A stretch of 64,000 nucleotides of DNA, taken from contig NZ_JACJUK010000007.1 in the NCBI RefSeq assembly GCF_014235875.1, positions 100,261-164,260 on the forward strand, given 5' to 3'. The position numbers were made by a program, and so were the translations under genes. Shown here piece by piece: positions 1 to 64,000 of the stretch (positions are counted from its first letter, which is position 1; the number at the start of each line of letters is the position of its first letter). This stretch comes from Croceivirga lutea. Its GTDB lineage: Bacteria > Bacteroidota > Bacteroidia > Flavobacteriales > Flavobacteriaceae. The notes beneath the pieces are model-generated. The model was not told where the DNA came from, did not search any database, and saw only the letters and a program-made list of their open reading frames with translations.

Positions 1-2
1 TG

Positions 3-362
3 GTTTCATCCACTGCTAGTACAGAAGATTTTGTTGATGAAGGTGGTTTTACTGATTTATATATACAGGAAGAAGAAAAATGGGATAATTTTTTAGACCA
101 ATTAGCAAGCACTAGAAAACTTAGTGTTGAAGAAAAACAAAGCTTAGGTAAGGCTGAAAAAATAACATATCGTAGAGAACGCTTGTTGTTAGGTTTTGTA
201 TTAGGGGCAGTTACTGTTAGCTTTTTGTTTACGATATTTAGTATTGCCAAGTCCATTCTAAGAGAAAGTCCAGAAGACCGAATTAAACAGCTAGAACAAC
301 GTTTAGATAGTTTAGAGCGTGAAAATGAAAAACTATTATTAGATAACAGCGCATTTTTTTAA
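3..362 (+). CDS. C-terminal part of a small membrane protein with coiled-coil tail (5' end outside window)
   Basis: An open frame runs from the window edge (codons starting at base 3) to TAA at 360-362, giving about 119 residues with no start inside the window. The visible part has an acidic, polar N-terminal stretch, one hydrophobic segment (around residues 64-84, LLLGFVLGAVTVSFLF) that reads as a single membrane span, and a charged C-terminal tail with heptad-like leucines (IKQLEQRLDSLERENEKLLL), a probable short coiled coil. I do not recognise a family. It has no evident link to the glycan genes that follow and is separated from them by 387 bases, so it probably marks the edge of the PUL. 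Confidence 0.7.
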   Translation, partial: VSSTASTEDFVDEGGFTDLYIQEEEKWDNFLDQLASTRKLSVEEKQSLGKAEKITYRRERLLLGFVLGAVTVSFLFTIFSIAKSILRESPEDRIKQLEQRLDSLERENEKLLLDNSAFF

Positions 363-749
363 ATCATTAAACTATGCTCAGTTCAAGGCTTTAATAAAAT
401 TTTAAAAAATTAAGCTCTGGAATGTACTTTTTTACTGAGAACCAAAAATAGAACTCCACATAGTAACCAATCAGGTAAGGTTGTAAAAGACAAGAAAATC
501 CTGGAATATTAGTATTTAGTGCATTGTTTTAGAAGGTCTAGTAGTGAGAACAGGCAACCTATAAATCTTGAGAAATAAGGGTTATAATAAAAATAATTAG
601 TTTATTCCAGCGCAGAAATCCATTGTAAAGAAAAATTAAAATATAGTCGACAAACTTAAATATCAATATTAGCTAGTAAAAAGTTATCAGATAGTACAGG
701 ATGCATTAGAATAATTAAAAGTTTAAACTTGTTATTAATTCTAAGGTTA
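363..749. other. Intergenic region, 387 bp, AT-rich
   Basis: No convincing gene is seen. The left 300 bases are AT-rich without a clear hairpin terminator after the small membrane protein. The right end holds the CAGGAT-box promoter described separately (697-731), placed just before the GH78 start. Confidence 0.6.
693..731 (+). promoter_or_regulatory. CAGGAT-box promoter for the GH78-sulfatase unit
   Basis: AGTACAGGATG has its CAGGAT at 697-702. A Bacteroidota-like -7 element TAAACTTG lies at 724-731, one mismatch from TAnnTTTG, beginning 22 bp after the last base of the box. The ATG follows at 750. The same geometry recurs at seven other sites in this window. Confidence 0.6.
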
Positions 750-3557
750 ATGAGCAATAAAATTCGTAGAAAACCTAAAATTGTAAGAAAAAGTTTTTCC
801 ATTTTCGTATTATTAATTTCTTTTATTCTTTTTCTTCAAAGCTGTTACCAAAAGAAATTAATAGCTCCACCAACTAATTTGACATTTAATGAAGGTTTTG
901 AGAACCCTATAGGTTTTTATGACGCTACGCCTTCCTTTTCGTGGAAATTACCACAAGAAATTGATGAGCAAGCATCTTATCATTTAGTGGCAGCTTCCAC
1001 ACCTGAACTTTTATCGGATTCTCCAGATATATGGGATACAGGGAAAGTCAGTTCTAGTCAATCCCTATATGTTTCTTATGAAGGAAAGCCCTTATCATCA
1101 CGTGATGAACTATATTGGAAAGTACAGATTTGGAATACTAAAGGAGAATCTTCAGCTTGGAGCGAAGTAGCACATATGCAGCTTGGATTATTAAATAATG
1201 AAGATTGGCAAGCAAAATGGATTGGTTTAGATACTAGAAAGGATAGTATAAAAGGAAAAAACAACACTACTATTCATACCCCTCAATACCTAAGAAATAA
1301 ATTTGAAACAAATAAGGAACTCTTATCTGCAAAATTGTATGTGACGGCAAAAGGGGTTTTTAAAGGTTTTCTTAATGGGAAGGCTATTAGTGAAGATGTG
1401 ATGACCCCTGGCTGGACACCCTATCAAAAACGCATTGAATCCCTTACTTATGATGTGACCGACATGTTACAAGAAGGTGAAAATGTTATAGGTTTTCAAT
1501 TGGCTTCAGGTTGGCATTTTGGACGATTGTTATGGAATAAGATGATTTGGGGACAAACGGGTTCTCCCAAAATACTATCTCAGCTAGAAATACTTTATGC
1601 TGACGGTTCTAAACAAGTTATCTCCTCAGATAAAACTTGGAAAGGTACCACAGAAGGCCCAATCCGGTTTGCAGAAATTTATGATGGCGAAATTTATGAT
1701 GCCAATTTTGAAATGCCAAGATGGGCCACTTCAAGTTTTGAGGATGCTAATTGGAGAAACGTAGAAATTACCGAATTGGATAAAACCGTTAAAATTTCAC
1801 CAAAAAGACATCATACTGTTAAAACAAAAATGGAAATGCCTGCTAAAAACATCATTGAACTAGAAAATGGAACCGGAATCATATTTGATTTTGAGCAGAA
1901 TATGGTGGGCGTGCCGAAGCTTAAAGTTCCCATGAAAAAAGGAGATACACTTAGGGTTCGATTCTCAGAGATGTTAGATCCTGATGGAAGTTTTTATACC
2001 GACAACTACCGCTCCGCAGGCTCTACCGATTACTATATCGCATCCCAGGATGGTATGATAGATTGGTACCCTATCTTTACATTTCATGGTTTTCAATATG
2101 TGGAACTAAGTGGTTATGATTTATCCGCTACCCCCAAAAAAGAATGGGTTACAGGTTTAGTGCAGTACTCTGACTTTGATAAAAATGGAACCTTTACTTC
2201 TTCACATGATAAACTAAATCAACTTCAGAGTAATATCAATTGGGGTTTAAGGGGAAACTTTTTCGACATTCCTACTGACTGCCCGCAACGTGATGAAAGA
2301 TTGGGTTGGACCGGCGATGCGCAGGTAATTGCCCCAACATCCATATTTAATAACGATGTGCATTCATTTTGGTCCAGTTGGTTGCAGTCTGTACGGGAAT
2401 CACAATACGAAAATGGTGGTATTCCCTTTGTCGTGCCAGACGCTGTTGAAAACAATAGGGTAAGTGCAGGATGGGGAGATGCCGCAGTGATTATTCCCTG
2501 GGCTATTTACGAAAGAACGGGTGATATGACCGTATTACAGGAGAACTACCAAATGATGAAAAATTGGGTCAACTATCACCAAATGCAATCTGAGGATAAT
2601 CTCTCGCCTATGAAGGACTCCTTCGGTGATTGGCTTCAGCCCCATCCAGTCAAAGAAAGCAACAAACGAGGTGACACCTCAAAAAAATTGATAGGCACAG
2701 CGTTTTTCGCCCATTCGGCACACCTCACTGCAAAGGCAGCGGCAGTATTGGGCTTGCTGGAAGAGAAAGAAAAATATCAAAATCTTTATCATACTGTTGC
2801 CAACGCTTTTGAGCAGGAATTTTTTGATGAAGAGGGAAAAATTAAAAATAGTAAAGCCACACAAACTGCATATTTATTGGCCTTGGATTTTGAATTATTG
2901 TCCGATGCCAATAGAAACAAAGCTGAAAAACATTTGTTGGATAAGATTAAGGAAGCTGACAATCACCTACGCACCGGATTTATAGGCACGCCATTGTTGC
3001 CAAGGGTCTTGGATACAATGGGGGAAACTGACCTGATGTACGAAATTTTATTGAAGGAAACCTATCCGTCATGGTTTTATTCCATTAACCAAGGGGCCAC
3101 CACCATGTGGGAACGCTGGAACAGCTACAGCAAATTGGAAGGATACAATCCTGAATCCATGAACAGTTTGAACCATTATGCTTATGGCGCGGTAGGAGAA
3201 TGGATGTACGAGCGTATTGCCGGAATAAAACCCCTTGAACCAGGTTATAAAAAAACACGGATTGCGCCAGTGCCCGGTGGGGGATTGACTTCTGCCGAGG
3301 CTACCTATGAGTCTCCTTATGGAAAAATCAAATCCGCTTGGAACCTTAAGGGCACTAGCTTTTATTTAGAAGCTATAGTACCACCAAATACTTCAGCAAT
3401 AATGTCAATTCCTACAAGCAAAAAAGAGGCTATAATAATAAATGGTAAGCAGTTGAAAGAGTGGAAAAACATTAAAATGGTTGAGCTTACAGATGGAAAC
3501 ATTTCTTTCGAGGTTTCACCTGGTACGTACCATGTAGAAGCAATAACAAATAAATAG
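750..3557 (+). CDS. GH78 alpha-L-rhamnosidase, lipoprotein
   Basis: Predicted inverting exo-alpha-L-rhamnosidase removing terminal rhamnose from oligosaccharides. I start at ATG 750 (935 aa) rather than TTG 729, because the longer form adds seven residues overlapping the -7 element. Residues 1-32 are a lipoprotein signal ending in LQSC, so it should be anchored in the periplasm or on the outer membrane. The order follows GH78: N-terminal beta-sandwich domains, then an (alpha/alpha)6 catalytic barrel with the family signature DCPQRDERLGWTGD at residues 510-523 and the second signature TTMWERW with E788, then a C-terminal beta domain. By motif, D510, E516, D523 and E788 are the conserved acidic residues. 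It sits 6 bp before a sulfatase, suggesting co-transcription. By eye the central part is richer in GC than its ends. Confidence 0.93.
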   Translation: MSNKIRRKPKIVRKSFSIFVLLISFILFLQSCYQKKLIAPPTNLTFNEGFENPIGFYDATPSFSWKLPQEIDEQASYHLVAASTPELLSDSPDIWDTGKVSSSQSLYVSYEGKPLSSRDELYWKVQIWNTKGESSAWSEVAHMQLGLLNNEDWQAKWIGLDTRKDSIKGKNNTTIHTPQYLRNKFETNKELLSAKLYVTAKGVFKGFLNGKAISEDVMTPGWTPYQKRIESLTYDVTDMLQEGENVIGFQLASGWHFGRLLWNKMIWGQTGSPKILSQLEILYADGSKQVISSDKTWKGTTEGPIRFAEIYDGEIYDANFEMPRWATSSFEDANWRNVEITELDKTVKISPKRHHTVKTKMEMPAKNIIELENGTGIIFDFEQNMVGVPKLKVPMKKGDTLRVRFSEMLDPDGSFYTDNYRSAGSTDYYIASQDGMIDWYPIFTFHGFQYVELSGYDLSATPKKEWVTGLVQYSDFDKNGTFTSSHDKLNQLQSNINWGLRGNFFDIPTDCPQRDERLGWTGDAQVIAPTSIFNNDVHSFWSSWLQSVRESQYENGGIPFVVPDAVENNRVSAGWGDAAVIIPWAIYERTGDMTVLQENYQMMKNWVNYHQMQSEDNLSPMKDSFGDWLQPHPVKESNKRGDTSKKLIGTAFFAHSAHLTAKAAAVLGLLEEKEKYQNLYHTVANAFEQEFFDEEGKIKNSKATQTAYLLALDFELLSDANRNKAEKHLLDKIKEADNHLRTGFIGTPLLPRVLDTMGETDLMYEILLKETYPSWFYSINQGATTMWERWNSYSKLEGYNPESMNSLNHYAYGAVGEWMYERIAGIKPLEPGYKKTRIAPVPGGGLTSAEATYESPYGKIKSAWNLKGTSFYLEAIVPPNTSAIMSIPTSKKEAIIINGKQLKEWKNIKMVELTDGNISFEVSPGTYHVEAITNK

Positions 3558-3563
3558 AAAAGA

Positions 3564-4901
3564 ATGAAGTTTTTGAATCAATCCTTTTTCGCTTGTTTCG
3601 CCGTTTTAGTAATTTTTTCCTGTAAAGAAGAAAAACAAAAGGAAATTGAAACGGGAGAAAAATTACCCAATATTGTATTTATTTTATCTGACGATCAAGC
3701 ATGGACAGATTATGGATTTATGGGGCATAAAGCCATTGAAACTCCATATTTAGATAAGTTGGCAAAAGAAAGTTTAACGTTTGACAGGGGTTATGTCCCT
3801 ACTTCGCTATGTTCCCCTTCACTAGCATCAATAATAACTGGTGTTTATCCTCGAACACATTTAGTTTTGGGTAACGATCGGGTGTTACCGGGAGACGATA
3901 GATCTAGTCCACAACCATGGCGTTCTTCATGGAGACCTAAAAATTATGAAGCAGTTATCAACCATTTTAATACGCTAGAGACGCTACCTAAACTATTAAA
4001 AAACAAAGGTTACCTTTCTTTTCAAACGGGAAAATGGTGGCTAGGAAATTATAAAAATGGAGGTTTTGATTATGGCATGACGCATGGTGACCCTAAACGT
4101 GGTGGACGCCATGGCGACTACGGATTAGAAATTGGTCGCAAGGGTATGGATACCCTTTACAATTATATAGACTTGGCCCTTGAAAAAAAGAAACCATTTT
4201 TTATGTGGTACGCTCCGTTTCTACCTCATGCTCCACATACACCACCAGACAGTTTATTACAAAAATATCTTCCTAAAGCTCCAACACCATATGTAGCTAA
4301 ATATTGGGCAATGTGTGAATGGTTCGACCAGACTTGTGGTGATTTAATGAATTATATTGAAGAAAAAGGAGAAACAGAAAATACGTTATTCGTATATGTA
4401 TGTGATAATGGATGGATTCAAAATGAAGATAATTCAAGTTATGATAAAAACTCTAAACGCTCCCCTTATGATTTTGGACTCCGAACACCAATAATGTATA
4501 AATGGAAAGGAAAAATAAAACCACATAGAGATAGTATCACATTAACAAGTAGTTTAGATATGGTTCCTACAGTTTTAGATTTAGTAGGTATAAGAAATAC
4601 TAAAAATTTAGATGGAATTAGTGTTTTAGACGAAAAAAAATTAAAATCTAGAAATGCTATTTACGGTGAAATTTATGACCATGATTTTAATACCATAGAT
4701 AGTAGCTTACAGTATAGAATGGTGATGACTAAGCCATATAAATTAATTCTTCCGAATCAGGAAAATAACCAGGTCAAAAAAGAAATTGAACTCTACAATA
4801 TCTATACAGACCCAAATGAAGAAAACAACTTAGCAAACGAGCATCCAGAAGTTGTTTCTGAACTCAAAATGAAAATAGAATCCTCTTGGCTAGAAAACTA
4901 A
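3564..4901 (+). CDS. S1-family sulfatase with non-canonical CSPSL active-site motif
   Basis: Predicted formylglycine-dependent sulfatase, 445 aa, with a lipoprotein-type signal (IFSC near residue 20). The metal-binding LSDDQ motif follows at about residues 42-46. The active-site Cys is C83 in CSPSL; the usual S1 signature is C-x-P-S-R, so L87 stands where Arg is expected. The following sequence (ASIITGVYPRTH) is normal, as are the HxPH-type segment (LPHAPHTPP) and the VCDNGW segment that replaces the common SDNG. The gene is 6 bp downstream of GH78, so the pair may act in sequence on sulfated rhamnose oligomers. Some sulfatase subfamilies do carry Leu here; whether this one is active is not decided by sequence. 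Subfamily not assigned. Confidence 0.88.
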   Translation: MKFLNQSFFACFAVLVIFSCKEEKQKEIETGEKLPNIVFILSDDQAWTDYGFMGHKAIETPYLDKLAKESLTFDRGYVPTSLCSPSLASIITGVYPRTHLVLGNDRVLPGDDRSSPQPWRSSWRPKNYEAVINHFNTLETLPKLLKNKGYLSFQTGKWWLGNYKNGGFDYGMTHGDPKRGGRHGDYGLEIGRKGMDTLYNYIDLALEKKKPFFMWYAPFLPHAPHTPPDSLLQKYLPKAPTPYVAKYWAMCEWFDQTCGDLMNYIEEKGETENTLFVYVCDNGWIQNEDNSSYDKNSKRSPYDFGLRTPIMYKWKGKIKPHRDSITLTSSLDMVPTVLDLVGIRNTKNLDGISVLDEKKLKSRNAIYGEIYDHDFNTIDSSLQYRMVMTKPYKLILPNQENNQVKKEIELYNIYTDPNEENNLANEHPEVVSELKMKIESSWLEN

Positions 4902-5444
4902 CAGCATTTTATACTTATTTCTCTTCAAATAACTTAAAAATTTAATCAACAGGTCAGGAAAGTAATGATTTGCTTTCCCAAATAATTATCTGAAAAGTTT
5001 TCTTTAAAAAGTAGCTAAGTTGAAGGTATTATTCTTTTGGATTTACTAAAAAAGTAATTTTCCGCTATTAAAGACATCATACTTCATTTCAATTCAAAAT
5101 TCTTAAATATAGTCATTGCCACTAAGCTCGTAGCTAGCTTCCTAAATGGTTTTCTTATGCACTAAAATTAAACTCGCCAATAAAAGAAAAATACAAATTC
5201 ATATAATGATACAAGCATTAATAAATTATGTCTATTTCTGTTAAAATTTGAGCAATTTAAAAAAATAAATAGGTCTAGATTGTTTACTTGAAAATGAATA
5301 AAAGTCAATAATTATTTGCTGTTTTGATGATATTCCTCCATTTATCATTTTTTACAGCACAGTACAGTACAGGATGAGAACACTAACTCTTAACGATAAT
5401 TTAACAACCATTAACAGAACTAAAAACTAAATGATAACGACTTT
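4902..5444. other. Intergenic region, 543 bp, AT-rich, upstream of susC
   Basis: No coding frame is supported. No strong hairpin terminator follows the sulfatase. The first bases after the stop (AGCATTTTATACT) also occur just after the GH3 stop near 13802; there is no stem in it. The right end contains the CAGGAT-box promoter at 5360-5404. Otherwise I see nothing. Confidence 0.6.
5360..5404 (+). promoter_or_regulatory. CAGGAT-box promoter for susC/susD
   Basis: CAGTAC at 5360, CAGTAC at 5365 and CAGGAT at 5370-5375 overlap in a row (CAGTACAGTACAGGAT). A weak -7 element TAATTTAA starts at 5397, again 22 bp after the end of the box. The susC ATG is at 5445. The repeated CAGTAC units may be additional half sites for an activator. 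Confidence 0.55.
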
Positions 5445-8400
5445 ATGGAAAAATTCAAATTAATTAGTAATAAATACGCATTCGCATTATTAGGATGTTT
5501 ATTTATGCTGTTTTCTTTTACCGTATACTCACAACAAACGGTTACGGGAACAGTTTCAGATGTTGATGGACCACTACCTGGTGCATCAGTTATAGTAAAA
5601 GGAACAACAAATGGTGTTTCAACAGATTTTGATGGCGTTTTTAGTATAGAAGCAAATTCAGATGACGTTTTAGTTGTTTCATACATAGGGTATACTCCGC
5701 AAGAAATAAACGTAGGTAATCAAACACAATTTACTATTGTTTTAGAGGCAGGTAATCAATTAGATGAAGTAGTAATTATTGGTTATGGTACGCAACGTAA
5801 ATCTGATTTAACAGGCTCCGTTGCATCTGTTAGTTCCGAAGATATTACTCAGGTACCAGCCTCTCGCGTCGATCAGGTTTTGCAAGGTAGGGCCGCGGGT
5901 GTTCAAGTAACCCAAGCAAACGGTGCTCCTGGTGCAGGGACAACTATTAGAGTAAGAGGTGGTAATTCTATAACAGGTAGTAACGAACCTCTTTTTGTAG
6001 TTGATGGTATTGTGGTCGGAACCAACTTCAACTTGAACAATATAAATCCTAGCGATATTCAATCTCTTGAAATTCTAAAGGATGCTTCTTCCATTGCCAT
6101 TTATGGTTCCAGGGGTGCAAACGGTGTTGTTTTGGTTACGACCAAAAGTGGTCGTGGTTCAGGAACTTCAAAACCTGAAGTGAGTGTCAATGTATTTACA
6201 AGTATGCAAATGCTTCCTGAACTGCCCGATGTATTAACTCAAGAAGAGCAAATTGCTTTTACAAATGAACACAATACTTTTAGGGGAGTGGCAATACCTT
6301 TTCCAGATGATCCATCTACGTATCCCAATAATGATTGGGTTGATTTAACTACGGGGCCGGCTCCAATTTATAATGTAGATCTATCCGTTTCAGGGGCTTC
6401 AGAAAATGTGAATTATTACAACTCCTTCAATTATTTTAATCAAGAAGGTATTGTAAAGACTTCTGGACTCGAAAGATTTATTTTTAGATCCAATTTGGAT
6501 ATCAATATAAGTGACAAATTAAAAACGGGTTTTCGTATAAATTATTCTAGACTAAATCAAGATAATGGTCTTACCTCTTTTGGTGCTAACCTATTTGGAA
6601 CTTTAAACACACAACCTGCTTTTAATGAAGACGGTACTTTTAATGGATTTAATGATGTTGTGGGGGCTCCATTTAATAACCCGCTTGCAAATTTTGAGTT
6701 GAACACCAACGAGACATTTACCAATAACTTATTGGCTACGGCGTATTTGGAGTACAAGCCAGCGCCAGGTTGGATAATTCGTTCTACCTTTAGTCCTGAA
6801 TTTAACAATGTTAAGCGTAATAGATTTAATTCTAGTCAATTACCAGGTAACTTAGCTGTAGGTATTACGGATGGTGGTAATGCAAGCGTAAGAACTGTAG
6901 CAAGTGTAGGTTGGAACAACGAAAACACCATTCAGTATCAAACAGATATTGATGAAGATAATAGCTTGACCGTTTTAGGTGGAGCATCATTTCAAAAAGT
7001 AGAAACAGAAACTACTCAAGCAGAAGCATTTGGTATTACCAGTGATGCCACTGGGTTTAATAATTTAGGTAATTCTGACCCTATTAGATCTGTTGTAAGT
7101 AGTGGTTATACTGGGTTTCAGATTGCCTCATTTTTCGGTCGTATAAATTACAGCTATAAGGATAAGTATCTCTTAACATTGGTTGGTAGAACAGATGGTA
7201 GTTCTGTTTTTGCACCAGGTAACAAGTATGAATTTTATCCTTCTATTGCAGGGGCTTGGAAAATCAGCGAAGAGAATTTCATGCAAAACCAAGAAGTATT
7301 TAAAGACTTAAAACTAAGAGCTAGTTGGGGTCGTTCTGGTAATCAGGCTATTGGTCCCTACAGAACATTAGGTGTTTTAACTGAAGCAAATACAACCTTA
7401 AATGGTGCTGAAGTTCCTGGTTTAACTTTGGGTAGACCTTCAAATCCAAACTTGCAATGGGAAACTACCACCTCGTTTGACCTTGCACTGGAAGCATCAC
7501 TATTTGGTGGAAGAATCTTTACAGAATTCAATTATTACTACAAAGAGACCAACGATTTATTGTTGGATGTGACTATACCAAGACAAACGGGTTTTACAAG
7601 TCAATTACAAAATGTTGGTGCTCTTGAAAACAAGGGATGGGAACTTTTGGTAAATTCCACAAACATTAACAACGATGATTTTAGTTGGAACTCCACCTTG
7701 ACCTTAGCTAGGAATAAGAATGAAATATTAGATTTAGGGGGCCAAGAATTTATCGATCTTGTTGTAGATCCTATAATAGGTTCAGGTAATACAAGATTGA
7801 TTGTTGGTGAATCTGTTCCTGTTTTCACGGGAGTAAATTATTTAGGTACTTGGAAAAGTCAGGAAGAAATAGATGCTTCTGGTTTATCATCACAGGTTGT
7901 TGGTGGGCCAAGATTTGAGGATTTGAACGGAGATGGTATTATCTCAACTGAAGATAATGTAGTTCTAGGTAGTCCTTTTCCAGATTTGATTTTTGGTTTA
8001 GAAAATTCATTTTCGTATAAGAATCTTGATTTTACATTTTTCTTTCAAGGTACTACGGGTAATGAGGTGTTTAACTTAAGAATGCGAAATCACTATTTCA
8101 ATCGTGGCGAAACGGTGAAATTTGGAGATTTACGAGACCGATGGACTCTGGACAATCCAACCTCCAATATACCAAGAGCAGGTGGAGACTCCGTGACAAA
8201 CACGCCGATAAACTCAGAATATGTGGAAGATGGTTCTCACATACGTCTTAAAGCAGTACGGTTGGCCTATAATTTTCCAACTGAGAAAATCGGCTTGGAT
8301 GGTGTAAAAAATGCACAAGTTTATTTATCTGGAACTAACTTGTTATTATTTTCTAAAACTCGATTGATTGAGCCTGAGGCTAATAACTTTAATGAAGGAA

Positions 8401-8492
8401 ACAATCAATTTGGCAACATAGCACTAGGATTCTTAGATGCGAATTATCCAAATCCAAGGGTTATTACATTAGGTCTAAACGTAACTTTTTAA
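5445..8492 (+). CDS. SusC-like TonB-dependent outer-membrane transporter
   Basis: Imports oligosaccharides across the outer membrane, energised by TonB, in complex with the SusD-like lipoprotein encoded 10 bp downstream. The 1015 residues show a signal peptide (to about residue 29, ending near VYSQQ), a carboxypeptidase-regulatory-like domain (about 31-115, VTGTVSDVDGPLPGASV), the TonB-box region DEVVIIGYGTQRKSDLTGSV, a plug domain (about 120-225, with VRGGNSITGSNEPLFVVDG and IYGSRGANGVV), and a long beta-barrel ending in an aromatic C-terminus (LNVTF). Length is normal for SusC proteins. There is no N-terminal STN-type signalling extension, so regulation through an ECF anti-sigma partner is not suggested. 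Substrate is inferred from the surrounding rhamnosidases and sulfatases. Confidence 0.96.
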   Translation: MEKFKLISNKYAFALLGCLFMLFSFTVYSQQTVTGTVSDVDGPLPGASVIVKGTTNGVSTDFDGVFSIEANSDDVLVVSYIGYTPQEINVGNQTQFTIVLEAGNQLDEVVIIGYGTQRKSDLTGSVASVSSEDITQVPASRVDQVLQGRAAGVQVTQANGAPGAGTTIRVRGGNSITGSNEPLFVVDGIVVGTNFNLNNINPSDIQSLEILKDASSIAIYGSRGANGVVLVTTKSGRGSGTSKPEVSVNVFTSMQMLPELPDVLTQEEQIAFTNEHNTFRGVAIPFPDDPSTYPNNDWVDLTTGPAPIYNVDLSVSGASENVNYYNSFNYFNQEGIVKTSGLERFIFRSNLDINISDKLKTGFRINYSRLNQDNGLTSFGANLFGTLNTQPAFNEDGTFNGFNDVVGAPFNNPLANFELNTNETFTNNLLATAYLEYKPAPGWIIRSTFSPEFNNVKRNRFNSSQLPGNLAVGITDGGNASVRTVASVGWNNENTIQYQTDIDEDNSLTVLGGASFQKVETETTQAEAFGITSDATGFNNLGNSDPIRSVVSSGYTGFQIASFFGRINYSYKDKYLLTLVGRTDGSSVFAPGNKYEFYPSIAGAWKISEENFMQNQEVFKDLKLRASWGRSGNQAIGPYRTLGVLTEANTTLNGAEVPGLTLGRPSNPNLQWETTTSFDLALEASLFGGRIFTEFNYYYKETNDLLLDVTIPRQTGFTSQLQNVGALENKGWELLVNSTNINNDDFSWNSTLTLARNKNEILDLGGQEFIDLVVDPIIGSGNTRLIVGESVPVFTGVNYLGTWKSQEEIDASGLSSQVVGGPRFEDLNGDGIISTEDNVVLGSPFPDLIFGLENSFSYKNLDFTFFFQGTTGNEVFNLRMRNHYFNRGETVKFGDLRDRWTLDNPTSNIPRAGGDSVTNTPINSEYVEDGSHIRLKAVRLAYNFPTEKIGLDGVKNAQVYLSGTNLLLFSKTRLIEPEANNFNEGNNQFGNIALGFLDANYPNPRVITLGLNVTF

Positions 8493-8502
8493 AAAATTAG
8501 AT

Positions 8503-10071
8503 ATGAAAACAAAAAATTTATATATACTTATTTTTATAATTTTCACAAGCGTTGGTTGTGAAGATTTCTTGGAAGAAGACCCAAGAGCTGTTATCGCCCC
8601 AGAAAGCTTTTTTGCTTCTGATAACGATGCGCGACAGGCTGTACAGGGTACTTATGCCATTTTAAAGAACAATTCCATTTATGGTCAGGTTGGCCTCGAC
8701 CATTTTTATGACAATGGTGCTGACATTATAGAACCCAATCGCCCTGCAAATTTTGTGCAGCCCATTGGCGATTATAGTTTAGACGAGGCACTTGCCGATG
8801 TATCAGTTCAAAAAATGAGTGTATCGGATACATGGAAAGACTTGTACAGAGTTGTATTCAATTCAAACTTCATTATTGATAGGGTGACTGGTAACGAGTC
8901 TATAACTGAAGATGTGCGTACAGAGGTTATCGCAGAATGTAGATTTCTACGCGCATTAGCCTATTGGCATATTACCAATCTTTGGGGCAATGCTCCTTAC
9001 TATACCGAGGCATTAACGCTTGATGAAGTAAGGGTTTTGGGTAGAACAGATGAAAACATCATCATTGACGGGGTGATTGAAGATTTGCAATTTGCCCAAT
9101 CAATTTTACCATCAGAATATGCAGATGACCAAAGAGGTCGTGCTTCAAGATGGGCCGCCGCTATCATTGAGGCGAAAATCTATATGAAACAGCAAAACTG
9201 GCAAGACGGTTTGAGTAAATCTTTAGAAATCATCAATCAGTCACCTCACATGTTGTTGCCAACATATGAAGAGGTGTTTGATCCCTTTAATGAGTATAAT
9301 GCTGAAATTATATGGTCTTTAGATTTTGCTAGGGACATTACAGGTCAATTTGATCCTGCTTTTCCAGGAAGGGCTTTTGCAGGTAATAGTAATTGGAGGC
9401 CCAGTATGTTCAACCCTCGATTACGGGATGAACCAGCAAATTCAGATGAAAGAAGTGCTTTGGGTGACGCTTTAAGGGCAAGAGGCGAGGCTTTTAATGG
9501 TACAGGCTTACAAGTTGCGGCAAAAGATTTTGCTGAAAAATTTCCATTGAACGATTTAAGAAGACCCTTAAATATCGTTGATAACTATTTAGGTTTTGAA
9601 TTAAACTTTCCATATATGGCTAAATTTTGGAATTTAGATCTGGCAACATCACCACGATTCAACCATGAGGACAATAGAATGGTATTTCGTTTAGCTGATG
9701 TGTATTTGATGGCCGCAGAATGCGAAAATGAATTGAATGGTCCTGCAGGTGCATTTCAATATTTAAATCCAATTCGCCAAAGAGCTTACGAAACACAAGC
9801 AGAATGGGATTTAACAGGATTAGACCAACAAGGTTTTAGAGAAGCTATTTACGATGAACGTAAATGGGAATTAGCTGCTGAGGCGCATAGACGATATGAT
9901 TTAATAAGATGGGGAATTTTGTTTGACGTAATGGAAAATATTGAATACAGGTTCTGGAACCCAGCTCAGAATATTAGACCATGGCATGTTTTGTTACCAA
10001 TTCCATTGCAAGAATTAGAACAGAATCCAGCACTATTGGAGTCAGATCCTACAAACAACGGTTACCGTTAA
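8503..10071 (+). CDS. SusD/RagB-like surface glycan-binding lipoprotein
   Basis: Outer-membrane lipoprotein that caps the SusC channel and binds the incoming glycan. The 522-residue protein has a lipoprotein signal with VGC at about residue 19, followed by the typical SusD start CEDFLEEDPRAVIAPESFF. TPR-like helices fill the middle, and the C-terminal RagB/SusD part has the usual ERKWELAAEAHRRYDLIRW segment and a final LLPIPLQELEQNPAL. It lies directly after the SusC gene with a 10 bp gap, and a strong terminator follows, so the pair forms its own transcription unit. Confidence 0.96.
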   Translation: MKTKNLYILIFIIFTSVGCEDFLEEDPRAVIAPESFFASDNDARQAVQGTYAILKNNSIYGQVGLDHFYDNGADIIEPNRPANFVQPIGDYSLDEALADVSVQKMSVSDTWKDLYRVVFNSNFIIDRVTGNESITEDVRTEVIAECRFLRALAYWHITNLWGNAPYYTEALTLDEVRVLGRTDENIIIDGVIEDLQFAQSILPSEYADDQRGRASRWAAAIIEAKIYMKQQNWQDGLSKSLEIINQSPHMLLPTYEEVFDPFNEYNAEIIWSLDFARDITGQFDPAFPGRAFAGNSNWRPSMFNPRLRDEPANSDERSALGDALRARGEAFNGTGLQVAAKDFAEKFPLNDLRRPLNIVDNYLGFELNFPYMAKFWNLDLATSPRFNHEDNRMVFRLADVYLMAAECENELNGPAGAFQYLNPIRQRAYETQAEWDLTGLDQQGFREAIYDERKWELAAEAHRRYDLIRWGILFDVMENIEYRFWNPAQNIRPWHVLLPIPLQELEQNPALLESDPTNNGYR

Positions 10072-10112
10072 TAAAGAGTTGTTTTATTTGTTAGAATAAT
10101 TCAGTTTAGTTG

Positions 10113-10145
10113 AAGAGAGAGGATAAATTTTATCCTCTCTTTTTT
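10113..10145 (+). terminator. Rho-independent terminator after susC/susD
   Basis: GAGAGGATAAA (10117-10127) is followed by one base and its reverse complement TTTATCCTCTC (10129-10139), then a run of T to 10145. It ends the SusC/SusD unit a few bases before the next CAGGAT box. Confidence 0.92.
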
Positions 10146-10151
10146 ATTGCA

Positions 10152-10196
10152 CAGGATGCCACGGGATAGAATTTTTACACGCTAAGAGTATATTTC
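10152..10196 (+). promoter_or_regulatory. CAGGAT-box promoter for the GH5-GH3-symporter unit
   Basis: Two half sites, CAGGAT at 10152-10157 and CGGGAT at 10162-10167, are spaced exactly 10 bp. A -7 element TATATTTC (one mismatch to TAnnTTTG) starts at 10189, 22 bp after the end of the proximal half site. The GH5 ATG is at 10212. Confidence 0.6.
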
Positions 10197-10211
10197 AAGA
10201 TATTTGTAAGA

Positions 10212-11624
10212 ATGCGACTTTATCCATTACTTTTCGTAACTCTTCTATTTTCAACAACCTTGCTTGGGCAAATAAAACATGGTCTTCGCGATGAACGGGG
10301 TCGTCACTTGATACCAAGAGGTTTTGTAGTTAATACCAACGATCATAAAGGAGAGGTCTTTTTTGACGCCGACGATTATCTACGAATGGTGCGATTGGGT
10401 GCCAATTCACAGGTAATTCGGTTGGAACTTGGAAAACTGAGCAGCTTTCCCGGAGGAGAATTGGATGAACAGTATTTAAAGAAACTCGACACTTTGGTCG
10501 ATTTAGGCAGAAATGCTGGGATGAAAACCATATTTAAAATGACGGTTTACGGTGTCGATAGTTTTGTTTGGGAAGATTTTTGGCAGAACAAGAAAGAGGA
10601 ATATAAAACGTATATAGAAGCATGGGGCGTAATTTGGAAACGATACGCTAATGAACCATCTGTTTTGGGCTATGACATTGTCAACGAACCCAGAAAGCTG
10701 AACATGGATATTTCGTATGACGACCTTACATCCACCTATCTAATTCCACTGTATCTAAAAATTATAGATGCCTGTCATGCAATCAATCCGAATAAAAAAA
10801 TATTGATTCAGTCCATCTTTATGAATAAGGGTGAGGCCATTGACAACAATCAGTATGCTGAGGTCAAAACATCGATAAATCGAGAGAACCTAATATTTGC
10901 GCCACATATTTATCAAGATAAAATAGATTTTATCAAACCGGTTATGAATCGTTTTGATAAAGAATCCGATTTGTTGAATGCCCCAATTTTAATCGGAGAA
11001 TGGGGGTTTCCCACTTTTGCCTCCACTGATACACTTATGTCAGGAGAATTAGGTCAGTTGAAGTTTAGGGAACTTTATATCCGTACCGCCGAGGTTTTTG
11101 ATCAAATGGGCGTGGGCAGCATAAAGGCCTGGTTCTTGGGAAATCGTACCATGCAGAATTTCTTACCTGGTGGACCTTCAACTTGGGCTATTTTCAGCGA
11201 TAAAAGAGATGCGGGCACGGTAGAGCGAAAATACATTACCGATATAATCGCAAGGCCATATCCACAAAACATTGCGGGAGATATTCAGTCCTTTATATTC
11301 AACCATGCAACAAGAACGTTGGATGTTAATATTACACCAGATAATAAAAAGGGTCCCTCAACCCTTTTTGTTGGTGCCAACCGGCATTACCCTGATGGAT
11401 TTTCAATGCTTATTGAAAATGATATAATACTTTACCATAATCCCATTAAAAATACTGGTTTGGAAGTTTACAAATGCCCAAAAGACTTTGATCCACAAAA
11501 TGTGGTTTGGAAACCTATAACACAAAAACTCATTGTTTTAAGGTGGCCTAAGGGTAAAGAAGAATTGAATATTAAAATAGTTCCTGGGATTTGGGATTTT
11601 GAAGAACCTACCGATGAAAAATAA
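10212..11624 (+). CDS. GH5-like glycoside hydrolase, secreted
   Basis: Predicted retaining glycoside hydrolase of clan GH-A. The 470 aa protein starts with a Sec signal peptide (residues 1-20, ending LLGQ), then a TIM barrel of about 330 residues. The acid/base candidate is E159 in DIVNEPRK and the nucleophile candidate is E263 in LIGEWGFP, in the order and spacing of GH5. A C-terminal beta domain (about 365-470) resembles the one seen in endoglycoceramidase-type GH5 proteins. The exact bond is unknown; in a sulfated-rhamnan PUL it could release xylose, glucose or glucuronate side chains. It starts a unit with GH3 and an SSS symporter, headed by a CAGGAT-box promoter. Confidence 0.85.
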   Translation: MRLYPLLFVTLLFSTTLLGQIKHGLRDERGRHLIPRGFVVNTNDHKGEVFFDADDYLRMVRLGANSQVIRLELGKLSSFPGGELDEQYLKKLDTLVDLGRNAGMKTIFKMTVYGVDSFVWEDFWQNKKEEYKTYIEAWGVIWKRYANEPSVLGYDIVNEPRKLNMDISYDDLTSTYLIPLYLKIIDACHAINPNKKILIQSIFMNKGEAIDNNQYAEVKTSINRENLIFAPHIYQDKIDFIKPVMNRFDKESDLLNAPILIGEWGFPTFASTDTLMSGELGQLKFRELYIRTAEVFDQMGVGSIKAWFLGNRTMQNFLPGGPSTWAIFSDKRDAGTVERKYITDIIARPYPQNIAGDIQSFIFNHATRTLDVNITPDNKKGPSTLFVGANRHYPDGFSMLIENDIILYHNPIKNTGLEVYKCPKDFDPQNVVWKPITQKLIVLRWPKGKEELNIKIVPGIWDFEEPTDEK

Positions 11625-11628
11625 AACA

Positions 11629-13800
11629 ATGAAAAATAGATTTCTCCTTTTTTGCCTCACCACAATTATACTGGGTGGATGCGAAACAAAAACAACGGAT
11701 GCAACTGATGATAGGGATAAAGAAATTCAGGCAAAAGTTGTTGATTTGATGTCACAAATGACACTTGAGGAAAAAATTGCAGAAATGACCCAAGACGCAC
11801 CAGCTAATGAGCGTTTAGGTATTCCATATATGAAGTATGCAGAAGCATTACATGGTATGTGGTTAGTTCTTGATTATTATGGGAACACAACAGTTTATCC
11901 TCAAGCTATTGCTGCAGGTTCTACTTGGGAACCAGAGCTCATAAAAAAAATGGCTTCCCAAACAGCACTTGAAGCACGTGCTTTAGGTGTTACGCATTGC
12001 TACTCACCAAATTTAGATGTCATATCTGGTGATTCAAGATATGGCAGGGTTGAAGAATCTTATGGGGAAGACCCTTATTTGGTCTCTAGAATGGGCGTTG
12101 CATTTATAGAGGGTTTGCAAGGTACTGGTGACGAGCAATTTGATGAAAATCATGTTATAGCTACTGCCAAGCATTTTATTGGCTATCCTGAAAACCGACG
12201 TGGTATTAACGGTGGTTTTAGTGATATGTCAGAGCGACGTCTACGCGAGGTGTATTTACCACCTTTCGAAGCAGCAATAAAGGAAGCTAAAGTAGGTTCC
12301 GTGATGCCTGGTCATCAAGATTATAATGGAGTACCAAACCACATGAATACGTGGTTGCTAAAAGATATTTTGCGAGATGAATTAGGTTTCGACGGTTTTG
12401 TAATTTCAGATAATAATGATGTTGCACGTTTGGAAACAATGCACTTTATTTCTGAATCAAGAGCCGAGTCAGCTATCTTAGGATTAAAAGCTGGGGTTGA
12501 TATGGATTTAGTCATTGGAAAAAGTATTGACTTATCCTCCTATCATCCCAATGTATTGCTGGATACATTAACGAAGAATCCTGAATTGGTCAAGTATATT
12601 GACAAAGCAACATCACGTATTCTGACCGCAAAATACAAATTGGGTCTATTTGATGTTCAACCAATGGCGATTGATACCGCAACAGTAAATGTAGGTAGAA
12701 AAGAACATCAGGAATTCTCTTATGAAATGGCAAAAAAGGCGATTGTTCTGCTAAAGAATGAAAACAATTTATTGCCCTTAGATAAGTCCAAGATTTCTTC
12801 TTTGGCGGTAATTGGCCCCAATGCACATGAGGAGCGGCCCAAAAAAGGGACCTATTCTTTATTGGGTGGTTATTCTGGGCTGCCCCCATATTATGTTTCG
12901 GCATTGGAAGGTATTAAAAAGAAGGTCGGTGACGACATCAAAATTAATTATGCCAAAGGCTGTGATTTATTGAGTAATTCTAAAGATGGTTTTCAAGAGG
13001 CTATTGCGGCGGCAAAAAAATCTGATGCTGTTGTTTTGGTGGTTGGAGGCTCACGCAAAACGGGTGGTGAAGGTGTAGATCGTTCTGATTTGGATTTGTA
13101 TGGTGTACAAAATGAGTTAGTCGAAGCTATACATAAAACAGGTAAACCAATTATTGTGGTTTTAATAAATGGTAGGCCTTTAACCATTAACTACATTGCT
13201 GAGAATGTACCTTCAATTCTAGAAACTTGGTATTTAGGTATGCACTCGGGTGATGCTATAGCTGATGCTTTGTTTGGTGATGTAAATCCTGGAGGTAAAT
13301 TAACAGTTTCATTTCCTCGTTCTGTTGGTCAATTACCGGTTACTTACCTTGAAAGACCTGACTTTATTGGTTCAGGAAAAGGATTATATAAAGACAATGA
13401 TAAATCACCTCTTTTTCCATTTGGATTTGGTCTTAGTTATACCACTTTCGATATAAGTGAACCAATCTTAGCTGAAAATACCATTTCAAATATCGACAGT
13501 ACCAAAGTTTCAGTTAAAATTACAAATACTGGAAAGGTTGCAGGTGATGAAGTTGTACAAATGTATATAAGGGACGATTTTGCATCCGTCGGCAGATATA
13601 TAAAACTTTTAAAGGGTTTCGAACGCGTAGCTTTAGCTCCAGGAGAAACAAAAACTATTAGTTTTAATTTAGGTTTTGATGAATTAGCACTATTAGATGC
13701 AAATTTAACCAAAGTGGTTGAACCTGGTATGTTTACAATTTATGTAGGAAGCTCTTCACTTAACAAGGACCTTAAATCAGTAAAACTTATAGTTAAGTAA
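11629..13800 (+). CDS. GH3 beta-glycosidase (beta-glucosidase/beta-xylosidase type), lipoprotein
   Basis: Exo-acting retaining beta-glycosidase, probably removing glucose or xylose from oligosaccharide ends in the periplasm. I choose ATG 11629 (723 aa), giving a signal with lipobox LGGC; ATG 11614, overlapping the GH5 stop, is possible. Domain order is that of GH3: N-terminal barrel (about 25-330) with the nucleophile D261 in FVISDNND, GH3_C alpha/beta sandwich (about 365-580, VLLKNENNLLPL), and a C-terminal fibronectin III-like domain (about 610-720, VQMYIRDDFASVGR). Ulvan contains xylose and glucuronate, so beta-xylosidase is a reasonable guess. By eye, bases 12540-13060 are richer in GC than the flanks of the gene. 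Confidence 0.93.
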   Translation: MKNRFLLFCLTTIILGGCETKTTDATDDRDKEIQAKVVDLMSQMTLEEKIAEMTQDAPANERLGIPYMKYAEALHGMWLVLDYYGNTTVYPQAIAAGSTWEPELIKKMASQTALEARALGVTHCYSPNLDVISGDSRYGRVEESYGEDPYLVSRMGVAFIEGLQGTGDEQFDENHVIATAKHFIGYPENRRGINGGFSDMSERRLREVYLPPFEAAIKEAKVGSVMPGHQDYNGVPNHMNTWLLKDILRDELGFDGFVISDNNDVARLETMHFISESRAESAILGLKAGVDMDLVIGKSIDLSSYHPNVLLDTLTKNPELVKYIDKATSRILTAKYKLGLFDVQPMAIDTATVNVGRKEHQEFSYEMAKKAIVLLKNENNLLPLDKSKISSLAVIGPNAHEERPKKGTYSLLGGYSGLPPYYVSALEGIKKKVGDDIKINYAKGCDLLSNSKDGFQEAIAAAKKSDAVVLVVGGSRKTGGEGVDRSDLDLYGVQNELVEAIHKTGKPIIVVLINGRPLTINYIAENVPSILETWYLGMHSGDAIADALFGDVNPGGKLTVSFPRSVGQLPVTYLERPDFIGSGKGLYKDNDKSPLFPFGFGLSYTTFDISEPILAENTISNIDSTKVSVKITNTGKVAGDEVVQMYIRDDFASVGRYIKLLKGFERVALAPGETKTISFNLGFDELALLDANLTKVVEPGMFTIYVGSSSLNKDLKSVKLIVK

Positions 13801-13858
13801 TAGCATTTTATACTCGCCTAATCATTTAATAAATCTAACCATTAAAATCAGAACTGAA

Positions 13859-15484
13859 ATGCAAAACTTAGACTCCTTAGACTGGATAGTAATTTGCTGT
13901 TATTTTATTTTACTATTAGCAGTGGCCTGGTGGGTCATTAAACAAAGACAGAAAGATACTCAAGACTATTTTTTAGCAGGTAGAAACTTAGGGTGGTTTG
14001 TTGTAGGCGCTTCCATATTTGCTTCAAATATTGGTTCAGAACACGTTGTTGGTCTTGCAGGAAATGGAGCTGGAGACAAAATGCCATTACTTATTTATGA
14101 ACTACATGCTTGGATTGTATTAATGTTAGGATGGGTTTTTATTCCGTTCTATGTTAGAAGTGGAGTATTTACCATGCCAGAATTTTTAGAGAAACGTTTC
14201 GACGCTCGGTCAAGATGGGTATTGTCTGTGGTATCTATCATCGCTTATATTCTCACAAAAGTGTCAGTTACCATTTATGCTGGCGGTGTAGTAGTTTCTT
14301 CATTAATGGGTATTCCTTTTTGGATTGGGGCGGTTGCTACGGTAGTACTAACTGGTCTTTATACTGTCTTAGGAGGTATGCGGGCAGTTGTATACACAGA
14401 GACGATTCAAGCAATTGTTCTGGTCATAGGTGCAGGTATTCTTACCTATTTAGGGTTGTCTGAAATAGGAGGGTGGTCTAATTTAAAAGCTACTGTCGGT
14501 ACAGAATATTTCAATATGTGGAGGCCAAATACGGATTCAGATTACCCTTGGTTACCCTTATTTATCACAAGCACCATTGTAGGTATTTGGTATTGGTGTA
14601 CTGATCAGGTTATTGTTCAAAGAGTACTTACTGCAAAAAATATTAAAGAAGCTCGCAGAGGAAGTATTTTTGGAGCACTATTAAAATTAATGCCAGTATT
14701 CTTGTTTCTTATACCTGGTGTAGTTGCTCTAGGATTAAAAATGCAAGGAAAATTAGATTGGAACAGCCCAGATGAGGCTTTTCCGGTTTTAATGAGTAGT
14801 ATTCTACCCTCTGGATTAAGAGGTTTAGTAGCTGCTGGTTTATTGGCTGCCTTAATGAGTTCGTTGGCTTCGGTATTTAATTCTTGCTCTACCTTATTTA
14901 CGTTAGATATTTATAAAAAACTCAAACCCAATAAGCCAGAAGAAAGTCTCGTGAAAACAGGGCGTATAGCTACATTTATTGTTGTTGGTTTAGGATTATT
15001 GTGGATACCTATTATTACAAAACTTTCTAGTGGATTGTATGAGTATTTACAGAATGTTCAAGCCTATATATCACCTCCTATTGCAGCAGTTTTTCTTCTT
15101 GGAATATTTTATAAGAGAATTAATGCTAATGGTGCTATTGCTACATTAATTGCTGGGTTCGCGATTGGGTTTTCTAAATTAACATTAGAAATTGTTAAGG
15201 ATAGTTTTGCTAAGGAGTCTATATTATATGTTATAGCAGATATTAATTGGTTGGTGTTCGGGGCTTACTTTTTTATGATTTGTGTATTAATATGCGTAGG
15301 GGTAAGTTTACTCTATAAGAAACCCTCAGAAAAGAAAATTGAAGGTCTCACCTTTTCTAGTGTTACCAGCGAGCAAAAAGCAATGACCAGAGCTAGCTAT
15401 AACTGGAAAGATATTGTAATCACAATTATAACTTTGCTAATTGTGTGCTATATAATGATAGCTTTTAGTAAGTTAACCTTGTAG
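13859..15484 (+). CDS. Sodium:solute symporter (SSS/SGLT family)
   Basis: Inner-membrane sodium-coupled uptake of a sugar or sugar derivative. The 541 aa protein has about 14 hydrophobic segments and the SGLT-type start TQDYFLAGRNLGWFVVGASIFASNIGSEH, with the G-x-A-rich and GGMRAVVYTETIQ motifs found in sugar symporters. It lies 58 bp downstream of GH3 without a box or terminator between, so it is probably the last gene of the GH5-GH3 unit and may import the product of those enzymes. It ends 13 bp from the end of the convergent sulfatase gene. Confidence 0.94.
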   Translation: MQNLDSLDWIVICCYFILLLAVAWWVIKQRQKDTQDYFLAGRNLGWFVVGASIFASNIGSEHVVGLAGNGAGDKMPLLIYELHAWIVLMLGWVFIPFYVRSGVFTMPEFLEKRFDARSRWVLSVVSIIAYILTKVSVTIYAGGVVVSSLMGIPFWIGAVATVVLTGLYTVLGGMRAVVYTETIQAIVLVIGAGILTYLGLSEIGGWSNLKATVGTEYFNMWRPNTDSDYPWLPLFITSTIVGIWYWCTDQVIVQRVLTAKNIKEARRGSIFGALLKLMPVFLFLIPGVVALGLKMQGKLDWNSPDEAFPVLMSSILPSGLRGLVAAGLLAALMSSLASVFNSCSTLFTLDIYKKLKPNKPEESLVKTGRIATFIVVGLGLLWIPIITKLSSGLYEYLQNVQAYISPPIAAVFLLGIFYKRINANGAIATLIAGFAIGFSKLTLEIVKDSFAKESILYVIADINWLVFGAYFFMICVLICVGVSLLYKKPSEKKIEGLTFSSVTSEQKAMTRASYNWKDIVITIITLLIVCYIMIAFSKLTL

Positions 15485-15497
15485 ATTGAGAAATCAA

Positions 15498-17267
15498 CTA
15501 TATCTTTTTTTTAATAATTTCGCTGGGTTTATATCCAATTCGGTGAGCCTGAACTTTAATATCAACACCTGGTTGTACTAACAAAGTTCCATTATAAACC
15601 GACCAATTTTCAGGCTCGTTTCCATTAGTTATAATTTTATAACCAATAGATGCACCGGCTGTAGAACAGTTTATGCTTGCCTGATTTCCCTGTACATTGA
15701 AATTAGGCATGGCTGTTTTGGGTTGCGTTTGGGCACCATTCCATAATTGATTTAACAATTCCTTTTCCGGTAGATTGGGTTGATCTCCAATTTTTGCTAT
15801 CCAACGGTCCATTTCGTTTTGAAGTTCCTTTAGCTTCACAGCATATTTAGGGTCATTGGCTAGATTATGGAGTTCGTGCGGGTCGTTTACACAATCATAC
15901 AATTCATCAATAGGTTTTGACGCTCTGAACCACTGCATCTGAATGCTGTCCAATTCACCTGCATCGCGCAGTCGTAACAATTCTTGCATGGTCGGTATCT
16001 TTTCACGGTAGTCTATCGGTAGATAATAGCCCTGCTCCGGGCGGTAATTTCTGATGTATTTGAACCTTTTGTCCCTAACGGCACGTATGGCATCGGTATA
16101 TCCATCAAAGCGGTCGGCTGCCGCGTGAATATAGGTGCGTTCTTCGTCATGTGCAAATTCACCCAAAAATGCCTCTCCTTGCAAATGTTCGGGCGGATTT
16201 GTTCCAGTAAGGGAGAGCAAGGTTGGCGCAAAATCAACGAAACTAACCAATTGTTCATCGACAGTACCTGCTTTCCATTTGTTAGGAAAACGAATAATCA
16301 TAGGAGTATTTAATCCTGAATCATAAATCAACCGCTTTTGTCGAGGCAAAGGCCCACCATGGTCGCCGTAGAAAAAGATGATGGTATTTTCCAAAAGACC
16401 ATCTTCCTCTAACTGCTTCAAAACAGCACCTACCTGCTTGTCCATTTCGGCAATATTGTTGTAGAGCTTCCACATATCGCGACGAACTTCAGGAGTGTCG
16501 GGCAAATAAGGGGGAATATCAAATTGGGTTTCTTTTGAAAGATGAACAGGGGTTTTTTCCTCAGTCATTCTATTTTTGGCGTGTGAGCCGCCAAAGTTTT
16601 GCCATTTATAATTTTGATTGCCAGAATGGTAGTGTCTTGTTTCAATTTCCCTAAAACCATAAGGTTCAAACAAACCCGATTCATGGGTTTCGGTAAAATT
16701 CATCACCGCGAAAAAAGGTTGATCTTTTTCTCTATTTCTCCAGTGGGCATATGGGCTACTCTCATCCCAAGCGGTCATGGGTGCTTTGAACTGATAATCG
16801 GTTTTATAGTTGTTGGTGCAGTAATACCCTTCGCTGCGCAAGAGTTCACTAATCATTTTCACCTCTGGTGGCGGTATGGCTCCATATTTTGGCAAACCGG
16901 TTACTTCGGTATAGGAAGTGGTCCGCATATGGTTGGCACCAATACTGGAAGGATACATTCCCGTTGCTATCGCTGCCCTACTGGGCGCACAGACACCTGA
17001 TGTAGAAAATAAGTTAGGATAAATGACCCCTTCTTTAGCCAAGCGGCTTAGATTGCGTGTGGCTATGGTAGAATCGCCAAACATGGGTAAATAGGCCCCC
17101 ATATCTTCAGTAACTAACCATAGAATATTGGGTTTTTTAGGTAACTCAATTGTTATTATTTTACTACTGTTTTTTTCACCTGTTTCATTTTTACAACCAT
17201 TAATGGCCATAATTAATATAATGAACAAACCTGTTCTTATTTTAATGTTGATTGCTGAGTCAATCAT
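15498..17267 (-). CDS. S1-family sulfatase (sulfamidase-like) with C-terminal beta domain
   Basis: Predicted formylglycine-dependent sulfatase, 589 aa, with a lipoprotein-type signal (MAINGC, Cys at about residue 25). The catalytic Cys is C93 in CAPSR. The first metal motif reads TEDMG rather than DD, as in the N-sulfoglucosamine sulfohydrolase-like (S1_8-type) branch; FYGDHGG supplies the later metal ligands. Residues from about 515 form a small extra domain (KTAMPNFNVQGNQASI and YKIITNGNEPENW) that resembles the C-terminal Ig-like domain of chitobiases. The target is probably a carbohydrate O-sulfate here; nothing else suggests aminosugars. It is transcribed divergently from the sulfatase-GH78 fusion, with its own CAGGAT box. 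Confidence 0.92.
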   Translation of the reverse strand: MIDSAINIKIRTGLFIILIMAINGCKNETGEKNSSKIITIELPKKPNILWLVTEDMGAYLPMFGDSTIATRNLSRLAKEGVIYPNLFSTSGVCAPSRAAIATGMYPSSIGANHMRTTSYTEVTGLPKYGAIPPPEVKMISELLRSEGYYCTNNYKTDYQFKAPMTAWDESSPYAHWRNREKDQPFFAVMNFTETHESGLFEPYGFREIETRHYHSGNQNYKWQNFGGSHAKNRMTEEKTPVHLSKETQFDIPPYLPDTPEVRRDMWKLYNNIAEMDKQVGAVLKQLEEDGLLENTIIFFYGDHGGPLPRQKRLIYDSGLNTPMIIRFPNKWKAGTVDEQLVSFVDFAPTLLSLTGTNPPEHLQGEAFLGEFAHDEERTYIHAAADRFDGYTDAIRAVRDKRFKYIRNYRPEQGYYLPIDYREKIPTMQELLRLRDAGELDSIQMQWFRASKPIDELYDCVNDPHELHNLANDPKYAVKLKELQNEMDRWIAKIGDQPNLPEKELLNQLWNGAQTQPKTAMPNFNVQGNQASINCSTAGASIGYKIITNGNEPENWSVYNGTLLVQPGVDIKVQAHRIGYKPSEIIKKKI

Positions 17268-17298
17268 AATTTGAGCTTATGTGATTAATGGGCCAGCA

Positions 17299-17338
17299 CA
17301 ATATTACAAGCTTAAAGGTAAATTAATAACCTGTACTG
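17299..17338 (-). promoter_or_regulatory. CAGGAT-type promoter for the minus-strand sulfatase
   Basis: Read on the minus strand: CAGTACAGGTT from 17338 to 17328, then TAATATTG at 17306-17299 (one mismatch to TAnnTTTG), starting 22 bp after the end of CAGGTT. The start codon is at 17267. The CAGTACAGG core matches the susC and GH78 boxes. Confidence 0.5.
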
Positions 17339-17389
17339 TTACGTATAACATCGTATGTCCTGAACTGGGTTTAGAATAAAGCTTATCCT

Positions 17390-17434
17390 CAGGATAGAAC
17401 AGGATGGGATTGCAACTCCTTAAAATTAAGTTTG
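17390..17434 (+). promoter_or_regulatory. CAGGAT-box promoter for the sulfatase-GH78 fusion unit
   Basis: Two perfect CAGGAT copies at 17390-17395 and 17400-17405, spaced 10 bp, followed 22 bp later by a perfect -7 element TAAGTTTG at 17427-17434. The TTG start is at 17502. This is the best example of the motif in the window, and it is back to back with the minus-strand box at 17338. Confidence 0.7.
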
Positions 17435-17501
17435 ATTTTATTGTTGAATGCTTATTGTATTTAGTTCAAACTACTAACTTAACTGCAAATTCCAAACTAT
17501 T

Positions 17502-20500
17502 TTGAAGCAAATTAAGATAATTCCGCTCATCATTTTTTTTATCGTTGGTCAAACTCTTGTTGCACAGAATAATGTGTCAAGTAAAGAAAAACCCAATATC
17601 ATCTTCATTCTTACCGATGACCAGCGCTTTGATGCCATTGGGTATGCCGGAAATAAATTGATTACCACGCCAGAAATGGACAAACTGGCCAAAGAGGGCA
17701 CTTATTTTAAAAATGCAATGGTCACCACGCCCATCTGCGCCGCAAGTAGGGCGAGTATATTAACCGGGCTCTACGAGCGAACCCACAACTTTAATTTCCA
17801 GACAGGTAATATCCGTGAAGAATATATGACCAACTCGTACCCAAGAATACTAAAAGAAAATGGCTATACCACGGCATTTTACGGAAAATATGGCGTGCGT
17901 TACAATGGTTTAGAAAAGCAGTTTGATGAATATGAATCTTATGACCGTAATAACAGGTTTAAAGATAAACGAGGATATTACTACAAAACATTAGGTAAAG
18001 ATACGGTTCACTTAACACGCTACACAGGTCAAAAAGCACTTGATTTTATTGCGGATACCAGTAGTGAGGAACCCTTCTGCCTTTCTTTGAGTTTTAGCGC
18101 ACCGCACGCCCATGACCCTGCTGAAGACCAATATTTTTGGCAAGAAGAATCGGACGCGTTGTTACAAAACATGAGCATGCCCGGACCAAAACTGGGTGAG
18201 GATAAATATTTTGAAGCGCAACCAAAAATCGTTCGCGATGGCTTTAACCGCCTGCGTTGGACATGGCGTTACGATACCCCAGAAAAATACCAGCATAGTG
18301 TTAAGGGCTATTATCGAATGCTTTCAGGAATTGATCGTGAGATTGCCAAAATTAGGGAGCAGCTCAAGAAAAAAGGAATTGATAAGAATACCGTAATTAT
18401 TCTTATGGGCGATAATGGCTACTTTTTAGGGGAACGTCAACTAGCTGGCAAATGGCTGATGTACGACAACTCCGTTCGAGTGCCATTACTCGTTTTTGAC
18501 CCCCGTCAGAAAAAACAAAAAGATAGTGATGCCTTGGCACTTAATATTGACGTTCCAGCCACTATTCTAGATTTAGCGGGTATTGAGGCTCCAGATACTT
18601 GGCAGGGTAAAAGTTTAATGCCTATTGCCAGCAACAAAACAAAAAACTTTGAACGCGATACCGTACTTATTGAGCATATCTGGGACTTTGAAAATATTGC
18701 CCCCAGTGAAGGTGTACGAACAAAGGATTGGAAATACTTCAGATACGTTAACGACAAGACCATTGAGGAGCTGTACGATTTAAAGAAAGATCCCCAAGAA
18801 ATCAACAATTTGGCCACAGACCCTGCCTACGCTCCAAAAATAGACGCGTTCAGAAAGTCTACCGATGCCTTGATTCGAAAGAATAGTGACGATTACCGGT
18901 CGGCTCCCTCTGATTTAACGGTAGAATTAATAAGAGCGCCTGAAACTGATGTAAAAATTTATGATTTAAAACCAGAGTTTGGGTGGACAGTGCCATTGGC
19001 CTCAAAATTTCAATCAGGCTATCAAATTTTGGTGGCTTCAAACCAAGGAAGTATCGATGCCAATAACGGTGACGTTTGGGATAGCAAACGAGTGGCTTCC
19101 AACGCATCCACCAATGTTGAATACTCTGGAACTCCCCTCGAGCCCAACAAAACCTATTATTGGAAAGTACGTATTTGGGATGAGGAAAATCGCTTGGTCA
19201 ACTATTCCCAAGTACAGAAATTCACTACGGGTAAAAGCGATAGCTATATCATATCCACAGAAAATAAATACCTCATAGACAAGGTACATCCTACTAAATT
19301 TGAAAAAAGAGGTGATTTCTATTTTATGGATTTTGGTAAGGCAGCCTTTGCTACGATAGACTTCAACTACCAAGCAAAGGAATCACATACCTTAACGGTC
19401 AGAATTGGCGAGATGCTTGATGATAACGGGAATGTAAACAGAACTCCTCCAGCAAAAAGTAATATTCGCTATCAAGAAGTTACTATTGAAGTAAAACCTG
19501 GAAAAACAAAATATCAGATTAACATCCAACCTGTGCCTGATAAGCGTATGAAAGGACCAAGTAAGGCGATTCCGTTACAACAAGGATGGCCCGTATTACA
19601 GCCGTTTAGATATGCAGAAGTGGAAGGTGCGCAAAGCGACTTAAAAGCAGAAGATTTCCAGCAATTGCGCTATACCAGTTATTGGGATGATGCGGCGAGT
19701 AGTTTTGAAAGCAACGATGAAATTTTAAACCAAATTTGGGAGTTCTGTAAATACTCTATTAAAGCAACAACCTTTGCAGGCCTTTATGTGGATGGCGATA
19801 GGGAGCGTATTCCATATGAGGCCGATGCCTACTTAAATCAGTTAAGCCATTACACAACCGATAGGGAATATGCTATCGCAAGGCGTACCATTGAGTATTT
19901 CATGAAAAATCCAACATGGCCCACCGAATGGCAGCAGCATGTGGCACTGTTGATTTATGCCGATTATATGTATACCGGAAATACAGAATTGATAGAACGC
20001 TATTACGAGCCATTAAAACACAAAACGCTTTTTGAACTTTCCAATGAGGACGGTTTAATAACATCGACAAAAGTTACCGAGGAATTTATGTACAAACTCG
20101 GGTTTGAAAAAGGTTATAAAAAGCCATTGACGGATATTGTAGATTGGCCTTCAAAGAATTTTGCAGGAAGCAAAACAAAAGGTGAGCGCGATGGTTTTGT
20201 GTTTCAGCCCTACAGCACGGTCATCAATGCCTTCTTTTACGAGAACATGAAAATTATGGCAGAGTTTGCTAAGGTTTTAGGAAAGACGGATGAGGTTTTG
20301 GATTTTGAACTTCGTGCCGCAAAAGCCAAAAAAGCGGTTAACGAACAAATGTTCGATAAAGAACGTGGTATTTATGTAGATGGTATTGGCACCGACCATG
20401 CCTCTTTACATGCCAATATGATGCCCTTGGCATTCGGTTTGGTTCCTGAAGAACATTTTGAATCTGTGGTGAACTATGTAAAATCACGTGGAATGGCCTG

Positions 20501-21032
20501 TAGCGTTTATGGCGCACAATTTTTAATGGATGGTTTATACAATGCAGGTGAAGAAGATTATGCACTTGAACTATTATCGAGTCAAGCAAAAAGAAGCTGG
20601 TACAATATGATTCGAGTAGGCTCAACCATTAGTTTAGAAGCTTGGGATTATGAGTATAAAGTGAACCTAGACTGGAACCATGCTTGGGGCGCGGCACCAG
20701 CTAACGTAATTCCCAGAGGTTTATGGGGCATAAAACCCAAAACACCAGGCTTCGGTATAGCCACCATCAAACCCCAAATGAGCAGTTTAAAAAACAGTAG
20801 TATTGAAGTGCCTACGGTAAGGGGTACGATTAAAGGCACCTATACCTATAACGGTCCACGTTTGCAGACCTACGAAATTGAAATTCCGGGTAATATGGTT
20901 GCAGAGTTTTCATTGAATAATTTAGACGGAAAAGACTTTATCCATAATGGAGAAAAAGTGCCAGCGGCATTTGAGTACATCAGATTAGCACCCGGTAAGC
21001 ATACGATACAATTAAAAATCAATTCTTTCTAG
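17502..21032 (+). CDS. Bimodular S1 sulfatase-GH78 alpha-L-rhamnosidase
   Basis: One 1176-residue polypeptide that should first remove sulfate and then cleave rhamnose, or the reverse. Start codon is TTG at 17502; a Sec signal peptide begins directly there ([17 protein letters not shown]), supporting it, and no ATG fits as well. Residues about 28-465 are an S1 sulfatase with LTDDQR, the catalytic C79 in CAASR (Ala replaces Pro, allowed in the C-x-P/A-x-R signature) and [10 protein letters not shown]. Residues about 475-1176 are GH78: an Ig-like domain with [10 protein letters not shown], the acidic motif [12 protein letters not shown] at 764-775 and the base candidate E1046 in ISLEAWD. The same architecture (S1_25-GH78) is known from the ulvan PUL of Formosa agariphila, which is a main reason for proposing ulvan here. 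Confidence 0.94.
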
Positions 21033-21063
21033 TTTAGGGAAGGATACAAAACAACATAGGGCA

Positions 21064-22935
21064 ATGAAAAAAAGGAATAGAACTGCAGTAAGATTGTCCG
21101 TAGTTGTTCTTGTCCTATCGATGCTATCGTGTAAAAAGGAAATTATTCCCGAAATTGATGGTGAACTTAAAAAATGGCATCGTATCACGCTTTCCTTTGA
21201 AGGCCCTGAAACCGATGAACTCGCCGAAATAAATCCTTTTTTAGACTATCGTCTGGATGTGACTTTCAGCCATGGCGATAAAAGGTATACGGTACCTGGC
21301 TTCTATGCTGCCGATGGCAATGCCTCTGAAACCAGTGCTTCTACTGGAAACATTTGGCAAGTGCGATTTACACCCGACGATATCGGAGCATGGACGTATG
21401 CCGTATCCTTTAAAAAAGGAAGTGAAATCGCCGTGGCGGATACTTTTGATGCCGCAGCATCCGCAGGTTTTATGGATGGTTGTTCCGGAAGCTTTCTAGT
21501 CACTGACAGTGATAAGATAGGAATTGATAATCGAGCCAAGGGCCGTTTAAATTATATTGGAGAATCCTATCTGCAATTCGAAGAAACCAAAGACTACTTT
21601 ATCAAACTGGGCGTAGATGCTCCTGAAAATCTTTTGGGCTATGCCGATTTTGATGCCGCGACCAATGCCCTAGGTTTTCTAAAAAAGTGGGAGCCGCATG
21701 CCAAGGATTTTCCTATGGATGGAGAATCCTATACATGGCAAGAAGGTAAAGGCAAAAACCTGTTGGGAGCCATTAACTATCTTGCCTCAGAAGAACTCAA
21801 TGTATTCTCTTTTCTCACCTTTAATGTCGATGGGGATGATAGAAATATTTTCCCATATCTCCTTTCAAAACCGATAGCGGAATATGAGGCCTACGCCAGT
21901 GATAAAAAGAATCTAGAAGCTTGGAAAACCCATTTCCATAAAACACGATTCGATGTATCTAAACTGGACCAGTGGGAACGTATTTTTGATTTTGCCGAGA
22001 CCCGTGGCATGTTCTTGCATTTCAAGACCCATGAAACAGAGACCGACCATTTAATGGATAATGGCGTTTTTGGTTTAGAAGGAAAATTATATTATCGGGA
22101 ATTGATTGCCCGTTTCGGCCATCATTTATCCATGAACTGGAATTTGGGCGAGGAAAACAACCAACCTACTGAAGAGGTATTGAAAGTTGCCAATTATGTT
22201 ACAAAGCTTGACCCTTACGACCATCATTTGGTCATGCATACCTTTCCGAACAAAGATGACCGTTACGAAGAGTTCATCGGTGACCAATCCCCGTTAACGG
22301 GAGCATCATTGCAATTGAGCGCACCCGATTTTGTGGATGTTAATCCAAGGGTCTTGAAATGGCGTCAAAAATCAAATGCTACGGGCAGAAAATGGGCGCT
22401 CTCTGTTGATGAACCCGGTAAGGCCAATATTGCCTTGTTACCCGACGATGAAGATGCCGAGCATAACGAAGCACGGGCAAACGCGCTTTGGGGTTCCCTT
22501 ATGGCAGGGGCTTTTGGAGTGGAATGGTATTTTGGCTACGCCAGTCCAAACTCTGACCTTACCTGTGAGGACTTTAGGAGCAGGGATTTGTTTTGGGACC
22601 AAAACAGACATGCCCTGCATTTTTTTGAGAATGAAATCCCGTTTTGGGAAATGGCGGCGGCAAATGAACTATTGGGTGAGCACCCTGGTTTCTGCTTTGC
22701 TAAAAGGAACGAAGTCTATGTGGTTTATCTTCCTATGGGCACCAAAACCTCATCTTTAGATTTAGGAAGTTCGGGAGAACTATTTTCCGTGCAATGGTAT
22801 GACCCTAGAAACGGCGGTGCACTGGTACAGGGTTCTATACTTCAAGTGGAAGCAAATGGCAGGGTGAATTTCGGCCCTCCTCCTAAGGAAACCAACAAAG
22901 ACTGGATTGCACTGGTGCAAGCCATAAAATCATAA
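21064..22935 (+). CDS. DUF5060-domain putative glycoside hydrolase, lipoprotein
   Basis: Likely exported glycan-active protein of 623 aa. The signal ends in a lipobox (MLSC, Cys at about residue 20). Residues about 35-150 look like a DUF5060 beta-sandwich (RITLSFEGPETDEL, YRLDVTF, GFYAADGNA, WQVRFTPDDIGAWTY). The middle is TIM-barrel-like with FSFLTFNVDGDDRNIFPY, MFLHFKTHETETDH and MNWNLGEENNQ, where the Glu pair may be catalytic. The C-terminal 100 residues form a small beta domain. The specificity of this family is not settled, so no bond is assigned. It is 31 bp after the sulfatase-GH78 fusion and 2 bp before the heparinase-like lyase, clearly one operon. Confidence 0.8.
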   Translation: MKKRNRTAVRLSVVVLVLSMLSCKKEIIPEIDGELKKWHRITLSFEGPETDELAEINPFLDYRLDVTFSHGDKRYTVPGFYAADGNASETSASTGNIWQVRFTPDDIGAWTYAVSFKKGSEIAVADTFDAAASAGFMDGCSGSFLVTDSDKIGIDNRAKGRLNYIGESYLQFEETKDYFIKLGVDAPENLLGYADFDAATNALGFLKKWEPHAKDFPMDGESYTWQEGKGKNLLGAINYLASEELNVFSFLTFNVDGDDRNIFPYLLSKPIAEYEAYASDKKNLEAWKTHFHKTRFDVSKLDQWERIFDFAETRGMFLHFKTHETETDHLMDNGVFGLEGKLYYRELIARFGHHLSMNWNLGEENNQPTEEVLKVANYVTKLDPYDHHLVMHTFPNKDDRYEEFIGDQSPLTGASLQLSAPDFVDVNPRVLKWRQKSNATGRKWALSVDEPGKANIALLPDDEDAEHNEARANALWGSLMAGAFGVEWYFGYASPNSDLTCEDFRSRDLFWDQNRHALHFFENEIPFWEMAAANELLGEHPGFCFAKRNEVYVVYLPMGTKTSSLDLGSSGELFSVQWYDPRNGGALVQGSILQVEANGRVNFGPPPKETNKDWIALVQAIKS

Positions 22936-22937
22936 AC

Positions 22938-25466
22938 ATGCAATATATAAAATCGATTTTAGCGGCATCCATCTGCCTATTGCTTTTGGGCTGTACTGGT
23001 GAAAAGGGAGCACGACCTTTTATTTGGGTAAAAGCAGAGGAGCGGCCAAAGATGCTAAGTAAGATTGAAAATAAAGGATGGGCCAAAGCGACCTATGAAG
23101 AACTAAAGCAAAGCGTAGACGCCCAAGTACGTCTATATAAAGATTCAAAAGATACCTTTCTCAGAGGGATACCACTGGACTGGGCCAAGGAAGCAGAAGG
23201 CAAATTACCACCTCTTACCTATACTACCACAGGCGAAAAGGGCAAGCATGAAAATTTAGACAATGCCAGTGATGAAGAGATGGCCAATTTTTACAAATTG
23301 TCCGATTATTTGCAATCGGCCAAAGAAGCCGGTTTTCTTTACTATTTAACGAACGATGAAACCTATGCCCAATACGCCACTGATATTCTTTACACAGCGG
23401 TAATGGGCATCGTACAGTTGCAACCCTCAGATTGGCGGCCTCGTGGCGGTTGGCTTTGTCCTGATGATATTTTAAGGGAATCCAGACTTATCGGTGAGAA
23501 GTATCCTATTGCCTACGATTTTGTCGCCCCTTTCATTGCAAAAGGTGGCATGCCCTACGATGTGGCCGCTAAAGCTACCGTTGATTTTCCTATCGAGAAA
23601 GCACAAGAGGTTTTCCGTACCTATGCGCGCTTGGTTGTGGACAATGGCATGATTAATTCCAATCATCCTGTATTAGAATCCAATTGCCTTGTTTATAATG
23701 CACTGGCTTTAGAAGATATTAAGGAGAGGAATATGTATTTAGAGTATTATTTGACCAAGAATTCTTCGAATCAAGATGCATTGGCCAAGGTGTCCAAATA
23801 CTATAAAAACGAAGGGGATATTTGGCCCGAATCATCGCAATACACCAATGATGTTGCCGAGCGTTCCACCAAGCTGATGTTTCTTTTAACAAAATATGAC
23901 CCAAACTTAAAATTGGGAAGGACCTACTCGAATATTCCTTGGGCAATTCAGCGTCTGGACTATTTGGTCAATCCAAATGGTGAACTTGTACTTTGGGGCG
24001 ACGGCCACCGCAAGTATAAAACACCGTATCATGCCTATGAGTTGGCTTATGAGCTGGGTAAAATTGATAGCGTACCCAAATTAGAAAAGCAGTTCAGCAA
24101 CTTATTGGGCAGCGCAATGGCCAAAGGAGAATATCGAAGAGAAGGTTTAGAAGCTTTGATGTGGTACTATGATGACTTTGAACAAAAGGAAACCTCTATT
24201 GAACTGCCCAGAACCGATGAACAGCCCCATGCTAGAATTTTTCTGCAACGAAATTTAAGCAACACCGGTAATCCTGATGATGGTTTAATGTGCTTTGTAG
24301 GTGGAGCTTCCATGGTGCATGGTCACGCTTCTGGAATGTATATAGAGCTATATGGGGAGGGTAAAGTACTAGGTGTAGATAATGGTAGAGGAAAGTATGC
24401 CCAAGATATCCATGAAAACTACTCCCGAATTTTCGCGGCCCATAATACGGTTATCGTAAATGGAGCATCACAGGGCGAAGGGGAATGGGTAAATCTGGGA
24501 ATGGACACGGTTGCCCTAAAAGTCATGGAACCTATGCCCAAACAAGCCGCATTATCAGAAAATTATTCGTTTTCCACAACAACATTTTATGACGGCGGTG
24601 GCACCAAAGCTGAGGCCGAGCAAGAACGAACCTTGGCTTTAGTGAGAACCTCACCGACTACGGGCTATTATTTGGATATTTTTAGGTCAAAGTCAAAACT
24701 GCCCAATGAATACCACGACTACCTCTACCACAATTTAGGGGAATCCCTTGATTTTTTAAACAAGGACATTTCTTTGAAGCCTGACCCCAACCGTTACATG
24801 ACCAATGCTGATGCGGAATGGAAACGCAACAAAAAATATAGAAATCCGGGGTGGCATTTTTTTAAGGAGGTACAAACGTCATGTCCCTACTCAAAAGATA
24901 TGGAATTGCTTTTTAAGGCGGAGCAATTTCAAGATAAAAAACGCTATATGAAGGTGTTTATGCCAGGTTTTAACGGACGTACCTATACCAAGGTCATGGC
25001 GCCCAAAACCTTTGAAGCACCCAAACCTTATGACACTTTACCGACACCGACACTGGTCGTACGTCAAAAAGGGGAAGCGCATACCAGGCCTTTTGTAGCC
25101 ATTTACGAACCTTTTGCCCGAGACGTGAACAATAGTTCAGTTAAAAGTGTCGAGAAATTGACTCATAACGGTAAGTTTCAAGGGGTCAAGATAACCAGTG
25201 CGGCAAATAATAAAACACTCGTTCAATACGTACTGACACCATTTAAAAACGGTACGATTTCGGTTGCTGAAAAATCCATCGAATTTCAAGGCCATTTTGC
25301 CATTGTTACTTTTGAAGCGGATGGCCTAAAAGAGGTTTATATTGGTGATGGAAGCTTTTTGAAAATTGCAGAACATACGCTGCAAAGCAACGCAACATCA
25401 GGTAGTGGATATGTCGATTTTACCTCAAAAGCGCCTAAGGTAAAGGGTGAATTTGAGCCTAAGTGA
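22938..25466 (+). CDS. Heparinase II/III-like protein (candidate polysaccharide lyase), lipoprotein
   Basis: 842 aa with lipobox LLGC near residue 19. The first half is an alpha-helical toroid (about 30-400; NSNHPVLESNCL, WPESSQYTNDVAERS), the second half an antiparallel beta-sandwich of the heparinase II/III C-terminal type (MVHGHASGMYIELYG, RIFAAHNTVIVNG, TSPTTGYYLDIFRSKS). His, Tyr and Arg residues in these segments are the likely catalytic set. Proteins of this fold include uronate-specific lyases, and PL40, to which an ulvan lyase belongs as I recall, is of this general type; the assignment here is inference. A paralogue lies at 33132. It closes the unit that starts at 17502 and ends 72 bp from the convergent oxidoreductase gene. 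Confidence 0.82.
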   Translation: MQYIKSILAASICLLLLGCTGEKGARPFIWVKAEERPKMLSKIENKGWAKATYEELKQSVDAQVRLYKDSKDTFLRGIPLDWAKEAEGKLPPLTYTTTGEKGKHENLDNASDEEMANFYKLSDYLQSAKEAGFLYYLTNDETYAQYATDILYTAVMGIVQLQPSDWRPRGGWLCPDDILRESRLIGEKYPIAYDFVAPFIAKGGMPYDVAAKATVDFPIEKAQEVFRTYARLVVDNGMINSNHPVLESNCLVYNALALEDIKERNMYLEYYLTKNSSNQDALAKVSKYYKNEGDIWPESSQYTNDVAERSTKLMFLLTKYDPNLKLGRTYSNIPWAIQRLDYLVNPNGELVLWGDGHRKYKTPYHAYELAYELGKIDSVPKLEKQFSNLLGSAMAKGEYRREGLEALMWYYDDFEQKETSIELPRTDEQPHARIFLQRNLSNTGNPDDGLMCFVGGASMVHGHASGMYIELYGEGKVLGVDNGRGKYAQDIHENYSRIFAAHNTVIVNGASQGEGEWVNLGMDTVALKVMEPMPKQAALSENYSFSTTTFYDGGGTKAEAEQERTLALVRTSPTTGYYLDIFRSKSKLPNEYHDYLYHNLGESLDFLNKDISLKPDPNRYMTNADAEWKRNKKYRNPGWHFFKEVQTSCPYSKDMELLFKAEQFQDKKRYMKVFMPGFNGRTYTKVMAPKTFEAPKPYDTLPTPTLVVRQKGEAHTRPFVAIYEPFARDVNNSSVKSVEKLTHNGKFQGVKITSAANNKTLVQYVLTPFKNGTISVAEKSIEFQGHFAIVTFEADGLKEVYIGDGSFLKIAEHTLQSNATSGSGYVDFTSKAPKVKGEFEPK

Positions 25467-25483
25467 TAGCTATGGAAATAAAA

Positions 25484-25513
25484 ACCATCAAAAGGAAGTA
25501 TTCCGTTGATGGT
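25484..25513 (-). terminator. Hairpin terminator between convergent units
   Basis: ACCATCA (25484-25490) pairs with TGATGGT (25507-25513), with further GGAA/TTCC pairing inside. On the minus strand the stem is followed by TTTTTATTT, so it mainly terminates the oxidoreductase unit; on the plus strand the U-tract is weak. Confidence 0.6.
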
Positions 25514-25538
25514 CTTATATGCTAGCTTTATATCCTTC

Positions 25539-26894
25539 TCATAAAGTCAAAAACTTATCTTTCCAAGATTCCTCATAAGGCTTGCTCCAATGTTTCATGG
25601 CATCCCTATTGAACATGGTTCCTTTGATATGGTCCACTTCAAAATTTTGTTTTATGCGTGATGAAACATTGGCATAATGTACCATCGCCATAGAAACGTT
25701 GGCATCATCAATGGGCGCATTTGCTGTGGTTTTGCCCCTAACGGCCTCAAAGAAATTCATTACGTGAACGGTAGACATATCGCCACCGCCGCCCAAAGCG
25801 ACACCGCCTTCCTGGCCTCCACTAGAGACTTCTTCTACAAGTTTGCCTTTACGGTCAAATAATTTGTAGTGACCTCTATTTACAAAAACAGTTCCTTCCG
25901 TACCGTAGACAATAACACCTCTCCCACTTCCGTAGGTATTATAGGAGTTTCTACTTTTTCCGTCCCATTCAATTTGCTTATTGTCATCAAAAGTATATTT
26001 GGCCATCATGGTATCGTACATTTCCCAACCATCATCTACGAAATGTCTTTTTGTGGCATCCACCTCCACTTTTTGAGGAAAACCAACATCAAGGGCCCAA
26101 CGTGCCACATCCAATTCGTGGGTAGCGTTATTGCCCATTTCTGCGGTTCCGTAATTCCATCCGTACCAGTGCCAGTTATAATTCCAAGTTTCGGAGGTAT
26201 AGTCCCTATGCACCGCTGGCCCCTGCCATAGGTTCCAATCCAGCCCTTCAGGAACGGCTGCAGCTTTCTGGTGAGGCACTTGCCCACGACCATTGCTGTA
26301 AAAAGCAACGGCTTTATAAGCATTACCAATGGCGCCTTCATGAATCTTTTTAATCACCTGTATGGTATGCGCCGAAGAGCGTTGTTGGTTCCCCATCTGA
26401 ACGACCTTGCCGTATTGCTTGGCTGCATTTACGATAAGTTCGTTCTCCTCCATGGTACAACTACTGGGTTTTTCCACATACACATGTTTACCGGCTTTCA
26501 TGGCCATTACGGAACCTGGTGTGTGCCAATGGTCCGGCGTGGCATTGATGAGCACATCTACTTTATCGTCTGCCATTACCTTAAAAATATCCTGCTCCAA
26601 TTTTGGCGCATAACTGATGTGTTCCTTAAATTTTGATGCCGCCTTTGTCATTTGACTTTGCATGGGGTCACACAGATAGGCCAAACGTACATTACTTTTT
26701 TTATGGGCAATAGGCGCATAGAAGGCTCCCAATCTGCGTCCTAATCCTGCAATGGCAACATGCAAACGGTCATTGGCACCGATAATACTGTTGTAACTCT
26801 TGGCACTCATGGCCATTGATGATGCGCTTACCAAACCCAATCCTCCCAAGGCGGATTTTTTTACAAAGTTCCTCCTGCTCTTCTGCTTACTCAT
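25539..26894 (-). CDS. Gfo/Idh/MocA oxidoreductase, Tat-exported
   Basis: Predicted NAD(P)-dependent sugar oxidoreductase, 451 aa. The N-terminus has a twin-arginine signal (SRRNFVKKSALGGLGLVSASS), so it should be exported folded with its cofactor to the periplasm. Residues about 35-160 are the Rossmann domain (AIAGLGRRLGAF, VDVLINATPDHWH, and EKPSSCTMEENE with the family EKP motif). The C-terminal part carries NATHELDVARWALDVGFP, in which the His is the usual catalytic residue. It overlaps the upstream DUF1080 gene by 8 bp. Gfo/Idh enzymes with DUF1080 partners are known to oxidise C3 of a sugar before cleavage, so it may make 3-keto-glycosides here. Confidence 0.93.
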   Translation of the reverse strand: MSKQKSRRNFVKKSALGGLGLVSASSMAMSAKSYNSIIGANDRLHVAIAGLGRRLGAFYAPIAHKKSNVRLAYLCDPMQSQMTKAASKFKEHISYAPKLEQDIFKVMADDKVDVLINATPDHWHTPGSVMAMKAGKHVYVEKPSSCTMEENELIVNAAKQYGKVVQMGNQQRSSAHTIQVIKKIHEGAIGNAYKAVAFYSNGRGQVPHQKAAAVPEGLDWNLWQGPAVHRDYTSETWNYNWHWYGWNYGTAEMGNNATHELDVARWALDVGFPQKVEVDATKRHFVDDGWEMYDTMMAKYTFDDNKQIEWDGKSRNSYNTYGSGRGVIVYGTEGTVFVNRGHYKLFDRKGKLVEEVSSGGQEGGVALGGGGDMSTVHVMNFFEAVRGKTTANAPIDDANVSMAMVHYANVSSRIKQNFEVDHIKGTMFNRDAMKHWSKPYEESWKDKFLTL

Positions 26895-28266
26895 AGGTCT
26901 TAATTTTTATGTTTTTAAAGGACACTAGGTCTCCATGATCCTGTAAAAGAAGGTTACCCTTCTCATAAAGGCCAAAATTGGGCCAATCCTTATACTTGCT
27001 TTCGCTAACCAATTTTAAAAAGTCTTCACTGCCCCGCTCGTATTCCAATATTTTAACTCCGTTTAACCAGTGCTCAACTTGGTTATCTTTAGATACAATA
27101 TGAGCCGTATTCCATTCTCCTATGGGGTTCATGTGCTTATCGGTATCTGCTTGAATTAAATCGTATAAAGAACCTACCGTTCTACTGCCTTCGTGACTGC
27201 CTAATTTAGCATCTGGATGGCGTTCGTCGTCCAAAATCTGGAATTCCAATCCTATGGAAGAACCTTCGCCTTTATTCAGTTCCGTATCCACATAATATTT
27301 GATACCGCTATTGGCGCCCTCGGTAATTTTAAAATCGACCTTGACTTCAAAATTGGCATACATTTCTTTGGTCACAATATCACCGCCTGCTGCAGATTCA
27401 CCACCACCGCTAGCTAAAACGCTGAGGACTCCGTCATTGATTTCCCATCCACTTTCAGGAAATTCTTCCAACTTCGCACCACGCCAGCCGTTGGTGGTTT
27501 CTCCATCCCAAAGCATTTTCCATCCTGCTTTTTTCTCATCAAAAGTGAGTTGGTTTTTCGTCACCACTGCGGGCAACGGGGTAGACTGGCTGTATTGTTG
27601 CACATTTTCGGTGATAAACTCAATATTTCGCCATTTGATATCAACGCCAGGTTTTCCATTTTTACCGATGCTGTGCACCTGAAGGGCGATAAATCCTTCA
27701 TCGGTCATCTCATCAACCAAATGGGAAGCGGGTACGCCATTGATCCATGTTTTTAGGGTGTCACCAATGGCTTCAATTCTAAAATGGTTCCAGTCATTGG
27801 GTTTGTATGCTTTTTGCGCTGTAGGATTGCCTTCTAGCGGATGCAACCACTTTCTTCGTTTTTCATCATAAATTCCGCCACTCCACGCCCTTTTTGAAGG
27901 GTCTATTTCCACTTGATAGCCATGAACAATGCCATCGCGATACCACGGCACGCTATTGCTTCGTATTTGTACTCCCGAGTTAGAGACGGAGTCCGTTTTG
28001 AAATCCAGTTCCAAAATAAAATCTGAATATCTTCCGTCAGTGGCCAAAAAGGTGTTCGGTGTATTGGCGACGGTTGTACCAATAATCTCTCCATTTTCCA
28101 CTTTATAGGTAGCTTCACCACCTAGGGTATGCCATCCTGTTAAGGTTTCCCCATCAAAAATAGGGGTTAAATGGTCTTTGCTCTCTTCAACGCAGCCTAT
28201 GAATAAGGCTAAAGACAGCGCAAAAGAAAATGCAATAAAAAAGTCTTTTAGTTCAGTGTATTTCAT
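26887..28266 (-). CDS. Double DUF1080 (3-keto-disaccharide hydrolase) lipoprotein
   Basis: 459 aa from ATG 28266; TTG 28272 would add two residues. The signal ends in a lipobox (LFIGC). Two DUF1080 concanavalin-like domains follow: domain 1 about 35-215 (TPIFDGETLTGWHTLGG, NSGVQIRS) and domain 2 about 245-457 (WKMLWDGETTNGWRGAKL, NSGIKYYVDTELN, LEFQILDDERHPDA). DUF1080 proteins cleave or bind 3-keto-glycosides, and a tandem arrangement is less common than a single domain. Translationally coupled to the oxidoreductase (8 bp overlap), which supports an oxidise-then-cleave pair in the periplasm. It heads the unit, with its own CAGGAT box. Confidence 0.9.
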   Translation of the reverse strand: MKYTELKDFFIAFSFALSLALFIGCVEESKDHLTPIFDGETLTGWHTLGGEATYKVENGEIIGTTVANTPNTFLATDGRYSDFILELDFKTDSVSNSGVQIRSNSVPWYRDGIVHGYQVEIDPSKRAWSGGIYDEKRRKWLHPLEGNPTAQKAYKPNDWNHFRIEAIGDTLKTWINGVPASHLVDEMTDEGFIALQVHSIGKNGKPGVDIKWRNIEFITENVQQYSQSTPLPAVVTKNQLTFDEKKAGWKMLWDGETTNGWRGAKLEEFPESGWEINDGVLSVLASGGGESAAGGDIVTKEMYANFEVKVDFKITEGANSGIKYYVDTELNKGEGSSIGLEFQILDDERHPDAKLGSHEGSRTVGSLYDLIQADTDKHMNPIGEWNTAHIVSKDNQVEHWLNGVKILEYERGSEDFLKLVSESKYKDWPNFGLYEKGNLLLQDHGDLVSFKNIKIKTYE

Positions 28267-28293
28267 GCTCAAATTGTTAGTTAACTATGCGCT

Positions 28294-28337
28294 TAAAGTT
28301 ACCGATAATTCAGCGGAAACTATCCTGTAGTCTCATG
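28294..28337 (-). promoter_or_regulatory. CAGGAT-box promoter for the DUF1080-oxidoreductase unit
   Basis: On the minus strand CTACAGGATAG has CAGGAT at 28327-28322, with a 4/6 match (CATGAG) 10 bp upstream at 28337-28332. TAACTTTA at 28301-28294 is one mismatch from TAnnTTTG and starts 21 bp after the end of the box. ATG at 28266. Confidence 0.58.
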
Positions 28338-28379
28338 CGGGACACGGAATAAAATCCGCAATTATGCTACCACACACCA

Positions 28380-28414
28380 CAGGACAGCATTACTACATCA
28401 AAATGCTAGCTTGC
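28380..28414 (+). promoter_or_regulatory. CAGGAC-type promoter for the DUF1080 to DUF1961 unit
   Basis: CAGGAC at 28380-28385 is followed 22 bp later by TAGCTTGC at 28407-28414, a weaker -7 match. It faces away from the minus-strand box at 28327, mirroring the arrangement near 17300-17430. The least convincing of the eight sites. Confidence 0.4.
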
Positions 28415-28459
28415 TGTAATACATTTTAAAGGGTGAATAATCGAATTAAAATAATGCTG

Positions 28460-29227
28460 ATGAAACGGAATGATGCCCCTGCATGGCCAATCAGGAAGAA
28501 AACCATAAAGTTGGTTTTGGTAATGCTACCAATCGTTTTTGCTTTTAATGTATTGGAAGCACAGCAGAAATTTCCAGAACCTGTGGGAGATGATGATACG
28601 GGTTTCCAATCCATTTTTGATGGAGAATCCCTCAAAGGTTGGGAAGGAGACCCCACCTATTGGCGGGTAAAAGATGGAAGTATTATTGGGGAAGTCACCC
28701 CAGAAACCATTTTGAAAAGAAACTCTTTTTTAATCTGGCGCGGAGGGCAACCCGGTGATTTTGAGCTAAAATTGGAATATCGGGTTTCTAAAGATGGGAA
28801 TTCAGGGGTCAATTACCGAAGTGTACAAGTGGAAGATACGCCTTATGCACTAAAAGGATACCAATGCGACATCGATGGAAAAGGTCGTTGGACAGGACAA
28901 AATTATGAGGAGCGGGCCCGAAAATTTTTGGCATTACGTGGTCAATTCACCCAAATTATGAATGCTGAGGAACCTAAAGCCTATGCTACCGTGGGCGATA
29001 AAGAGGAATTGCTCAATTTTATCAACGAAGAAGATTGGAACGAATGCCACATCATTGTTCGTGGCAATACCATGGTGCATGTTATCAACGGACAGGTGAT
29101 GAGTGTGGTCATCGATAACGATACTGAAAATCGAAAAAACAAAGGGTTATTGGGCGTACAGGTACATGTAGGGCCACCAATGACCATTGCATATCGCAAC
29201 ATCAGACTTAAAGAATTCAACCAATGA
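28460..29227 (+). CDS. DUF1080 (3-keto-disaccharide hydrolase) protein, secreted
   Basis: I start at ATG 28460 (255 aa); GTG 28433 and ATG 28454 are in frame but the GTG would leave a leader of only about 13 bases. A Sec signal ([24 protein letters not shown]) precedes a single DUF1080 domain (about 45-250) with the hallmark [44 protein letters not shown] and [15 protein letters not shown]. Predicted role is hydrolysis or beta-elimination of 3-keto-glycosides in the periplasm. Its stop overlaps the next gene's start (ATGA), so the two are translationally coupled. Confidence 0.9.
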
Positions 29228-31224
29228 ACATCAAACTCGCATTACCCCTTTTTGTTTTTCTACAGCTACTTGCCGCACATGCGCAAGAATCTGATTTAGC
29301 GCTTCCTATCCTTGATACACAAAACTATTTTGAAGAAAAAAATGGCATGGTAGCCGTTGAAGCGGAATTCTACTTCAAACAAACCAAAACGGACCAACGT
29401 CAGTGGTATCGATTTAATAAGCACAAAGCTCCGAAAAATCAAGCCAATCAGAATTATAGTTTAGGTTCAGGTAATAACGGCTTTATCAAAATTCTGCCCG
29501 ATACCCGAACCACACATGACGATAAATTGGTGCAGGGAACCAATTTTTCGAATTCCCCCGGTGAATTGGCCATTATTCATTATCAAGTAAAAATCAATAC
29601 GCCCGGGCGGTATTATGTTTGGGCGAGGGCGTACAGCACGGGTAGCGAAGACAATGGTGTTCATGTAGGCTTGAATGGGAAATGGCCCGAACATGGGCAG
29701 CGTATGCAATGGTGCGATGGTAAAAACAAGTGGACGTGGGCCAGCAAACAACGCACCAAAGAAGAGCACTGTGGTCTTGACCATGAAATCTATTTGGATA
29801 TTGATAAACCCGGATTACACCAAATACAGTTCAGCATGCGCGAAGATGGTTTTGCTATGGATAGATTCATGTTGACTACCGATAAGAATTTTGTTCCTTC
29901 AGAAAAAGGACCTCCAGCAAGAATACAATGGACGGAGCCATCTTACTATGAAACCATAAGTACTTCGGTCATTGAAAATAAAACCCTGCCCGTAGCCGAT
30001 TTTCCTGTGAAGGAAACGGGGTATTACAAAGATGCTGGCGGTCGTTGGTTGGCCATCAATCCGAATAAAAACAAAGAAGCCAGTACTACAACGGAGTTCA
30101 CCTTTAAACCCGGTGCGTACGATGTTGTTTTTGTGGGTGTTGGTGAAAACGATGGGCAGTCAAAATTTACGGTACTTATCAATGAAAAAGAGTTGGGCAC
30201 ATTCGCACCAGCACTTTCCCAAAAGTTATTTGAAGAAGGCAAAGAAGCGAACAAAGTTTGGGAAAATGTGTCTTTTAAAAAAGGGGATAAGATTACCGTA
30301 GTTTCTAAAATTGGCAGCAAAGATGGTAAGGAATGGGCCAGGGCCCGTTGGTCAGGACTCATTTTTGCTCCCGTTGGAAAAGGGAAAATCGTCAGTAGGG
30401 CATCAACAACACTGATGGTGAAAAATAAGGCTGAAACCCCAACGATCAAAGATCCAAAAGGCCGCATTGCTATTGTTGCCGATGGCAATTCTCCGGATCC
30501 GGATGATTTGGGAGGCACGGCCGTTTCCATTTCCCTATTGCGTGCTGCGGGACTAGAAGATAGGTTGGTGCATTATTCGCATAGCTGTGATTTAGAGCGG
30601 GTAGAACGGATTTCAGAACGGGCAGAAAAAGAACGGCACGCCCTAATGCAAACAGCCTGTGATGTAACCGCAAGGCGCTGGGGTGGTTTTGACGACCTTA
30701 CTTTTTTTGATGCCAAGTGGCAGCAAGAAGAGACAGTGGCAGATTTGGCAAATGCGATTAATACTTCTTCTGCCGATGACCCTTTGTGGATTGTGGAAGC
30801 TGGAGAACCTGATATTATAGGGATGGCCTTGGAGGCTTCAAAAAAATCAAAGCACCAATTCGTAAAAGTAGTCACACACCACCCCGCCAACGATGATGCA
30901 GGCGATTTTTATACCTGGCAACAAATATTGGATTTTGGGGTGGAAGAGGTTAGAATACCCGACCAAAACGTTAACCTGAAAGTGAACCTAGACCGATGGG
31001 ACTGGGCAAAAGAACACCCCGACCCAAGAATTCAGTGGGTGTGGTTACTGGGCAAAATCGCGGAAGTCGATGATGTGGTCAAATTTCAAAAAGGAAAATG
31101 GGACTGTTCTGATGCCGGAATGGTGCTGTATTGGATAACAGGTGCCACAAATGGTGGGTTAAACCTAGGTACGGTAGATGATGTAAAGCATATTTTGTTG
31201 AACCATATTGAAAAAGCACCTTGA
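29224..31224 (+). CDS. Secreted protein with two beta-sandwich domains and a nucleoside-hydrolase-like domain
   Basis: 666 aa with a Sec signal (to about residue 20, LLAAHAQ). Residues about 25-215 form a carbohydrate-binding-like beta domain (MVAVEAEFYFKQTKTDQRQW, GRYYVWARAYSTGS, LHQIQFSMREDGFAMDR) resembling the C-terminal domain of GH115 proteins. Residues about 250-390 are a second beta domain (WLAINPNKNKEASTT, AYDVVFVGVGENDGQSKF). Residues about 400-666 look like a nucleoside-hydrolase fold: the acidic cluster DGNSPDPDDLGGTAVS resembles the calcium-binding DxDxxxDD motif, and IVEAGEPDIIGMAL and KVVTHHPANDDAG also fit. In the periplasm the substrate is likely a glycan-derived glycoside rather than a nucleoside. 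Coupled to DUF1080 upstream; 2 bp from the ThuA gene. Confidence 0.72.
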   Translation: MNIKLALPLFVFLQLLAAHAQESDLALPILDTQNYFEEKNGMVAVEAEFYFKQTKTDQRQWYRFNKHKAPKNQANQNYSLGSGNNGFIKILPDTRTTHDDKLVQGTNFSNSPGELAIIHYQVKINTPGRYYVWARAYSTGSEDNGVHVGLNGKWPEHGQRMQWCDGKNKWTWASKQRTKEEHCGLDHEIYLDIDKPGLHQIQFSMREDGFAMDRFMLTTDKNFVPSEKGPPARIQWTEPSYYETISTSVIENKTLPVADFPVKETGYYKDAGGRWLAINPNKNKEASTTTEFTFKPGAYDVVFVGVGENDGQSKFTVLINEKELGTFAPALSQKLFEEGKEANKVWENVSFKKGDKITVVSKIGSKDGKEWARARWSGLIFAPVGKGKIVSRASTTLMVKNKAETPTIKDPKGRIAIVADGNSPDPDDLGGTAVSISLLRAAGLEDRLVHYSHSCDLERVERISERAEKERHALMQTACDVTARRWGGFDDLTFFDAKWQQEETVADLANAINTSSADDPLWIVEAGEPDIIGMALEASKKSKHQFVKVVTHHPANDDAGDFYTWQQILDFGVEEVRIPDQNVNLKVNLDRWDWAKEHPDPRIQWVWLLGKIAEVDDVVKFQKGKWDCSDAGMVLYWITGATNGGLNLGTVDDVKHILLNHIEKAP

Positions 31225-31226
31225 AT

Positions 31227-32207
31227 ATGAAGCGATATGTAACTCCTGTAAAGTCCATTTTATATGTGATTCTTCTAACGTCATTTCTAGGTTGTGCCCA
31301 AAACAAATTGAAAGTCTTGATTGTTGACGGACAAAACAACCATGCCGTGTGGCCAAAGTCTACCATCATGATGAAACAATATTTAGAAGAATCAGGGCTT
31401 TTTAGTGTTACGGTACAACGCACCAAAAGTGTTTGGAAGGCAGAACGGGAAGAAGATTTTCTAGCCTTGGCCAGTACCGGGGATGTAACTTTGGTGGAGG
31501 AACCAATAACGGATGCATCTTTTGGCCCCAACTTTTCCGACTATGATGTAGTGGTCAGTAATTTTGGCTGGCGTGCAGCCCCTTGGCCAGAGGCAACCCA
31601 AAAAGCTTTTGAAGCGTACATAAACGCGGGCGGCGGATTTGTAAGCGTACACGCTGCCGATAATTCCTTCCCCGAATGGAAAGCCTACAACACCATGATT
31701 GGCTTGGGTGGCTGGGGCAACCGAACCGAAAAAGATGGGCCCTATGTCTATTATGACAATATGGGTAAAAAAATCACGGATAATACTGTAGGAAAAGCTG
31801 GTGCCCATGGTAAACGACATCGTTTTCCCGTCACAATAAGAGATACAGAACACCCAATCACCAAAGGGATGCCAAAGGTTTGGCTTACGGGCATCGATGA
31901 ATGCTATGCCAAACTTCGTGGGCCGGCAAAGAACATGACCATTTTGGCGACTGGCAAAGATTTGAGTGAAACCGCTCCCACAGACCGAAATGAGCCTTTA
32001 CTAATGACCATCGACTATGGTGAGGGTCGTATTTTTCACACCACCTTGGGGCATGACACCGATTCCTTTGAAAATGTCGGCTTTATCGTATCATTTTTAC
32101 GGGGAACGGAATGGGCGGCAACAGGGAAAGTGACCCAAAAAATACCCGAAGATTTTCCAACTGAAACAGCACCAAACAAAAGGACATTTCAACTAAGCAA
32201 ACACTAA
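31227..32207 (+). CDS. ThuA-like domain lipoprotein
   Basis: 326 aa from ATG 31227; TTG 31221 overlaps the previous stop. The signal ends in lipobox FLGC. The remainder is a ThuA-type class-I-glutamine-amidotransferase-like domain: KVLIVDGQNNHAVWPKS, YDVVVSNFGWRAAPW, GGGFVSVHAADNSFPEW, GAHGKRHRFPVTIRDTEHPITKGMP and YGEGRIFHTTLGHDTD. ThuA proteins take part in a 3-keto-disaccharide route (trehalose/maltitol utilisation), which fits the surrounding DUF1080 and Gfo/Idh genes. The exact reaction here is unknown; it is periplasmic by its signal. Two bp after the nucleoside-hydrolase-like gene and 11 bp before a DUF1080 gene, so within the same operon. Confidence 0.9.
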   Translation: MKRYVTPVKSILYVILLTSFLGCAQNKLKVLIVDGQNNHAVWPKSTIMMKQYLEESGLFSVTVQRTKSVWKAEREEDFLALASTGDVTLVEEPITDASFGPNFSDYDVVVSNFGWRAAPWPEATQKAFEAYINAGGGFVSVHAADNSFPEWKAYNTMIGLGGWGNRTEKDGPYVYYDNMGKKITDNTVGKAGAHGKRHRFPVTIRDTEHPITKGMPKVWLTGIDECYAKLRGPAKNMTILATGKDLSETAPTDRNEPLLMTIDYGEGRIFHTTLGHDTDSFENVGFIVSFLRGTEWAATGKVTQKIPEDFPTETAPNKRTFQLSKH

Positions 32208-32218
32208 ACCAACGCTCC

Positions 32219-33094
32219 ATGAAAAACAATACCCTTATCGTGATAATCTCGGTCTTTTTAGTCACGGGTCATTATCAAATGATGGCACAAAAAGATTTTA
32301 AAAATCCAATTAAAAAAATTAAATCAAAAGATTGGGTATCCCTTTTGGACCAAAACCTATCGGAATGGGAAGTATGGACAGGGGTACCTGAACCCTCTGT
32401 CAAAAACCTTCCAAAAAACTATCAAAAAGATGAAAATGGAGCAAATAAAGCACCTATTGGTCTGGGCGACCCCATGGGTATTTTCTCAGTGACCGAAGAT
32501 GAAAACGGTGAGCTTATCCTTAATATATCAGGAGAGGTATATGCAGGTCTAACGTCAAAAAAAGAATATGCCAACTACCACCTCACTTTTTTGTTCAGAT
32601 GGGGCGAAAGAAAATATGAACCGCGTTTGGAACGCAAACGGGATAACGGTCTGCTCTATCATTGTCACGGAGAACATGGTGCGTTTTGGAACGTTTGGAA
32701 GTCTAGTCTTGAATTTCAAATTCAGGAAGGTGATTTTGGCGACTTGTACACTTTGGCGGGCACAAAAGCAAAAGTAACCGTGGATGAAGAGGGCAAATGG
32801 TCGGACGGTTCCAATTTGATAAATAATGGTGTACGTGTAAAGCGTAAAATTGACGTTGAAAGTCCGCACGGACAGTGGACCCGCGTTGATCTTTACGTGT
32901 TGGGCGATAGTTCGGCACATGTAGTTAATGGAAATGTGGTGCTGGCATTGACCGATGCGATTTCAAAGGAAGGAAACATACTGGATTCAGGACAGCTACA
33001 GATACAATCGGAAAGTGCGGAATGTTATATCAAGGACATGCACCTTCGTCCTATTTCAAAATTTCCAAAATGGATAGATAGGGAACTCCCTTAA
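32219..33094 (+). CDS. DUF1080 (3-keto-disaccharide hydrolase) protein, secreted
   Basis: 291 aa with a Sec signal (LIVIISVFLVTGHYQMMAQ). The DUF1080 domain (about 35-288) has WVSLLDQNLSEWEVWTG, YANYHLTFLFRWGE, NGLLYHCHGEHGAFW, LEFQIQEGDFGDLYTLAGT and HVVNGNVVLALTDA. It is longer than the neighbouring DUF1080 at 28460, with an insertion after the first strand (VPEPSVKNLPKNYQKDE), so the two are distant paralogues that could act on different keto-glycosides. Fourth DUF1080 domain within about 6 kb. Confidence 0.88.
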   Translation: MKNNTLIVIISVFLVTGHYQMMAQKDFKNPIKKIKSKDWVSLLDQNLSEWEVWTGVPEPSVKNLPKNYQKDENGANKAPIGLGDPMGIFSVTEDENGELILNISGEVYAGLTSKKEYANYHLTFLFRWGERKYEPRLERKRDNGLLYHCHGEHGAFWNVWKSSLEFQIQEGDFGDLYTLAGTKAKVTVDEEGKWSDGSNLINNGVRVKRKIDVESPHGQWTRVDLYVLGDSSAHVVNGNVVLALTDAISKEGNILDSGQLQIQSESAECYIKDMHLRPISKFPKWIDRELP

Positions 33095-33131
33095 GTTTAA
33101 CACATTGTTCAAATAAAAACAAACACCATAA

Positions 33132-35606
33132 ATGAAACAGTTGAGATTACTTATAACACAGTTGACCTTGCTGTTTTGCATCGGATTAGTGGGTGCCCAA
33201 TCTTTAGAACATCCAGTAATTTATACAACCAGCAGTGAAAGAGCTGAACTGTTAAAAACAATTGAAACCCATTCTTGGGCAAAGGCAATCGTAGAGGAAC
33301 TGCATCAAAATATTGACACCAAACTAAAAGTTCACGCAACAAAGCCGACCGAGGTTTTGGGCAATATACCTGTATTTAGCAGTGGTAGAAAAAAGAAAGG
33401 GGAACAGGCTGCCTCACCTTTGGCCGCACAACACTATGCCTTATTGAAATTGGCATCGGAAGCAGGCATGTTGTATTACCTCACCCAAGAAGAAGCATAT
33501 GCGCAGTTCGCGGCTGATATTTTACAAGTCTACATCGAAGAATTGGCTCCCCGTTCACCACAAACGACGACCATAACTGGCAATGCATTTTTTGACCCCA
33601 GAACCACCTATCCACATATTGCGTTGACCTACGATTTCATACATCCATTTCTAAAAAAAGAAGGCACTAAAGTATACAGCATTTCCAAAGAAAAATATAT
33701 TCCCTTTGACAATGGACAAGCACAAAAAGCCCTGAAAAATATCGTCGGCAACGTACTTCAGGAATACGGAAAACCTGATATTCACGGTAAGGTGGTTAGC
33801 AACCATCCAATTCTGACTTCGCCTGGCGCTTTGTTCACCATCTTATGTATCGAAGATGATACCGAACGTGAACGATTGTTCAATATCTTTTGGGAGAAGG
33901 GTACGGCACATCAAAATTCCTTTAAAAACACCATTCTGCCCATTTTTTCTGAGCAGGGATTATGGCCAGAGTCGCTGAGCTATGGCTTTATGCCCATTGT
34001 ATCGATGAACCTCAACATCATCGACCGTATCAAACCAGAACTCAAGGTGACGGAAGAGGCAAAATATATTTTCAACGGCAGCTTTTTATACGATTACTTA
34101 AGGCACCCCGACCGACGGTTTGTTCGCTACGGTGATTCTAAACGAAATAATGATTTCTCCGCCAACAATTACCGCTATGCGCTACATGTTGCCCAACGGC
34201 GTAGGTATACTACAATTGAACAGAAAGCCAAATTGGCCTTACAACAAGCCTATGAGGCCAATGGTGGTTACCGACCTAGTATGACCAGTAGCGGCCCTTA
34301 CGACCAATACCAGCACTTACAACTGTTTTGGGGAGTGCCTATCCCCAAAAAACAGGATGAACAATTAGATTTCAATAAAAAAACCGTTGTCGTAACCCAT
34401 GCCGGAGTAGCCCTAGAGCGAAATTATGTACCCGAAAAAAACGAGCTATTCGGACTCTGCGGAATCATCGGGGGCGCTCACTACGTGCATTCACACGTAA
34501 CGGGTATTTCAATGGAGCTTTATGGCGCAGGCTACGTCATGGCGCCCAATGCTGGACTTCCGCCTACAGTACCCGAAAGACAAATACCGCTTCACGAACA
34601 TTATTTTAGGTTATATGCAGGCAACAATACCATTGTGGTAAACGGAACCTCGCATGGACTTGATGAGGGCTCTTGGAAACGGAGGGCAAACGTTTGGCAA
34701 AATACCGTGGCCAATATAGCCGCCGAACCAAAACATTTGGAAGAAGGGATTGCCGATGAATTCAGTTTTGCGACCCAATTTTTAGAGGATACCGTGAACG
34801 ATGCAACACAAGAGCGCACACTGAGCACGATTAGAACCAGTGCAACTACAGGATATTACTTGGATGTTTTTCGCTCCAAGTCAAATGGGGAGAATAAGTT
34901 TCATGATTATATCTACCACAATATTGGTGATAGCGCGCATATTCTAGATTCCAGTAGCCAAGAACTAGCTTTACAACCAACAGACCGCTATCAAAATGAT
35001 ATTGGCGATGTAACCAAATCACCTGGTTGGCGTTATTTTGAAGAAACCGAAACCACCAAAGCAACGGACAAAGCGGTCAAAGTAAGATTTGATGTAAAAT
35101 ACGATGACCGATACATGCACCTATTTGTTCCTAATGGGGTTTCTAGGGCATACACCAAAGCCTTGGCACCACCCACTAGAGAAGCTAAACATGGCTATGT
35201 GTACAAAAAGACGCAAGTACTTGCAATTAGACAAGAGGGAGAGGCATGGAAGCGACCGTTTGTGGCGATTTTGGAACCTTCATTAAACGAAGCATCAAGC
35301 GTTGAAAAAGTCAATCCCCTATGGGATGGAGATAAACTTTTGGGTGCCATAGTCGTATCCAAAGTCGGTGCAATCCAAATTACAGATTATATCATCTCAC
35401 AAGAAAAGAAAGACGCTTTATATCACAATACGGAACTGGACTTATTGTTTGAGGGTAGGTTTGGTATTGTCCGTACCGTTAATGGTTTGGATCAAAACGA
35501 AGTCATTTTATATATTGGTGAAGGAGCCCGTTTGCAGTGGCAAAAAAACGCATTGGAAGCAGCAAACGATAGAAGGGGAATAGAACGTTTTAAGCAAATA
35601 GATTAA
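33132..35606 (+). CDS. Heparinase II/III-like protein (candidate polysaccharide lyase), secreted
   Basis: 824 aa, Sec signal to about residue 22 (LLFCIGLVGAQ). It is a paralogue of the protein at 22938: the N-terminal helix WAKAIVEELHQNIDTKL aligns with WAKATYEELKQSVDAQV, and NHPILTSPGALF, WPESLSYGF, YVHSHVTGISMELYGAG, RLYAGNNTIVVNG and TSATTGYYLDVFRSKS all have counterparts. Predicted alpha/alpha toroid plus beta-sandwich lyase fold. Unlike the paralogue it has no lipobox, so one may be membrane anchored and one free in the periplasm. Substrate is inferred as uronic-acid-containing sulfated rhamnan oligomers. It is 2 bp upstream of a sulfatase gene. Confidence 0.82.
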   Translation: MKQLRLLITQLTLLFCIGLVGAQSLEHPVIYTTSSERAELLKTIETHSWAKAIVEELHQNIDTKLKVHATKPTEVLGNIPVFSSGRKKKGEQAASPLAAQHYALLKLASEAGMLYYLTQEEAYAQFAADILQVYIEELAPRSPQTTTITGNAFFDPRTTYPHIALTYDFIHPFLKKEGTKVYSISKEKYIPFDNGQAQKALKNIVGNVLQEYGKPDIHGKVVSNHPILTSPGALFTILCIEDDTERERLFNIFWEKGTAHQNSFKNTILPIFSEQGLWPESLSYGFMPIVSMNLNIIDRIKPELKVTEEAKYIFNGSFLYDYLRHPDRRFVRYGDSKRNNDFSANNYRYALHVAQRRRYTTIEQKAKLALQQAYEANGGYRPSMTSSGPYDQYQHLQLFWGVPIPKKQDEQLDFNKKTVVVTHAGVALERNYVPEKNELFGLCGIIGGAHYVHSHVTGISMELYGAGYVMAPNAGLPPTVPERQIPLHEHYFRLYAGNNTIVVNGTSHGLDEGSWKRRANVWQNTVANIAAEPKHLEEGIADEFSFATQFLEDTVNDATQERTLSTIRTSATTGYYLDVFRSKSNGENKFHDYIYHNIGDSAHILDSSSQELALQPTDRYQNDIGDVTKSPGWRYFEETETTKATDKAVKVRFDVKYDDRYMHLFVPNGVSRAYTKALAPPTREAKHGYVYKKTQVLAIRQEGEAWKRPFVAILEPSLNEASSVEKVNPLWDGDKLLGAIVVSKVGAIQITDYIISQEKKDALYHNTELDLLFEGRFGIVRTVNGLDQNEVILYIGEGARLQWQKNALEAANDRRGIERFKQID

Positions 35607-35608
35607 AG

Positions 35609-37177
35609 ATGAAAACAAGTCAAGTTATTATCCTTCTTGTCTTGTTTGTCATGGCAAGTTGTAAAAAACCGAAATCACATAAGAATGTGCTGTTCATTTT
35701 GGTGGATGATTACGGCTATAACGATATGAGTTTTAGAAACGATAGTTTCTATGAAACTCCTAATATTGACCAACTAGCAAGTGAAAGTACCGTTTTTACC
35801 GAAGGATACGCCAACTCAAGGGTCTGTAGTCCGTCTAGGGCGAGCATTATGACCGGAAAGTTTACGGCACGGCATGGTATTACCGATTGGATTGGCGCAG
35901 CTGCGGGCGAGGCATGGCGAAAAAAGGGACGGTTCAATAAACTGCTGCCACCAGAATACATAAGGGAACTACCATCAGAAGATATAACACTTGCGGAAGC
36001 TTTAAAGGCTAGGGGGTACACTACTTTTTTTGCCGGAAAATGGCATCTGGGCGAGAAAGGGTCTTGGCCCGAAGACCATGGGTTTGACATCAATATCGGT
36101 GGCACCGGTTCAGGAAGCCCCCGTGGAGGCTATTTTTCGCCGTTCAACAATCCGAATTTAGACAATAATAAAGACGGTGAAAACCTAAGTATGCGTTTGG
36201 CGAATGAAACCGTCAGTTTTATAAAAGCGCATCAAGCGCAACCTTTTTTTGCTTTTCTATCCTTTTATGCGGTTCACGGCCCCATACAGACCACCGAAAA
36301 AAAATGGAGCAAATATCAAGCAAAGGCAGTTAAAAATGGTATTGCCAAGGTAGGTTTTGAAATGGGTCATTTTTTACCAATACGGCAACAACAAGACAAT
36401 CCCGTATACGCGGGCCTAGTCGAAAGTATGGATGATGCGGTCGGAAAGGTGTTAACCAATCTTCAAGCCCTTGGGCTGGATAAAAACACCATGGTCATTT
36501 TTACTTCAGACAATGGTGGTGTGGTTTCTGGGGATAATTATGCCACAACCAACTTCCCTTTAAGAGGTGGTAAGGGATACCAATTTGAAGGCGGTATCAA
36601 AGAACCTTATTTCATTAAAGTGCCTTGGTTAGAAACTCAAGAAAGAACCTCAGACGTTCCAGTGACGGGAGCTGATTTGTATCCTACCATTTTAGATTTT
36701 ACCGGTCTTGACCTCAAACCCCAACAACATCAAGACGGTACCAGTCTAAAACCATTGTTGATTGGAGAAGCCTTGAAAGAGCGTCCTTTGATTTGGCATT
36801 ATCCTCATTATGGGAACCAAGGTGGTGAACCCTCGTCCATCATCCGAAGGGGTAAATGGAAATTGATTCATTATCACGAAGATGGCCGGGATGCGCTGTA
36901 TAATTTAAAAACAGATGTTGGCGAGGCAACTGACGTTTCCGAAGCTAACGAAGTTGTAACTGCGCAATTAAAGCAGGAACTTTTTGAGTATTTAGAAAGT
37001 ACAGGTGCTGAATTTCCTATGTCAGATGCCCTATATGATGCTGAATTGGAAAACGCCTACCTTCAAAAAATAGCCACACAAAAACTGCGACAACTAGAAG
37101 AACAACGATTACAAATGTTACGTCCCGATTTTAAACCCAATGCGGATTGGTGGGGCAGTCAAACAACCAAAGACTAA
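35609..37177 (+). CDS. S1-family sulfatase, lipoprotein
   Basis: 522 aa with lipobox MASC near residue 18. Metal motif VDDYGYNDM, catalytic C73 in CSPSR followed by ASIMTGKFTARHG, FAGKWHLGEKGSWPEDHGFD, a PFFAFLSFYAVHGP segment and FTSDNGGV. It resembles the protein at 59741 (both have the KWHL plus long GG-rich substrate loop), an arylsulfatase-A-like branch, possibly S1_16. The last 50 residues are charged and helical (ELENAYLQKIATQKLRQLEE). Its TAA shares one base with the ATG of the next gene (TAATG), indicating translational coupling with the GH106-like protein. The sulfate position attacked cannot be read from sequence. Confidence 0.92.
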   Translation: MKTSQVIILLVLFVMASCKKPKSHKNVLFILVDDYGYNDMSFRNDSFYETPNIDQLASESTVFTEGYANSRVCSPSRASIMTGKFTARHGITDWIGAAAGEAWRKKGRFNKLLPPEYIRELPSEDITLAEALKARGYTTFFAGKWHLGEKGSWPEDHGFDINIGGTGSGSPRGGYFSPFNNPNLDNNKDGENLSMRLANETVSFIKAHQAQPFFAFLSFYAVHGPIQTTEKKWSKYQAKAVKNGIAKVGFEMGHFLPIRQQQDNPVYAGLVESMDDAVGKVLTNLQALGLDKNTMVIFTSDNGGVVSGDNYATTNFPLRGGKGYQFEGGIKEPYFIKVPWLETQERTSDVPVTGADLYPTILDFTGLDLKPQQHQDGTSLKPLLIGEALKERPLIWHYPHYGNQGGEPSSIIRRGKWKLIHYHEDGRDALYNLKTDVGEATDVSEANEVVTAQLKQELFEYLESTGAEFPMSDALYDAELENAYLQKIATQKLRQLEEQRLQMLRPDFKPNADWWGSQTTKD

Positions 37178-39453
37178 TGGAAAATAGAATAAGAAAACAC
37201 ACGATAGGTTGGTTATGGGCTTTATGTTTTGCACTCTTACTCAGTTCATGTGTCAATGAAAAACAAGGGGTTTCCAAAAACTTAATCGAAGATTTCAAGC
37301 ATCCACCAAATAAATATAAACCCATGCCCTTTTGGCACATCAATGGGGAGTTGACCACGGAAGGCATCCACCAACAAATGAAAGATGCCAAAGAACTCGG
37401 AGGCTTTTCTGGAATAAGCGTGTTGCCCCTTGCCCCTAAAAAAAATGATAGGCCGGGAACTACACCAGAATTTCTTTCTGCGGAATATCTGAACCGTTTT
37501 CAAGATGTACTGGACACGGCCGAGGAATTGGATATGGAGGTCATTCTCTATGATGACAATGATTTTCCAAGTGGAATGGCAGGCGGGAAATTAGGCGAAC
37601 TGTTTCCAGAGCATACCATGAAACGATTGGATAAGGTGGAAAAAACCATCACAGGTCCGGCCAATTTAAGTGAACGGGTGCCAGCGGGACAATTACTTTC
37701 AGCGGTCGCCATGAATGCAGAAACCCTAGAGCGTATTGAACTGAGTTTGTTTATTGATAAAGGAGTCACAAAATGGAAAGTTCCCGAAGGGAATTGGAAG
37801 ATTATGTACTTCCTTATGGTAAAAGATAGTTACCACAAAGCATATCCCGTAGTTGATTATTTAGATACCGTGGCAGTGCGTAAAATGATGGAACTGACCT
37901 ATGACGTACATAAAGAAAACTTTGGTTCCTATTTCGGCAATACCATTAAAACCACCTTTTTTGATGATGTCGGTTTTTGGAAACACCCACGGACTTGGAC
38001 GGGTAAATTCAATGAAAAATTTAAGGAATTACATGGTTACGACCCTAAGCCTTGGTATCCTGCGCTTTGGTACAACATTGGACCCGAAACGGAATCGGTA
38101 CGCCATGCGTTTTTTAATACGAGGGCAGAATTGCTGGCAGAAGGTTTTCCCAAATTAATAGGTGAATGGGCAAAAGCGAACGGTTTAAAAGACACCGGGC
38201 ACCCACCCGGTAATTATGACCCCACGCCCATTGATATGAACGGGGATATTTTTAAATTCTTCCGGCATACCGCCATGCCCTTGACCGATGCCATTATCGG
38301 ATATCAATTTGGACAAAACGGACATAAGCTCATCAGTTCTGCAGCCGATTATTACGACAGACCTGTCGTCTCTACTGAAATCTATGGGGCGTACAAGGAA
38401 AAAACCTTCGACTCGCTAATGCTCTACAGATCCGTTATGGATATTTTTTCCCGCGGGGTCAATTTTGTGGTGCCGCATGGCTTGTGGTATAACCCTGAAC
38501 AAGTTTATATTTCGCCGCTCGTTTCTCCCTATAGTGAAAAAATAGCTCCTGCCTTGCCCGCTTATTCCGAATTTGTCGGCAGGTCGTGTATGCTGTTGCA
38601 AGGCGGGAAACGTGTATCCGAAGTAGGTGTTTTTTATCCCTTTGAAGAACTCGCAGGATGGTACCGTTTTGAAGACCCCGATAATCCAAGACAGGGATTT
38701 TTTGTTTCCCCGGAAACCAATTATCAAGAAATTAGTGGATTGTTGACCAACGATATTAGACAAGATTTTACGTTTATCCACCCCGAGTATTTTCTGGATG
38801 ACAAATACGAAATTGACCAAGGTTCGGTACGCCTGAATAATTTGGAAAATGCGCAAAACTATAAGGCACTTATCCTTACGGGATGCAAAGTGATTTCATT
38901 AAAAACCTTGCAAAAAATAAAGGAATATTACGATAAGGGCGGTTTGGTGATTTCAACGGGACAGTTACCGTTTAAATCTTCAAAGATGGGTCAAGATGAA
39001 AAAGTGCAAACCTTGGTCAAAGAAATATTCGGAATAGACCCAAAAGCTCCATTGACATCGAAAACCAAGCATAACGATAATCCTTCTAAGGGAAAGGCCA
39101 TTCATATTCCCCATCCAAATGAACAAAATGTATCCGATGCGATTAATACAAGTCTAGCTCCCGATGTTCAATTTTCACCTAATCCAATATTGGCTACGGA
39201 TTTTGGGAAATTCAATTACATCCATAAAATAAAAGACGGTAGGCAAATCTATTTCTTCTCCAATTCCAGCGATGAACCCATTACCACGGAGGTAAGCCTA
39301 AAAGGAAATTTTGAGCTGTACGAGACCAATCCGCATACGGGGAACATCTCCATCCTAAAGGATACCGAACATCTAGAAAAAGAAAATAAACAGTATACAA
39401 AAGCTAACTTAAAATTAGCACCAGTGAGTGCTACGTTTTGGATATCAAACTAA
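37177..39453 (+). CDS. GH106-like glycoside hydrolase, lipoprotein
   Basis: 758 aa from ATG 37177, overlapping the previous stop by one base; TTG 37147 would lie inside the sulfatase. Lipobox LLSSC near residue 25. The N-terminal barrel start (YKPMPFWHINGELTTEGIHQQMKDAKELGGFSGISVLPL region) has the same layout as GH106 (compare RTWWHWLSGNVSKSGI in the next gene), and TFFDDVGFWKHP, VVSTEIYGAYKEKTF and VNFVVPHGLWYNPE follow in the GH106 order. It is about 400 residues shorter than the neighbouring GH106 and lacks the C-terminal jelly-roll with the FVNGQQVGVLW motif. Probably a distant member or sister family acting on rhamnose or a related deoxy sugar; specificity unknown. Confidence 0.75.
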   Translation: MENRIRKHTIGWLWALCFALLLSSCVNEKQGVSKNLIEDFKHPPNKYKPMPFWHINGELTTEGIHQQMKDAKELGGFSGISVLPLAPKKNDRPGTTPEFLSAEYLNRFQDVLDTAEELDMEVILYDDNDFPSGMAGGKLGELFPEHTMKRLDKVEKTITGPANLSERVPAGQLLSAVAMNAETLERIELSLFIDKGVTKWKVPEGNWKIMYFLMVKDSYHKAYPVVDYLDTVAVRKMMELTYDVHKENFGSYFGNTIKTTFFDDVGFWKHPRTWTGKFNEKFKELHGYDPKPWYPALWYNIGPETESVRHAFFNTRAELLAEGFPKLIGEWAKANGLKDTGHPPGNYDPTPIDMNGDIFKFFRHTAMPLTDAIIGYQFGQNGHKLISSAADYYDRPVVSTEIYGAYKEKTFDSLMLYRSVMDIFSRGVNFVVPHGLWYNPEQVYISPLVSPYSEKIAPALPAYSEFVGRSCMLLQGGKRVSEVGVFYPFEELAGWYRFEDPDNPRQGFFVSPETNYQEISGLLTNDIRQDFTFIHPEYFLDDKYEIDQGSVRLNNLENAQNYKALILTGCKVISLKTLQKIKEYYDKGGLVISTGQLPFKSSKMGQDEKVQTLVKEIFGIDPKAPLTSKTKHNDNPSKGKAIHIPHPNEQNVSDAINTSLAPDVQFSPNPILATDFGKFNYIHKIKDGRQIYFFSNSSDEPITTEVSLKGNFELYETNPHTGNISILKDTEHLEKENKQYTKANLKLAPVSATFWISN

Positions 39454-39461
39454 GGGCAAAA

Positions 39462-42400
39462 ATGAAATCAACAGGTACAAAATTAGTTCTCTTAGTCGCA
39501 TTTCAATTTCTTTTTTGCGCACCTTCGGCCATCTTGTATGGTCAAAACCATAAATCAATTTCACCACTCAGTTTGGGCGATGGCTTCCAAAACCCGCCAA
39601 ATGAGGCCAAAGCACGCACTTGGTGGCATTGGCTGAGTGGTAATGTCTCCAAATCTGGAATCACAAAAGACTTGGAAGCGATGAAGTTCGTGGGAATTCA
39701 AGAAGCGCAATTATTCAACGTGCATTTGGGTTTTCCACAGGGTCCCGTAAAATATCTAAGCGAGGAATGGCTGGATTTGTTCAAGTTCTCCGCCGAAGAG
39801 GCAAAGCGGTTGGATTTGGAGTTGGCATTTCACAACGGTCCGGGTTGGTCGTCTAGTGGCGGACCTTGGGTAACAGAAGCCCATGCCATGCAAACCGTGG
39901 TTTTTAGTGAACTTGAAGTGAAAGGAGGACAACCAATTAACGCTGTCCTACCAAAACCTGAAACGAAATTTGAGTACTACAGGGACATAGCCATATTGGC
40001 ATTTCCAAAACCAAAAGCGGACATCAAGATTGATAATCTAGATTATAAAAACCTCTCGGAACGCATCCGGAATCATTTAGTACCGGATACGAAAAGTATT
40101 TCAAAAGACGCCGTTGTTTCTAAAGACGCAATTATTGATATTACCTCCAAACTCTCGGAAGATGGAATGTTGAAATGGAAGGCACCGCAGGGCGAGTGGA
40201 TTATCCTAAGAATGGGACACACCCCAATAGGTACCACGAACCGACCAGCTCCTTTGGAAGCCAAGGGCCTAGAGGTTGATAAAATGAGTAAAACGGCCGT
40301 TGATGCCTATTGGCAAGGTGGGGTACAGCCCATTATTGATACATTGGGAGATTTGGTCGGTACCACGGTAAACAATTGTTTAATTGATAGTTACGAAGTA
40401 GAAACCACCAATTGGACGGTAGGCTTTGATACGGAATTTGAAAAATTAAGGGGGTACGACCTAACAGCCTATTTGCCAACTTTGGCGGGCTATTATATAG
40501 ATGGCGGCGAAATTTCCGAACGCTTTCTATGGGATTTTAGAAGAACTATTGGCGATTTGATTGCCGAAAACTACTACGCCCATTTTCGTGAGCTGTGCCA
40601 CCAAAACGGAATGAAATTATCCGTGGAACCGTATTGGGGACCTTTTGACAATATGCAGGTTGGTGCCACCGGCGATATCGTCATGTGTGAGTTCTGGAGC
40701 GGTGGCTACCCATTTTTTGATTCCCCAAAATTCGTTTCCTCCATAGCCCATTTAAATGGCAGTTCCATAGTCGGTGCGGAGTCTTTTACCGGAGTTGGTG
40801 GTTGGAACGAGCATCCTGCCCAATTGAAATCCATCGGTGACAGGGCTTGGGCAGAAGGCATTACCCGTTTTATTTTTCATACTTACGTGCACCAGCCTTG
40901 GGATGTGGCCCCGGGATTAGCGCTGAGCTATCACGGTACGGATTTTAACCGTTTGAATACCTGGTGGCAACAAAGCAGTGTTTATATGGATTACATTGCA
41001 CGTTCGCAGTTTTTATTACAACAAGGCAAAAGCGTGGCAGACGTATTGGTGTTTACTGGAGAATCTTCTCCAAACACAGCTTTTTTAAAGCCCGAAATCA
41101 AGAATTTGGGCTATGATTACGATTTGATAGGGGCAAACAAACTGCAAGAACTATTCGTAGAAAATGGAGAAATCTATACCTCAAAAAGCGGTCCGTATAA
41201 AGTGCTACAATTAACCGCCTCGGAATGGATGAAGCCGGAAACCATTAAAAAAGTAGAGCAGTTGGTAGCTGACGGAGCAAAGGTCATTGGGGCGAAACCG
41301 AAGAAGTCCCCCAGCCTTGAAAATCACTCCAATGCCGATGCCGAAATACAAGCCTTGGCAAAAACCTTGTGGGATTCAGAAGCAGTAAAAGATACCTCCA
41401 TCGAAAACTACTTAATACAGAGTGAGGTACTTGCGGATTTCAATGTGGAACGTGGTGATGGGTCCGATATCAATTTCATCCATAGAAAAACCAAGGAAGC
41501 CGATATCTATTTTATCGCCAATGCAAGAAAAGAAAGTCGGGATATTTTAGGTCGATTTAGGGTTTCGGGCAAACAGCCGGAATTATGGAATGCCGAAACT
41601 GGAGAGACCAAAGATCTATTAGTGTTTACCGAAAATACCGATGGTACTACAACCGTTCCTATTTCCTTGGGTATGGAAGCCTCCGTATTTGTGGTTTTCA
41701 GAAATTCAATTACCAAGCCGCATCTGGTTGAAACCTCGATAAAAATACAACGACCGGATTTAGAGCCGCTTTCCAATTTGGAAGTAATTAAAGCGGAGTA
41801 TGGGACATTTTTACAGGAAGGTCTAATCGATATTACAGATAAGGTTTCCGCTGCGGTAACGAATGGAAAGCTTGATTTTAGGATGACTCGTGCGTTCTGC
41901 GATTGTGACCCGGCCATGGGGTACAAGAAAGAATTCCGAATGGAATATCAAATCGGTGAAAAAATCCATCAACTGGTTGCGGAAGAAAGAGAGCATATAC
42001 ACATTGAAGCGTTCCAAGAGCCACTAAGAATATTAAAGGCCGTCTTTGGTAAGTTCAAGGCAGAGACCAAAGGAGTACCAGCCAATTACAAAATCCACGA
42101 CATTACCGCTAAAATACAGGATATGGTGGCAGCGGGTAATCTCGATATTCCCATACAAGATGAATTGATAGGCGCAAAAGACCTCGAAGGCAATAAGACC
42201 GCCTTAAAACTCACCTATAACACCGATGGGGAAGAATATACACGCAGCATCCCCAAAGGTGGAATACTTAAACTGTCAAAAGACCTTCCAAAACCCGAAC
42301 TGCTATTTAAAAATGGGGCCATACAATGGGCAACGCCTTATCCCGGTGTCTTAACCTATGCGACTGCGGACGGAAAAAGTAAAACGGTCGAAGTAAAATC

Positions 42401-42968
42401 CACCCCCGAACCCATTGAACTACGTGGCGCATGGGAAGTGGAATTCCCCGAGAAAAAAGCCACTTTTGACACACTTATTTCTTGGTCAACCTCCACTAAA
42501 GACGACATTCGGCACTTTTCAGGTACGGCCAGCTATAAAAAACAGTTTACGGTTTCAAAGGATGTAATCGGTACTGAAAATAGTTTGTTACTGGATTTGG
42601 GCAGTGTACACAACATTGCCGAAGTGTTTGTCAATGGTCAACAAGTGGGCGTCTTATGGAAACCACCGTTTCGACTTCCTATCGACAACCTAGTCAAAGC
42701 AGGGCAAAATACCCTTGAAATAAAGGTTACCAATCTATGGCCCAATCGGTTGATCGGTGACGAAAATTTACCATTGGACTATGAACGTAAAGGAAATCAA
42801 ATAAAAGAATGGCCTGCTTGGCTAACGGAAGGGAAAGACCGCCCAACGGAACGCAGCACATTTACTTCTTGGAACCATTGGAAAGCCGATGATGCCTTGC
42901 TGACATCTGGTCTTTTGGGTCCGGTTAAAATAATTGTTTTGGAATTAAAAAATATCGATGATGAGTAA
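39462..42968 (+). CDS. GH106 alpha-L-rhamnosidase
   Basis: 1168 aa from ATG 39462; TTG 39438 overlaps the previous gene. Sec signal ends near LYGQN (about residue 29). The barrel starts with PPNEAKARTWWHWLSGNVSKSGI and QLFNVHLGFPQGPV, contains ELAFHNGPGWSSSGGPWV and the acidic VEPYWGPFDNM and VGAESFTGVGGWNEHP segments that carry the GH106 catalytic glutamates, and ends in a galactose-binding-like beta-sandwich (LLLDLGSVHNIAEVFVNGQQ and KVTNLWPNRLIGDE). Length is typical of GH106 enzymes, which are inverting exo-alpha-L-rhamnosidases needing calcium. It overlaps the start of the BNR-4 gene by 11 bp. Confidence 0.92.
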   Translation: MKSTGTKLVLLVAFQFLFCAPSAILYGQNHKSISPLSLGDGFQNPPNEAKARTWWHWLSGNVSKSGITKDLEAMKFVGIQEAQLFNVHLGFPQGPVKYLSEEWLDLFKFSAEEAKRLDLELAFHNGPGWSSSGGPWVTEAHAMQTVVFSELEVKGGQPINAVLPKPETKFEYYRDIAILAFPKPKADIKIDNLDYKNLSERIRNHLVPDTKSISKDAVVSKDAIIDITSKLSEDGMLKWKAPQGEWIILRMGHTPIGTTNRPAPLEAKGLEVDKMSKTAVDAYWQGGVQPIIDTLGDLVGTTVNNCLIDSYEVETTNWTVGFDTEFEKLRGYDLTAYLPTLAGYYIDGGEISERFLWDFRRTIGDLIAENYYAHFRELCHQNGMKLSVEPYWGPFDNMQVGATGDIVMCEFWSGGYPFFDSPKFVSSIAHLNGSSIVGAESFTGVGGWNEHPAQLKSIGDRAWAEGITRFIFHTYVHQPWDVAPGLALSYHGTDFNRLNTWWQQSSVYMDYIARSQFLLQQGKSVADVLVFTGESSPNTAFLKPEIKNLGYDYDLIGANKLQELFVENGEIYTSKSGPYKVLQLTASEWMKPETIKKVEQLVADGAKVIGAKPKKSPSLENHSNADAEIQALAKTLWDSEAVKDTSIENYLIQSEVLADFNVERGDGSDINFIHRKTKEADIYFIANARKESRDILGRFRVSGKQPELWNAETGETKDLLVFTENTDGTTTVPISLGMEASVFVVFRNSITKPHLVETSIKIQRPDLEPLSNLEVIKAEYGTFLQEGLIDITDKVSAAVTNGKLDFRMTRAFCDCDPAMGYKKEFRMEYQIGEKIHQLVAEEREHIHIEAFQEPLRILKAVFGKFKAETKGVPANYKIHDITAKIQDMVAAGNLDIPIQDELIGAKDLEGNKTALKLTYNTDGEEYTRSIPKGGILKLSKDLPKPELLFKNGAIQWATPYPGVLTYATADGKSKTVEVKSTPEPIELRGAWEVEFPEKKATFDTLISWSTSTKDDIRHFSGTASYKKQFTVSKDVIGTENSLLLDLGSVHNIAEVFVNGQQVGVLWKPPFRLPIDNLVKAGQNTLEIKVTNLWPNRLIGDENLPLDYERKGNQIKEWPAWLTEGKDRPTERSTFTSWNHWKADDALLTSGLLGPVKIIVLELKNIDDE

Positions 42969-44388
42969 AGAAAAAGCAATGTTATTACTATTCATTTCGG
43001 TATTGCTGTTCGCATGTAATTCGAGTAAAAAAAACGTACCAACAACAGAAAATAATGTGCCGGAGGTCGACTTTTTTGCGGATAACGGCTTTGGCAATGC
43101 AGTTGCCGTGGTGCAACACCCTGCCGGTATTTACCATGAAGGTATCACTTACGTCTGCTACCAAGGTCCAAAAGAAGACCCCTACGTAGCCTCCTACAAC
43201 CATGGGACCAAAGAATGGAAGGGACCGTTTAGGGCTGGCATAAGCGAAATGGGAAAGGACCCTAACCGCAAAAAGAGAATAGACAACCACGGCAAGCCTT
43301 CAATGCTGATTGATGACGCCGGCTATATACACATCACTTTTGGGGGGCATGGCGGCATGAAAAAACACGGGGAAAATACCTTGGGGAATCATCATTATGG
43401 TAAAAACCTGCACGCGGTTTCAAAAAAACCATTGGATATTACCAGTTGGGAAACCTTGGATAACATTTCACCCTTTGGCACCTATAATCAAATGATTAAA
43501 ATGGATAACGGTGATATCTATTTATTCTATCGCCACGGGGCGCACCGCAGCAATTGGGTGTACCAAAAATCTACGGATAACGGACGTACTTTCGGCGAAC
43601 CCATTTCATTTTTAAAACACAAACGCAGAACGGAAATAGAGGCCGAAGACTCTTGGTACCCTTGGTTGGGTAGAGGTCACGGAGACGATATCATCGTAGC
43701 ATTTGATTACCATATTTGTAGGGACAATAAGAACGCCCAAGACAAACGCGGGCATATACCCGAAAGACATCATGTGTATTACATGGTGTTTGACACCAAG
43801 CTTGGGAAATGGAAAAACGTAAAAAATGAACCCTTACAAATACCCTTGACCAAAGAAATGGCAGATGAAAAGGCTTTGGTGGCAAATACAGGAACGGATT
43901 GGACTTTTCAAGGAGTTACCGAGGTAGACGCTAATGGAAATCCGCATATCGGCATCACCGTAGGACCTGATATTGGCGAAAAAAGAAGTGGTCCTAAACG
44001 CATGCGCTATTTCAAATGGGATGACACCGAATGGGTTTCAGTTCAAAATTCCGGCCTGCCCATTGGCAATGGAGATATCGAACTGACTTCCAATAACGAG
44101 GTTCAGTTTTATATTGCCGCACAAAATTCGAAAGGAACCGGAGAAGTAGCACGATGGGATGCCCCAGCACATGGCAACTCCTTTCAAAAATCGCGAATCT
44201 TATTGACCAAACCCGAGGCCAATTTTGCCATTTCTACATTAATTCAAAATTCGCACCCAGAGGCCCGATTGATAGTAGCGGAAAGAAAACCTGGTACAGA
44301 TTACAGAAGAATGTATTTGTTAGGGGATGATGGCCCAATTTTAAGGCAAAAAGAAGGTGCAAACGTATTAGAAGAATCAAAAAAGTAA
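42958..44388 (+). CDS. BNR-4 beta-propeller lipoprotein, candidate ulvan lyase (PL24/PL25/PL37-like)
   Basis: 476 aa; start at ATG 42958 or the next codon, both overlapping GH106. Lipobox LLFAC near residue 21. The body is a BNR-4 type seven-bladed propeller (AVVQHPAGIYHEGITYVCYQ, YNQMIKMDNGDIYLFYRHG, DWTFQGVTEVDANGNPH). H111 (NHGKPSM) and H131 (GGHGG) are spaced by 20 residues, the spacing I recall for the two catalytic histidines of the PL25 ulvan lyase PLSV_3936 (His123/His143); H145, H146, Y147 and Y191-R192 could complete the site. PL24 and PL25 ulvan lyases share this propeller, so an eliminative cut at glucuronate or iduronate is a fair prediction. It could also be a binding protein. 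Confidence 0.72.
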   Translation: MMSKEKAMLLLFISVLLFACNSSKKNVPTTENNVPEVDFFADNGFGNAVAVVQHPAGIYHEGITYVCYQGPKEDPYVASYNHGTKEWKGPFRAGISEMGKDPNRKKRIDNHGKPSMLIDDAGYIHITFGGHGGMKKHGENTLGNHHYGKNLHAVSKKPLDITSWETLDNISPFGTYNQMIKMDNGDIYLFYRHGAHRSNWVYQKSTDNGRTFGEPISFLKHKRRTEIEAEDSWYPWLGRGHGDDIIVAFDYHICRDNKNAQDKRGHIPERHHVYYMVFDTKLGKWKNVKNEPLQIPLTKEMADEKALVANTGTDWTFQGVTEVDANGNPHIGITVGPDIGEKRSGPKRMRYFKWDDTEWVSVQNSGLPIGNGDIELTSNNEVQFYIAAQNSKGTGEVARWDAPAHGNSFQKSRILLTKPEANFAISTLIQNSHPEARLIVAERKPGTDYRRMYLLGDDGPILRQKEGANVLEESKK

Positions 44389-44482
44389 ACGTATGAAATG
44401 AGCCATAACAAGTCTTGATACTCACCAAGATGGTTATTGGCGAATTACATCTGACCTATGAAAAAACAATAAAAATAAACAG

Positions 44483-45979
44483 ATGAATAAAATAGTGTGT
44501 TGTTTGGTAGTTGTAAGTATGACATTAAATTCTTGCAAACCCAAAGTAAATAAGGAAAAACCTATTTTAGAGAAAACTACTAGTCCCAATATATTATTTA
44601 TATCTGTGGACGATTTGAATAATATGATAGGTCCAATCGATAACTTTTCAAATGTAAAAACCCCCAATTTTGATAGGTTGGCCAAAATGGGGGTGACCTT
44701 TACCAATGCACATGTACAGGCACCACTTTGTGGTCCTTCAAGAGCATCGATTATGACAGGTCTACGGCCATCAAATACAGGTATTTACGGAATGATTGGC
44801 GATAATGAGATTCGAAGACCAGAAAATCCCGCTACAAAGCACATCACCTTTTTACCTGAATATTTTGGTAAAAATGGTTACCATACCATGGGTATTGGCA
44901 AGTTATTCCATATCCATGCGCCCGATAGTGTGTTTCACGAATCTGGTGGTAGGGTGCCAGGCTTTGGCCCGGTACCTGAAAAGCGATTTGTTTGGGACGG
45001 TTTTGGAAAAGGTATCAGGGGAGTTCATGGAAAAACCAGTACGGATTGGGGTGCCTTTCCTGAACAAGACACTTTAATGCCAGACCATGCATCTGCCAAT
45101 TGGGCCATAGAACGCTTACAAAGGGATTATGACAAGCCCTTTTTTTTAGGACTTGGTTTTTTACGGGTTCATGTGCCCTTATATGTTCCTCAAAAATGGT
45201 TTGATTTATATCCTTTGGAGGAGATTGAAACCCCACCTTACCGAGCAGACGATTTAAATGATATACCCAATGTTGGTTTACAGATAAACGATTTGCCCAT
45301 GATGCCAACAACACAATGGGCTAAAAAAACGGGTAACTGGAAAAAAATTGTACAAGCTTACTTAGCCTGCATCAGTTATGTAGATAATGAATTAGGTCGC
45401 GTTTTAGATGCTTTGGAGAATAGTGTATACGCAAATAATACAATAATTGTTCTATGGTCTGACCATGGGTACCGCTTAGGGGAAAAAGAAACCTTTGCGA
45501 AACACGGGCTCTGGGAAACCGCAACCAAAGCACCATTATTATTTGCGGCACCTAACTTAACTAAAGGCAAAAAAATTGATGCTCCTGTAGAAATGCTGTC
45601 TATTTATCCAACCTTATTAGAGTTAAGTGGGCTTCCTGCATATGATAAAAATGAAGGCAAAAGCTTAGTTCCAATGATGAATAAAGATGCAGGCGTTGAG
45701 GAATCTTATGCCTTAACAACCTACGGTATGAACAATCATGCGGTACGAACCCATCGGTTTAGATATATTCAGTATGAAGATGGTACAGAAGAGTTGTACG
45801 ACCATAGCAAAGATCCCAATGAATGGGAAAATGTTGCAGGTAACGATGAATATAATGACAAAATCAAAGAATTAAAGAAGCTGCTACCTGATAACAATGC
45901 CAATTGGGATGAAAAATCCATGTATAAATTCCAGCCTTATTTTGTAGAGCAGAAAGCCAGAACGAGTTCAATTAAATAA
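44483..45979 (+). CDS. S1-family sulfatase, iduronate-2-sulfatase-like
   Basis: 498 aa with lipobox LNSC near residue 18. ISVDDLNNM is the first metal motif, the catalytic residue is C83 in CGPSR (ASIMTGLRPSNTG), MGIGKLFHIH holds the next conserved Lys/His, and LWSDHGYRLGE the late metal ligands. The order and the CGPSR motif are those of the iduronate-2-sulfatase-like branch (S1_7-type). In ulvan this branch could act on sulfated uronate or rhamnose. It lies 94 bp after the BNR-4 gene with no clear terminator between and 22 bp before the broken DUF1961 gene. Confidence 0.92.
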   Translation: MNKIVCCLVVVSMTLNSCKPKVNKEKPILEKTTSPNILFISVDDLNNMIGPIDNFSNVKTPNFDRLAKMGVTFTNAHVQAPLCGPSRASIMTGLRPSNTGIYGMIGDNEIRRPENPATKHITFLPEYFGKNGYHTMGIGKLFHIHAPDSVFHESGGRVPGFGPVPEKRFVWDGFGKGIRGVHGKTSTDWGAFPEQDTLMPDHASANWAIERLQRDYDKPFFLGLGFLRVHVPLYVPQKWFDLYPLEEIETPPYRADDLNDIPNVGLQINDLPMMPTTQWAKKTGNWKKIVQAYLACISYVDNELGRVLDALENSVYANNTIIVLWSDHGYRLGEKETFAKHGLWETATKAPLLFAAPNLTKGKKIDAPVEMLSIYPTLLELSGLPAYDKNEGKSLVPMMNKDAGVEESYALTTYGMNNHAVRTHRFRYIQYEDGTEELYDHSKDPNEWENVAGNDEYNDKIKELKKLLPDNNANWDEKSMYKFQPYFVEQKARTSSIK

Positions 45980-46001
45980 AATCATACAAGAATCGGGTAT
46001 A

Positions 46002-46784
46002 ATGAAAGCAATCCTCATCTGTATAGCAGCAATAGTTGTTATGATGAGCTGTAAAAACAACCAAGCGTTAGTCTCGGAAAAAGGTAGTGATCGTGGAGAA
46101 TGGAATTTGACATTTCATGATGACTGTACCGAAGATTGGTCAAAACTTTGGTTCTTGGACGGTCTGGAAGCCAGCATAGAAAACTCAGATAACGGAATGC
46201 ATTTTAAAGCGGGACCCGAGGCGGCGAATGATGCGCACCATGCAGTTTTATGGACAAAAGAATCCTTTTACGGAGATATGAAAATAGAATTCGATTACAC
46301 TAGGACTGATACGGCCAACAAATACATGAATATCCTATATATCCAAGCTACCGGTGATGGGGAAGGGCCTCATGTAGAAGATATTTCTAAATGGAATAAG
46401 AAGCGCGAAGTACCAGCCATGCGCGAGTACTTTGAGAATATGAACGTCTTTCATATTAGTTTTGCTGCTTTTGGAAATACCGGAGATGGTTTTCATTACG
46501 TTAGGGCCAGAAGATATCCAAAGCTGAGAGAACAATAGTTCCAGCGCACGCAAATTAAACCTTCTTTTGATATGCAAGGATTTTTTGAAACTGGTAAGAC
46601 TTACCACATTGCGGCCATCAAAACTGCGGAAAAACTCAGTTTTAAAATGGAGCATAATGGTATAGAACAATATTTTGAATGGGATATATCCAATATAGTA
46701 CCAATTAAAGACGGCAGAATAGGACTAAGGCATATGCATACGCGTTCTGCACGCTACACTAATTTCAAGATTTATACGAAATAA
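46002..46784 (+). pseudogene. DUF1961-family gene interrupted by an in-frame TAG
   Basis: The reading frame from ATG 46002 runs to TAG at 46536-46538 (178 aa) and continues in the same frame, without any shift, through FQRTQIKPSFDMQGFFETGKTY to TAA at 46782-46784. Together the two parts give about 260 residues, the expected size of a DUF1961 concanavalin-like protein. N-terminal lipobox MMSC; HDDCTEDWSKLWFLDG and NMNVFHISFAAFGNTGDGFHYVRARRYP lie before the stop, MEHNGIEQYFEWDIS and IGLRHMHTRSARYTNF after it. Both halves look well conserved, so the nonsense change is recent, a sequencing error, or a case of readthrough. The first part alone would lack the last strands of the sandwich. Confidence 0.85.
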
Positions 46785-46885
46785 GTACAGCTGAGTTTTG
46801 GATTGATGATTTTTGTCGGATTCTCCCTATGGATTTCAGATTAGCTTCACTTAGGTTAAAATCAATTTATTTGGACCATACTACC

Positions 46886-47785
46886 TCAAAATTGCAGTGA
46901 TGGCCGTTTGATTTTAGTACCACTTCTAAATTTCCCAGGTGAAATTCCCGTTTTCTTTTTAAAAATTCGATTAAAATAAAAATCACTTTCAAACCCCAAT
47001 TCAAAGGCAATTTCTTTCTGCGTTTTGTTCGTAGCCAAGAGGAGCTCCTTGGCTCTTTCAATCTTTAAGCTTAAAAAATATTGTAAAGGAGATACTCCGG
47101 TCTGTTTTTTAAAATCCAGTCGAAACTTGGAATAACTTACCCCAAGCTGCTTGGCAATTAATTTTAGCTTGATGGATGAATCGATATGATTGTACATGAT
47201 GGACTTTGTTTGGTTGACCATGGTATTCATTTCCGCTACATTTAGCCCCCCTGCCTTTAGATTATACAATTCAGCCATGAGCTGTAAACAAAGTGCAGAA
47301 GCTGTTCGTTGAAAACCAAAGTCCTCTCTTTCAAATAACAAAAAGAGCCTGTCGAAAAGGGTTAAAATTTGGGCTTGGTCGGCATTGGAAATTATCGGGT
47401 CTTCAGGGCTGAAAAATCCATTGGCAATGAACTGCCTGGCAATCGTACCTGAAAAACCTATCCATCGTTCCGTCCAGCCACTATTTTGCTCTGGTCTATA
47501 CCGGTGCCAAACCCCTGGAAAGAGCAAGAATACATCCCCATTCAAAAGCCTGACCTTTCCTGTGGGATTACTTTCAAATTCCCCTTCCCCTTGGGTAATC
47601 AATACTAGATGAAATTCATTCAAAACCCTGCCGTTTTCCCAAGAAAACATATAAGAATCAGGATGATTCGTACTTGGATAGTTGGAGTTTGCTGGAATTT
47701 TGGTCCGCCCCAGATTGTTGATGTAAAATCCCCAAGCCTTGTCCCGTTCAAAGACCAATAAGTATTTTCGATAGCTATTTTCCAT
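46886..47785 (-). CDS. AraC-family transcriptional regulator
   Basis: 299 aa, cytoplasmic. The N-terminal half (about 30-150) is an AraC-type cupin sensor (FHLVLITQGEGEFE, VFLLFPGVWHRYRPE). The C-terminal 100 residues hold the two helix-turn-helix motifs (LKLIAKQLGVSYSKFRLDFKKQTG and EIAFELGFESDFYFNRIFKKKTG). It is the only transcription factor in the window and lies in the middle of the PUL, divergent from a GH78 gene, so it is the obvious candidate for binding the CAGGAT boxes; AraC proteins contact two successive major grooves, which would fit direct half sites 10 bp apart. Its own promoter shows no such box. The ligand is probably a rhamnose-containing mono- or oligosaccharide, by context only. 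Confidence 0.94.
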   Translation of the reverse strand: MENSYRKYLLVFERDKAWGFYINNLGRTKIPANSNYPSTNHPDSYMFSWENGRVLNEFHLVLITQGEGEFESNPTGKVRLLNGDVFLLFPGVWHRYRPEQNSGWTERWIGFSGTIARQFIANGFFSPEDPIISNADQAQILTLFDRLFLLFEREDFGFQRTASALCLQLMAELYNLKAGGLNVAEMNTMVNQTKSIMYNHIDSSIKLKLIAKQLGVSYSKFRLDFKKQTGVSPLQYFLSLKIERAKELLLATNKTQKEIAFELGFESDFYFNRIFKKKTGISPGKFRSGTKIKRPSLQF

Positions 47786-48012
47786 ATCATTTTGTGCAAT
47801 AAATATATCAAATTGTTAATTGGTCTTGGGTTACTTTTTCTCGAAATTGTATGAATTATGAAAGTTAAATGGGGATTTATTATTAAAAATTGAAATCAAC
47901 TCAATTGTGGTAATTGGTTTATCAATAAAGAAATCTATAACAATCTTAAAATGAAGAAACAAAATATGCTATTTGTGTGCGATAAAAACAATAACCTTCA
48001 ACTATTGATGCC
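47786..48012. promoter_or_regulatory. Divergent intergenic region between araC-type regulator and GH78
   Basis: 227 bp, AT-rich. It must contain the promoters of both genes, but I find no CAGGAT box in it and no perfect TAnnTTTG; the nearest is CTATTTG around 47970. The GH78 unit to its right may therefore be controlled differently from the box-bearing units. Confidence 0.4.
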
Positions 48013-51000
48013 ATGAAAATTTTGAGACTTTTCTATACAACACTTTTTGTTATCCTCATAGGATGTAACTCTGAATCTGGGATTACCGTTACGGATTTAA
48101 AATGTGAGTACCGCGAAAATCCTTTGGGAATTGACAATACGACACCTAGATTTAGTTGGAAGCTGATGAAAGAAAATTTTACGAGGGGCGAAAGACAAAC
48201 GGCCTATCAAATTGTGGTTTCGCGTGATTTTAATAAAGACGATGCTGTTGTCTGGGATTCGAAGAAGGTGACTTCCGACCAATCTGTAAACGTTAGATAT
48301 GCAGGTGAAGTACTAGCCTCAAGCAAGAAGTATTTTTGGAAGGTTCGTTTTTGGGATGCAAAAGGCCAGGCTTCCCCTTGGAGCGAAGTTGCCCATTTTT
48401 CGATGGGACTCTTACAAACAACCGACTGGAAAGGTGATTGGATTCATAAAAAAGACCAAAAAAAGACGGACCATAATTGGTACCGTAAAACCTTTGAACT
48501 AACTAAAAATGTTGAATCGGCCTTGGTTTATGTAGGCTCCTTTGGGTACCATGAACTTTATGTCAACGGTGAGAAAGTCACCCAAAACGTGATGAATCCC
48601 GTTTCCTCTTATATGAAAAAGCGGATTCCCTACCTCACCTATGATGTTACCGATTTACTTCAGAAAGGAAAAAATGTCATCGCCATTTGGCATGCCGCTG
48701 GTTGGGCGCGTTGGGACAGGATTACCGAGTATCGAAATCCGCCATTCGTCTTTAAGGCTCAGGCCGAAATAGAAACAGCTTCTGAACAAATTTCACTCTA
48801 TACCGACGAAACTTGGAAATGCAAAAAAAGTCATAGCGAATATTACGGTGATTGGGATATTTTGGATTTCGGGGGCGAAACCATCGACGATAGAAAAAAA
48901 GAAGACGATTGGAATACCCTTGCCTACGATGATAGCGACTGGGCAAATGCTGCGATTTATGACCACAGGGCATTAAATAAAGCACTGAAAGAGATTAAGG
49001 AGGATGTGGTGGTTTTGGAAGATATATTAATTGGCAGGGGCAAATTCAAAAACAGGCGATTTACCCCCATCACTGCTGAACTGAGTTCTCAAATGGTAGA
49101 ACCACAGGTACGATTCAAAGAAGTAAAACCTATTGGTGTGGCCAAAAATGACGATGGCACCTATCGTATTGATATGGGTGAAAATTACACCGGTTTTTTT
49201 GAGATGGAACTGTATAACGGTAAGGAAGGCGATTCCATTTTATTTGAAATCAGCGACCGAGAAGAGGTTACCTCCAACTGGAAACAGAAAAGCAAATACA
49301 TCTATGGCACAACGGGTAAGGGTAAATTCGAAAATCGATTTAATGTGGCCGGTGGTCGTTGGGTGACCGTTCACGGCTTGAGTTACGAACCGGAGTTAAA
49401 AGACATCAAAGGTTATGTGGTCACGAACGACCGGAAGCAAATCAGTTCGTTTGAATCATCAGACCCGCAATTGAATAAAATTTATCAAGTCAATTTGGAT
49501 ACCTATATCGCCAATACCATGGATGGTATTTTGGTCGATTGCCCCCATCGGGAACGTCGAGGCTGGGGCGAAGTGACCGTCGCTGCCATGTATGGCGATG
49601 CGCTGCCCAATTTTGAGAGTGGTGCCTACATGGACCAATACCTACAATACACAAGGGATGCCCAACTGCCTGACGGACAAATACGGGCCATCATCAATGA
49701 GAACGACCGACCCTTTCTAATGTGGAAGGCCAATAACCCCTTGACCGTTTGGGAAACCTATAGAATGTTAGGCGATAAAAAAGTGTTGGAAGACAATTAC
49801 GAATCCATGCAAAAATGGATGACGTGGATGTACGAACATTCGGATCATGAAAATGGAGGTCCGCTCATTGCCGGAGAACGTGGGGCACGGGAATTTCCTG
49901 GTTTAGGAGATTGGTGTACCCCGCGAGGTAATTTTTGGACAAGTAGCAATTCTCCCAATGCATTGCATTTTAACAATAGTATTTACGCTTACATGCTGGA
50001 TAATGCTGTAAAAATTTCTTCCACCTTAGGTAAGGAAGAAGATGTGGCCACCTATTCTGATAGACTTGAAGTGCAGCGCAACGCCACGCACCAAATGTCT
50101 TATGACCCTGAAACAGGAAAATATGTTAACGGCCAACAAGTAAATCAGGCTTTTGCCTTATTGGCGGGAGTGACACCTGATGCCGAAAAGAAAAAGGTCT
50201 ATAATAATCTGGTAGACAACATACTGTACAAGTATCCCTATTACGATACGGGCAGTTCGGGTCAGGCCTTGTACACGCGATATTTTTTAGAATCCGGGGA
50301 GCGCATGGATCTGATTTACGAGTTGCTAAAAGATAAACACCACCCCAGCTACGGTTATTTCCTAGAACAGGGCAAAACGGTGTGGCCCGAGCGTTGGTCG
50401 GCCGTAGGAGTCAGCCAAATCCATACCTGTTACACGGGTATTGGCGGCTATTTTATTAAAGGTTTTGGGGGTATTCGTCCGCAACCAGAACATCCGGGTA
50501 TGCAACAGATGATGATAAAACCCGCGGTGGTCAGCGATTTGGAATTTGCAAACACCGAGTACGAATCTATGTATGGAAACGTGGTGGTCAATTGGAAAAA
50601 ATCGGGGAAAGATGCGACCTTCCATGTGGAAGTCCCTATTAATACCACGGCCAATATTTATCTGCCCGCAACCTCTAAAGAAGTGGTGTCGGAAAATGGT
50701 GTGCTTGCTGAGAATGCAGAGGGACTGCAATATGTAGGGGTGGAAGCCAATGATGCAGTAGGTAACTATGTGATTTTTGAAGCGGTTTCAGGTATTTATG
50801 ATTTTCAGGTAGGGGAGTTGCCAAAAACATCCTTTCCAGCACCATTGGGTACTACAGAAAATTTAGCGCAATTGGGGAGGATAAGTGCATCTTCCATGTA
50901 TATCGAAACCGAAAAACTACCAGGTTTTGAGGCCTTTAAAGCGAATGATTCCGATGATGAAACCCGCTGGTTGGCAGCAGAAGTAGAAAACCAATATTTG

Positions 51001-51240
51001 GAAGTCGTTTGGATTGCCCCCCAAACCTTTAGCATGATTGAATTGAATGAGGTAGGCAATGCCATTACAGACTTTAAAATCCAGATATGGAAAGAAGGTA
51101 CTTGGCAGGATGTAACAATTGCCAGCACAAATAAGGTAACGAAAAAACACAATTTCGAAAAGGTAACGACCACCAAGTGCCGGATTTTAATTGAAAAGGC
51201 TACTGCGCCGCCATCCATTTCAGAAATCAGAATTTTTTAA
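48013..51240 (+). CDS. GH78 alpha-L-rhamnosidase with C-terminal discoidin-like domain, lipoprotein
   Basis: 1075 aa with lipobox LIGC near residue 18. N-terminal Ig-like domains (YFWKVRFWDAKGQASPWSEV, like the GH78 at 750) and a beta-sandwich with ELYVNGEKVTQNV precede the (alpha/alpha)6 barrel. The family signature is DCPHRERRGWGE at 509-520, where E520 replaces the usual final Asp, and the base candidate is E793 in TVWPERW. After the GH78 C-terminal domain, residues about 965-1075 form a discoidin/F5-8C-like domain (SSMYIETEKLPGFEAFKAND, DETRWLAAEVENQYLEV), likely for glycan binding. Predicted exo-rhamnosidase. It starts the unit to the right of the AraC gene. Confidence 0.93.
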   Translation: MKILRLFYTTLFVILIGCNSESGITVTDLKCEYRENPLGIDNTTPRFSWKLMKENFTRGERQTAYQIVVSRDFNKDDAVVWDSKKVTSDQSVNVRYAGEVLASSKKYFWKVRFWDAKGQASPWSEVAHFSMGLLQTTDWKGDWIHKKDQKKTDHNWYRKTFELTKNVESALVYVGSFGYHELYVNGEKVTQNVMNPVSSYMKKRIPYLTYDVTDLLQKGKNVIAIWHAAGWARWDRITEYRNPPFVFKAQAEIETASEQISLYTDETWKCKKSHSEYYGDWDILDFGGETIDDRKKEDDWNTLAYDDSDWANAAIYDHRALNKALKEIKEDVVVLEDILIGRGKFKNRRFTPITAELSSQMVEPQVRFKEVKPIGVAKNDDGTYRIDMGENYTGFFEMELYNGKEGDSILFEISDREEVTSNWKQKSKYIYGTTGKGKFENRFNVAGGRWVTVHGLSYEPELKDIKGYVVTNDRKQISSFESSDPQLNKIYQVNLDTYIANTMDGILVDCPHRERRGWGEVTVAAMYGDALPNFESGAYMDQYLQYTRDAQLPDGQIRAIINENDRPFLMWKANNPLTVWETYRMLGDKKVLEDNYESMQKWMTWMYEHSDHENGGPLIAGERGAREFPGLGDWCTPRGNFWTSSNSPNALHFNNSIYAYMLDNAVKISSTLGKEEDVATYSDRLEVQRNATHQMSYDPETGKYVNGQQVNQAFALLAGVTPDAEKKKVYNNLVDNILYKYPYYDTGSSGQALYTRYFLESGERMDLIYELLKDKHHPSYGYFLEQGKTVWPERWSAVGVSQIHTCYTGIGGYFIKGFGGIRPQPEHPGMQQMMIKPAVVSDLEFANTEYESMYGNVVVNWKKSGKDATFHVEVPINTTANIYLPATSKEVVSENGVLAENAEGLQYVGVEANDAVGNYVIFEAVSGIYDFQVGELPKTSFPAPLGTTENLAQLGRISASSMYIETEKLPGFEAFKANDSDDETRWLAAEVENQYLEVVWIAPQTFSMIELNEVGNAITDFKIQIWKEGTWQDVTIASTNKVTKKHNFEKVTTTKCRILIEKATAPPSISEIRIF

Positions 51241-51250
51241 TCGGCATACT

Positions 51251-52477
51251 ATGAATGATAGGAGGAAATTTATAAAAGACGTGTCAGCCTTGGGACTTGT
51301 AGGCGCGACCTATCCCTTATTGAGTTCTTGTTTGGATAAAAGAAAAACTACGCTACTGGATGAAAAGATAACCAAGATTGAATTGTATAGATACGATATC
51401 AATATACCTAGGTATTTTTCTTTCGGAACCTGGTACAACCGCCAACATTTGTTTATGAAATTGACTGCAGGGGACTTTTATGGTTGGTCTGAAATTCCAG
51501 CTTCAAGAAATGTACCCGATCTGCAACCGGTGAGTTGGGTAAACTATGTAAAACAATTTAAGGGACTGACCGTTTCGGCAGCTCAAGAATTGTTGCAATC
51601 ACAACAAGTGCCCGACAGTGCCACTTCCTTAAAGGAAATGGAATTTATGGATGTGGCACTATTAGATGTTGCAGGTCGTTTGCAAGAAAAACCCGGAGTA
51701 GAACTGCTTGATCTACCCTATAGTGATGCCGTACCTGGACTTTATTGCATTCTGTATAAAGATGAGGAAGAAGTGCGAAAAGAAGCAGAAAAAAGTCTGG
51801 AACAAAACCTAGGCCATCACCTTAAATTCAAGATGTACGGTGAGCAGGAGCTTGACCTGAAATTATTGAAGATTATTCGAGGGGTATTGGGAGAGAATTC
51901 AGTAGTAATTTCAGATGTTAATAGTGGTTACAAAAATTGGAGTTCCTTGAAGGAACTTGCCGATATCATAAACGTATTTAAGGACAATGGTTTAAATGCC
52001 ATTGAGGACCCTGCCGAAATGAGCAACGATCAATGGGCGACCTTACAAGGGATGGTGGGCGAACTCTCTTTAATTCCCGATAAGCCCATGCGACCTTCGT
52101 GGAAAGGTATGGAAACGATTCGACCTGATATGGGGCGCATCTTCAACATGCACCCATCTACTATGGGCAGTTTCAAACAAACGGCACTACTAGCAAACAA
52201 AATACGTGAGGTAGGTGGTAAAATTATGGTGGGGGATGATAGTTTGGTAGGCCCAGCCTGTTCGGCATGGCAACAACTGGCCATAGGTGTTGGAGCCGAT
52301 TGGGTAGAAGCCATTGAGAAAAAAGAGGATTCTGCCCTGTACATGGATTGTATTATAAAATCACCCACCAAAAAACTATCCAACGGCTATTATGCCTTGG
52401 AGAAAGCACCTGGATTTGGGTTGGTATTGGACGAGGAACGACTAAAAAGCATGACCAAATTATATATAGACATTTAA
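51251..52477 (+). CDS. Enolase-superfamily (mandelate racemase/muconate cycloisomerase) protein, exported
   Basis: 408 aa from ATG 51251; an upstream in-frame start at 51191 lies within the GH78 gene. The N-terminus combines a twin-arginine-like motif (DRRKFIKDVSALGLVGA) with a lipobox (LLSSC), which predicts a Tat-exported lipoprotein. The enolase fold follows: a capping domain, then a barrel with LKFKMYG (KxK-type base), ISDVNSG (first metal Asp), AIEDPAE (second metal Glu), and IMVGDDSLVGP near the last strands. Sugar-acid dehydratases and epimerases use this fold, usually in the cytoplasm; export suggests action on an oligosaccharide-derived acid such as an aldonate or unsaturated uronate. 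The third metal ligand is not obvious, so activity is uncertain. Confidence 0.82.
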   Translation: MNDRRKFIKDVSALGLVGATYPLLSSCLDKRKTTLLDEKITKIELYRYDINIPRYFSFGTWYNRQHLFMKLTAGDFYGWSEIPASRNVPDLQPVSWVNYVKQFKGLTVSAAQELLQSQQVPDSATSLKEMEFMDVALLDVAGRLQEKPGVELLDLPYSDAVPGLYCILYKDEEEVRKEAEKSLEQNLGHHLKFKMYGEQELDLKLLKIIRGVLGENSVVISDVNSGYKNWSSLKELADIINVFKDNGLNAIEDPAEMSNDQWATLQGMVGELSLIPDKPMRPSWKGMETIRPDMGRIFNMHPSTMGSFKQTALLANKIREVGGKIMVGDDSLVGPACSAWQQLAIGVGADWVEAIEKKEDSALYMDCIIKSPTKKLSNGYYALEKAPGFGLVLDEERLKSMTKLYIDI

Positions 52478-52558
52478 AAACTAAACGAATAAATGCCCGA
52501 GCATAAAAATTGAAATCGTTTTGAGGAATGTTAATCTGTAAACTATTCAAAAAGTATA

Positions 52559-53989
52559 ATGATGAGAATTAAAAGAATCAGTCCTTTTTTTTATGCGATG
52601 CTATCGCTTGTCATTACGAGCTGTAAAAAAATAGAAGTTGTTAAAAAACCTAATGTGTTGCTCATCTGTCTAGATGACCTTCGTCCAGAATTAAAGAGTT
52701 TCGGCGCAACGCATATTAGCTCACCAAATATTGACGCTTTTGCGGAAACAGGGATTAGATTCCGCAAACATTTTGTGAATTCCCCAAGTTGTGGTCCATC
52801 GCGTTACACATTATTGACAGGACAATTTGGCCCCGTAGGCAATAATGCTCTTTTTCAAAGAGCAGATATAATGAACGAAGGCACTCAAAAGGTGGATAAA
52901 TCGATGCCAGCATGGTTTAAATCGCATGGCTATACTACGGTTTCTGTCGGGAAAGTTTCACATCATCCAGGGGGGAGAGGTGGCAAGAATTGGAATGACA
53001 GTTCAATAGTTGAAATGCCTAATGCTTGGGACAAACATCTTGTGCCCGTTGCGGAATGGGAACATCCACGTGGAATGATGCACGGTTTAGCCAATGGAGA
53101 GGTAAGGGTAAAGTCGGGCGAAATGGATGTATTTCAGACCGTAGCAGGAGATGATAATGTGTATCCAGACGGGGCAATTACTAATGAAGCTATAAGGCAA
53201 TTGAACTCACTTGCCGAGAATACCAACATTCCATTTTTTATGGCGGTCGGCATCATCAAACCACATTTACCCTTTGGTGCACCAAAAACGTATTATGACA
53301 GGTACAATGGCGTTGTATTTCCAGAGATAAAATATCCTCAAAAACCAAAAGGAAAAACCACATGGCACGGCTCAGGCGAATTTATGAGATACCATCGCTG
53401 GGGTAAAAATCCTAATACGGACCCTGAATTTGCCGATGATGTTCGTCGGCACTATGCGGCATGTGTGAGCTATGCAGATGCCCAAGTGGGCAAAATACTG
53501 GCAGAATTGAAAAGAACTGGGGCAGACAAAAACACTATTGTGGTCCTTTGGGGAGACCACGGATGGCATTTGGGAGAACACGGCATTTGGGGAAAACATA
53601 GTTTATTTGAGGAATCATTACATGCGCCCCTACTAATTCACCATCCAGAAATGAAAAACAAAGGGGCCAGTACAGATGCTATTGTTGAAACCGTGGACAT
53701 CTTTCCCACCTTATGTGATTTGGCCGGAATTGAAATCCCTGAGTACGGCCATGGGGTGTCCTTAAAAAAAATAGTGGCGGACCCAAATACCACAGGTCAT
53801 GACGCCATAGCGTATAACGGCAAGGCTTCAACCATAAGAACGCCAACCCATAGGATGATTCTTCATAAAGACGGATTTGTGGAATTATACGACCATACGT
53901 CAACAGAAAAGGAAACAAAGAACGTGGCAGGGCAACATGAGGAACTGGTGGAAGAATTAACGTATAAACTAAAAACAAGGTTGGATTGA
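52559..53989 (+). CDS. S1-family sulfatase, iduronate-2-sulfatase-like
   Basis: 476 aa with lipobox ITSC near residue 22. LICLDDLRPELKSFG is the first metal motif, C78 in CGPSR the formylglycine precursor, SVGKVSHHPGGRGG the next conserved segment and LWGDHGWHLGEHGIWGKH the late metal and substrate motif. This is the same branch (S1_7-like) as the proteins at 44483 and 56799. The three differ clearly in the loop after CGPSR (YTLLTGQFG here), so they are likely to remove different sulfates or act on different chain ends. It is 81 bp after the enolase-like gene and 63 bp before the isomerase-like gene. Confidence 0.92.
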   Translation: MMRIKRISPFFYAMLSLVITSCKKIEVVKKPNVLLICLDDLRPELKSFGATHISSPNIDAFAETGIRFRKHFVNSPSCGPSRYTLLTGQFGPVGNNALFQRADIMNEGTQKVDKSMPAWFKSHGYTTVSVGKVSHHPGGRGGKNWNDSSIVEMPNAWDKHLVPVAEWEHPRGMMHGLANGEVRVKSGEMDVFQTVAGDDNVYPDGAITNEAIRQLNSLAENTNIPFFMAVGIIKPHLPFGAPKTYYDRYNGVVFPEIKYPQKPKGKTTWHGSGEFMRYHRWGKNPNTDPEFADDVRRHYAACVSYADAQVGKILAELKRTGADKNTIVVLWGDHGWHLGEHGIWGKHSLFEESLHAPLLIHHPEMKNKGASTDAIVETVDIFPTLCDLAGIEIPEYGHGVSLKKIVADPNTTGHDAIAYNGKASTIRTPTHRMILHKDGFVELYDHTSTEKETKNVAGQHEELVEELTYKLKTRLD

Positions 53990-54052
53990 TGCTAGAAAGT
54001 CACCTGTAAAACGGAAGAGGTCTTTTGACGTAACATTAAAATAAATCAAATA

Positions 54053-55465
54053 ATGATAAAAGTTGGATTATTCGGAATAGGGTTGGATACCTATTGGCCA
54101 CAATTTGAGGGTTTGTTGGAACGTTTGCAAGGCTATCAAAATCAGATTGCTCAAAAGATGGAAGGTTTTGGGGCCGAGGTGGTCAATGTGGGTTTGGTGG
54201 ATTCCCCGGAAAAGGCACGCAAAACGGCACAAACCCTAAAAACGGAAGATGTGGATATGCTATTCTTATATGTCTCCACTTATGCGTTGTCTTCAACCGT
54301 TTTACCCGTGGTACAAAAGTTGAATTGTCCTGTGGTGATTTTGAACATACAACCCGTGGCCGCCATAGATTACGAACGTTTTAATGCCTTGGGCGACCGC
54401 GGAAAAATGACTGGCGAATGGTTAGCGCATTGCCAAGCCTGTTCCGTACCAGAACTGGCGAATGTTTTTAACCGCTCAGGCATAGGGTATGAATTTGTGA
54501 CCGGATATTTAGACGAGCCAGCCGTTTGGACCGAGATTCAAGATTGGATTGATGCCGCCCGTGTAAAATCTGTGATGAACCACAATCGCTTGGGCGTTTT
54601 AGGTCACTATTACGGCGGTATGTTGGATGTATATTCCGATTTGACCAAACAATCCGCCGCTTTTGGTACGCACATCGAAATCGTGGAAATGTGTGAACTT
54701 AAAAAATACAGGGATGCCGTTACCGCTGTTGAAGTCGACGGAAAGTTAGCGGAGTTCCAAAACACCTTTGAAGTCGTTGATGCTTGCGAAGATGCCGAAC
54801 TGATAAGGGCTGCAAAAACATCGATAGCCTTGGACAAATTAGTACAAAACCATGACTTAGGGTCTTTGGCCTACTATTACGAAGGCGAAAACGGCAACGA
54901 ATATGAAAATATAGTGACTTCAGTAATTGCTGGAAACACCTTGCTAACAGGGAAAAACGTACCGGTTGCAGGCGAATACGAAGTCAAGAATGCCCAAGCC
55001 ATGAAAATCATGGATGCCTTTGGGGTTGGTGGTTCGTTCTCTGAGTTTTATGCGATGGATTTCAATGATGATATTGTAATGTTAGGGCATGACGGTCCTG
55101 CACATTTTGCCATTGCAGAAGGAAACGTGGAATTAGTTCCTTTGCCCGTATATCATGGCAAACCGGGCAAGGGCTTATCCATTCAAATGACCGTAAAGCA
55201 CGGTCCGGTAACGTTACTCTCCGTTGTTGAAGGAAAAGACGATGTGTTTTTGTTAGTGGCCGAAGGCGAATCCGTTGAAGGACCGGTGTTACACATTGGC
55301 AATACCAACAGTCGTTACCGTTTTTCCATTGGGGCAAGGGCGTTTATGAACGAATGGTCCAAACAAGGGCCATCGCACCATTGTGCTATTGGCGTGGGTC
55401 ATATTGCGAACAAAATTGAAAAACTGGGGAATCTATTGAATCTTAGGGTGGTGCGTGTTTGTTGA
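54053..55465 (+). CDS. L-fucose/L-arabinose isomerase-like protein
   Basis: 470 aa, no signal peptide, so cytoplasmic, unlike most neighbours. The sequence resembles the L-arabinose/L-fucose isomerase fold: N-terminal alpha/beta segments (KVGLFGIGLDTYWPQF, DVDMLFLYVSTYALSS, CPVVILNIQP), a middle with RLGVLGHYYGGMLDVYSD, and a C-terminal part with GVGGSFSEFYAMDFNDD and GHDGPAHFAIAEGNVEL. These enzymes interconvert aldoses and ketoses with a manganese ion; the E and D in the FSEFYAMDF segment and a His near the C-terminus may be ligands. Since the PUL seems to release rhamnose, it might isomerise rhamnose, xylose or a product of the 3-keto route; I cannot choose. Confidence 0.82.
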   Translation: MIKVGLFGIGLDTYWPQFEGLLERLQGYQNQIAQKMEGFGAEVVNVGLVDSPEKARKTAQTLKTEDVDMLFLYVSTYALSSTVLPVVQKLNCPVVILNIQPVAAIDYERFNALGDRGKMTGEWLAHCQACSVPELANVFNRSGIGYEFVTGYLDEPAVWTEIQDWIDAARVKSVMNHNRLGVLGHYYGGMLDVYSDLTKQSAAFGTHIEIVEMCELKKYRDAVTAVEVDGKLAEFQNTFEVVDACEDAELIRAAKTSIALDKLVQNHDLGSLAYYYEGENGNEYENIVTSVIAGNTLLTGKNVPVAGEYEVKNAQAMKIMDAFGVGGSFSEFYAMDFNDDIVMLGHDGPAHFAIAEGNVELVPLPVYHGKPGKGLSIQMTVKHGPVTLLSVVEGKDDVFLLVAEGESVEGPVLHIGNTNSRYRFSIGARAFMNEWSKQGPSHHCAIGVGHIANKIEKLGNLLNLRVVRVC

Positions 55466-55498
55466 AGTTGATATTGAAATGAGTTTAATGAACATATT

Positions 55499-56593
55499 AT
55501 GATGAAAAATATTCTTTTATTTCTTGTTTTTGGTTTTACAATTACCTGCACTGGGCATAGATTGTATGCCACTGCAAATCCAGATACCACTTATACCATT
55601 TTCCAGTTCCCACAACATAAAATGCCACGTATAGACGGAGATTTTTCTGATTGGAATATGGTTCCCGATTCCTATGCTATTGGTTTGGACCAAATGAAAG
55701 AAACCGTCAATGGTATCGGTTTTAACCTTGATGCCAACGATTTGGATATTTCAGTAAAAGTAGGCTGGGTGAAAAACTTGAATAGGCTTTATTTTTATGT
55801 GGAAGTTTATGATGATTTCTGGGAGTTTGAACAATTGAATATCAAACAAGATATCTTTGAATTGGTAGTTGATGCTGATGTTTCCGGTGGAAATTTCATT
55901 AAAAAATGGAATGCAAATAAGCGAAACATTCCAATCGAAGAATTACATTTTAGAGGGCACGGTGCACATGCGCAGAACTATCATGTCTTTATGCCCGCAA
56001 TACATAAAGACTGGGCCATGGTTTGGGGCAATACCCCTTGGATTAAAGATTTTCCTTTTGCAAATGCAGCCTATAGTCATAATTTAGAACAAGGCAAATC
56101 AGGTACGCTTAAAATGGAGTTTTGGATAACACCATTTGATTACGCTGCTATTGAAGGCATCAATAGTTCGGTAGTATCAGAACTAAAAGAGAACGAGATA
56201 ATTTCCATGTCGTGGTGTGTTCTAGACTATGACAATGAAAATAAAGTGCGAAAAGATTTTATAAACTTGGCCCACAATACCAACATGATTCATGATGGCG
56301 ATTATATGAATGCATTTCGTTTAATGCCCTTGATTGAATCGTTACAACCCGGATTGCAAGCTAATTGGTCATTTGTTGAAGTTGATCGAGACAGGCGGAT
56401 TTTTGCGTTTAAAGACGAATCCTTAGGCAGCGTTGAAAAGTGGACATGGGATTTTGGTGATGGTACTACCTCAGAAGAGCGTCATCCTATACATCAATAT
56501 TCTAGCACAGGACACTGGACCGTGGTACTCACTGTGGAAGATGAAAGTGGAAAATCTATACGTTCCAAAGTTTGGGATATTGTTACGAAATAG
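55499..56593 (+). CDS. CBM9-like plus PKD domain secreted protein
   Basis: 364 aa with a Sec signal (LLFLVFGFTITCTGHRLYA), possibly lipid modified at the early Cys. Residues about 35-265 resemble a CBM9-like carbohydrate-binding module (PRIDGDFSDWN, RLYFYVEVYDDFWEFEQ, DIFELVVDADVSGG). Residues about 275-362 are a PKD domain (FKDESLGSVEKWTWDFGDGTTSEERHP, HQYSSTGHWTVVLTVEDESG). No catalytic domain is visible. It probably binds the glycan at the cell surface or in the periplasm; PKD domains usually act as spacers. It follows the isomerase-like gene by 33 bp and ends the unit before the next CAGGAT box. Confidence 0.82.
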   Translation: MMKNILLFLVFGFTITCTGHRLYATANPDTTYTIFQFPQHKMPRIDGDFSDWNMVPDSYAIGLDQMKETVNGIGFNLDANDLDISVKVGWVKNLNRLYFYVEVYDDFWEFEQLNIKQDIFELVVDADVSGGNFIKKWNANKRNIPIEELHFRGHGAHAQNYHVFMPAIHKDWAMVWGNTPWIKDFPFANAAYSHNLEQGKSGTLKMEFWITPFDYAAIEGINSSVVSELKENEIISMSWCVLDYDNENKVRKDFINLAHNTNMIHDGDYMNAFRLMPLIESLQPGLQANWSFVEVDRDRRIFAFKDESLGSVEKWTWDFGDGTTSEERHPIHQYSSTGHWTVVLTVEDESGKSIRSKVWDIVTK

Positions 56594-56700
56594 TATGGCA
56601 GAAATTTAAGTCAATATTGAAAATGAGAATAGGATTGATAAGCTGGCAAAGCTGTTCAATTGTTCTTTGGTTCGGGTTTGTTAAGCCATAACTAGCAAAA

Positions 56701-56745
56701 CAGGACTTAACAGGATAGTCTGAGCAATTCCAAATTGTATTTTCA
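56701..56745 (+). promoter_or_regulatory. CAGGAT-box promoter for the three-sulfatase and rhaT unit
   Basis: CAGGAC at 56701-56706 and CAGGAT at 56711-56716 are exactly 10 bp apart. TATTTTCA at 56738-56745 sits 22 bp after the end of the proximal box, a two-mismatch -7 element. The sulfatase ATG is at 56799. Confidence 0.55.
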
Positions 56746-56798
56746 GGGATTAAGAAATAAACATTTAAGGTTTCCAATCGCTCAAGCAATCTCTTAAA

Positions 56799-58220
56799 AT
56801 GAAAAAACTCATCATATACCTATTTACTTGCAGTCTCTTGGCCGCATCATGTAAGGATATGACACAAAAAAAAGAAGTAAGCCAGCCTAACAAACCTAAA
56901 AACATACTGTTTATTGCGGTTGATGATTTACGGCCTGAATTGAATTTTTATGGGGCAAAGCATATAGCATCACCCAACTTGGATAAACTGGCCAGCGAGA
57001 GCATGGTCTTCAATCGTGCGTATTGTAATGTGCCTGTATGTGGTGCATCAAGGGCAAGTTTACTTACCGGTTCCAGACCTACACGTTATCGATTTTTAGA
57101 TGCTCGAACCCAGAAAGATGCAGATTACCCAGAAGCAGTCTCATTACCCCAGTTGTTAAAACAAAATGGTTATACGACCATATCTAACGGAAAGATTTAC
57201 CATAATGGTAAAGATGATATTGCCGCGTGGGATTCCAGATGGTTTCCCAAAGGCAATGTAAGGGACTATCAAATGCCCAATAATGCAAAAGAAGCATTAG
57301 ATATTGGTTACGGACCGGCCTTCGAGACCATTGAAATTGCGGACAGCACCTATTTTGATGGTAAAATAGCCCAAAAAGGCATTGCGGATTTAAGAAAATT
57401 GCAGCATGGAGACCAACCATTTTTTCTTGCCCTCGGTTTTATGAAACCCCATTTACCTTTTAATGCCCCAAGGAAATATTGGGATTTATATGATAGAAGC
57501 AAAATTGAATTACCTGAAAGCCATACGCAGCCAAAAAGTACACCCAAAAAGGCATTTCATAATTTTGGCGAATTGCGTCAGTATAATAATATTCCCAAAA
57601 AAGGAGATATTCCAGAGCCATTGGCAAAAGAACTCATTCACGGGTATTATGCTTGTGTGAGTTATGTTGATTCCCAAATAGGTTTAGTCTTAGACGAATT
57701 GAAACGATTGAATCTAGAAGATGATACGATTGTTATTCTATGGGGTGATCATGGTTGGAATTTGGGAGACCACAAATTATGGTGTAAACATGTCACTTTT
57801 GAAACTGCTTTAAGAACACCCTTACTACTAAAAGTTCCTGGAAAAACCAATGGGCAAACAACAAATGCGATTACAGAATATATCGACATTTACCCCAGTT
57901 TGGCCGAATTGGTTGGCCTAGAGGTGCCAAAGACCGTTCAAGGCCAAAGTTTTGTACCTCTCTTAAATGGGGAACCACAAGAAAAGGATTGGGCGGTATC
58001 TAAATTTAAGGATGCGGTGACTTTAATTAAAGGTGATTTGTTTTATACCGAATGGACAAAGGATGATGGTGTTGCCTATGCCCGAATGTTGTTCGATCAT
58101 AAAACAGACCCGTTAGAATTGAATAATTTGGCGGAGCTTCCAGAACATCAAGAAACAGTAAGCCAATTGGCGAAGGAATTAAGGGAGAAATGGGGAGAGG
58201 ATTTTTTACAAAAAAACTAG
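56799..58220 (+). CDS. S1-family sulfatase, iduronate-2-sulfatase-like
   Basis: 473 aa with lipobox LAASC near residue 18. [17 protein letters not shown] is almost the same first metal motif as in the protein at 52559. C81 in CGASR is the formylglycine precursor (Ala replaces Pro, accepted by the signature), followed by [23 protein letters not shown] and [18 protein letters not shown] follow. S1_7-like. It is the first gene after the CAGGAT box at 56701 and 34 bp before the next sulfatase, so it heads a unit of three sulfatases and RhaT. Confidence 0.93.
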
Positions 58221-58254
58221 GATGGCGTAAATAAAATTTTCGATTGGATAGCAA

Positions 58255-59748
58255 ATGGTAGAAATCAATTTTAAAAATAAAAAAAATAAGGGGCAAACTT
58301 TTCGGTTGGCACTATGTATTGTTTTACCAATAATCCTTTTTTCTTGTGGGGAGAAAGCACAAGAAAAGGAAAGGGTTGTTGAAAAGAAGCCTAATATCAT
58401 TTACATCTTGGCCGACGATTTGGGTTATGGCGATTTAAGCATTACAGGACAGAAAAAATTTGAAACCCCAAATTTGGATAAGCTCGCCCAAGATGGTATA
58501 CTTTTTACGCAAAACTATTCCGGTTCCACAGTCTGTGCGCCCTCTCGTTCTGCTTTAATGACAGGTCTGCATACGGGCCATACCTTCATAAGGGGCAACA
58601 AAGAAATTAGGCCAGAAGGGCAATACCCATTGGATTCATCAGTGATCACCGTTGCAGAACTTTTAAAATCCGCAGGCTACGTTACCGGGGCCTTTGGTAA
58701 ATGGGGCCTAGGGTATCCCGGTTCTGAAGGTGACCCCAACCGGCAAGGATTTGATATGTTCTATGGCTATAATTGTCAGCGAATGGGTCATAATTACTAT
58801 CCTTATCATTTATGGGAGAATCAAAATAAAGTAGCCCTAATAGACAATGAGGGTAAAAAAGAAGGAACGTATGCGCCGGATGAGATACATCAAAAATCAT
58901 TGGAGTTTCTAGAAAAAAATAAGGACACGACTTTTTTTATGTATTATCCGTCCATTATTCCCCACGCCGAGCTTTTGGTACCTGATAGCTTGCTCCAAAA
59001 ATTCCGAGGAAAATATTTACCCGAAAAGGAATATGTTGGTCTAGATGATGGTACACAGTATCGAAAAGGCCCTTACGGTTCACAAAAGGAAGCCCATGCG
59101 GCCTTTGCTGCAATGGTGTATTTGTTGGATAAGCAGGTTGGTGAAATTCGAAAGAAAGTTGAAGATTTGGGTATTGCTGACAGTACGCTGATTGTCTTCA
59201 CTTCTGATAATGGTCCGCATCAAGAGGGAGGTGCTGACCCCGATTATTTTAATAGTAATGCACAATTTAAGGGATATAAACGAGATGTATATGAAGGGGG
59301 CATTCGGGTACCGATGATTGCCTTTTGGCCAAAAACCATTAAGGAAAATTCTGTTTCTGAACATGTATCCGCATTTTGGGATTTTCTTCCAACGGTTGTA
59401 GATTTAGTGGATTTATCCCATTCTGAAAATACGGATGGAATTTCCTTTCTGCCAGAATTGCTCGGTGAAGAACAACGTAAACATGATTTCCTGTACTGGG
59501 AGTTTCATGAACGGGGAGGCAAACAGGCCGTTCGAATGGGAGATTGGAAAGGGATTCGTTTGAATATGGCCAACAATCCAGATGCCGCAATTGAATTGTA
59601 TGATTTAAGTGCAGACCCTGGTGAGGAAAATAATATAGCAGAAGACAATCCGGTAATCGTAGCTAGGATTGAACAAATCATGAAGGAAGAACGAACACCA
59701 TCTGAAGTATTTCGCTTTGAATTTGAAAATTACCAGAACAATGAATAA
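58255..59748 (+). CDS. S1-family arylsulfatase-like sulfatase, lipoprotein
   Basis: 497 aa with lipobox LFSC near residue 31. ILADDLGYGDLSITGQ is a classical arylsulfatase start, C94 in CAPSR the catalytic precursor with SALMTGLHTGHTFIRGN, then GAFGKWGLGYPGSEGDPNRQGFD and FTSDNGPHQEGGADPDYF, and a C-terminal FLYWEFHERGGKQAVRMGDWKGIR typical of the branch. It resembles S1_20-type sulfatases, but I do not fix the subfamily. Its stop overlaps the next gene's ATG by 8 bp, so translation of the two sulfatases is coupled. Confidence 0.93.
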   Translation: MVEINFKNKKNKGQTFRLALCIVLPIILFSCGEKAQEKERVVEKKPNIIYILADDLGYGDLSITGQKKFETPNLDKLAQDGILFTQNYSGSTVCAPSRSALMTGLHTGHTFIRGNKEIRPEGQYPLDSSVITVAELLKSAGYVTGAFGKWGLGYPGSEGDPNRQGFDMFYGYNCQRMGHNYYPYHLWENQNKVALIDNEGKKEGTYAPDEIHQKSLEFLEKNKDTTFFMYYPSIIPHAELLVPDSLLQKFRGKYLPEKEYVGLDDGTQYRKGPYGSQKEAHAAFAAMVYLLDKQVGEIRKKVEDLGIADSTLIVFTSDNGPHQEGGADPDYFNSNAQFKGYKRDVYEGGIRVPMIAFWPKTIKENSVSEHVSAFWDFLPTVVDLVDLSHSENTDGISFLPELLGEEQRKHDFLYWEFHERGGKQAVRMGDWKGIRLNMANNPDAAIELYDLSADPGEENNIAEDNPVIVARIEQIMKEERTPSEVFRFEFENYQNNE

Positions 59749-61138
59749 ACTCCTCCGTATTATACCCTTGCTTATTCTCATAATAAGTTCTTGCAGTACT
59801 AAACCAAAAGAAATAACCAGACCCAATATCATCATCATCAATGTAGATGATATGGGGTGGAAAGATGTGGGTTTTATGGGCAGTCAATACTACGAAACCC
59901 CCAATTTAGATGAGTTGGCCAGCCAAGGTATGGTCTTTACCAACGGCTACGCTTCCGCTTCCAATTGTGCCCCGAGTAGGGCCTGTTTAATGACAGGTCA
60001 ATGGACGCCCCGGCACGGTGTTTATACTGTGAATTCTTCCGAACGCGGAAAAGCCAAAGACAGAAAACTTATTCCCACAAAAAATACCCACACCCTACCA
60101 ACTCAATTTAAGATACTTCCAGAAGTCCTGCAGGAAAACGGTTATACGACCTGCCAAGCCGGGAAATGGCATTTGAGCGACAACCCCTTGGAATACGGTT
60201 TTGATGTGAACATCGCAGGGGGTCATAACGGGCTCCCCAAAAGCTACTATCCTCCCTATAAAAATGTGACCATAGAAAAAGGAAGTGCGGAATACCTTAC
60301 GGATTTGATTGTTGAAAAAGCCCTAAAATTCATCGATACGGTTCAAAAACCTTTTTATTTAAACTATGCTCCTTACGCAGTACATGTGCCCATCATGCCC
60401 GTAGATAGTATTGTTCCTAAATACGCGAAAAAGTCGCCCTGGCAGGGTCAAGGAAACGCCGAATATGCCTCCATGGTCGATAATTTGGATAGGAATATCG
60501 GTTTGCTTGTCCACAAATTAAAGGAGAAGGGATTGTTTGAAAAAACAGTGATTGTCTTTACATCAGATAATGGAGGCTTGTACGGCATCACCAAACAAAA
60601 ACCCTTAAGGGCAGGTAAAGGTAGTTATTACGAAGGTGGAATCAGGGAACCTTTTTTCTTTGTTTTTAATGAAAAAATAAGGCCAGAGACAACATCGGAT
60701 ATTCCGATAACCAATCTGGACCTATTTCCAACAATTCTGCATTACGCTGGTGTTGCGTCAGACTCCCTTAACTTGGATGGTGAAAATTTAGCGGTGCTTT
60801 TGGAAGAGAAGGAAGAAAACTTGGAACGTCTGCTATTTTGGCATTTTCCCATTTATTTACAGGCCTATAATGTAGATGACAATGAAAACAGGGACCCTTT
60901 GTTTAGAACCCGTCCTGGTTCAGTGATAAGAAAAGGCGATTGGAAACTACATTATTATTTTGAAGATGATGGGATGGAATTGTACAACCTAGCTGATGAT
61001 ATTGGTGAAAAGAATAATCTTGTTGAAAAATATCCTGACAAAACCAACGAGCTGTTAGGCCTCTTGAAACAATGGTGGAAAAGAACCGATGCGCCAATTC
61101 CAGACCAGCTGAATCCTGAGTATGTAGAAAAAATATAA
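59741..61138 (+). CDS. S1-family sulfatase, lipoprotein
   Basis: 465 aa from ATG 59741; a TTG at 59717 lies within the previous gene. Lipobox IISSC near residue 16. IINVDDMGWKDVGFMG carries the metal Asp pair, C76 in CAPSR (ACLMTGQWTPRHG) is the catalytic precursor, AGKWHLSDNPLEYGFDVNIAGGHNG follows, then FTSDNGGLYG. The loop after KWHL is similar to that in the sulfatase at 35609 (GGTGSGSP), so both may recognise related substrates, possibly as S1_16-type enzymes. It starts inside the previous gene and ends 26 bp before rhaT. Confidence 0.92.
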   Translation: MNKLLRIIPLLILIISSCSTKPKEITRPNIIIINVDDMGWKDVGFMGSQYYETPNLDELASQGMVFTNGYASASNCAPSRACLMTGQWTPRHGVYTVNSSERGKAKDRKLIPTKNTHTLPTQFKILPEVLQENGYTTCQAGKWHLSDNPLEYGFDVNIAGGHNGLPKSYYPPYKNVTIEKGSAEYLTDLIVEKALKFIDTVQKPFYLNYAPYAVHVPIMPVDSIVPKYAKKSPWQGQGNAEYASMVDNLDRNIGLLVHKLKEKGLFEKTVIVFTSDNGGLYGITKQKPLRAGKGSYYEGGIREPFFFVFNEKIRPETTSDIPITNLDLFPTILHYAGVASDSLNLDGENLAVLLEEKEENLERLLFWHFPIYLQAYNVDDNENRDPLFRTRPGSVIRKGDWKLHYYFEDDGMELYNLADDIGEKNNLVEKYPDKTNELLGLLKQWWKRTDAPIPDQLNPEYVEKI

Positions 61139-61164
61139 TCTGAACCGATTTTAGTCCAAAAAGT

Positions 61165-62217
61165 ATGCAAGCACTATTAGGCGTATTATTTCATTCCTTA
61201 GGCGGCGTAGCGGCCGGTAGTTTTTATATGCCCTATAACAAGGTCAAGGGATGGGCATGGGAGAGTTATTGGATGGTGGGTGGTCTCATGTCTTGGTTAG
61301 TGGTGCCACCCATTGCCGCATGGTTGACCGTTCCGGGTTTTACTGAAATCATTGCTGATGCATCAGGAAGTTTACTCTTTTTCACCTACGTCATGGGACT
61401 GCTCTGGGGTGTTGGCGGACTATCCTACGGCTTGGGGATACGCTACCTTGGGATGTCTTTGGGCAATTCTGTTGTACTTGGATTTTGCGCTGCCTTTGGG
61501 GCATTGGTTCCGCCTATTTATTACAATCTAGTTCCTTCAGAGGGAAAGGTGACCTTTACCGAAATGTTGGCATCTACGGGGGGGCAGGTTGTTCTCTTGG
61601 GGGTGGTCGTTTGTATTTTGGGCATTGCGGTTTGCGGGAAGGCCGGAATGCTAAAAGAAAAACAGCTTTCTGACGCGGAAAAAAAGAAGACCGTGGTGGA
61701 GTTCAATCTCGTAAAGGGCTTAGTTGTGGCCATACTCTCCGGAATTCTAAGTGCCTTTTTCAATTTCGGTATTGAATCGGGCAAACCCTTGGCGGAGGCG
61801 GCCATAGCAGCAGGTCACGATAGTTTGTTTGCCAACAACGTCACTTTTGTGGTCATCCTTTGGGGCGGACTCACCACCAACCTCGTTTGGACCATCCTAT
61901 TAAGCCTTAAAAACAAATCATATACCGATTTCGTGAATACGGACTCCCCTATTGCCAAAAATATGGCTTTCGCTGCTTTAGCCGGATTCATCTGGTTTTT
62001 ACAGTTCTTTTTTTACGGAATGGGAGAAAGTAAACTAGGCAACGGAGCCAGCTCTTGGATACTGCATATGTCCACCATCATTTTAACCGCGAACCTGTGG
62101 GGCATCTATCGCAAAGAATGGAAAGGAGTCGCAAAAAAAACCAAAATGACCATAATCGCCGGTATTGGGGTTATTCTTTTGTCGGTGGTTTTGGTGGGGA
62201 TCGGGAATTCTATTTAA
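61165..62217 (+). CDS. rhaT: RhaT-type L-rhamnose:proton symporter
   Basis: 350 aa with about ten hydrophobic segments, close in length to E. coli RhaT (344 aa). The signature stretches match: GVAAGSFYMPYNKVKGWAWE and the VGGLMSW region (E. coli FYAPFKKVKKWSWE and VGGIVSW), GLLWGVGGLSYGLGIRYLGMS, FNLVKGLVVAILSGILSAF, GFIWFLQFFFYGMGESKLG and SSWILHMS. It should import L-rhamnose with a proton through the inner membrane. Its place at the end of a sulfatase unit is the best direct evidence that rhamnose is an end product of this PUL. No rhamnose isomerase or kinase is in the window. Confidence 0.94.
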   Translation: MQALLGVLFHSLGGVAAGSFYMPYNKVKGWAWESYWMVGGLMSWLVVPPIAAWLTVPGFTEIIADASGSLLFFTYVMGLLWGVGGLSYGLGIRYLGMSLGNSVVLGFCAAFGALVPPIYYNLVPSEGKVTFTEMLASTGGQVVLLGVVVCILGIAVCGKAGMLKEKQLSDAEKKKTVVEFNLVKGLVVAILSGILSAFFNFGIESGKPLAEAAIAAGHDSLFANNVTFVVILWGGLTTNLVWTILLSLKNKSYTDFVNTDSPIAKNMAFAALAGFIWFLQFFFYGMGESKLGNGASSWILHMSTIILTANLWGIYRKEWKGVAKKTKMTIIAGIGVILLSVVLVGIGNSI

Positions 62218-62591
62218 AAATGGTAATCTGACTACAGCTTTGAACTGCAACCTGCAATAAGGAACAAGTGCTAACCTAACACCATATTGGCTTTGTTAGT
62301 TATTCAAAATTAAACATGGGAAGTGTAGCGGTTATCGCAGAGGTACTTTAATGACCATGAACAGACTCAAGAATGGATAACAATTCTATCATAGTAAAAT
62401 TGGGATGCTAAGGCGAATTGGGTTCCTTCTAGCTTATTGACACCTGTTAAGATACTGCCTAGGAAAAAGAAGGGGTTGATTTTGTTAAGATAGTTAGGTT
62501 TACATACTTGTATAAATGAAAATTAAAAAGCCTGAACCATCCAGCAACACAGCTTGGAATAGTTCAGGCTAATTGTTTGACTTAAAGAAAT
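62218..62591. other. Intergenic region between rhaT and the discoidin-repeat gene
   Basis: 374 bp between convergent genes. The left part has no gene or clear terminator that I can support; the right part contains the hairpin terminator at 62529-62570 that serves the minus-strand gene. Confidence 0.6.
62529..62570 (-). terminator. Rho-independent terminator of the discoidin-repeat gene
   Basis: AGCCTGAAC (62529-62537) pairs with GTTCAGGCT (62562-62570); extra pairs lie inside the loop. On the minus strand the stem is followed by TTTTTAATTTTC, giving a good U-tract 22 bp beyond the stop codon. Confidence 0.88.
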
Positions 62592-64000
62592 TTATTTTGA
62601 AATCACAATGGATTCAACTTGCCTTTCAGTCCCTTTTATTATCTGTAAAAAATAAATCCCGTTGGGAAGAAAATCAAGATTTATTCTTTCGACAATCCCA
62701 TAATCGAAACCATAGTCCTTTTCGAACAAGGTCTTTCCGTTAGCATCGAAAACTACCAGTGAAACAGTTTCATTTTCTGATTTTTCCGTGAAGTTAACAA
62801 ACAGCTCACCGGACGTAGGATTCGGATATAAAGAAACGCTGGTATTTTCCTCTATCTCATTACTAGCAACAAACGCTTTGAGGTTTGTAGTACCTGTGGC
62901 CAGTGAACCAAAAACCCTCACCTCGGCTAGACTAAGTATTTCTGATCTAACATGACGAATCAATACATATCGACCACGAACGGAAATTCCGTTGAAATTT
63001 TGCAAATTTCCACTACCGGTCAATGTAGCTACCTCTGTAAAATCGTTTGGATCATTGCTTTCGCTATTTCCCACGTAAAGTTTCGCACCCTGTAAACGAC
63101 CAGAACAACAGTCCGTTCTATTGAACACTTCAATATTAGAAATATCATAGGTGTCACCAAGGTCTACGCGCCACCATGGATTAGCTTCTCTACTAGTGTG
63201 TGTAACACTATTTTGTGTATAATAATTCCCTGAAGCATTCCCATCTACTGCGAGGGCGGCAGACCCCGGCCAAACGGGTGAAGATGTTGATTGCACCGCA
63301 GGTTTGTTCAAGGCTAGGTTATTATCTGTAGTTGTATCGGTGCTTAACTCTCCGAACACCTGCACCTCGGCCAAACTCAGGAACTCCTGCCGCACGTGAC
63401 GAACCATCACATAACGCCCGCTGACATCGAGGTTATTGAAATTTTGCAAATTTCCACTACCGGTCAACGTAGCTACCTCTGTAAAATCGTTTGGATCATT
63501 GCTTTTGCTATTTCCCACGTAAAGTTTCGCACCCTGTAAACGCCCGGAACAACAGTCTGTTCTATTGAACACTTCAATATCAGAAATATCATAGGTGTCA
63601 CCAAGGTCTACGCGCCACCATGGATTAGCTTCTCTACCGGTGTGTGTAACGCTATTTTGTGTAAAATAATTCCCTAGAGTATTCCCATCTACGGCCCTGG
63701 ACGAGGGCCCGTCAAAATCTGTAGAAGACTGCACCGTGGGTTTGTTCAAAGCTATATTCGCTTTAGGCGCGTCGGTGCTTAACTCTCCGAACACCTGCAC
63801 CTCGGCCAAACTCAGGAACTCTTGCCGTACGTGACGAACCATCACATAACGCCCGCTGACATCGAGGTTATTGAAATTTTGCAAATTTCCACTACCGGTC
63901 AACGTAGCTACCTCTGTAAAATCGTTTGGATCATTGCTTTCGCTATTTCCCACGTAAAGTTTCGCACCCTGCAAACGCCCGGAACAACAGTCCGTTCTAT
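62592..64000 (-). CDS. Tandem discoidin (F5/8C, fucolectin-like) protein with T9SS sorting tail (5' end outside window)
   Basis: C-terminal 468 residues or so of a larger secreted protein; the frame stays open to the window edge and no credible start is present. Visible are one partial and two complete copies of an F5/8C/fucolectin-like domain (NLALNKPAVQS, WWRVDLGDTYDISDIEVFNRTDCCSGRLQGAKLYVGN, SLAEVQVFGEL), with repeat periods of 444 and 435 bp and nearly identical DNA. The last 75 residues are a type A T9SS tail (SLYPNPTSGELFVNF, LPNGIYFLQIIKGTE and a basic end), so it is secreted and attached to the surface. Such domains bind fucose or other sugars, so it may hold the polysaccharide. The catalytic part, if any, lies outside. 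Confidence 0.9.
   Translation of the reverse strand, partial: RTDCCSGRLQGAKLYVGNSESNDPNDFTEVATLTGSGNLQNFNNLDVSGRYVMVRHVRQEFLSLAEVQVFGELSTDAPKANIALNKPTVQSSTDFDGPSSRAVDGNTLGNYFTQNSVTHTGREANPWWRVDLGDTYDISDIEVFNRTDCCSGRLQGAKLYVGNSKSNDPNDFTEVATLTGSGNLQNFNNLDVSGRYVMVRHVRQEFLSLAEVQVFGELSTDTTTDNNLALNKPAVQSTSSPVWPGSAALAVDGNASGNYYTQNSVTHTSREANPWWRVDLGDTYDISNIEVFNRTDCCSGRLQGAKLYVGNSESNDPNDFTEVATLTGSGNLQNFNGISVRGRYVLIRHVRSEILSLAEVRVFGSLATGTTNLKAFVASNEIEENTSVSLYPNPTSGELFVNFTEKSENETVSLVVFDANGKTLFEKDYGFDYGIVERINLDFLPNGIYFLQIIKGTERQVESIVISK
63001..64000 (-). repeat. Tandem near-identical DNA repeats encoding discoidin domains
   Basis: The marker TGCAAATTTCCACTACCGG recurs at 63001, 63445 and 63880, spacings 444 and 435 bp (148 and 145 codons). 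Large parts of the units differ only by scattered single bases. They are in-frame protein repeats, not a CRISPR array. More copies may lie beyond the window. Confidence 0.9.

Follow-up and report, generated by a model that had tools for sequence, protein, structure and literature searches.

Eight predicted promoters of a rhamnosidase/sulfatase locus, in a window of 64,000 nucleotides of Croceivirga lutea (the whole stretch of DNA that was analysed), carry a repeated CAGGAT-type box at a constant distance from their -7 element. The repeat probably serves as operator for a single GntR-family regulator, which we predict to activate the eight promoters on L-rhamnose or a rhamnose catabolite; we give this reading a probability of roughly three in four. 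Its support comes from the sequence: the repeat itself, the fixed gap, the absent -33 TTG, the conservation, a near one-to-one association with the GntR gene and the paired shift of a paralogue and its motif.

Predicted repeat-bearing promoters in the window

An earlier note, made by reading the letters, had claimed eight CAGGAT-type sites. We re-read the sequence and found all eight, with correct coordinates and letters. The box is exactly CAGGAT in five of them (ends at 702, 5375, 17405, 56716 and, on the minus strand, 28322), and the remaining three have one mismatch (CGGGAT at 10167, CAGGAC at 28385 and CAGGTT at 17328 on the minus strand). The spacing had been put at 22 or 21 bp; its constancy holds, but these figures are coordinate differences, and the bases between box and -7 element number 21 at seven sites and 20 at one. 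Similarly, all eight -7 elements begin with TA, as in the TAnnTTTG that had been suggested, but only one (TAAGTTTG at 17427) matches it perfectly.

The box is thus real, but it covers only half of the element. Judged from its letters, CAGGAT is the promoter-proximal half of a 16-bp direct repeat, CAGKAY-AGTA-CAGGAY, with a period of 10 bp. The distal half is weaker than the proximal one, and in three of the eight window sites it is poor (3-4 mismatches to CAGGAT). In an offset test on 36 sites that ignores the distal half, offset 10 gives a C in 33 sites and CAG in 20. A second copy at about 21 bp is absent (offsets 20, 21 and 22 give a C in 12, 3 and 4 of the 36 sites, and CAG in none), and the column counts and the offset test reveal a direct repeat and no operator palindrome. 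The predicted operator-promoters, and the transporter gene that ends the last unit, are as follows.

687..731, plus strand: operator-promoter of the GH78 rhamnosidase/sulfatase unit; CAGGAT 697-702, -7 TAAACTTG 724-731; distal half poor
5360..5404, plus strand: operator-promoter of SusC/SusD; CAGTACAGTACAGGAT 5360-5375, -7 TAATTTAA 5397-5404
10152..10196, plus strand: operator-promoter of the GH5/GH3/symporter unit; CAGGATGCCACGGGAT 10152-10167, -7 TATATTTC 10189-10196
17299..17343, minus strand: operator-promoter of the sulfatase gene 15498-17267 (minus); CGTAACAGTACAGGTT 17343-17328, -7 TAATATTG 17306-17299
17390..17434, plus strand: operator-promoter of the sulfatase-GH78 fusion unit; perfect repeat CAGGATAGAACAGGAT 17390-17405, -7 TAAGTTTG 17427-17434
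28294..28337, minus strand: operator-promoter of the 3-keto-disaccharide hydrolase gene 26887-28272 (minus); CATGAGACTACAGGAT 28337-28322, -7 TAACTTTA 28301-28294
28370..28414, plus strand: operator-promoter of the unit starting at 28433; CCACACACCACAGGAC 28370-28385, distal half poor; -7 TAGCTTGC 28407-28414
56701..56745, plus strand: operator-promoter of the sulfatase/RhaT unit; CAGGACTTAACAGGAT 56701-56716, -7 TATTTTCA 56738-56745
61165..62217, plus strand: L-rhamnose/H+ symporter RhaT (NCBIfam NF010024, 512.5 bits, cut-off 468), last gene of the 56799 unit

RhaT is a rhamnose gene within the predicted regulon. Genes with a sulfatase domain number nine.

Specificity and conservation

A site as first described lies at 7 of the 10 unit heads that we delimited (130 nt upstream of each); shuffled heads averaged 0.24 and never exceeded 3 in 2000 trials. 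The site at 702 is uncounted in this test because its -7 element overlaps the TTG start used, at 729. The same 130-nt scan gave no such site at the heads of the AraC-family gene (47785, minus strand) and of 48013 (plus strand). In the whole 3.45-Mb genome, CAGGATN4CAGGAT with at most one mismatch occurs five times, and three of these occurrences are at window promoters.

We then used a model, R2, that deliberately excludes the window sites. It consists of 44 sites outside the window, selected by the author from a scored list, with 19.3 as the lowest kept score. Left out at or above this score were G012_C12 398750, 334915, 430210, 377262, 382095 and 391642, and G012_C30 112119, 80571, 115151 and 128922; they had a variant or weaker box or a shifted gap, or overlapped an ORF or a further match. 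The top eight R2 matches in the window are exactly the eight sites (E 4e-7 to 0.05; the next has 0.73), in a comparison that is not fully independent, since the R2 sites were chosen with a window-derived matrix and some are orthologous promoters. The perfect repeat at 17390..17434 has E 3.9e-7 (predicted +1 at 17439), and the lowest-ranked site is the one on the minus strand at 17299..17343 (E 0.05), whose distal half is poor. R2 was also run on 40 kb of this contig upstream of the window, where its best match has E 0.38.

An equal frequency in housekeeping DNA, which would have spoken against the motif, was not seen: all four of the best non-training matches in the genome fall on contig C14, in the continuation of the window's gene cluster. 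These matches, together with a survey of five genomes, bear out the expected concentration before polysaccharide-utilisation genes; in marine flavobacteria the box stands ahead of gene clusters predicted to break down polysaccharides that contain rhamnose. The survey covered 633 kb (93% coding, the window's genome included) in stretches chosen for holding model matches, and gave 56 matches with a score of at least 19 beyond the eight training sites, compared with 2 in all for reversed box columns. Almost all of them (51/56) are intergenic and lie 0-200 bp upstream of an ORF on the same strand.

Each of the eight window sites has a counterpart in the congener G010. The 16-bp repeat and the -7 element are each 89% identical, the spacer 67% and the DNA outside 55-58%; the gap of 20 nt at 28294..28337 (minus strand) is likewise 20 in its G010 counterpart. 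The motif-bearing places of G010 are spread over more than 100 kb, and in G165 there are at least 22 of them (best 23 candidates scored). Other genomes show this architecture too, at 27 GntR loci that entered none of the models. Altogether, the motif (E<=1e-3) is present in at least 58 of 249 Flavobacteriaceae genomes. The genome counts for the motif, GntR, HTCS and AraC given here and below are lower bounds, since the candidates scored per genome were limited to 23, eight, two and nine, respectively.

A GntR-family protein as the likely binder

The candidate regulator is encoded outside the window.

C14:68822-69862: GntR-family regulator, 346 aa

Its N-terminal winged helix matches PF00392 (47.8 bits, cut-off 27; 55 bits in the G007 orthologue), and its C-terminal periplasmic-binding-protein-like sensor is a marginal match to PF13377 (27.8 bits, cut-off 26.5); at E 1e-6 this domain is not among the reported matches of the G007 orthologue. 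Its gene lies beside rhaDE (NF006191, 1371 bits against a cut-off of 1240) and a gene resembling L-rhamnose isomerase, whose 504 bits fall short of the cut-off of 647.

At E<1e-100, a cut chosen after seeing a gap in the E-values (2.5e-118, then 7.8e-84), this GntR is present in at least 54 of the 249 family genomes, and all 54 have the motif at E<=1e-3 (Fisher 2e-50). If the three genomes that supplied R2 sites are left out, the motif is found in 51/51. This co-occurrence could partly reflect shared rhamnose metabolism. A site within 300 bp of the GntR gene, oriented away from it, was found in 20 of 27 loci, and none of the 20 column-shuffled controls gave a single such locus; no site lies within this distance in the other seven loci, four of which have tandem GntR copies.

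Four genomes have the motif (E<=1e-3) without this GntR. G030 and G097 contain a diverged GntR (42-44% identical) with CAGGAY-like sites beside its gene. No GntR was found in G218 (genome 88% complete), and G278 has a GntR that is only 36% identical, and an HTCS. With the threshold relaxed to E<=0.02, this GntR is missing from 25 of 79 motif genomes; the rough E-values predict about 5 chance cases among the 249. In G001, which is outside the 249 and 92% complete, C142 carries three sites, and the genome lacks a GntR at E<1e-20. A contig search with a single GntR sequence gave 3 loci only; an alignment query would reach further.

The motif also changes together with a paralogue. In the clade of G000:C12:69550 (71-79% identity to it), CAGAAY takes the place of CAGGAY: it has the gap of 21 and lies no more than about 80 bp from the paralogue gene in four of five genomes, and the fifth, G279, has a two-mismatch form of it. 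The helix-turn-helix sequence of these paralogues differs from that of the CAGGAY GntR. There is no strong site beside the paralogues G012:C30 (56% identical), G012:C5 (53%), G160:C26 (48%), G034 and G257 (both 38%), and G012:C30 has a separate promoter group with a variant box. For the 36%-identical clade (L137-L141) the box is absent at E<=1, with one weak matrix match in L141.

Other proteins could bind the boxes. Polysaccharide loci of Bacteroidota are often activated by hybrid two-component systems (HTCS), and the cluster contains one (C14:43688-47794), which is divergent from the site at C14:47903, among those with the highest scores. It is significantly associated with the motif (5e-11), and the HTCS motifs of Bacteroides are direct repeats as well (PMC3878776). 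On the other hand, its orthologues (bits >1100) were found in at least 20 of the 249 genomes and at least 18 of the 58 motif genomes, some possibly being missed since two candidates were scored per genome; G007 shows seven motif hits and no HTCS match at E<=1e-200. Furthermore, the repeats published for HTCS have a period of about 20-21 bp (PMC3878776), compared with 10 bp here and nothing comparable at 20-22. An HTCS would also leave the CAGAAY shift beside the GntR paralogue unexplained, and we regard it as a very improbable binder.

The AraC-family protein of the window (46886-47785, minus strand) is encoded within the cluster; AraC and RhaS are among its NCBIfam matches, none of which reaches the cut-off. 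About one helical turn separates the two helix-turn-helix units of an AraC protein. But orthologues were seen in at least 13 of the 249 genomes and at least 12 of the 58 motif genomes and are absent from G007, so that 46 of 58 motif genomes have motif regulons without one (best nine candidates scored in each). The gene's own divergent promoter is without a CAGGAT box, and the absence of a 21-bp periodicity is a further argument against this protein, whose role as the binder is scarcely credible. As binders, both the HTCS and the AraC protein were rejected on co-occurrence and operator period; 36 motif genomes carry this GntR without an orthologue of either.

It is also conceivable that the box is bound by a different regulator co-inherited with GntR, e.g. 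of the DeoR family, as the motifs of DeoR-type RhaR are direct repeats with a period of 10-11 bp (PMC3870299). However, among the 20 of 29 ORFs scanned around the rhamnogalacturonan-type locus of G007, which has five sites, there is no DeoR domain, and GntR is the sole recognised transcription-factor domain. Since, in addition, the motif shift follows the GntR paralogue, we find this explanation quite improbable.

Promoter core and proposed mode of action

The earlier note held that the distance from box to -7 is fixed. In 29 GntR loci outside the models, from at most 28 genomes (L119 repeats L090), we picked boxes solely by their own letters. Of the 45 box matches (5 with a reversed matrix), 71% have a gap of exactly 21 nt, in agreement with that claim, and every other gap from 5 to 44 carries a -7 element in at most 9%. 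In a set of 52 sites, partly selected by their -7 element, TA is present in 51 and T at position 6 in all. The box was also said to occupy the place of the -33 element; indeed, TTG is found there in 1/52 sites, the box itself covering most of the tested positions.

The -7 box has been placed at -12 to -5 (PMC9723704). Given this placement, the repeat would extend from about -49 to -34, with its centre near -41.5. A site within the -35 region at a fixed distance from the -7 element (gap 21 nt) is what is expected for a class II activator. The activator dependence suggested earlier fits this position, but it is deduced from position.

Binding by GntR could instead mean repression that is released by sugar. 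Characterised GntR regulators often repress, and polymerase would also be blocked by a site that overlaps the -35 region. Among flavobacterial GntR proteins, AusR is reported to repress alginate genes (PMC8286568). But a repressor would not need the invariant gap, and promoters without a -33 TTG should be weak unaided, which argues against repression; we consider it unlikely.

In the activator reading, GntR would bind head-to-tail as a dimer via its winged-helix domains and, at about -49 to -34, recruit RNA polymerase, substituting for the -33 contact. Its LacI-like C-terminal domain may sense rhamnose freed by the rhamnosidases, and one signal would jointly turn on outer-membrane uptake, the depolymerising enzymes, RhaT and the rha catabolic operon. 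Activation, and L-rhamnose as the signal, are what we infer.

More broadly, and with about even chances of being right, there may be a family-wide rhamnose regulon in flavobacteria under a GntR-type class II activator rather than an HTCS or AraC protein, with shifted-repeat paralogues running parallel regulons for other sugars. A cytoplasmic sugar sensor on 10-bp direct repeats would then replace the -33 element; rhamnose-containing loci (rhamnogalacturonan, ulvan-like, rhamnan sulfate) would join by gaining a CAGGAT repeat 21 nt before the -7 element, and paralogous GntR activators would use repeats shifted by a single letter.

Polysaccharide loci of Bacteroidota are usually viewed as self-contained units that have a regulator of their own. 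In the present case, a single operator and a single likely regulator link up to about 20 places per genome, across different polysaccharides. If confirmed, this would provide a letter-level rule to predict which rhamnose genes are co-regulated in marine degraders of algae, and the paralogue pair with CAGGAY and CAGAAY would be a natural experiment in GntR DNA reading.

Relation to known regulators

Operators of GntR proteins are usually, though not universally, palindromes, which speaks against a GntR operator here; the FarR, NagQ, NanR and MocR types are a precedent for direct repeats, although with different words, and the survey table has one Bacteroidetes regulator among those analysed (PMC4494728). 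AusR of Zobellia galactanivorans is, as here, a GntR-family regulator of flavobacterial polysaccharide-utilisation genes, but a review describes it as repressing alginate genes (PMC8286568).

RhaR of Bacteroides thetaiotaomicron and other rhamnose regulators likewise control L-rhamnose catabolism, several of them on direct repeats. They fall into twelve groups from the AraC, DeoR and LacI families, in an article whose main text never mentions GntR, and the newly predicted AraC-type ones have a period of 21 bp (PMC3870299) compared with 10 here. In the parts of the literature covered, we found no GntR-type rhamnose regulator in Flavobacteriaceae; those described are of AraC, DeoR or LacI type.

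The HTCS regulons of Bacteroides likewise have direct-repeat operators upstream of SusC/SusD and enzyme units, but with 12-16 bp sites, 5-9 bp spacers and a period of about 21 bp (PMC3878776), whereas we see 6-bp halves and a period of 10 bp. The likely regulator, GntR, differs as well.

The same domain plan, a GntR helix with a LacI-like sensor, is found in AraR of Bacillus subtilis, whose operator is palindromic. The GntR regulator matches the AraR DNA-binding domain (4egy) at 3.5e-8; AraR differs in being, by the molecule name of 4egy, an arabinose repressor.

The repeat and its distance from the -7 element

The earlier note had placed a CAGGAT box at a fixed distance from a -7 element (TAnnTTTG type) at the head of eight transcription units. 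Read from the sequence, all eight sites are present, five with an exact CAGGAT and three with one mismatch. The spacings of 22 and 21 given there are coordinate differences; the intervening bases number 21 at seven sites and 20 at one, and the distance is indeed fixed. The bases described around the box (TA before, purine after) recur as A before it in 46 and a purine after it in 50 of 52 sites. With unit heads as defined in this analysis, eight of the ten in the window have a site, the two without being the heads of AraC (47785-) and of the GH78 gene that diverges from it (48013+). A strict automatic count within 130 nt found a site at seven of ten heads (2000 shuffles: mean 0.24, maximum 3).

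A second, weaker copy of CAGGAT, 10 bp upstream of the box, had been overlooked. In the window this distal copy is found as follows:

17390, plus strand: perfect (CAGGATAGAACAGGAT)
10152, plus strand: perfect
56701, plus strand: one mismatch
5360, plus strand, and 28337, minus strand: two mismatches
687 and 28370, plus strand, and 17343, minus strand: poor, three or four mismatches

Among 36 sites from 27 GntR loci of other genomes, picked without use of the distal copy, 33 have C at offset 10 and 20 have CAG there; for offsets 20, 21 and 22 the counts of C are 12, 3 and 4, and CAG is absent. For the gap we used 29 loci outside the training set, where boxes were picked by their letters alone and a -7 element was counted at a score of at least 5. 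There were 45 box matches, compared with 5 for the reversed matrix. In 71% of boxes a -7 element follows after exactly 21 nt, every other gap from 5 to 44 accounting for at most 9%. Two loci, L090 and L119, have identical site sequences, by which G208 is likely Croceitalea dokdonensis.

Distribution and conservation

Two models were built: R1 rests on the eight window sites, R2 on 44 sites that lie elsewhere. In the whole genome, the next four R1 matches after the training sites all fall on contig C14, before any other contig; C14 continues the window's cluster, and orthologues of both lie on one contig (C61) of the congener G010. Not counting the training sites, 56 matches score 19 or more over 633 kb from five genomes, and 51 of them sit between genes, 0-200 bp ahead of an ORF on the same strand, in DNA that is 93% coding; reversed box columns give 2 matches. 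Since these stretches were picked for holding model matches, the test is the intergenic placement and not the match number. For each of the eight window sites G010 has a counterpart, with 89% identity in the repeat and -7 element, 67% in the spacer and 55-58% in the flanks. The top eight R2 matches in the window are the eight sites (E 3.9e-7 to 0.05; next 0.73), and the best in the neighbouring 40 kb has E 0.38.

Candidate regulators of the box

Three candidate binders are encoded in the clusters:

46886-47785, window: AraC
C14:43688-47794: HTCS
C14:68822-69862: GntR (main GntR), with a LacI-like C-terminal domain

We compared their occurrence over the same 249 family genomes (motif E<=1e-3, GntR E<1e-100, HTCS over 1100 bits, AraC E<=1e-60). 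The motif is found in at least 58 and the main GntR in at least 54, all 54 of which have the motif (51 of 51 when G000, G007 and G012, the site donors to R2, are left out). Binding by the HTCS, present in at least 20 genomes, fits poorly with its presence in 18 of the 58 motif genomes, while 36 have the main GntR and neither rival. The AraC, in at least 13 genomes, fits less well still: it accompanies the motif in 12 of the 58, and the head of its own gene lacks a site.

Four genomes have the motif without the main GntR: G030 and G097, where GntR is only 43-44% identical and yet CAGGAY-like sites adjoin it; G218 (88% complete), with none; and G278 (GntR 36% identical, HTCS present). G001 (92% complete, not among the 249) has three sites and no GntR. 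At a looser E<=0.02 the motif is in 79 genomes, 25 of them without the main GntR; about five chance matches are expected, so either our approximate E-values err on the optimistic side or other regulators account for some of the weak sites.

A site pointing away from the GntR gene lies within 300 bp of it in 20 of 27 loci (column-shuffled matrices: 0 in 20 trials). The other seven have no site within 300 bp, and four of these have tandem GntR copies. Loci L103, L107, L113 and L118 each hold two tandem GntR genes, 55-60% identical to the query, and genomes G103, G077 and G196 have a site just past the tandem pair.

The strongest argument that GntR would read the box is a joint change of regulator and motif, because a metabolism in common would not by itself change a letter of the motif. 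A paralogue clade (five of 249 genomes) is 71-79% identical to the protein at G000:C12:69550 and 42-46% to the main GntR, and its helix-turn-helix differs (SVNELLIEFDISRDTIVRAY against SINELSEEHLLSRDTVEKAY). In four of the five genomes CAGAAY replaces CAGGAY next to the paralogue's own gene, with a gap of 21; in the fifth, G279, the nearest match has two mismatches. A CAGGAY repeat free of mismatches is absent from all five, and R2 also detects the variants in the four (E 4e-4 to 0.014). The paralogue in the window's own genome is at L124:9550-10620 (G000:C12), with a site just downstream.

What tells against this argument is that no strong site was found beside the GntR copies G012:C30 (56% identical), G012:C5 (53%), G160:C26 (48%), and G034 and G257 (38%). 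At G012:C30:70001-130000 (L084-L086) there is a promoter group whose box departs from the usual form (roughly CAGAAACAACAGGATGC) and for the most part keeps the 21-nt gap; the 56% identical copy is on the same contig (C30:61888, L122).

Activation or repression

A report on Flavobacterium psychrophilum puts the sigma-A -7 box at -12 to -5 (PMC9723704). If this placement is carried over, the repeat would lie at about -49 to -34, centred near -41.5. Such a centre is the class II activator position. TTG occurs 17-23 nt upstream of the -7 element in one of 52 sites. Since most of the positions concerned are taken up by the box, this means that the box replaces the -33 element rather than being added to one. 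With the gap invariant and the -33 element missing, we favour GntR as an activator of the predicted promoters, at about four to one over a repressor; what speaks for repression is the habit of the family and the reported case of AusR (PMC8286568).

Gene content and the likely signal

On one side of the GntR gene is a SusC/SusD unit whose site scores 17.1; on the other is a rhaDE operon (24.5) that includes an L-rhamnose-isomerase-like gene. The window holds rhamnosidases of GH78 and GH106, nine genes with a sulfatase domain, and RhaT; its substrate would be a rhamnose polymer carrying sulfate, of ulvan or rhamnan type. In G007 the locus belongs to the rhamnogalacturonan type (GH106, GH88, GH28, a PL22-like protein, rhamnose mutarotase), and GntR has the sole recognised transcription-factor domain among the 20 of 29 ORFs scanned at E 1e-6, a set that leaves aside SusC, SusD, an ORF at the boundary and six edge ORFs. 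As the two loci have rhamnose in common, the effector of GntR is likely to be L-rhamnose or a catabolite.

GntR proteins, direct repeats and class II promoters are already known as kinds; what is new is their predicted combination as a family-wide rhamnose regulon. A comparative genomics study (PMC3870299) names rhamnose regulators of AraC, DeoR and LacI types, with no mention of GntR in its main text, and a GntR motif survey (PMC4494728) included one Bacteroidetes regulator in its analysis. We found no publication on GntR, operator and rhamnose in Flavobacteriaceae in the open-licence literature, and a description elsewhere is possible.

Several further features were seen. The window ends (64000) with its contig (C17:164260), and by synteny with G010:C61 the cluster resumes on C14 from G000:C14:1; together they would make up a region for rhamnose polysaccharides considerably longer than 100 kb. 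In one ORF (17502-21032) a sulfatase domain is joined to a GH78 rhamnosidase; its counterpart in G010 is 87% identical. Two divergent units that follow CAGGAT-type sites (25539-28272 and 28433-33094) encode three 3-keto-disaccharide hydrolases, ThuA and a GFO/IDH/MocA oxidoreductase, which may offer an oxidative way of cleaving glycosidic bonds beside the rhamnosidases. The divergent AraC/GH78 promoter (47786-48012) has no CAGGAT repeat. Next to the start of AraC it contains ATCATTTTGTGCAAyAAATATATCAAATTGTTAATTG, which hardly differs among G000, G010 and G012. This block may be AraC's own operator, and the 48013-56593 unit may thus have a second regulator.
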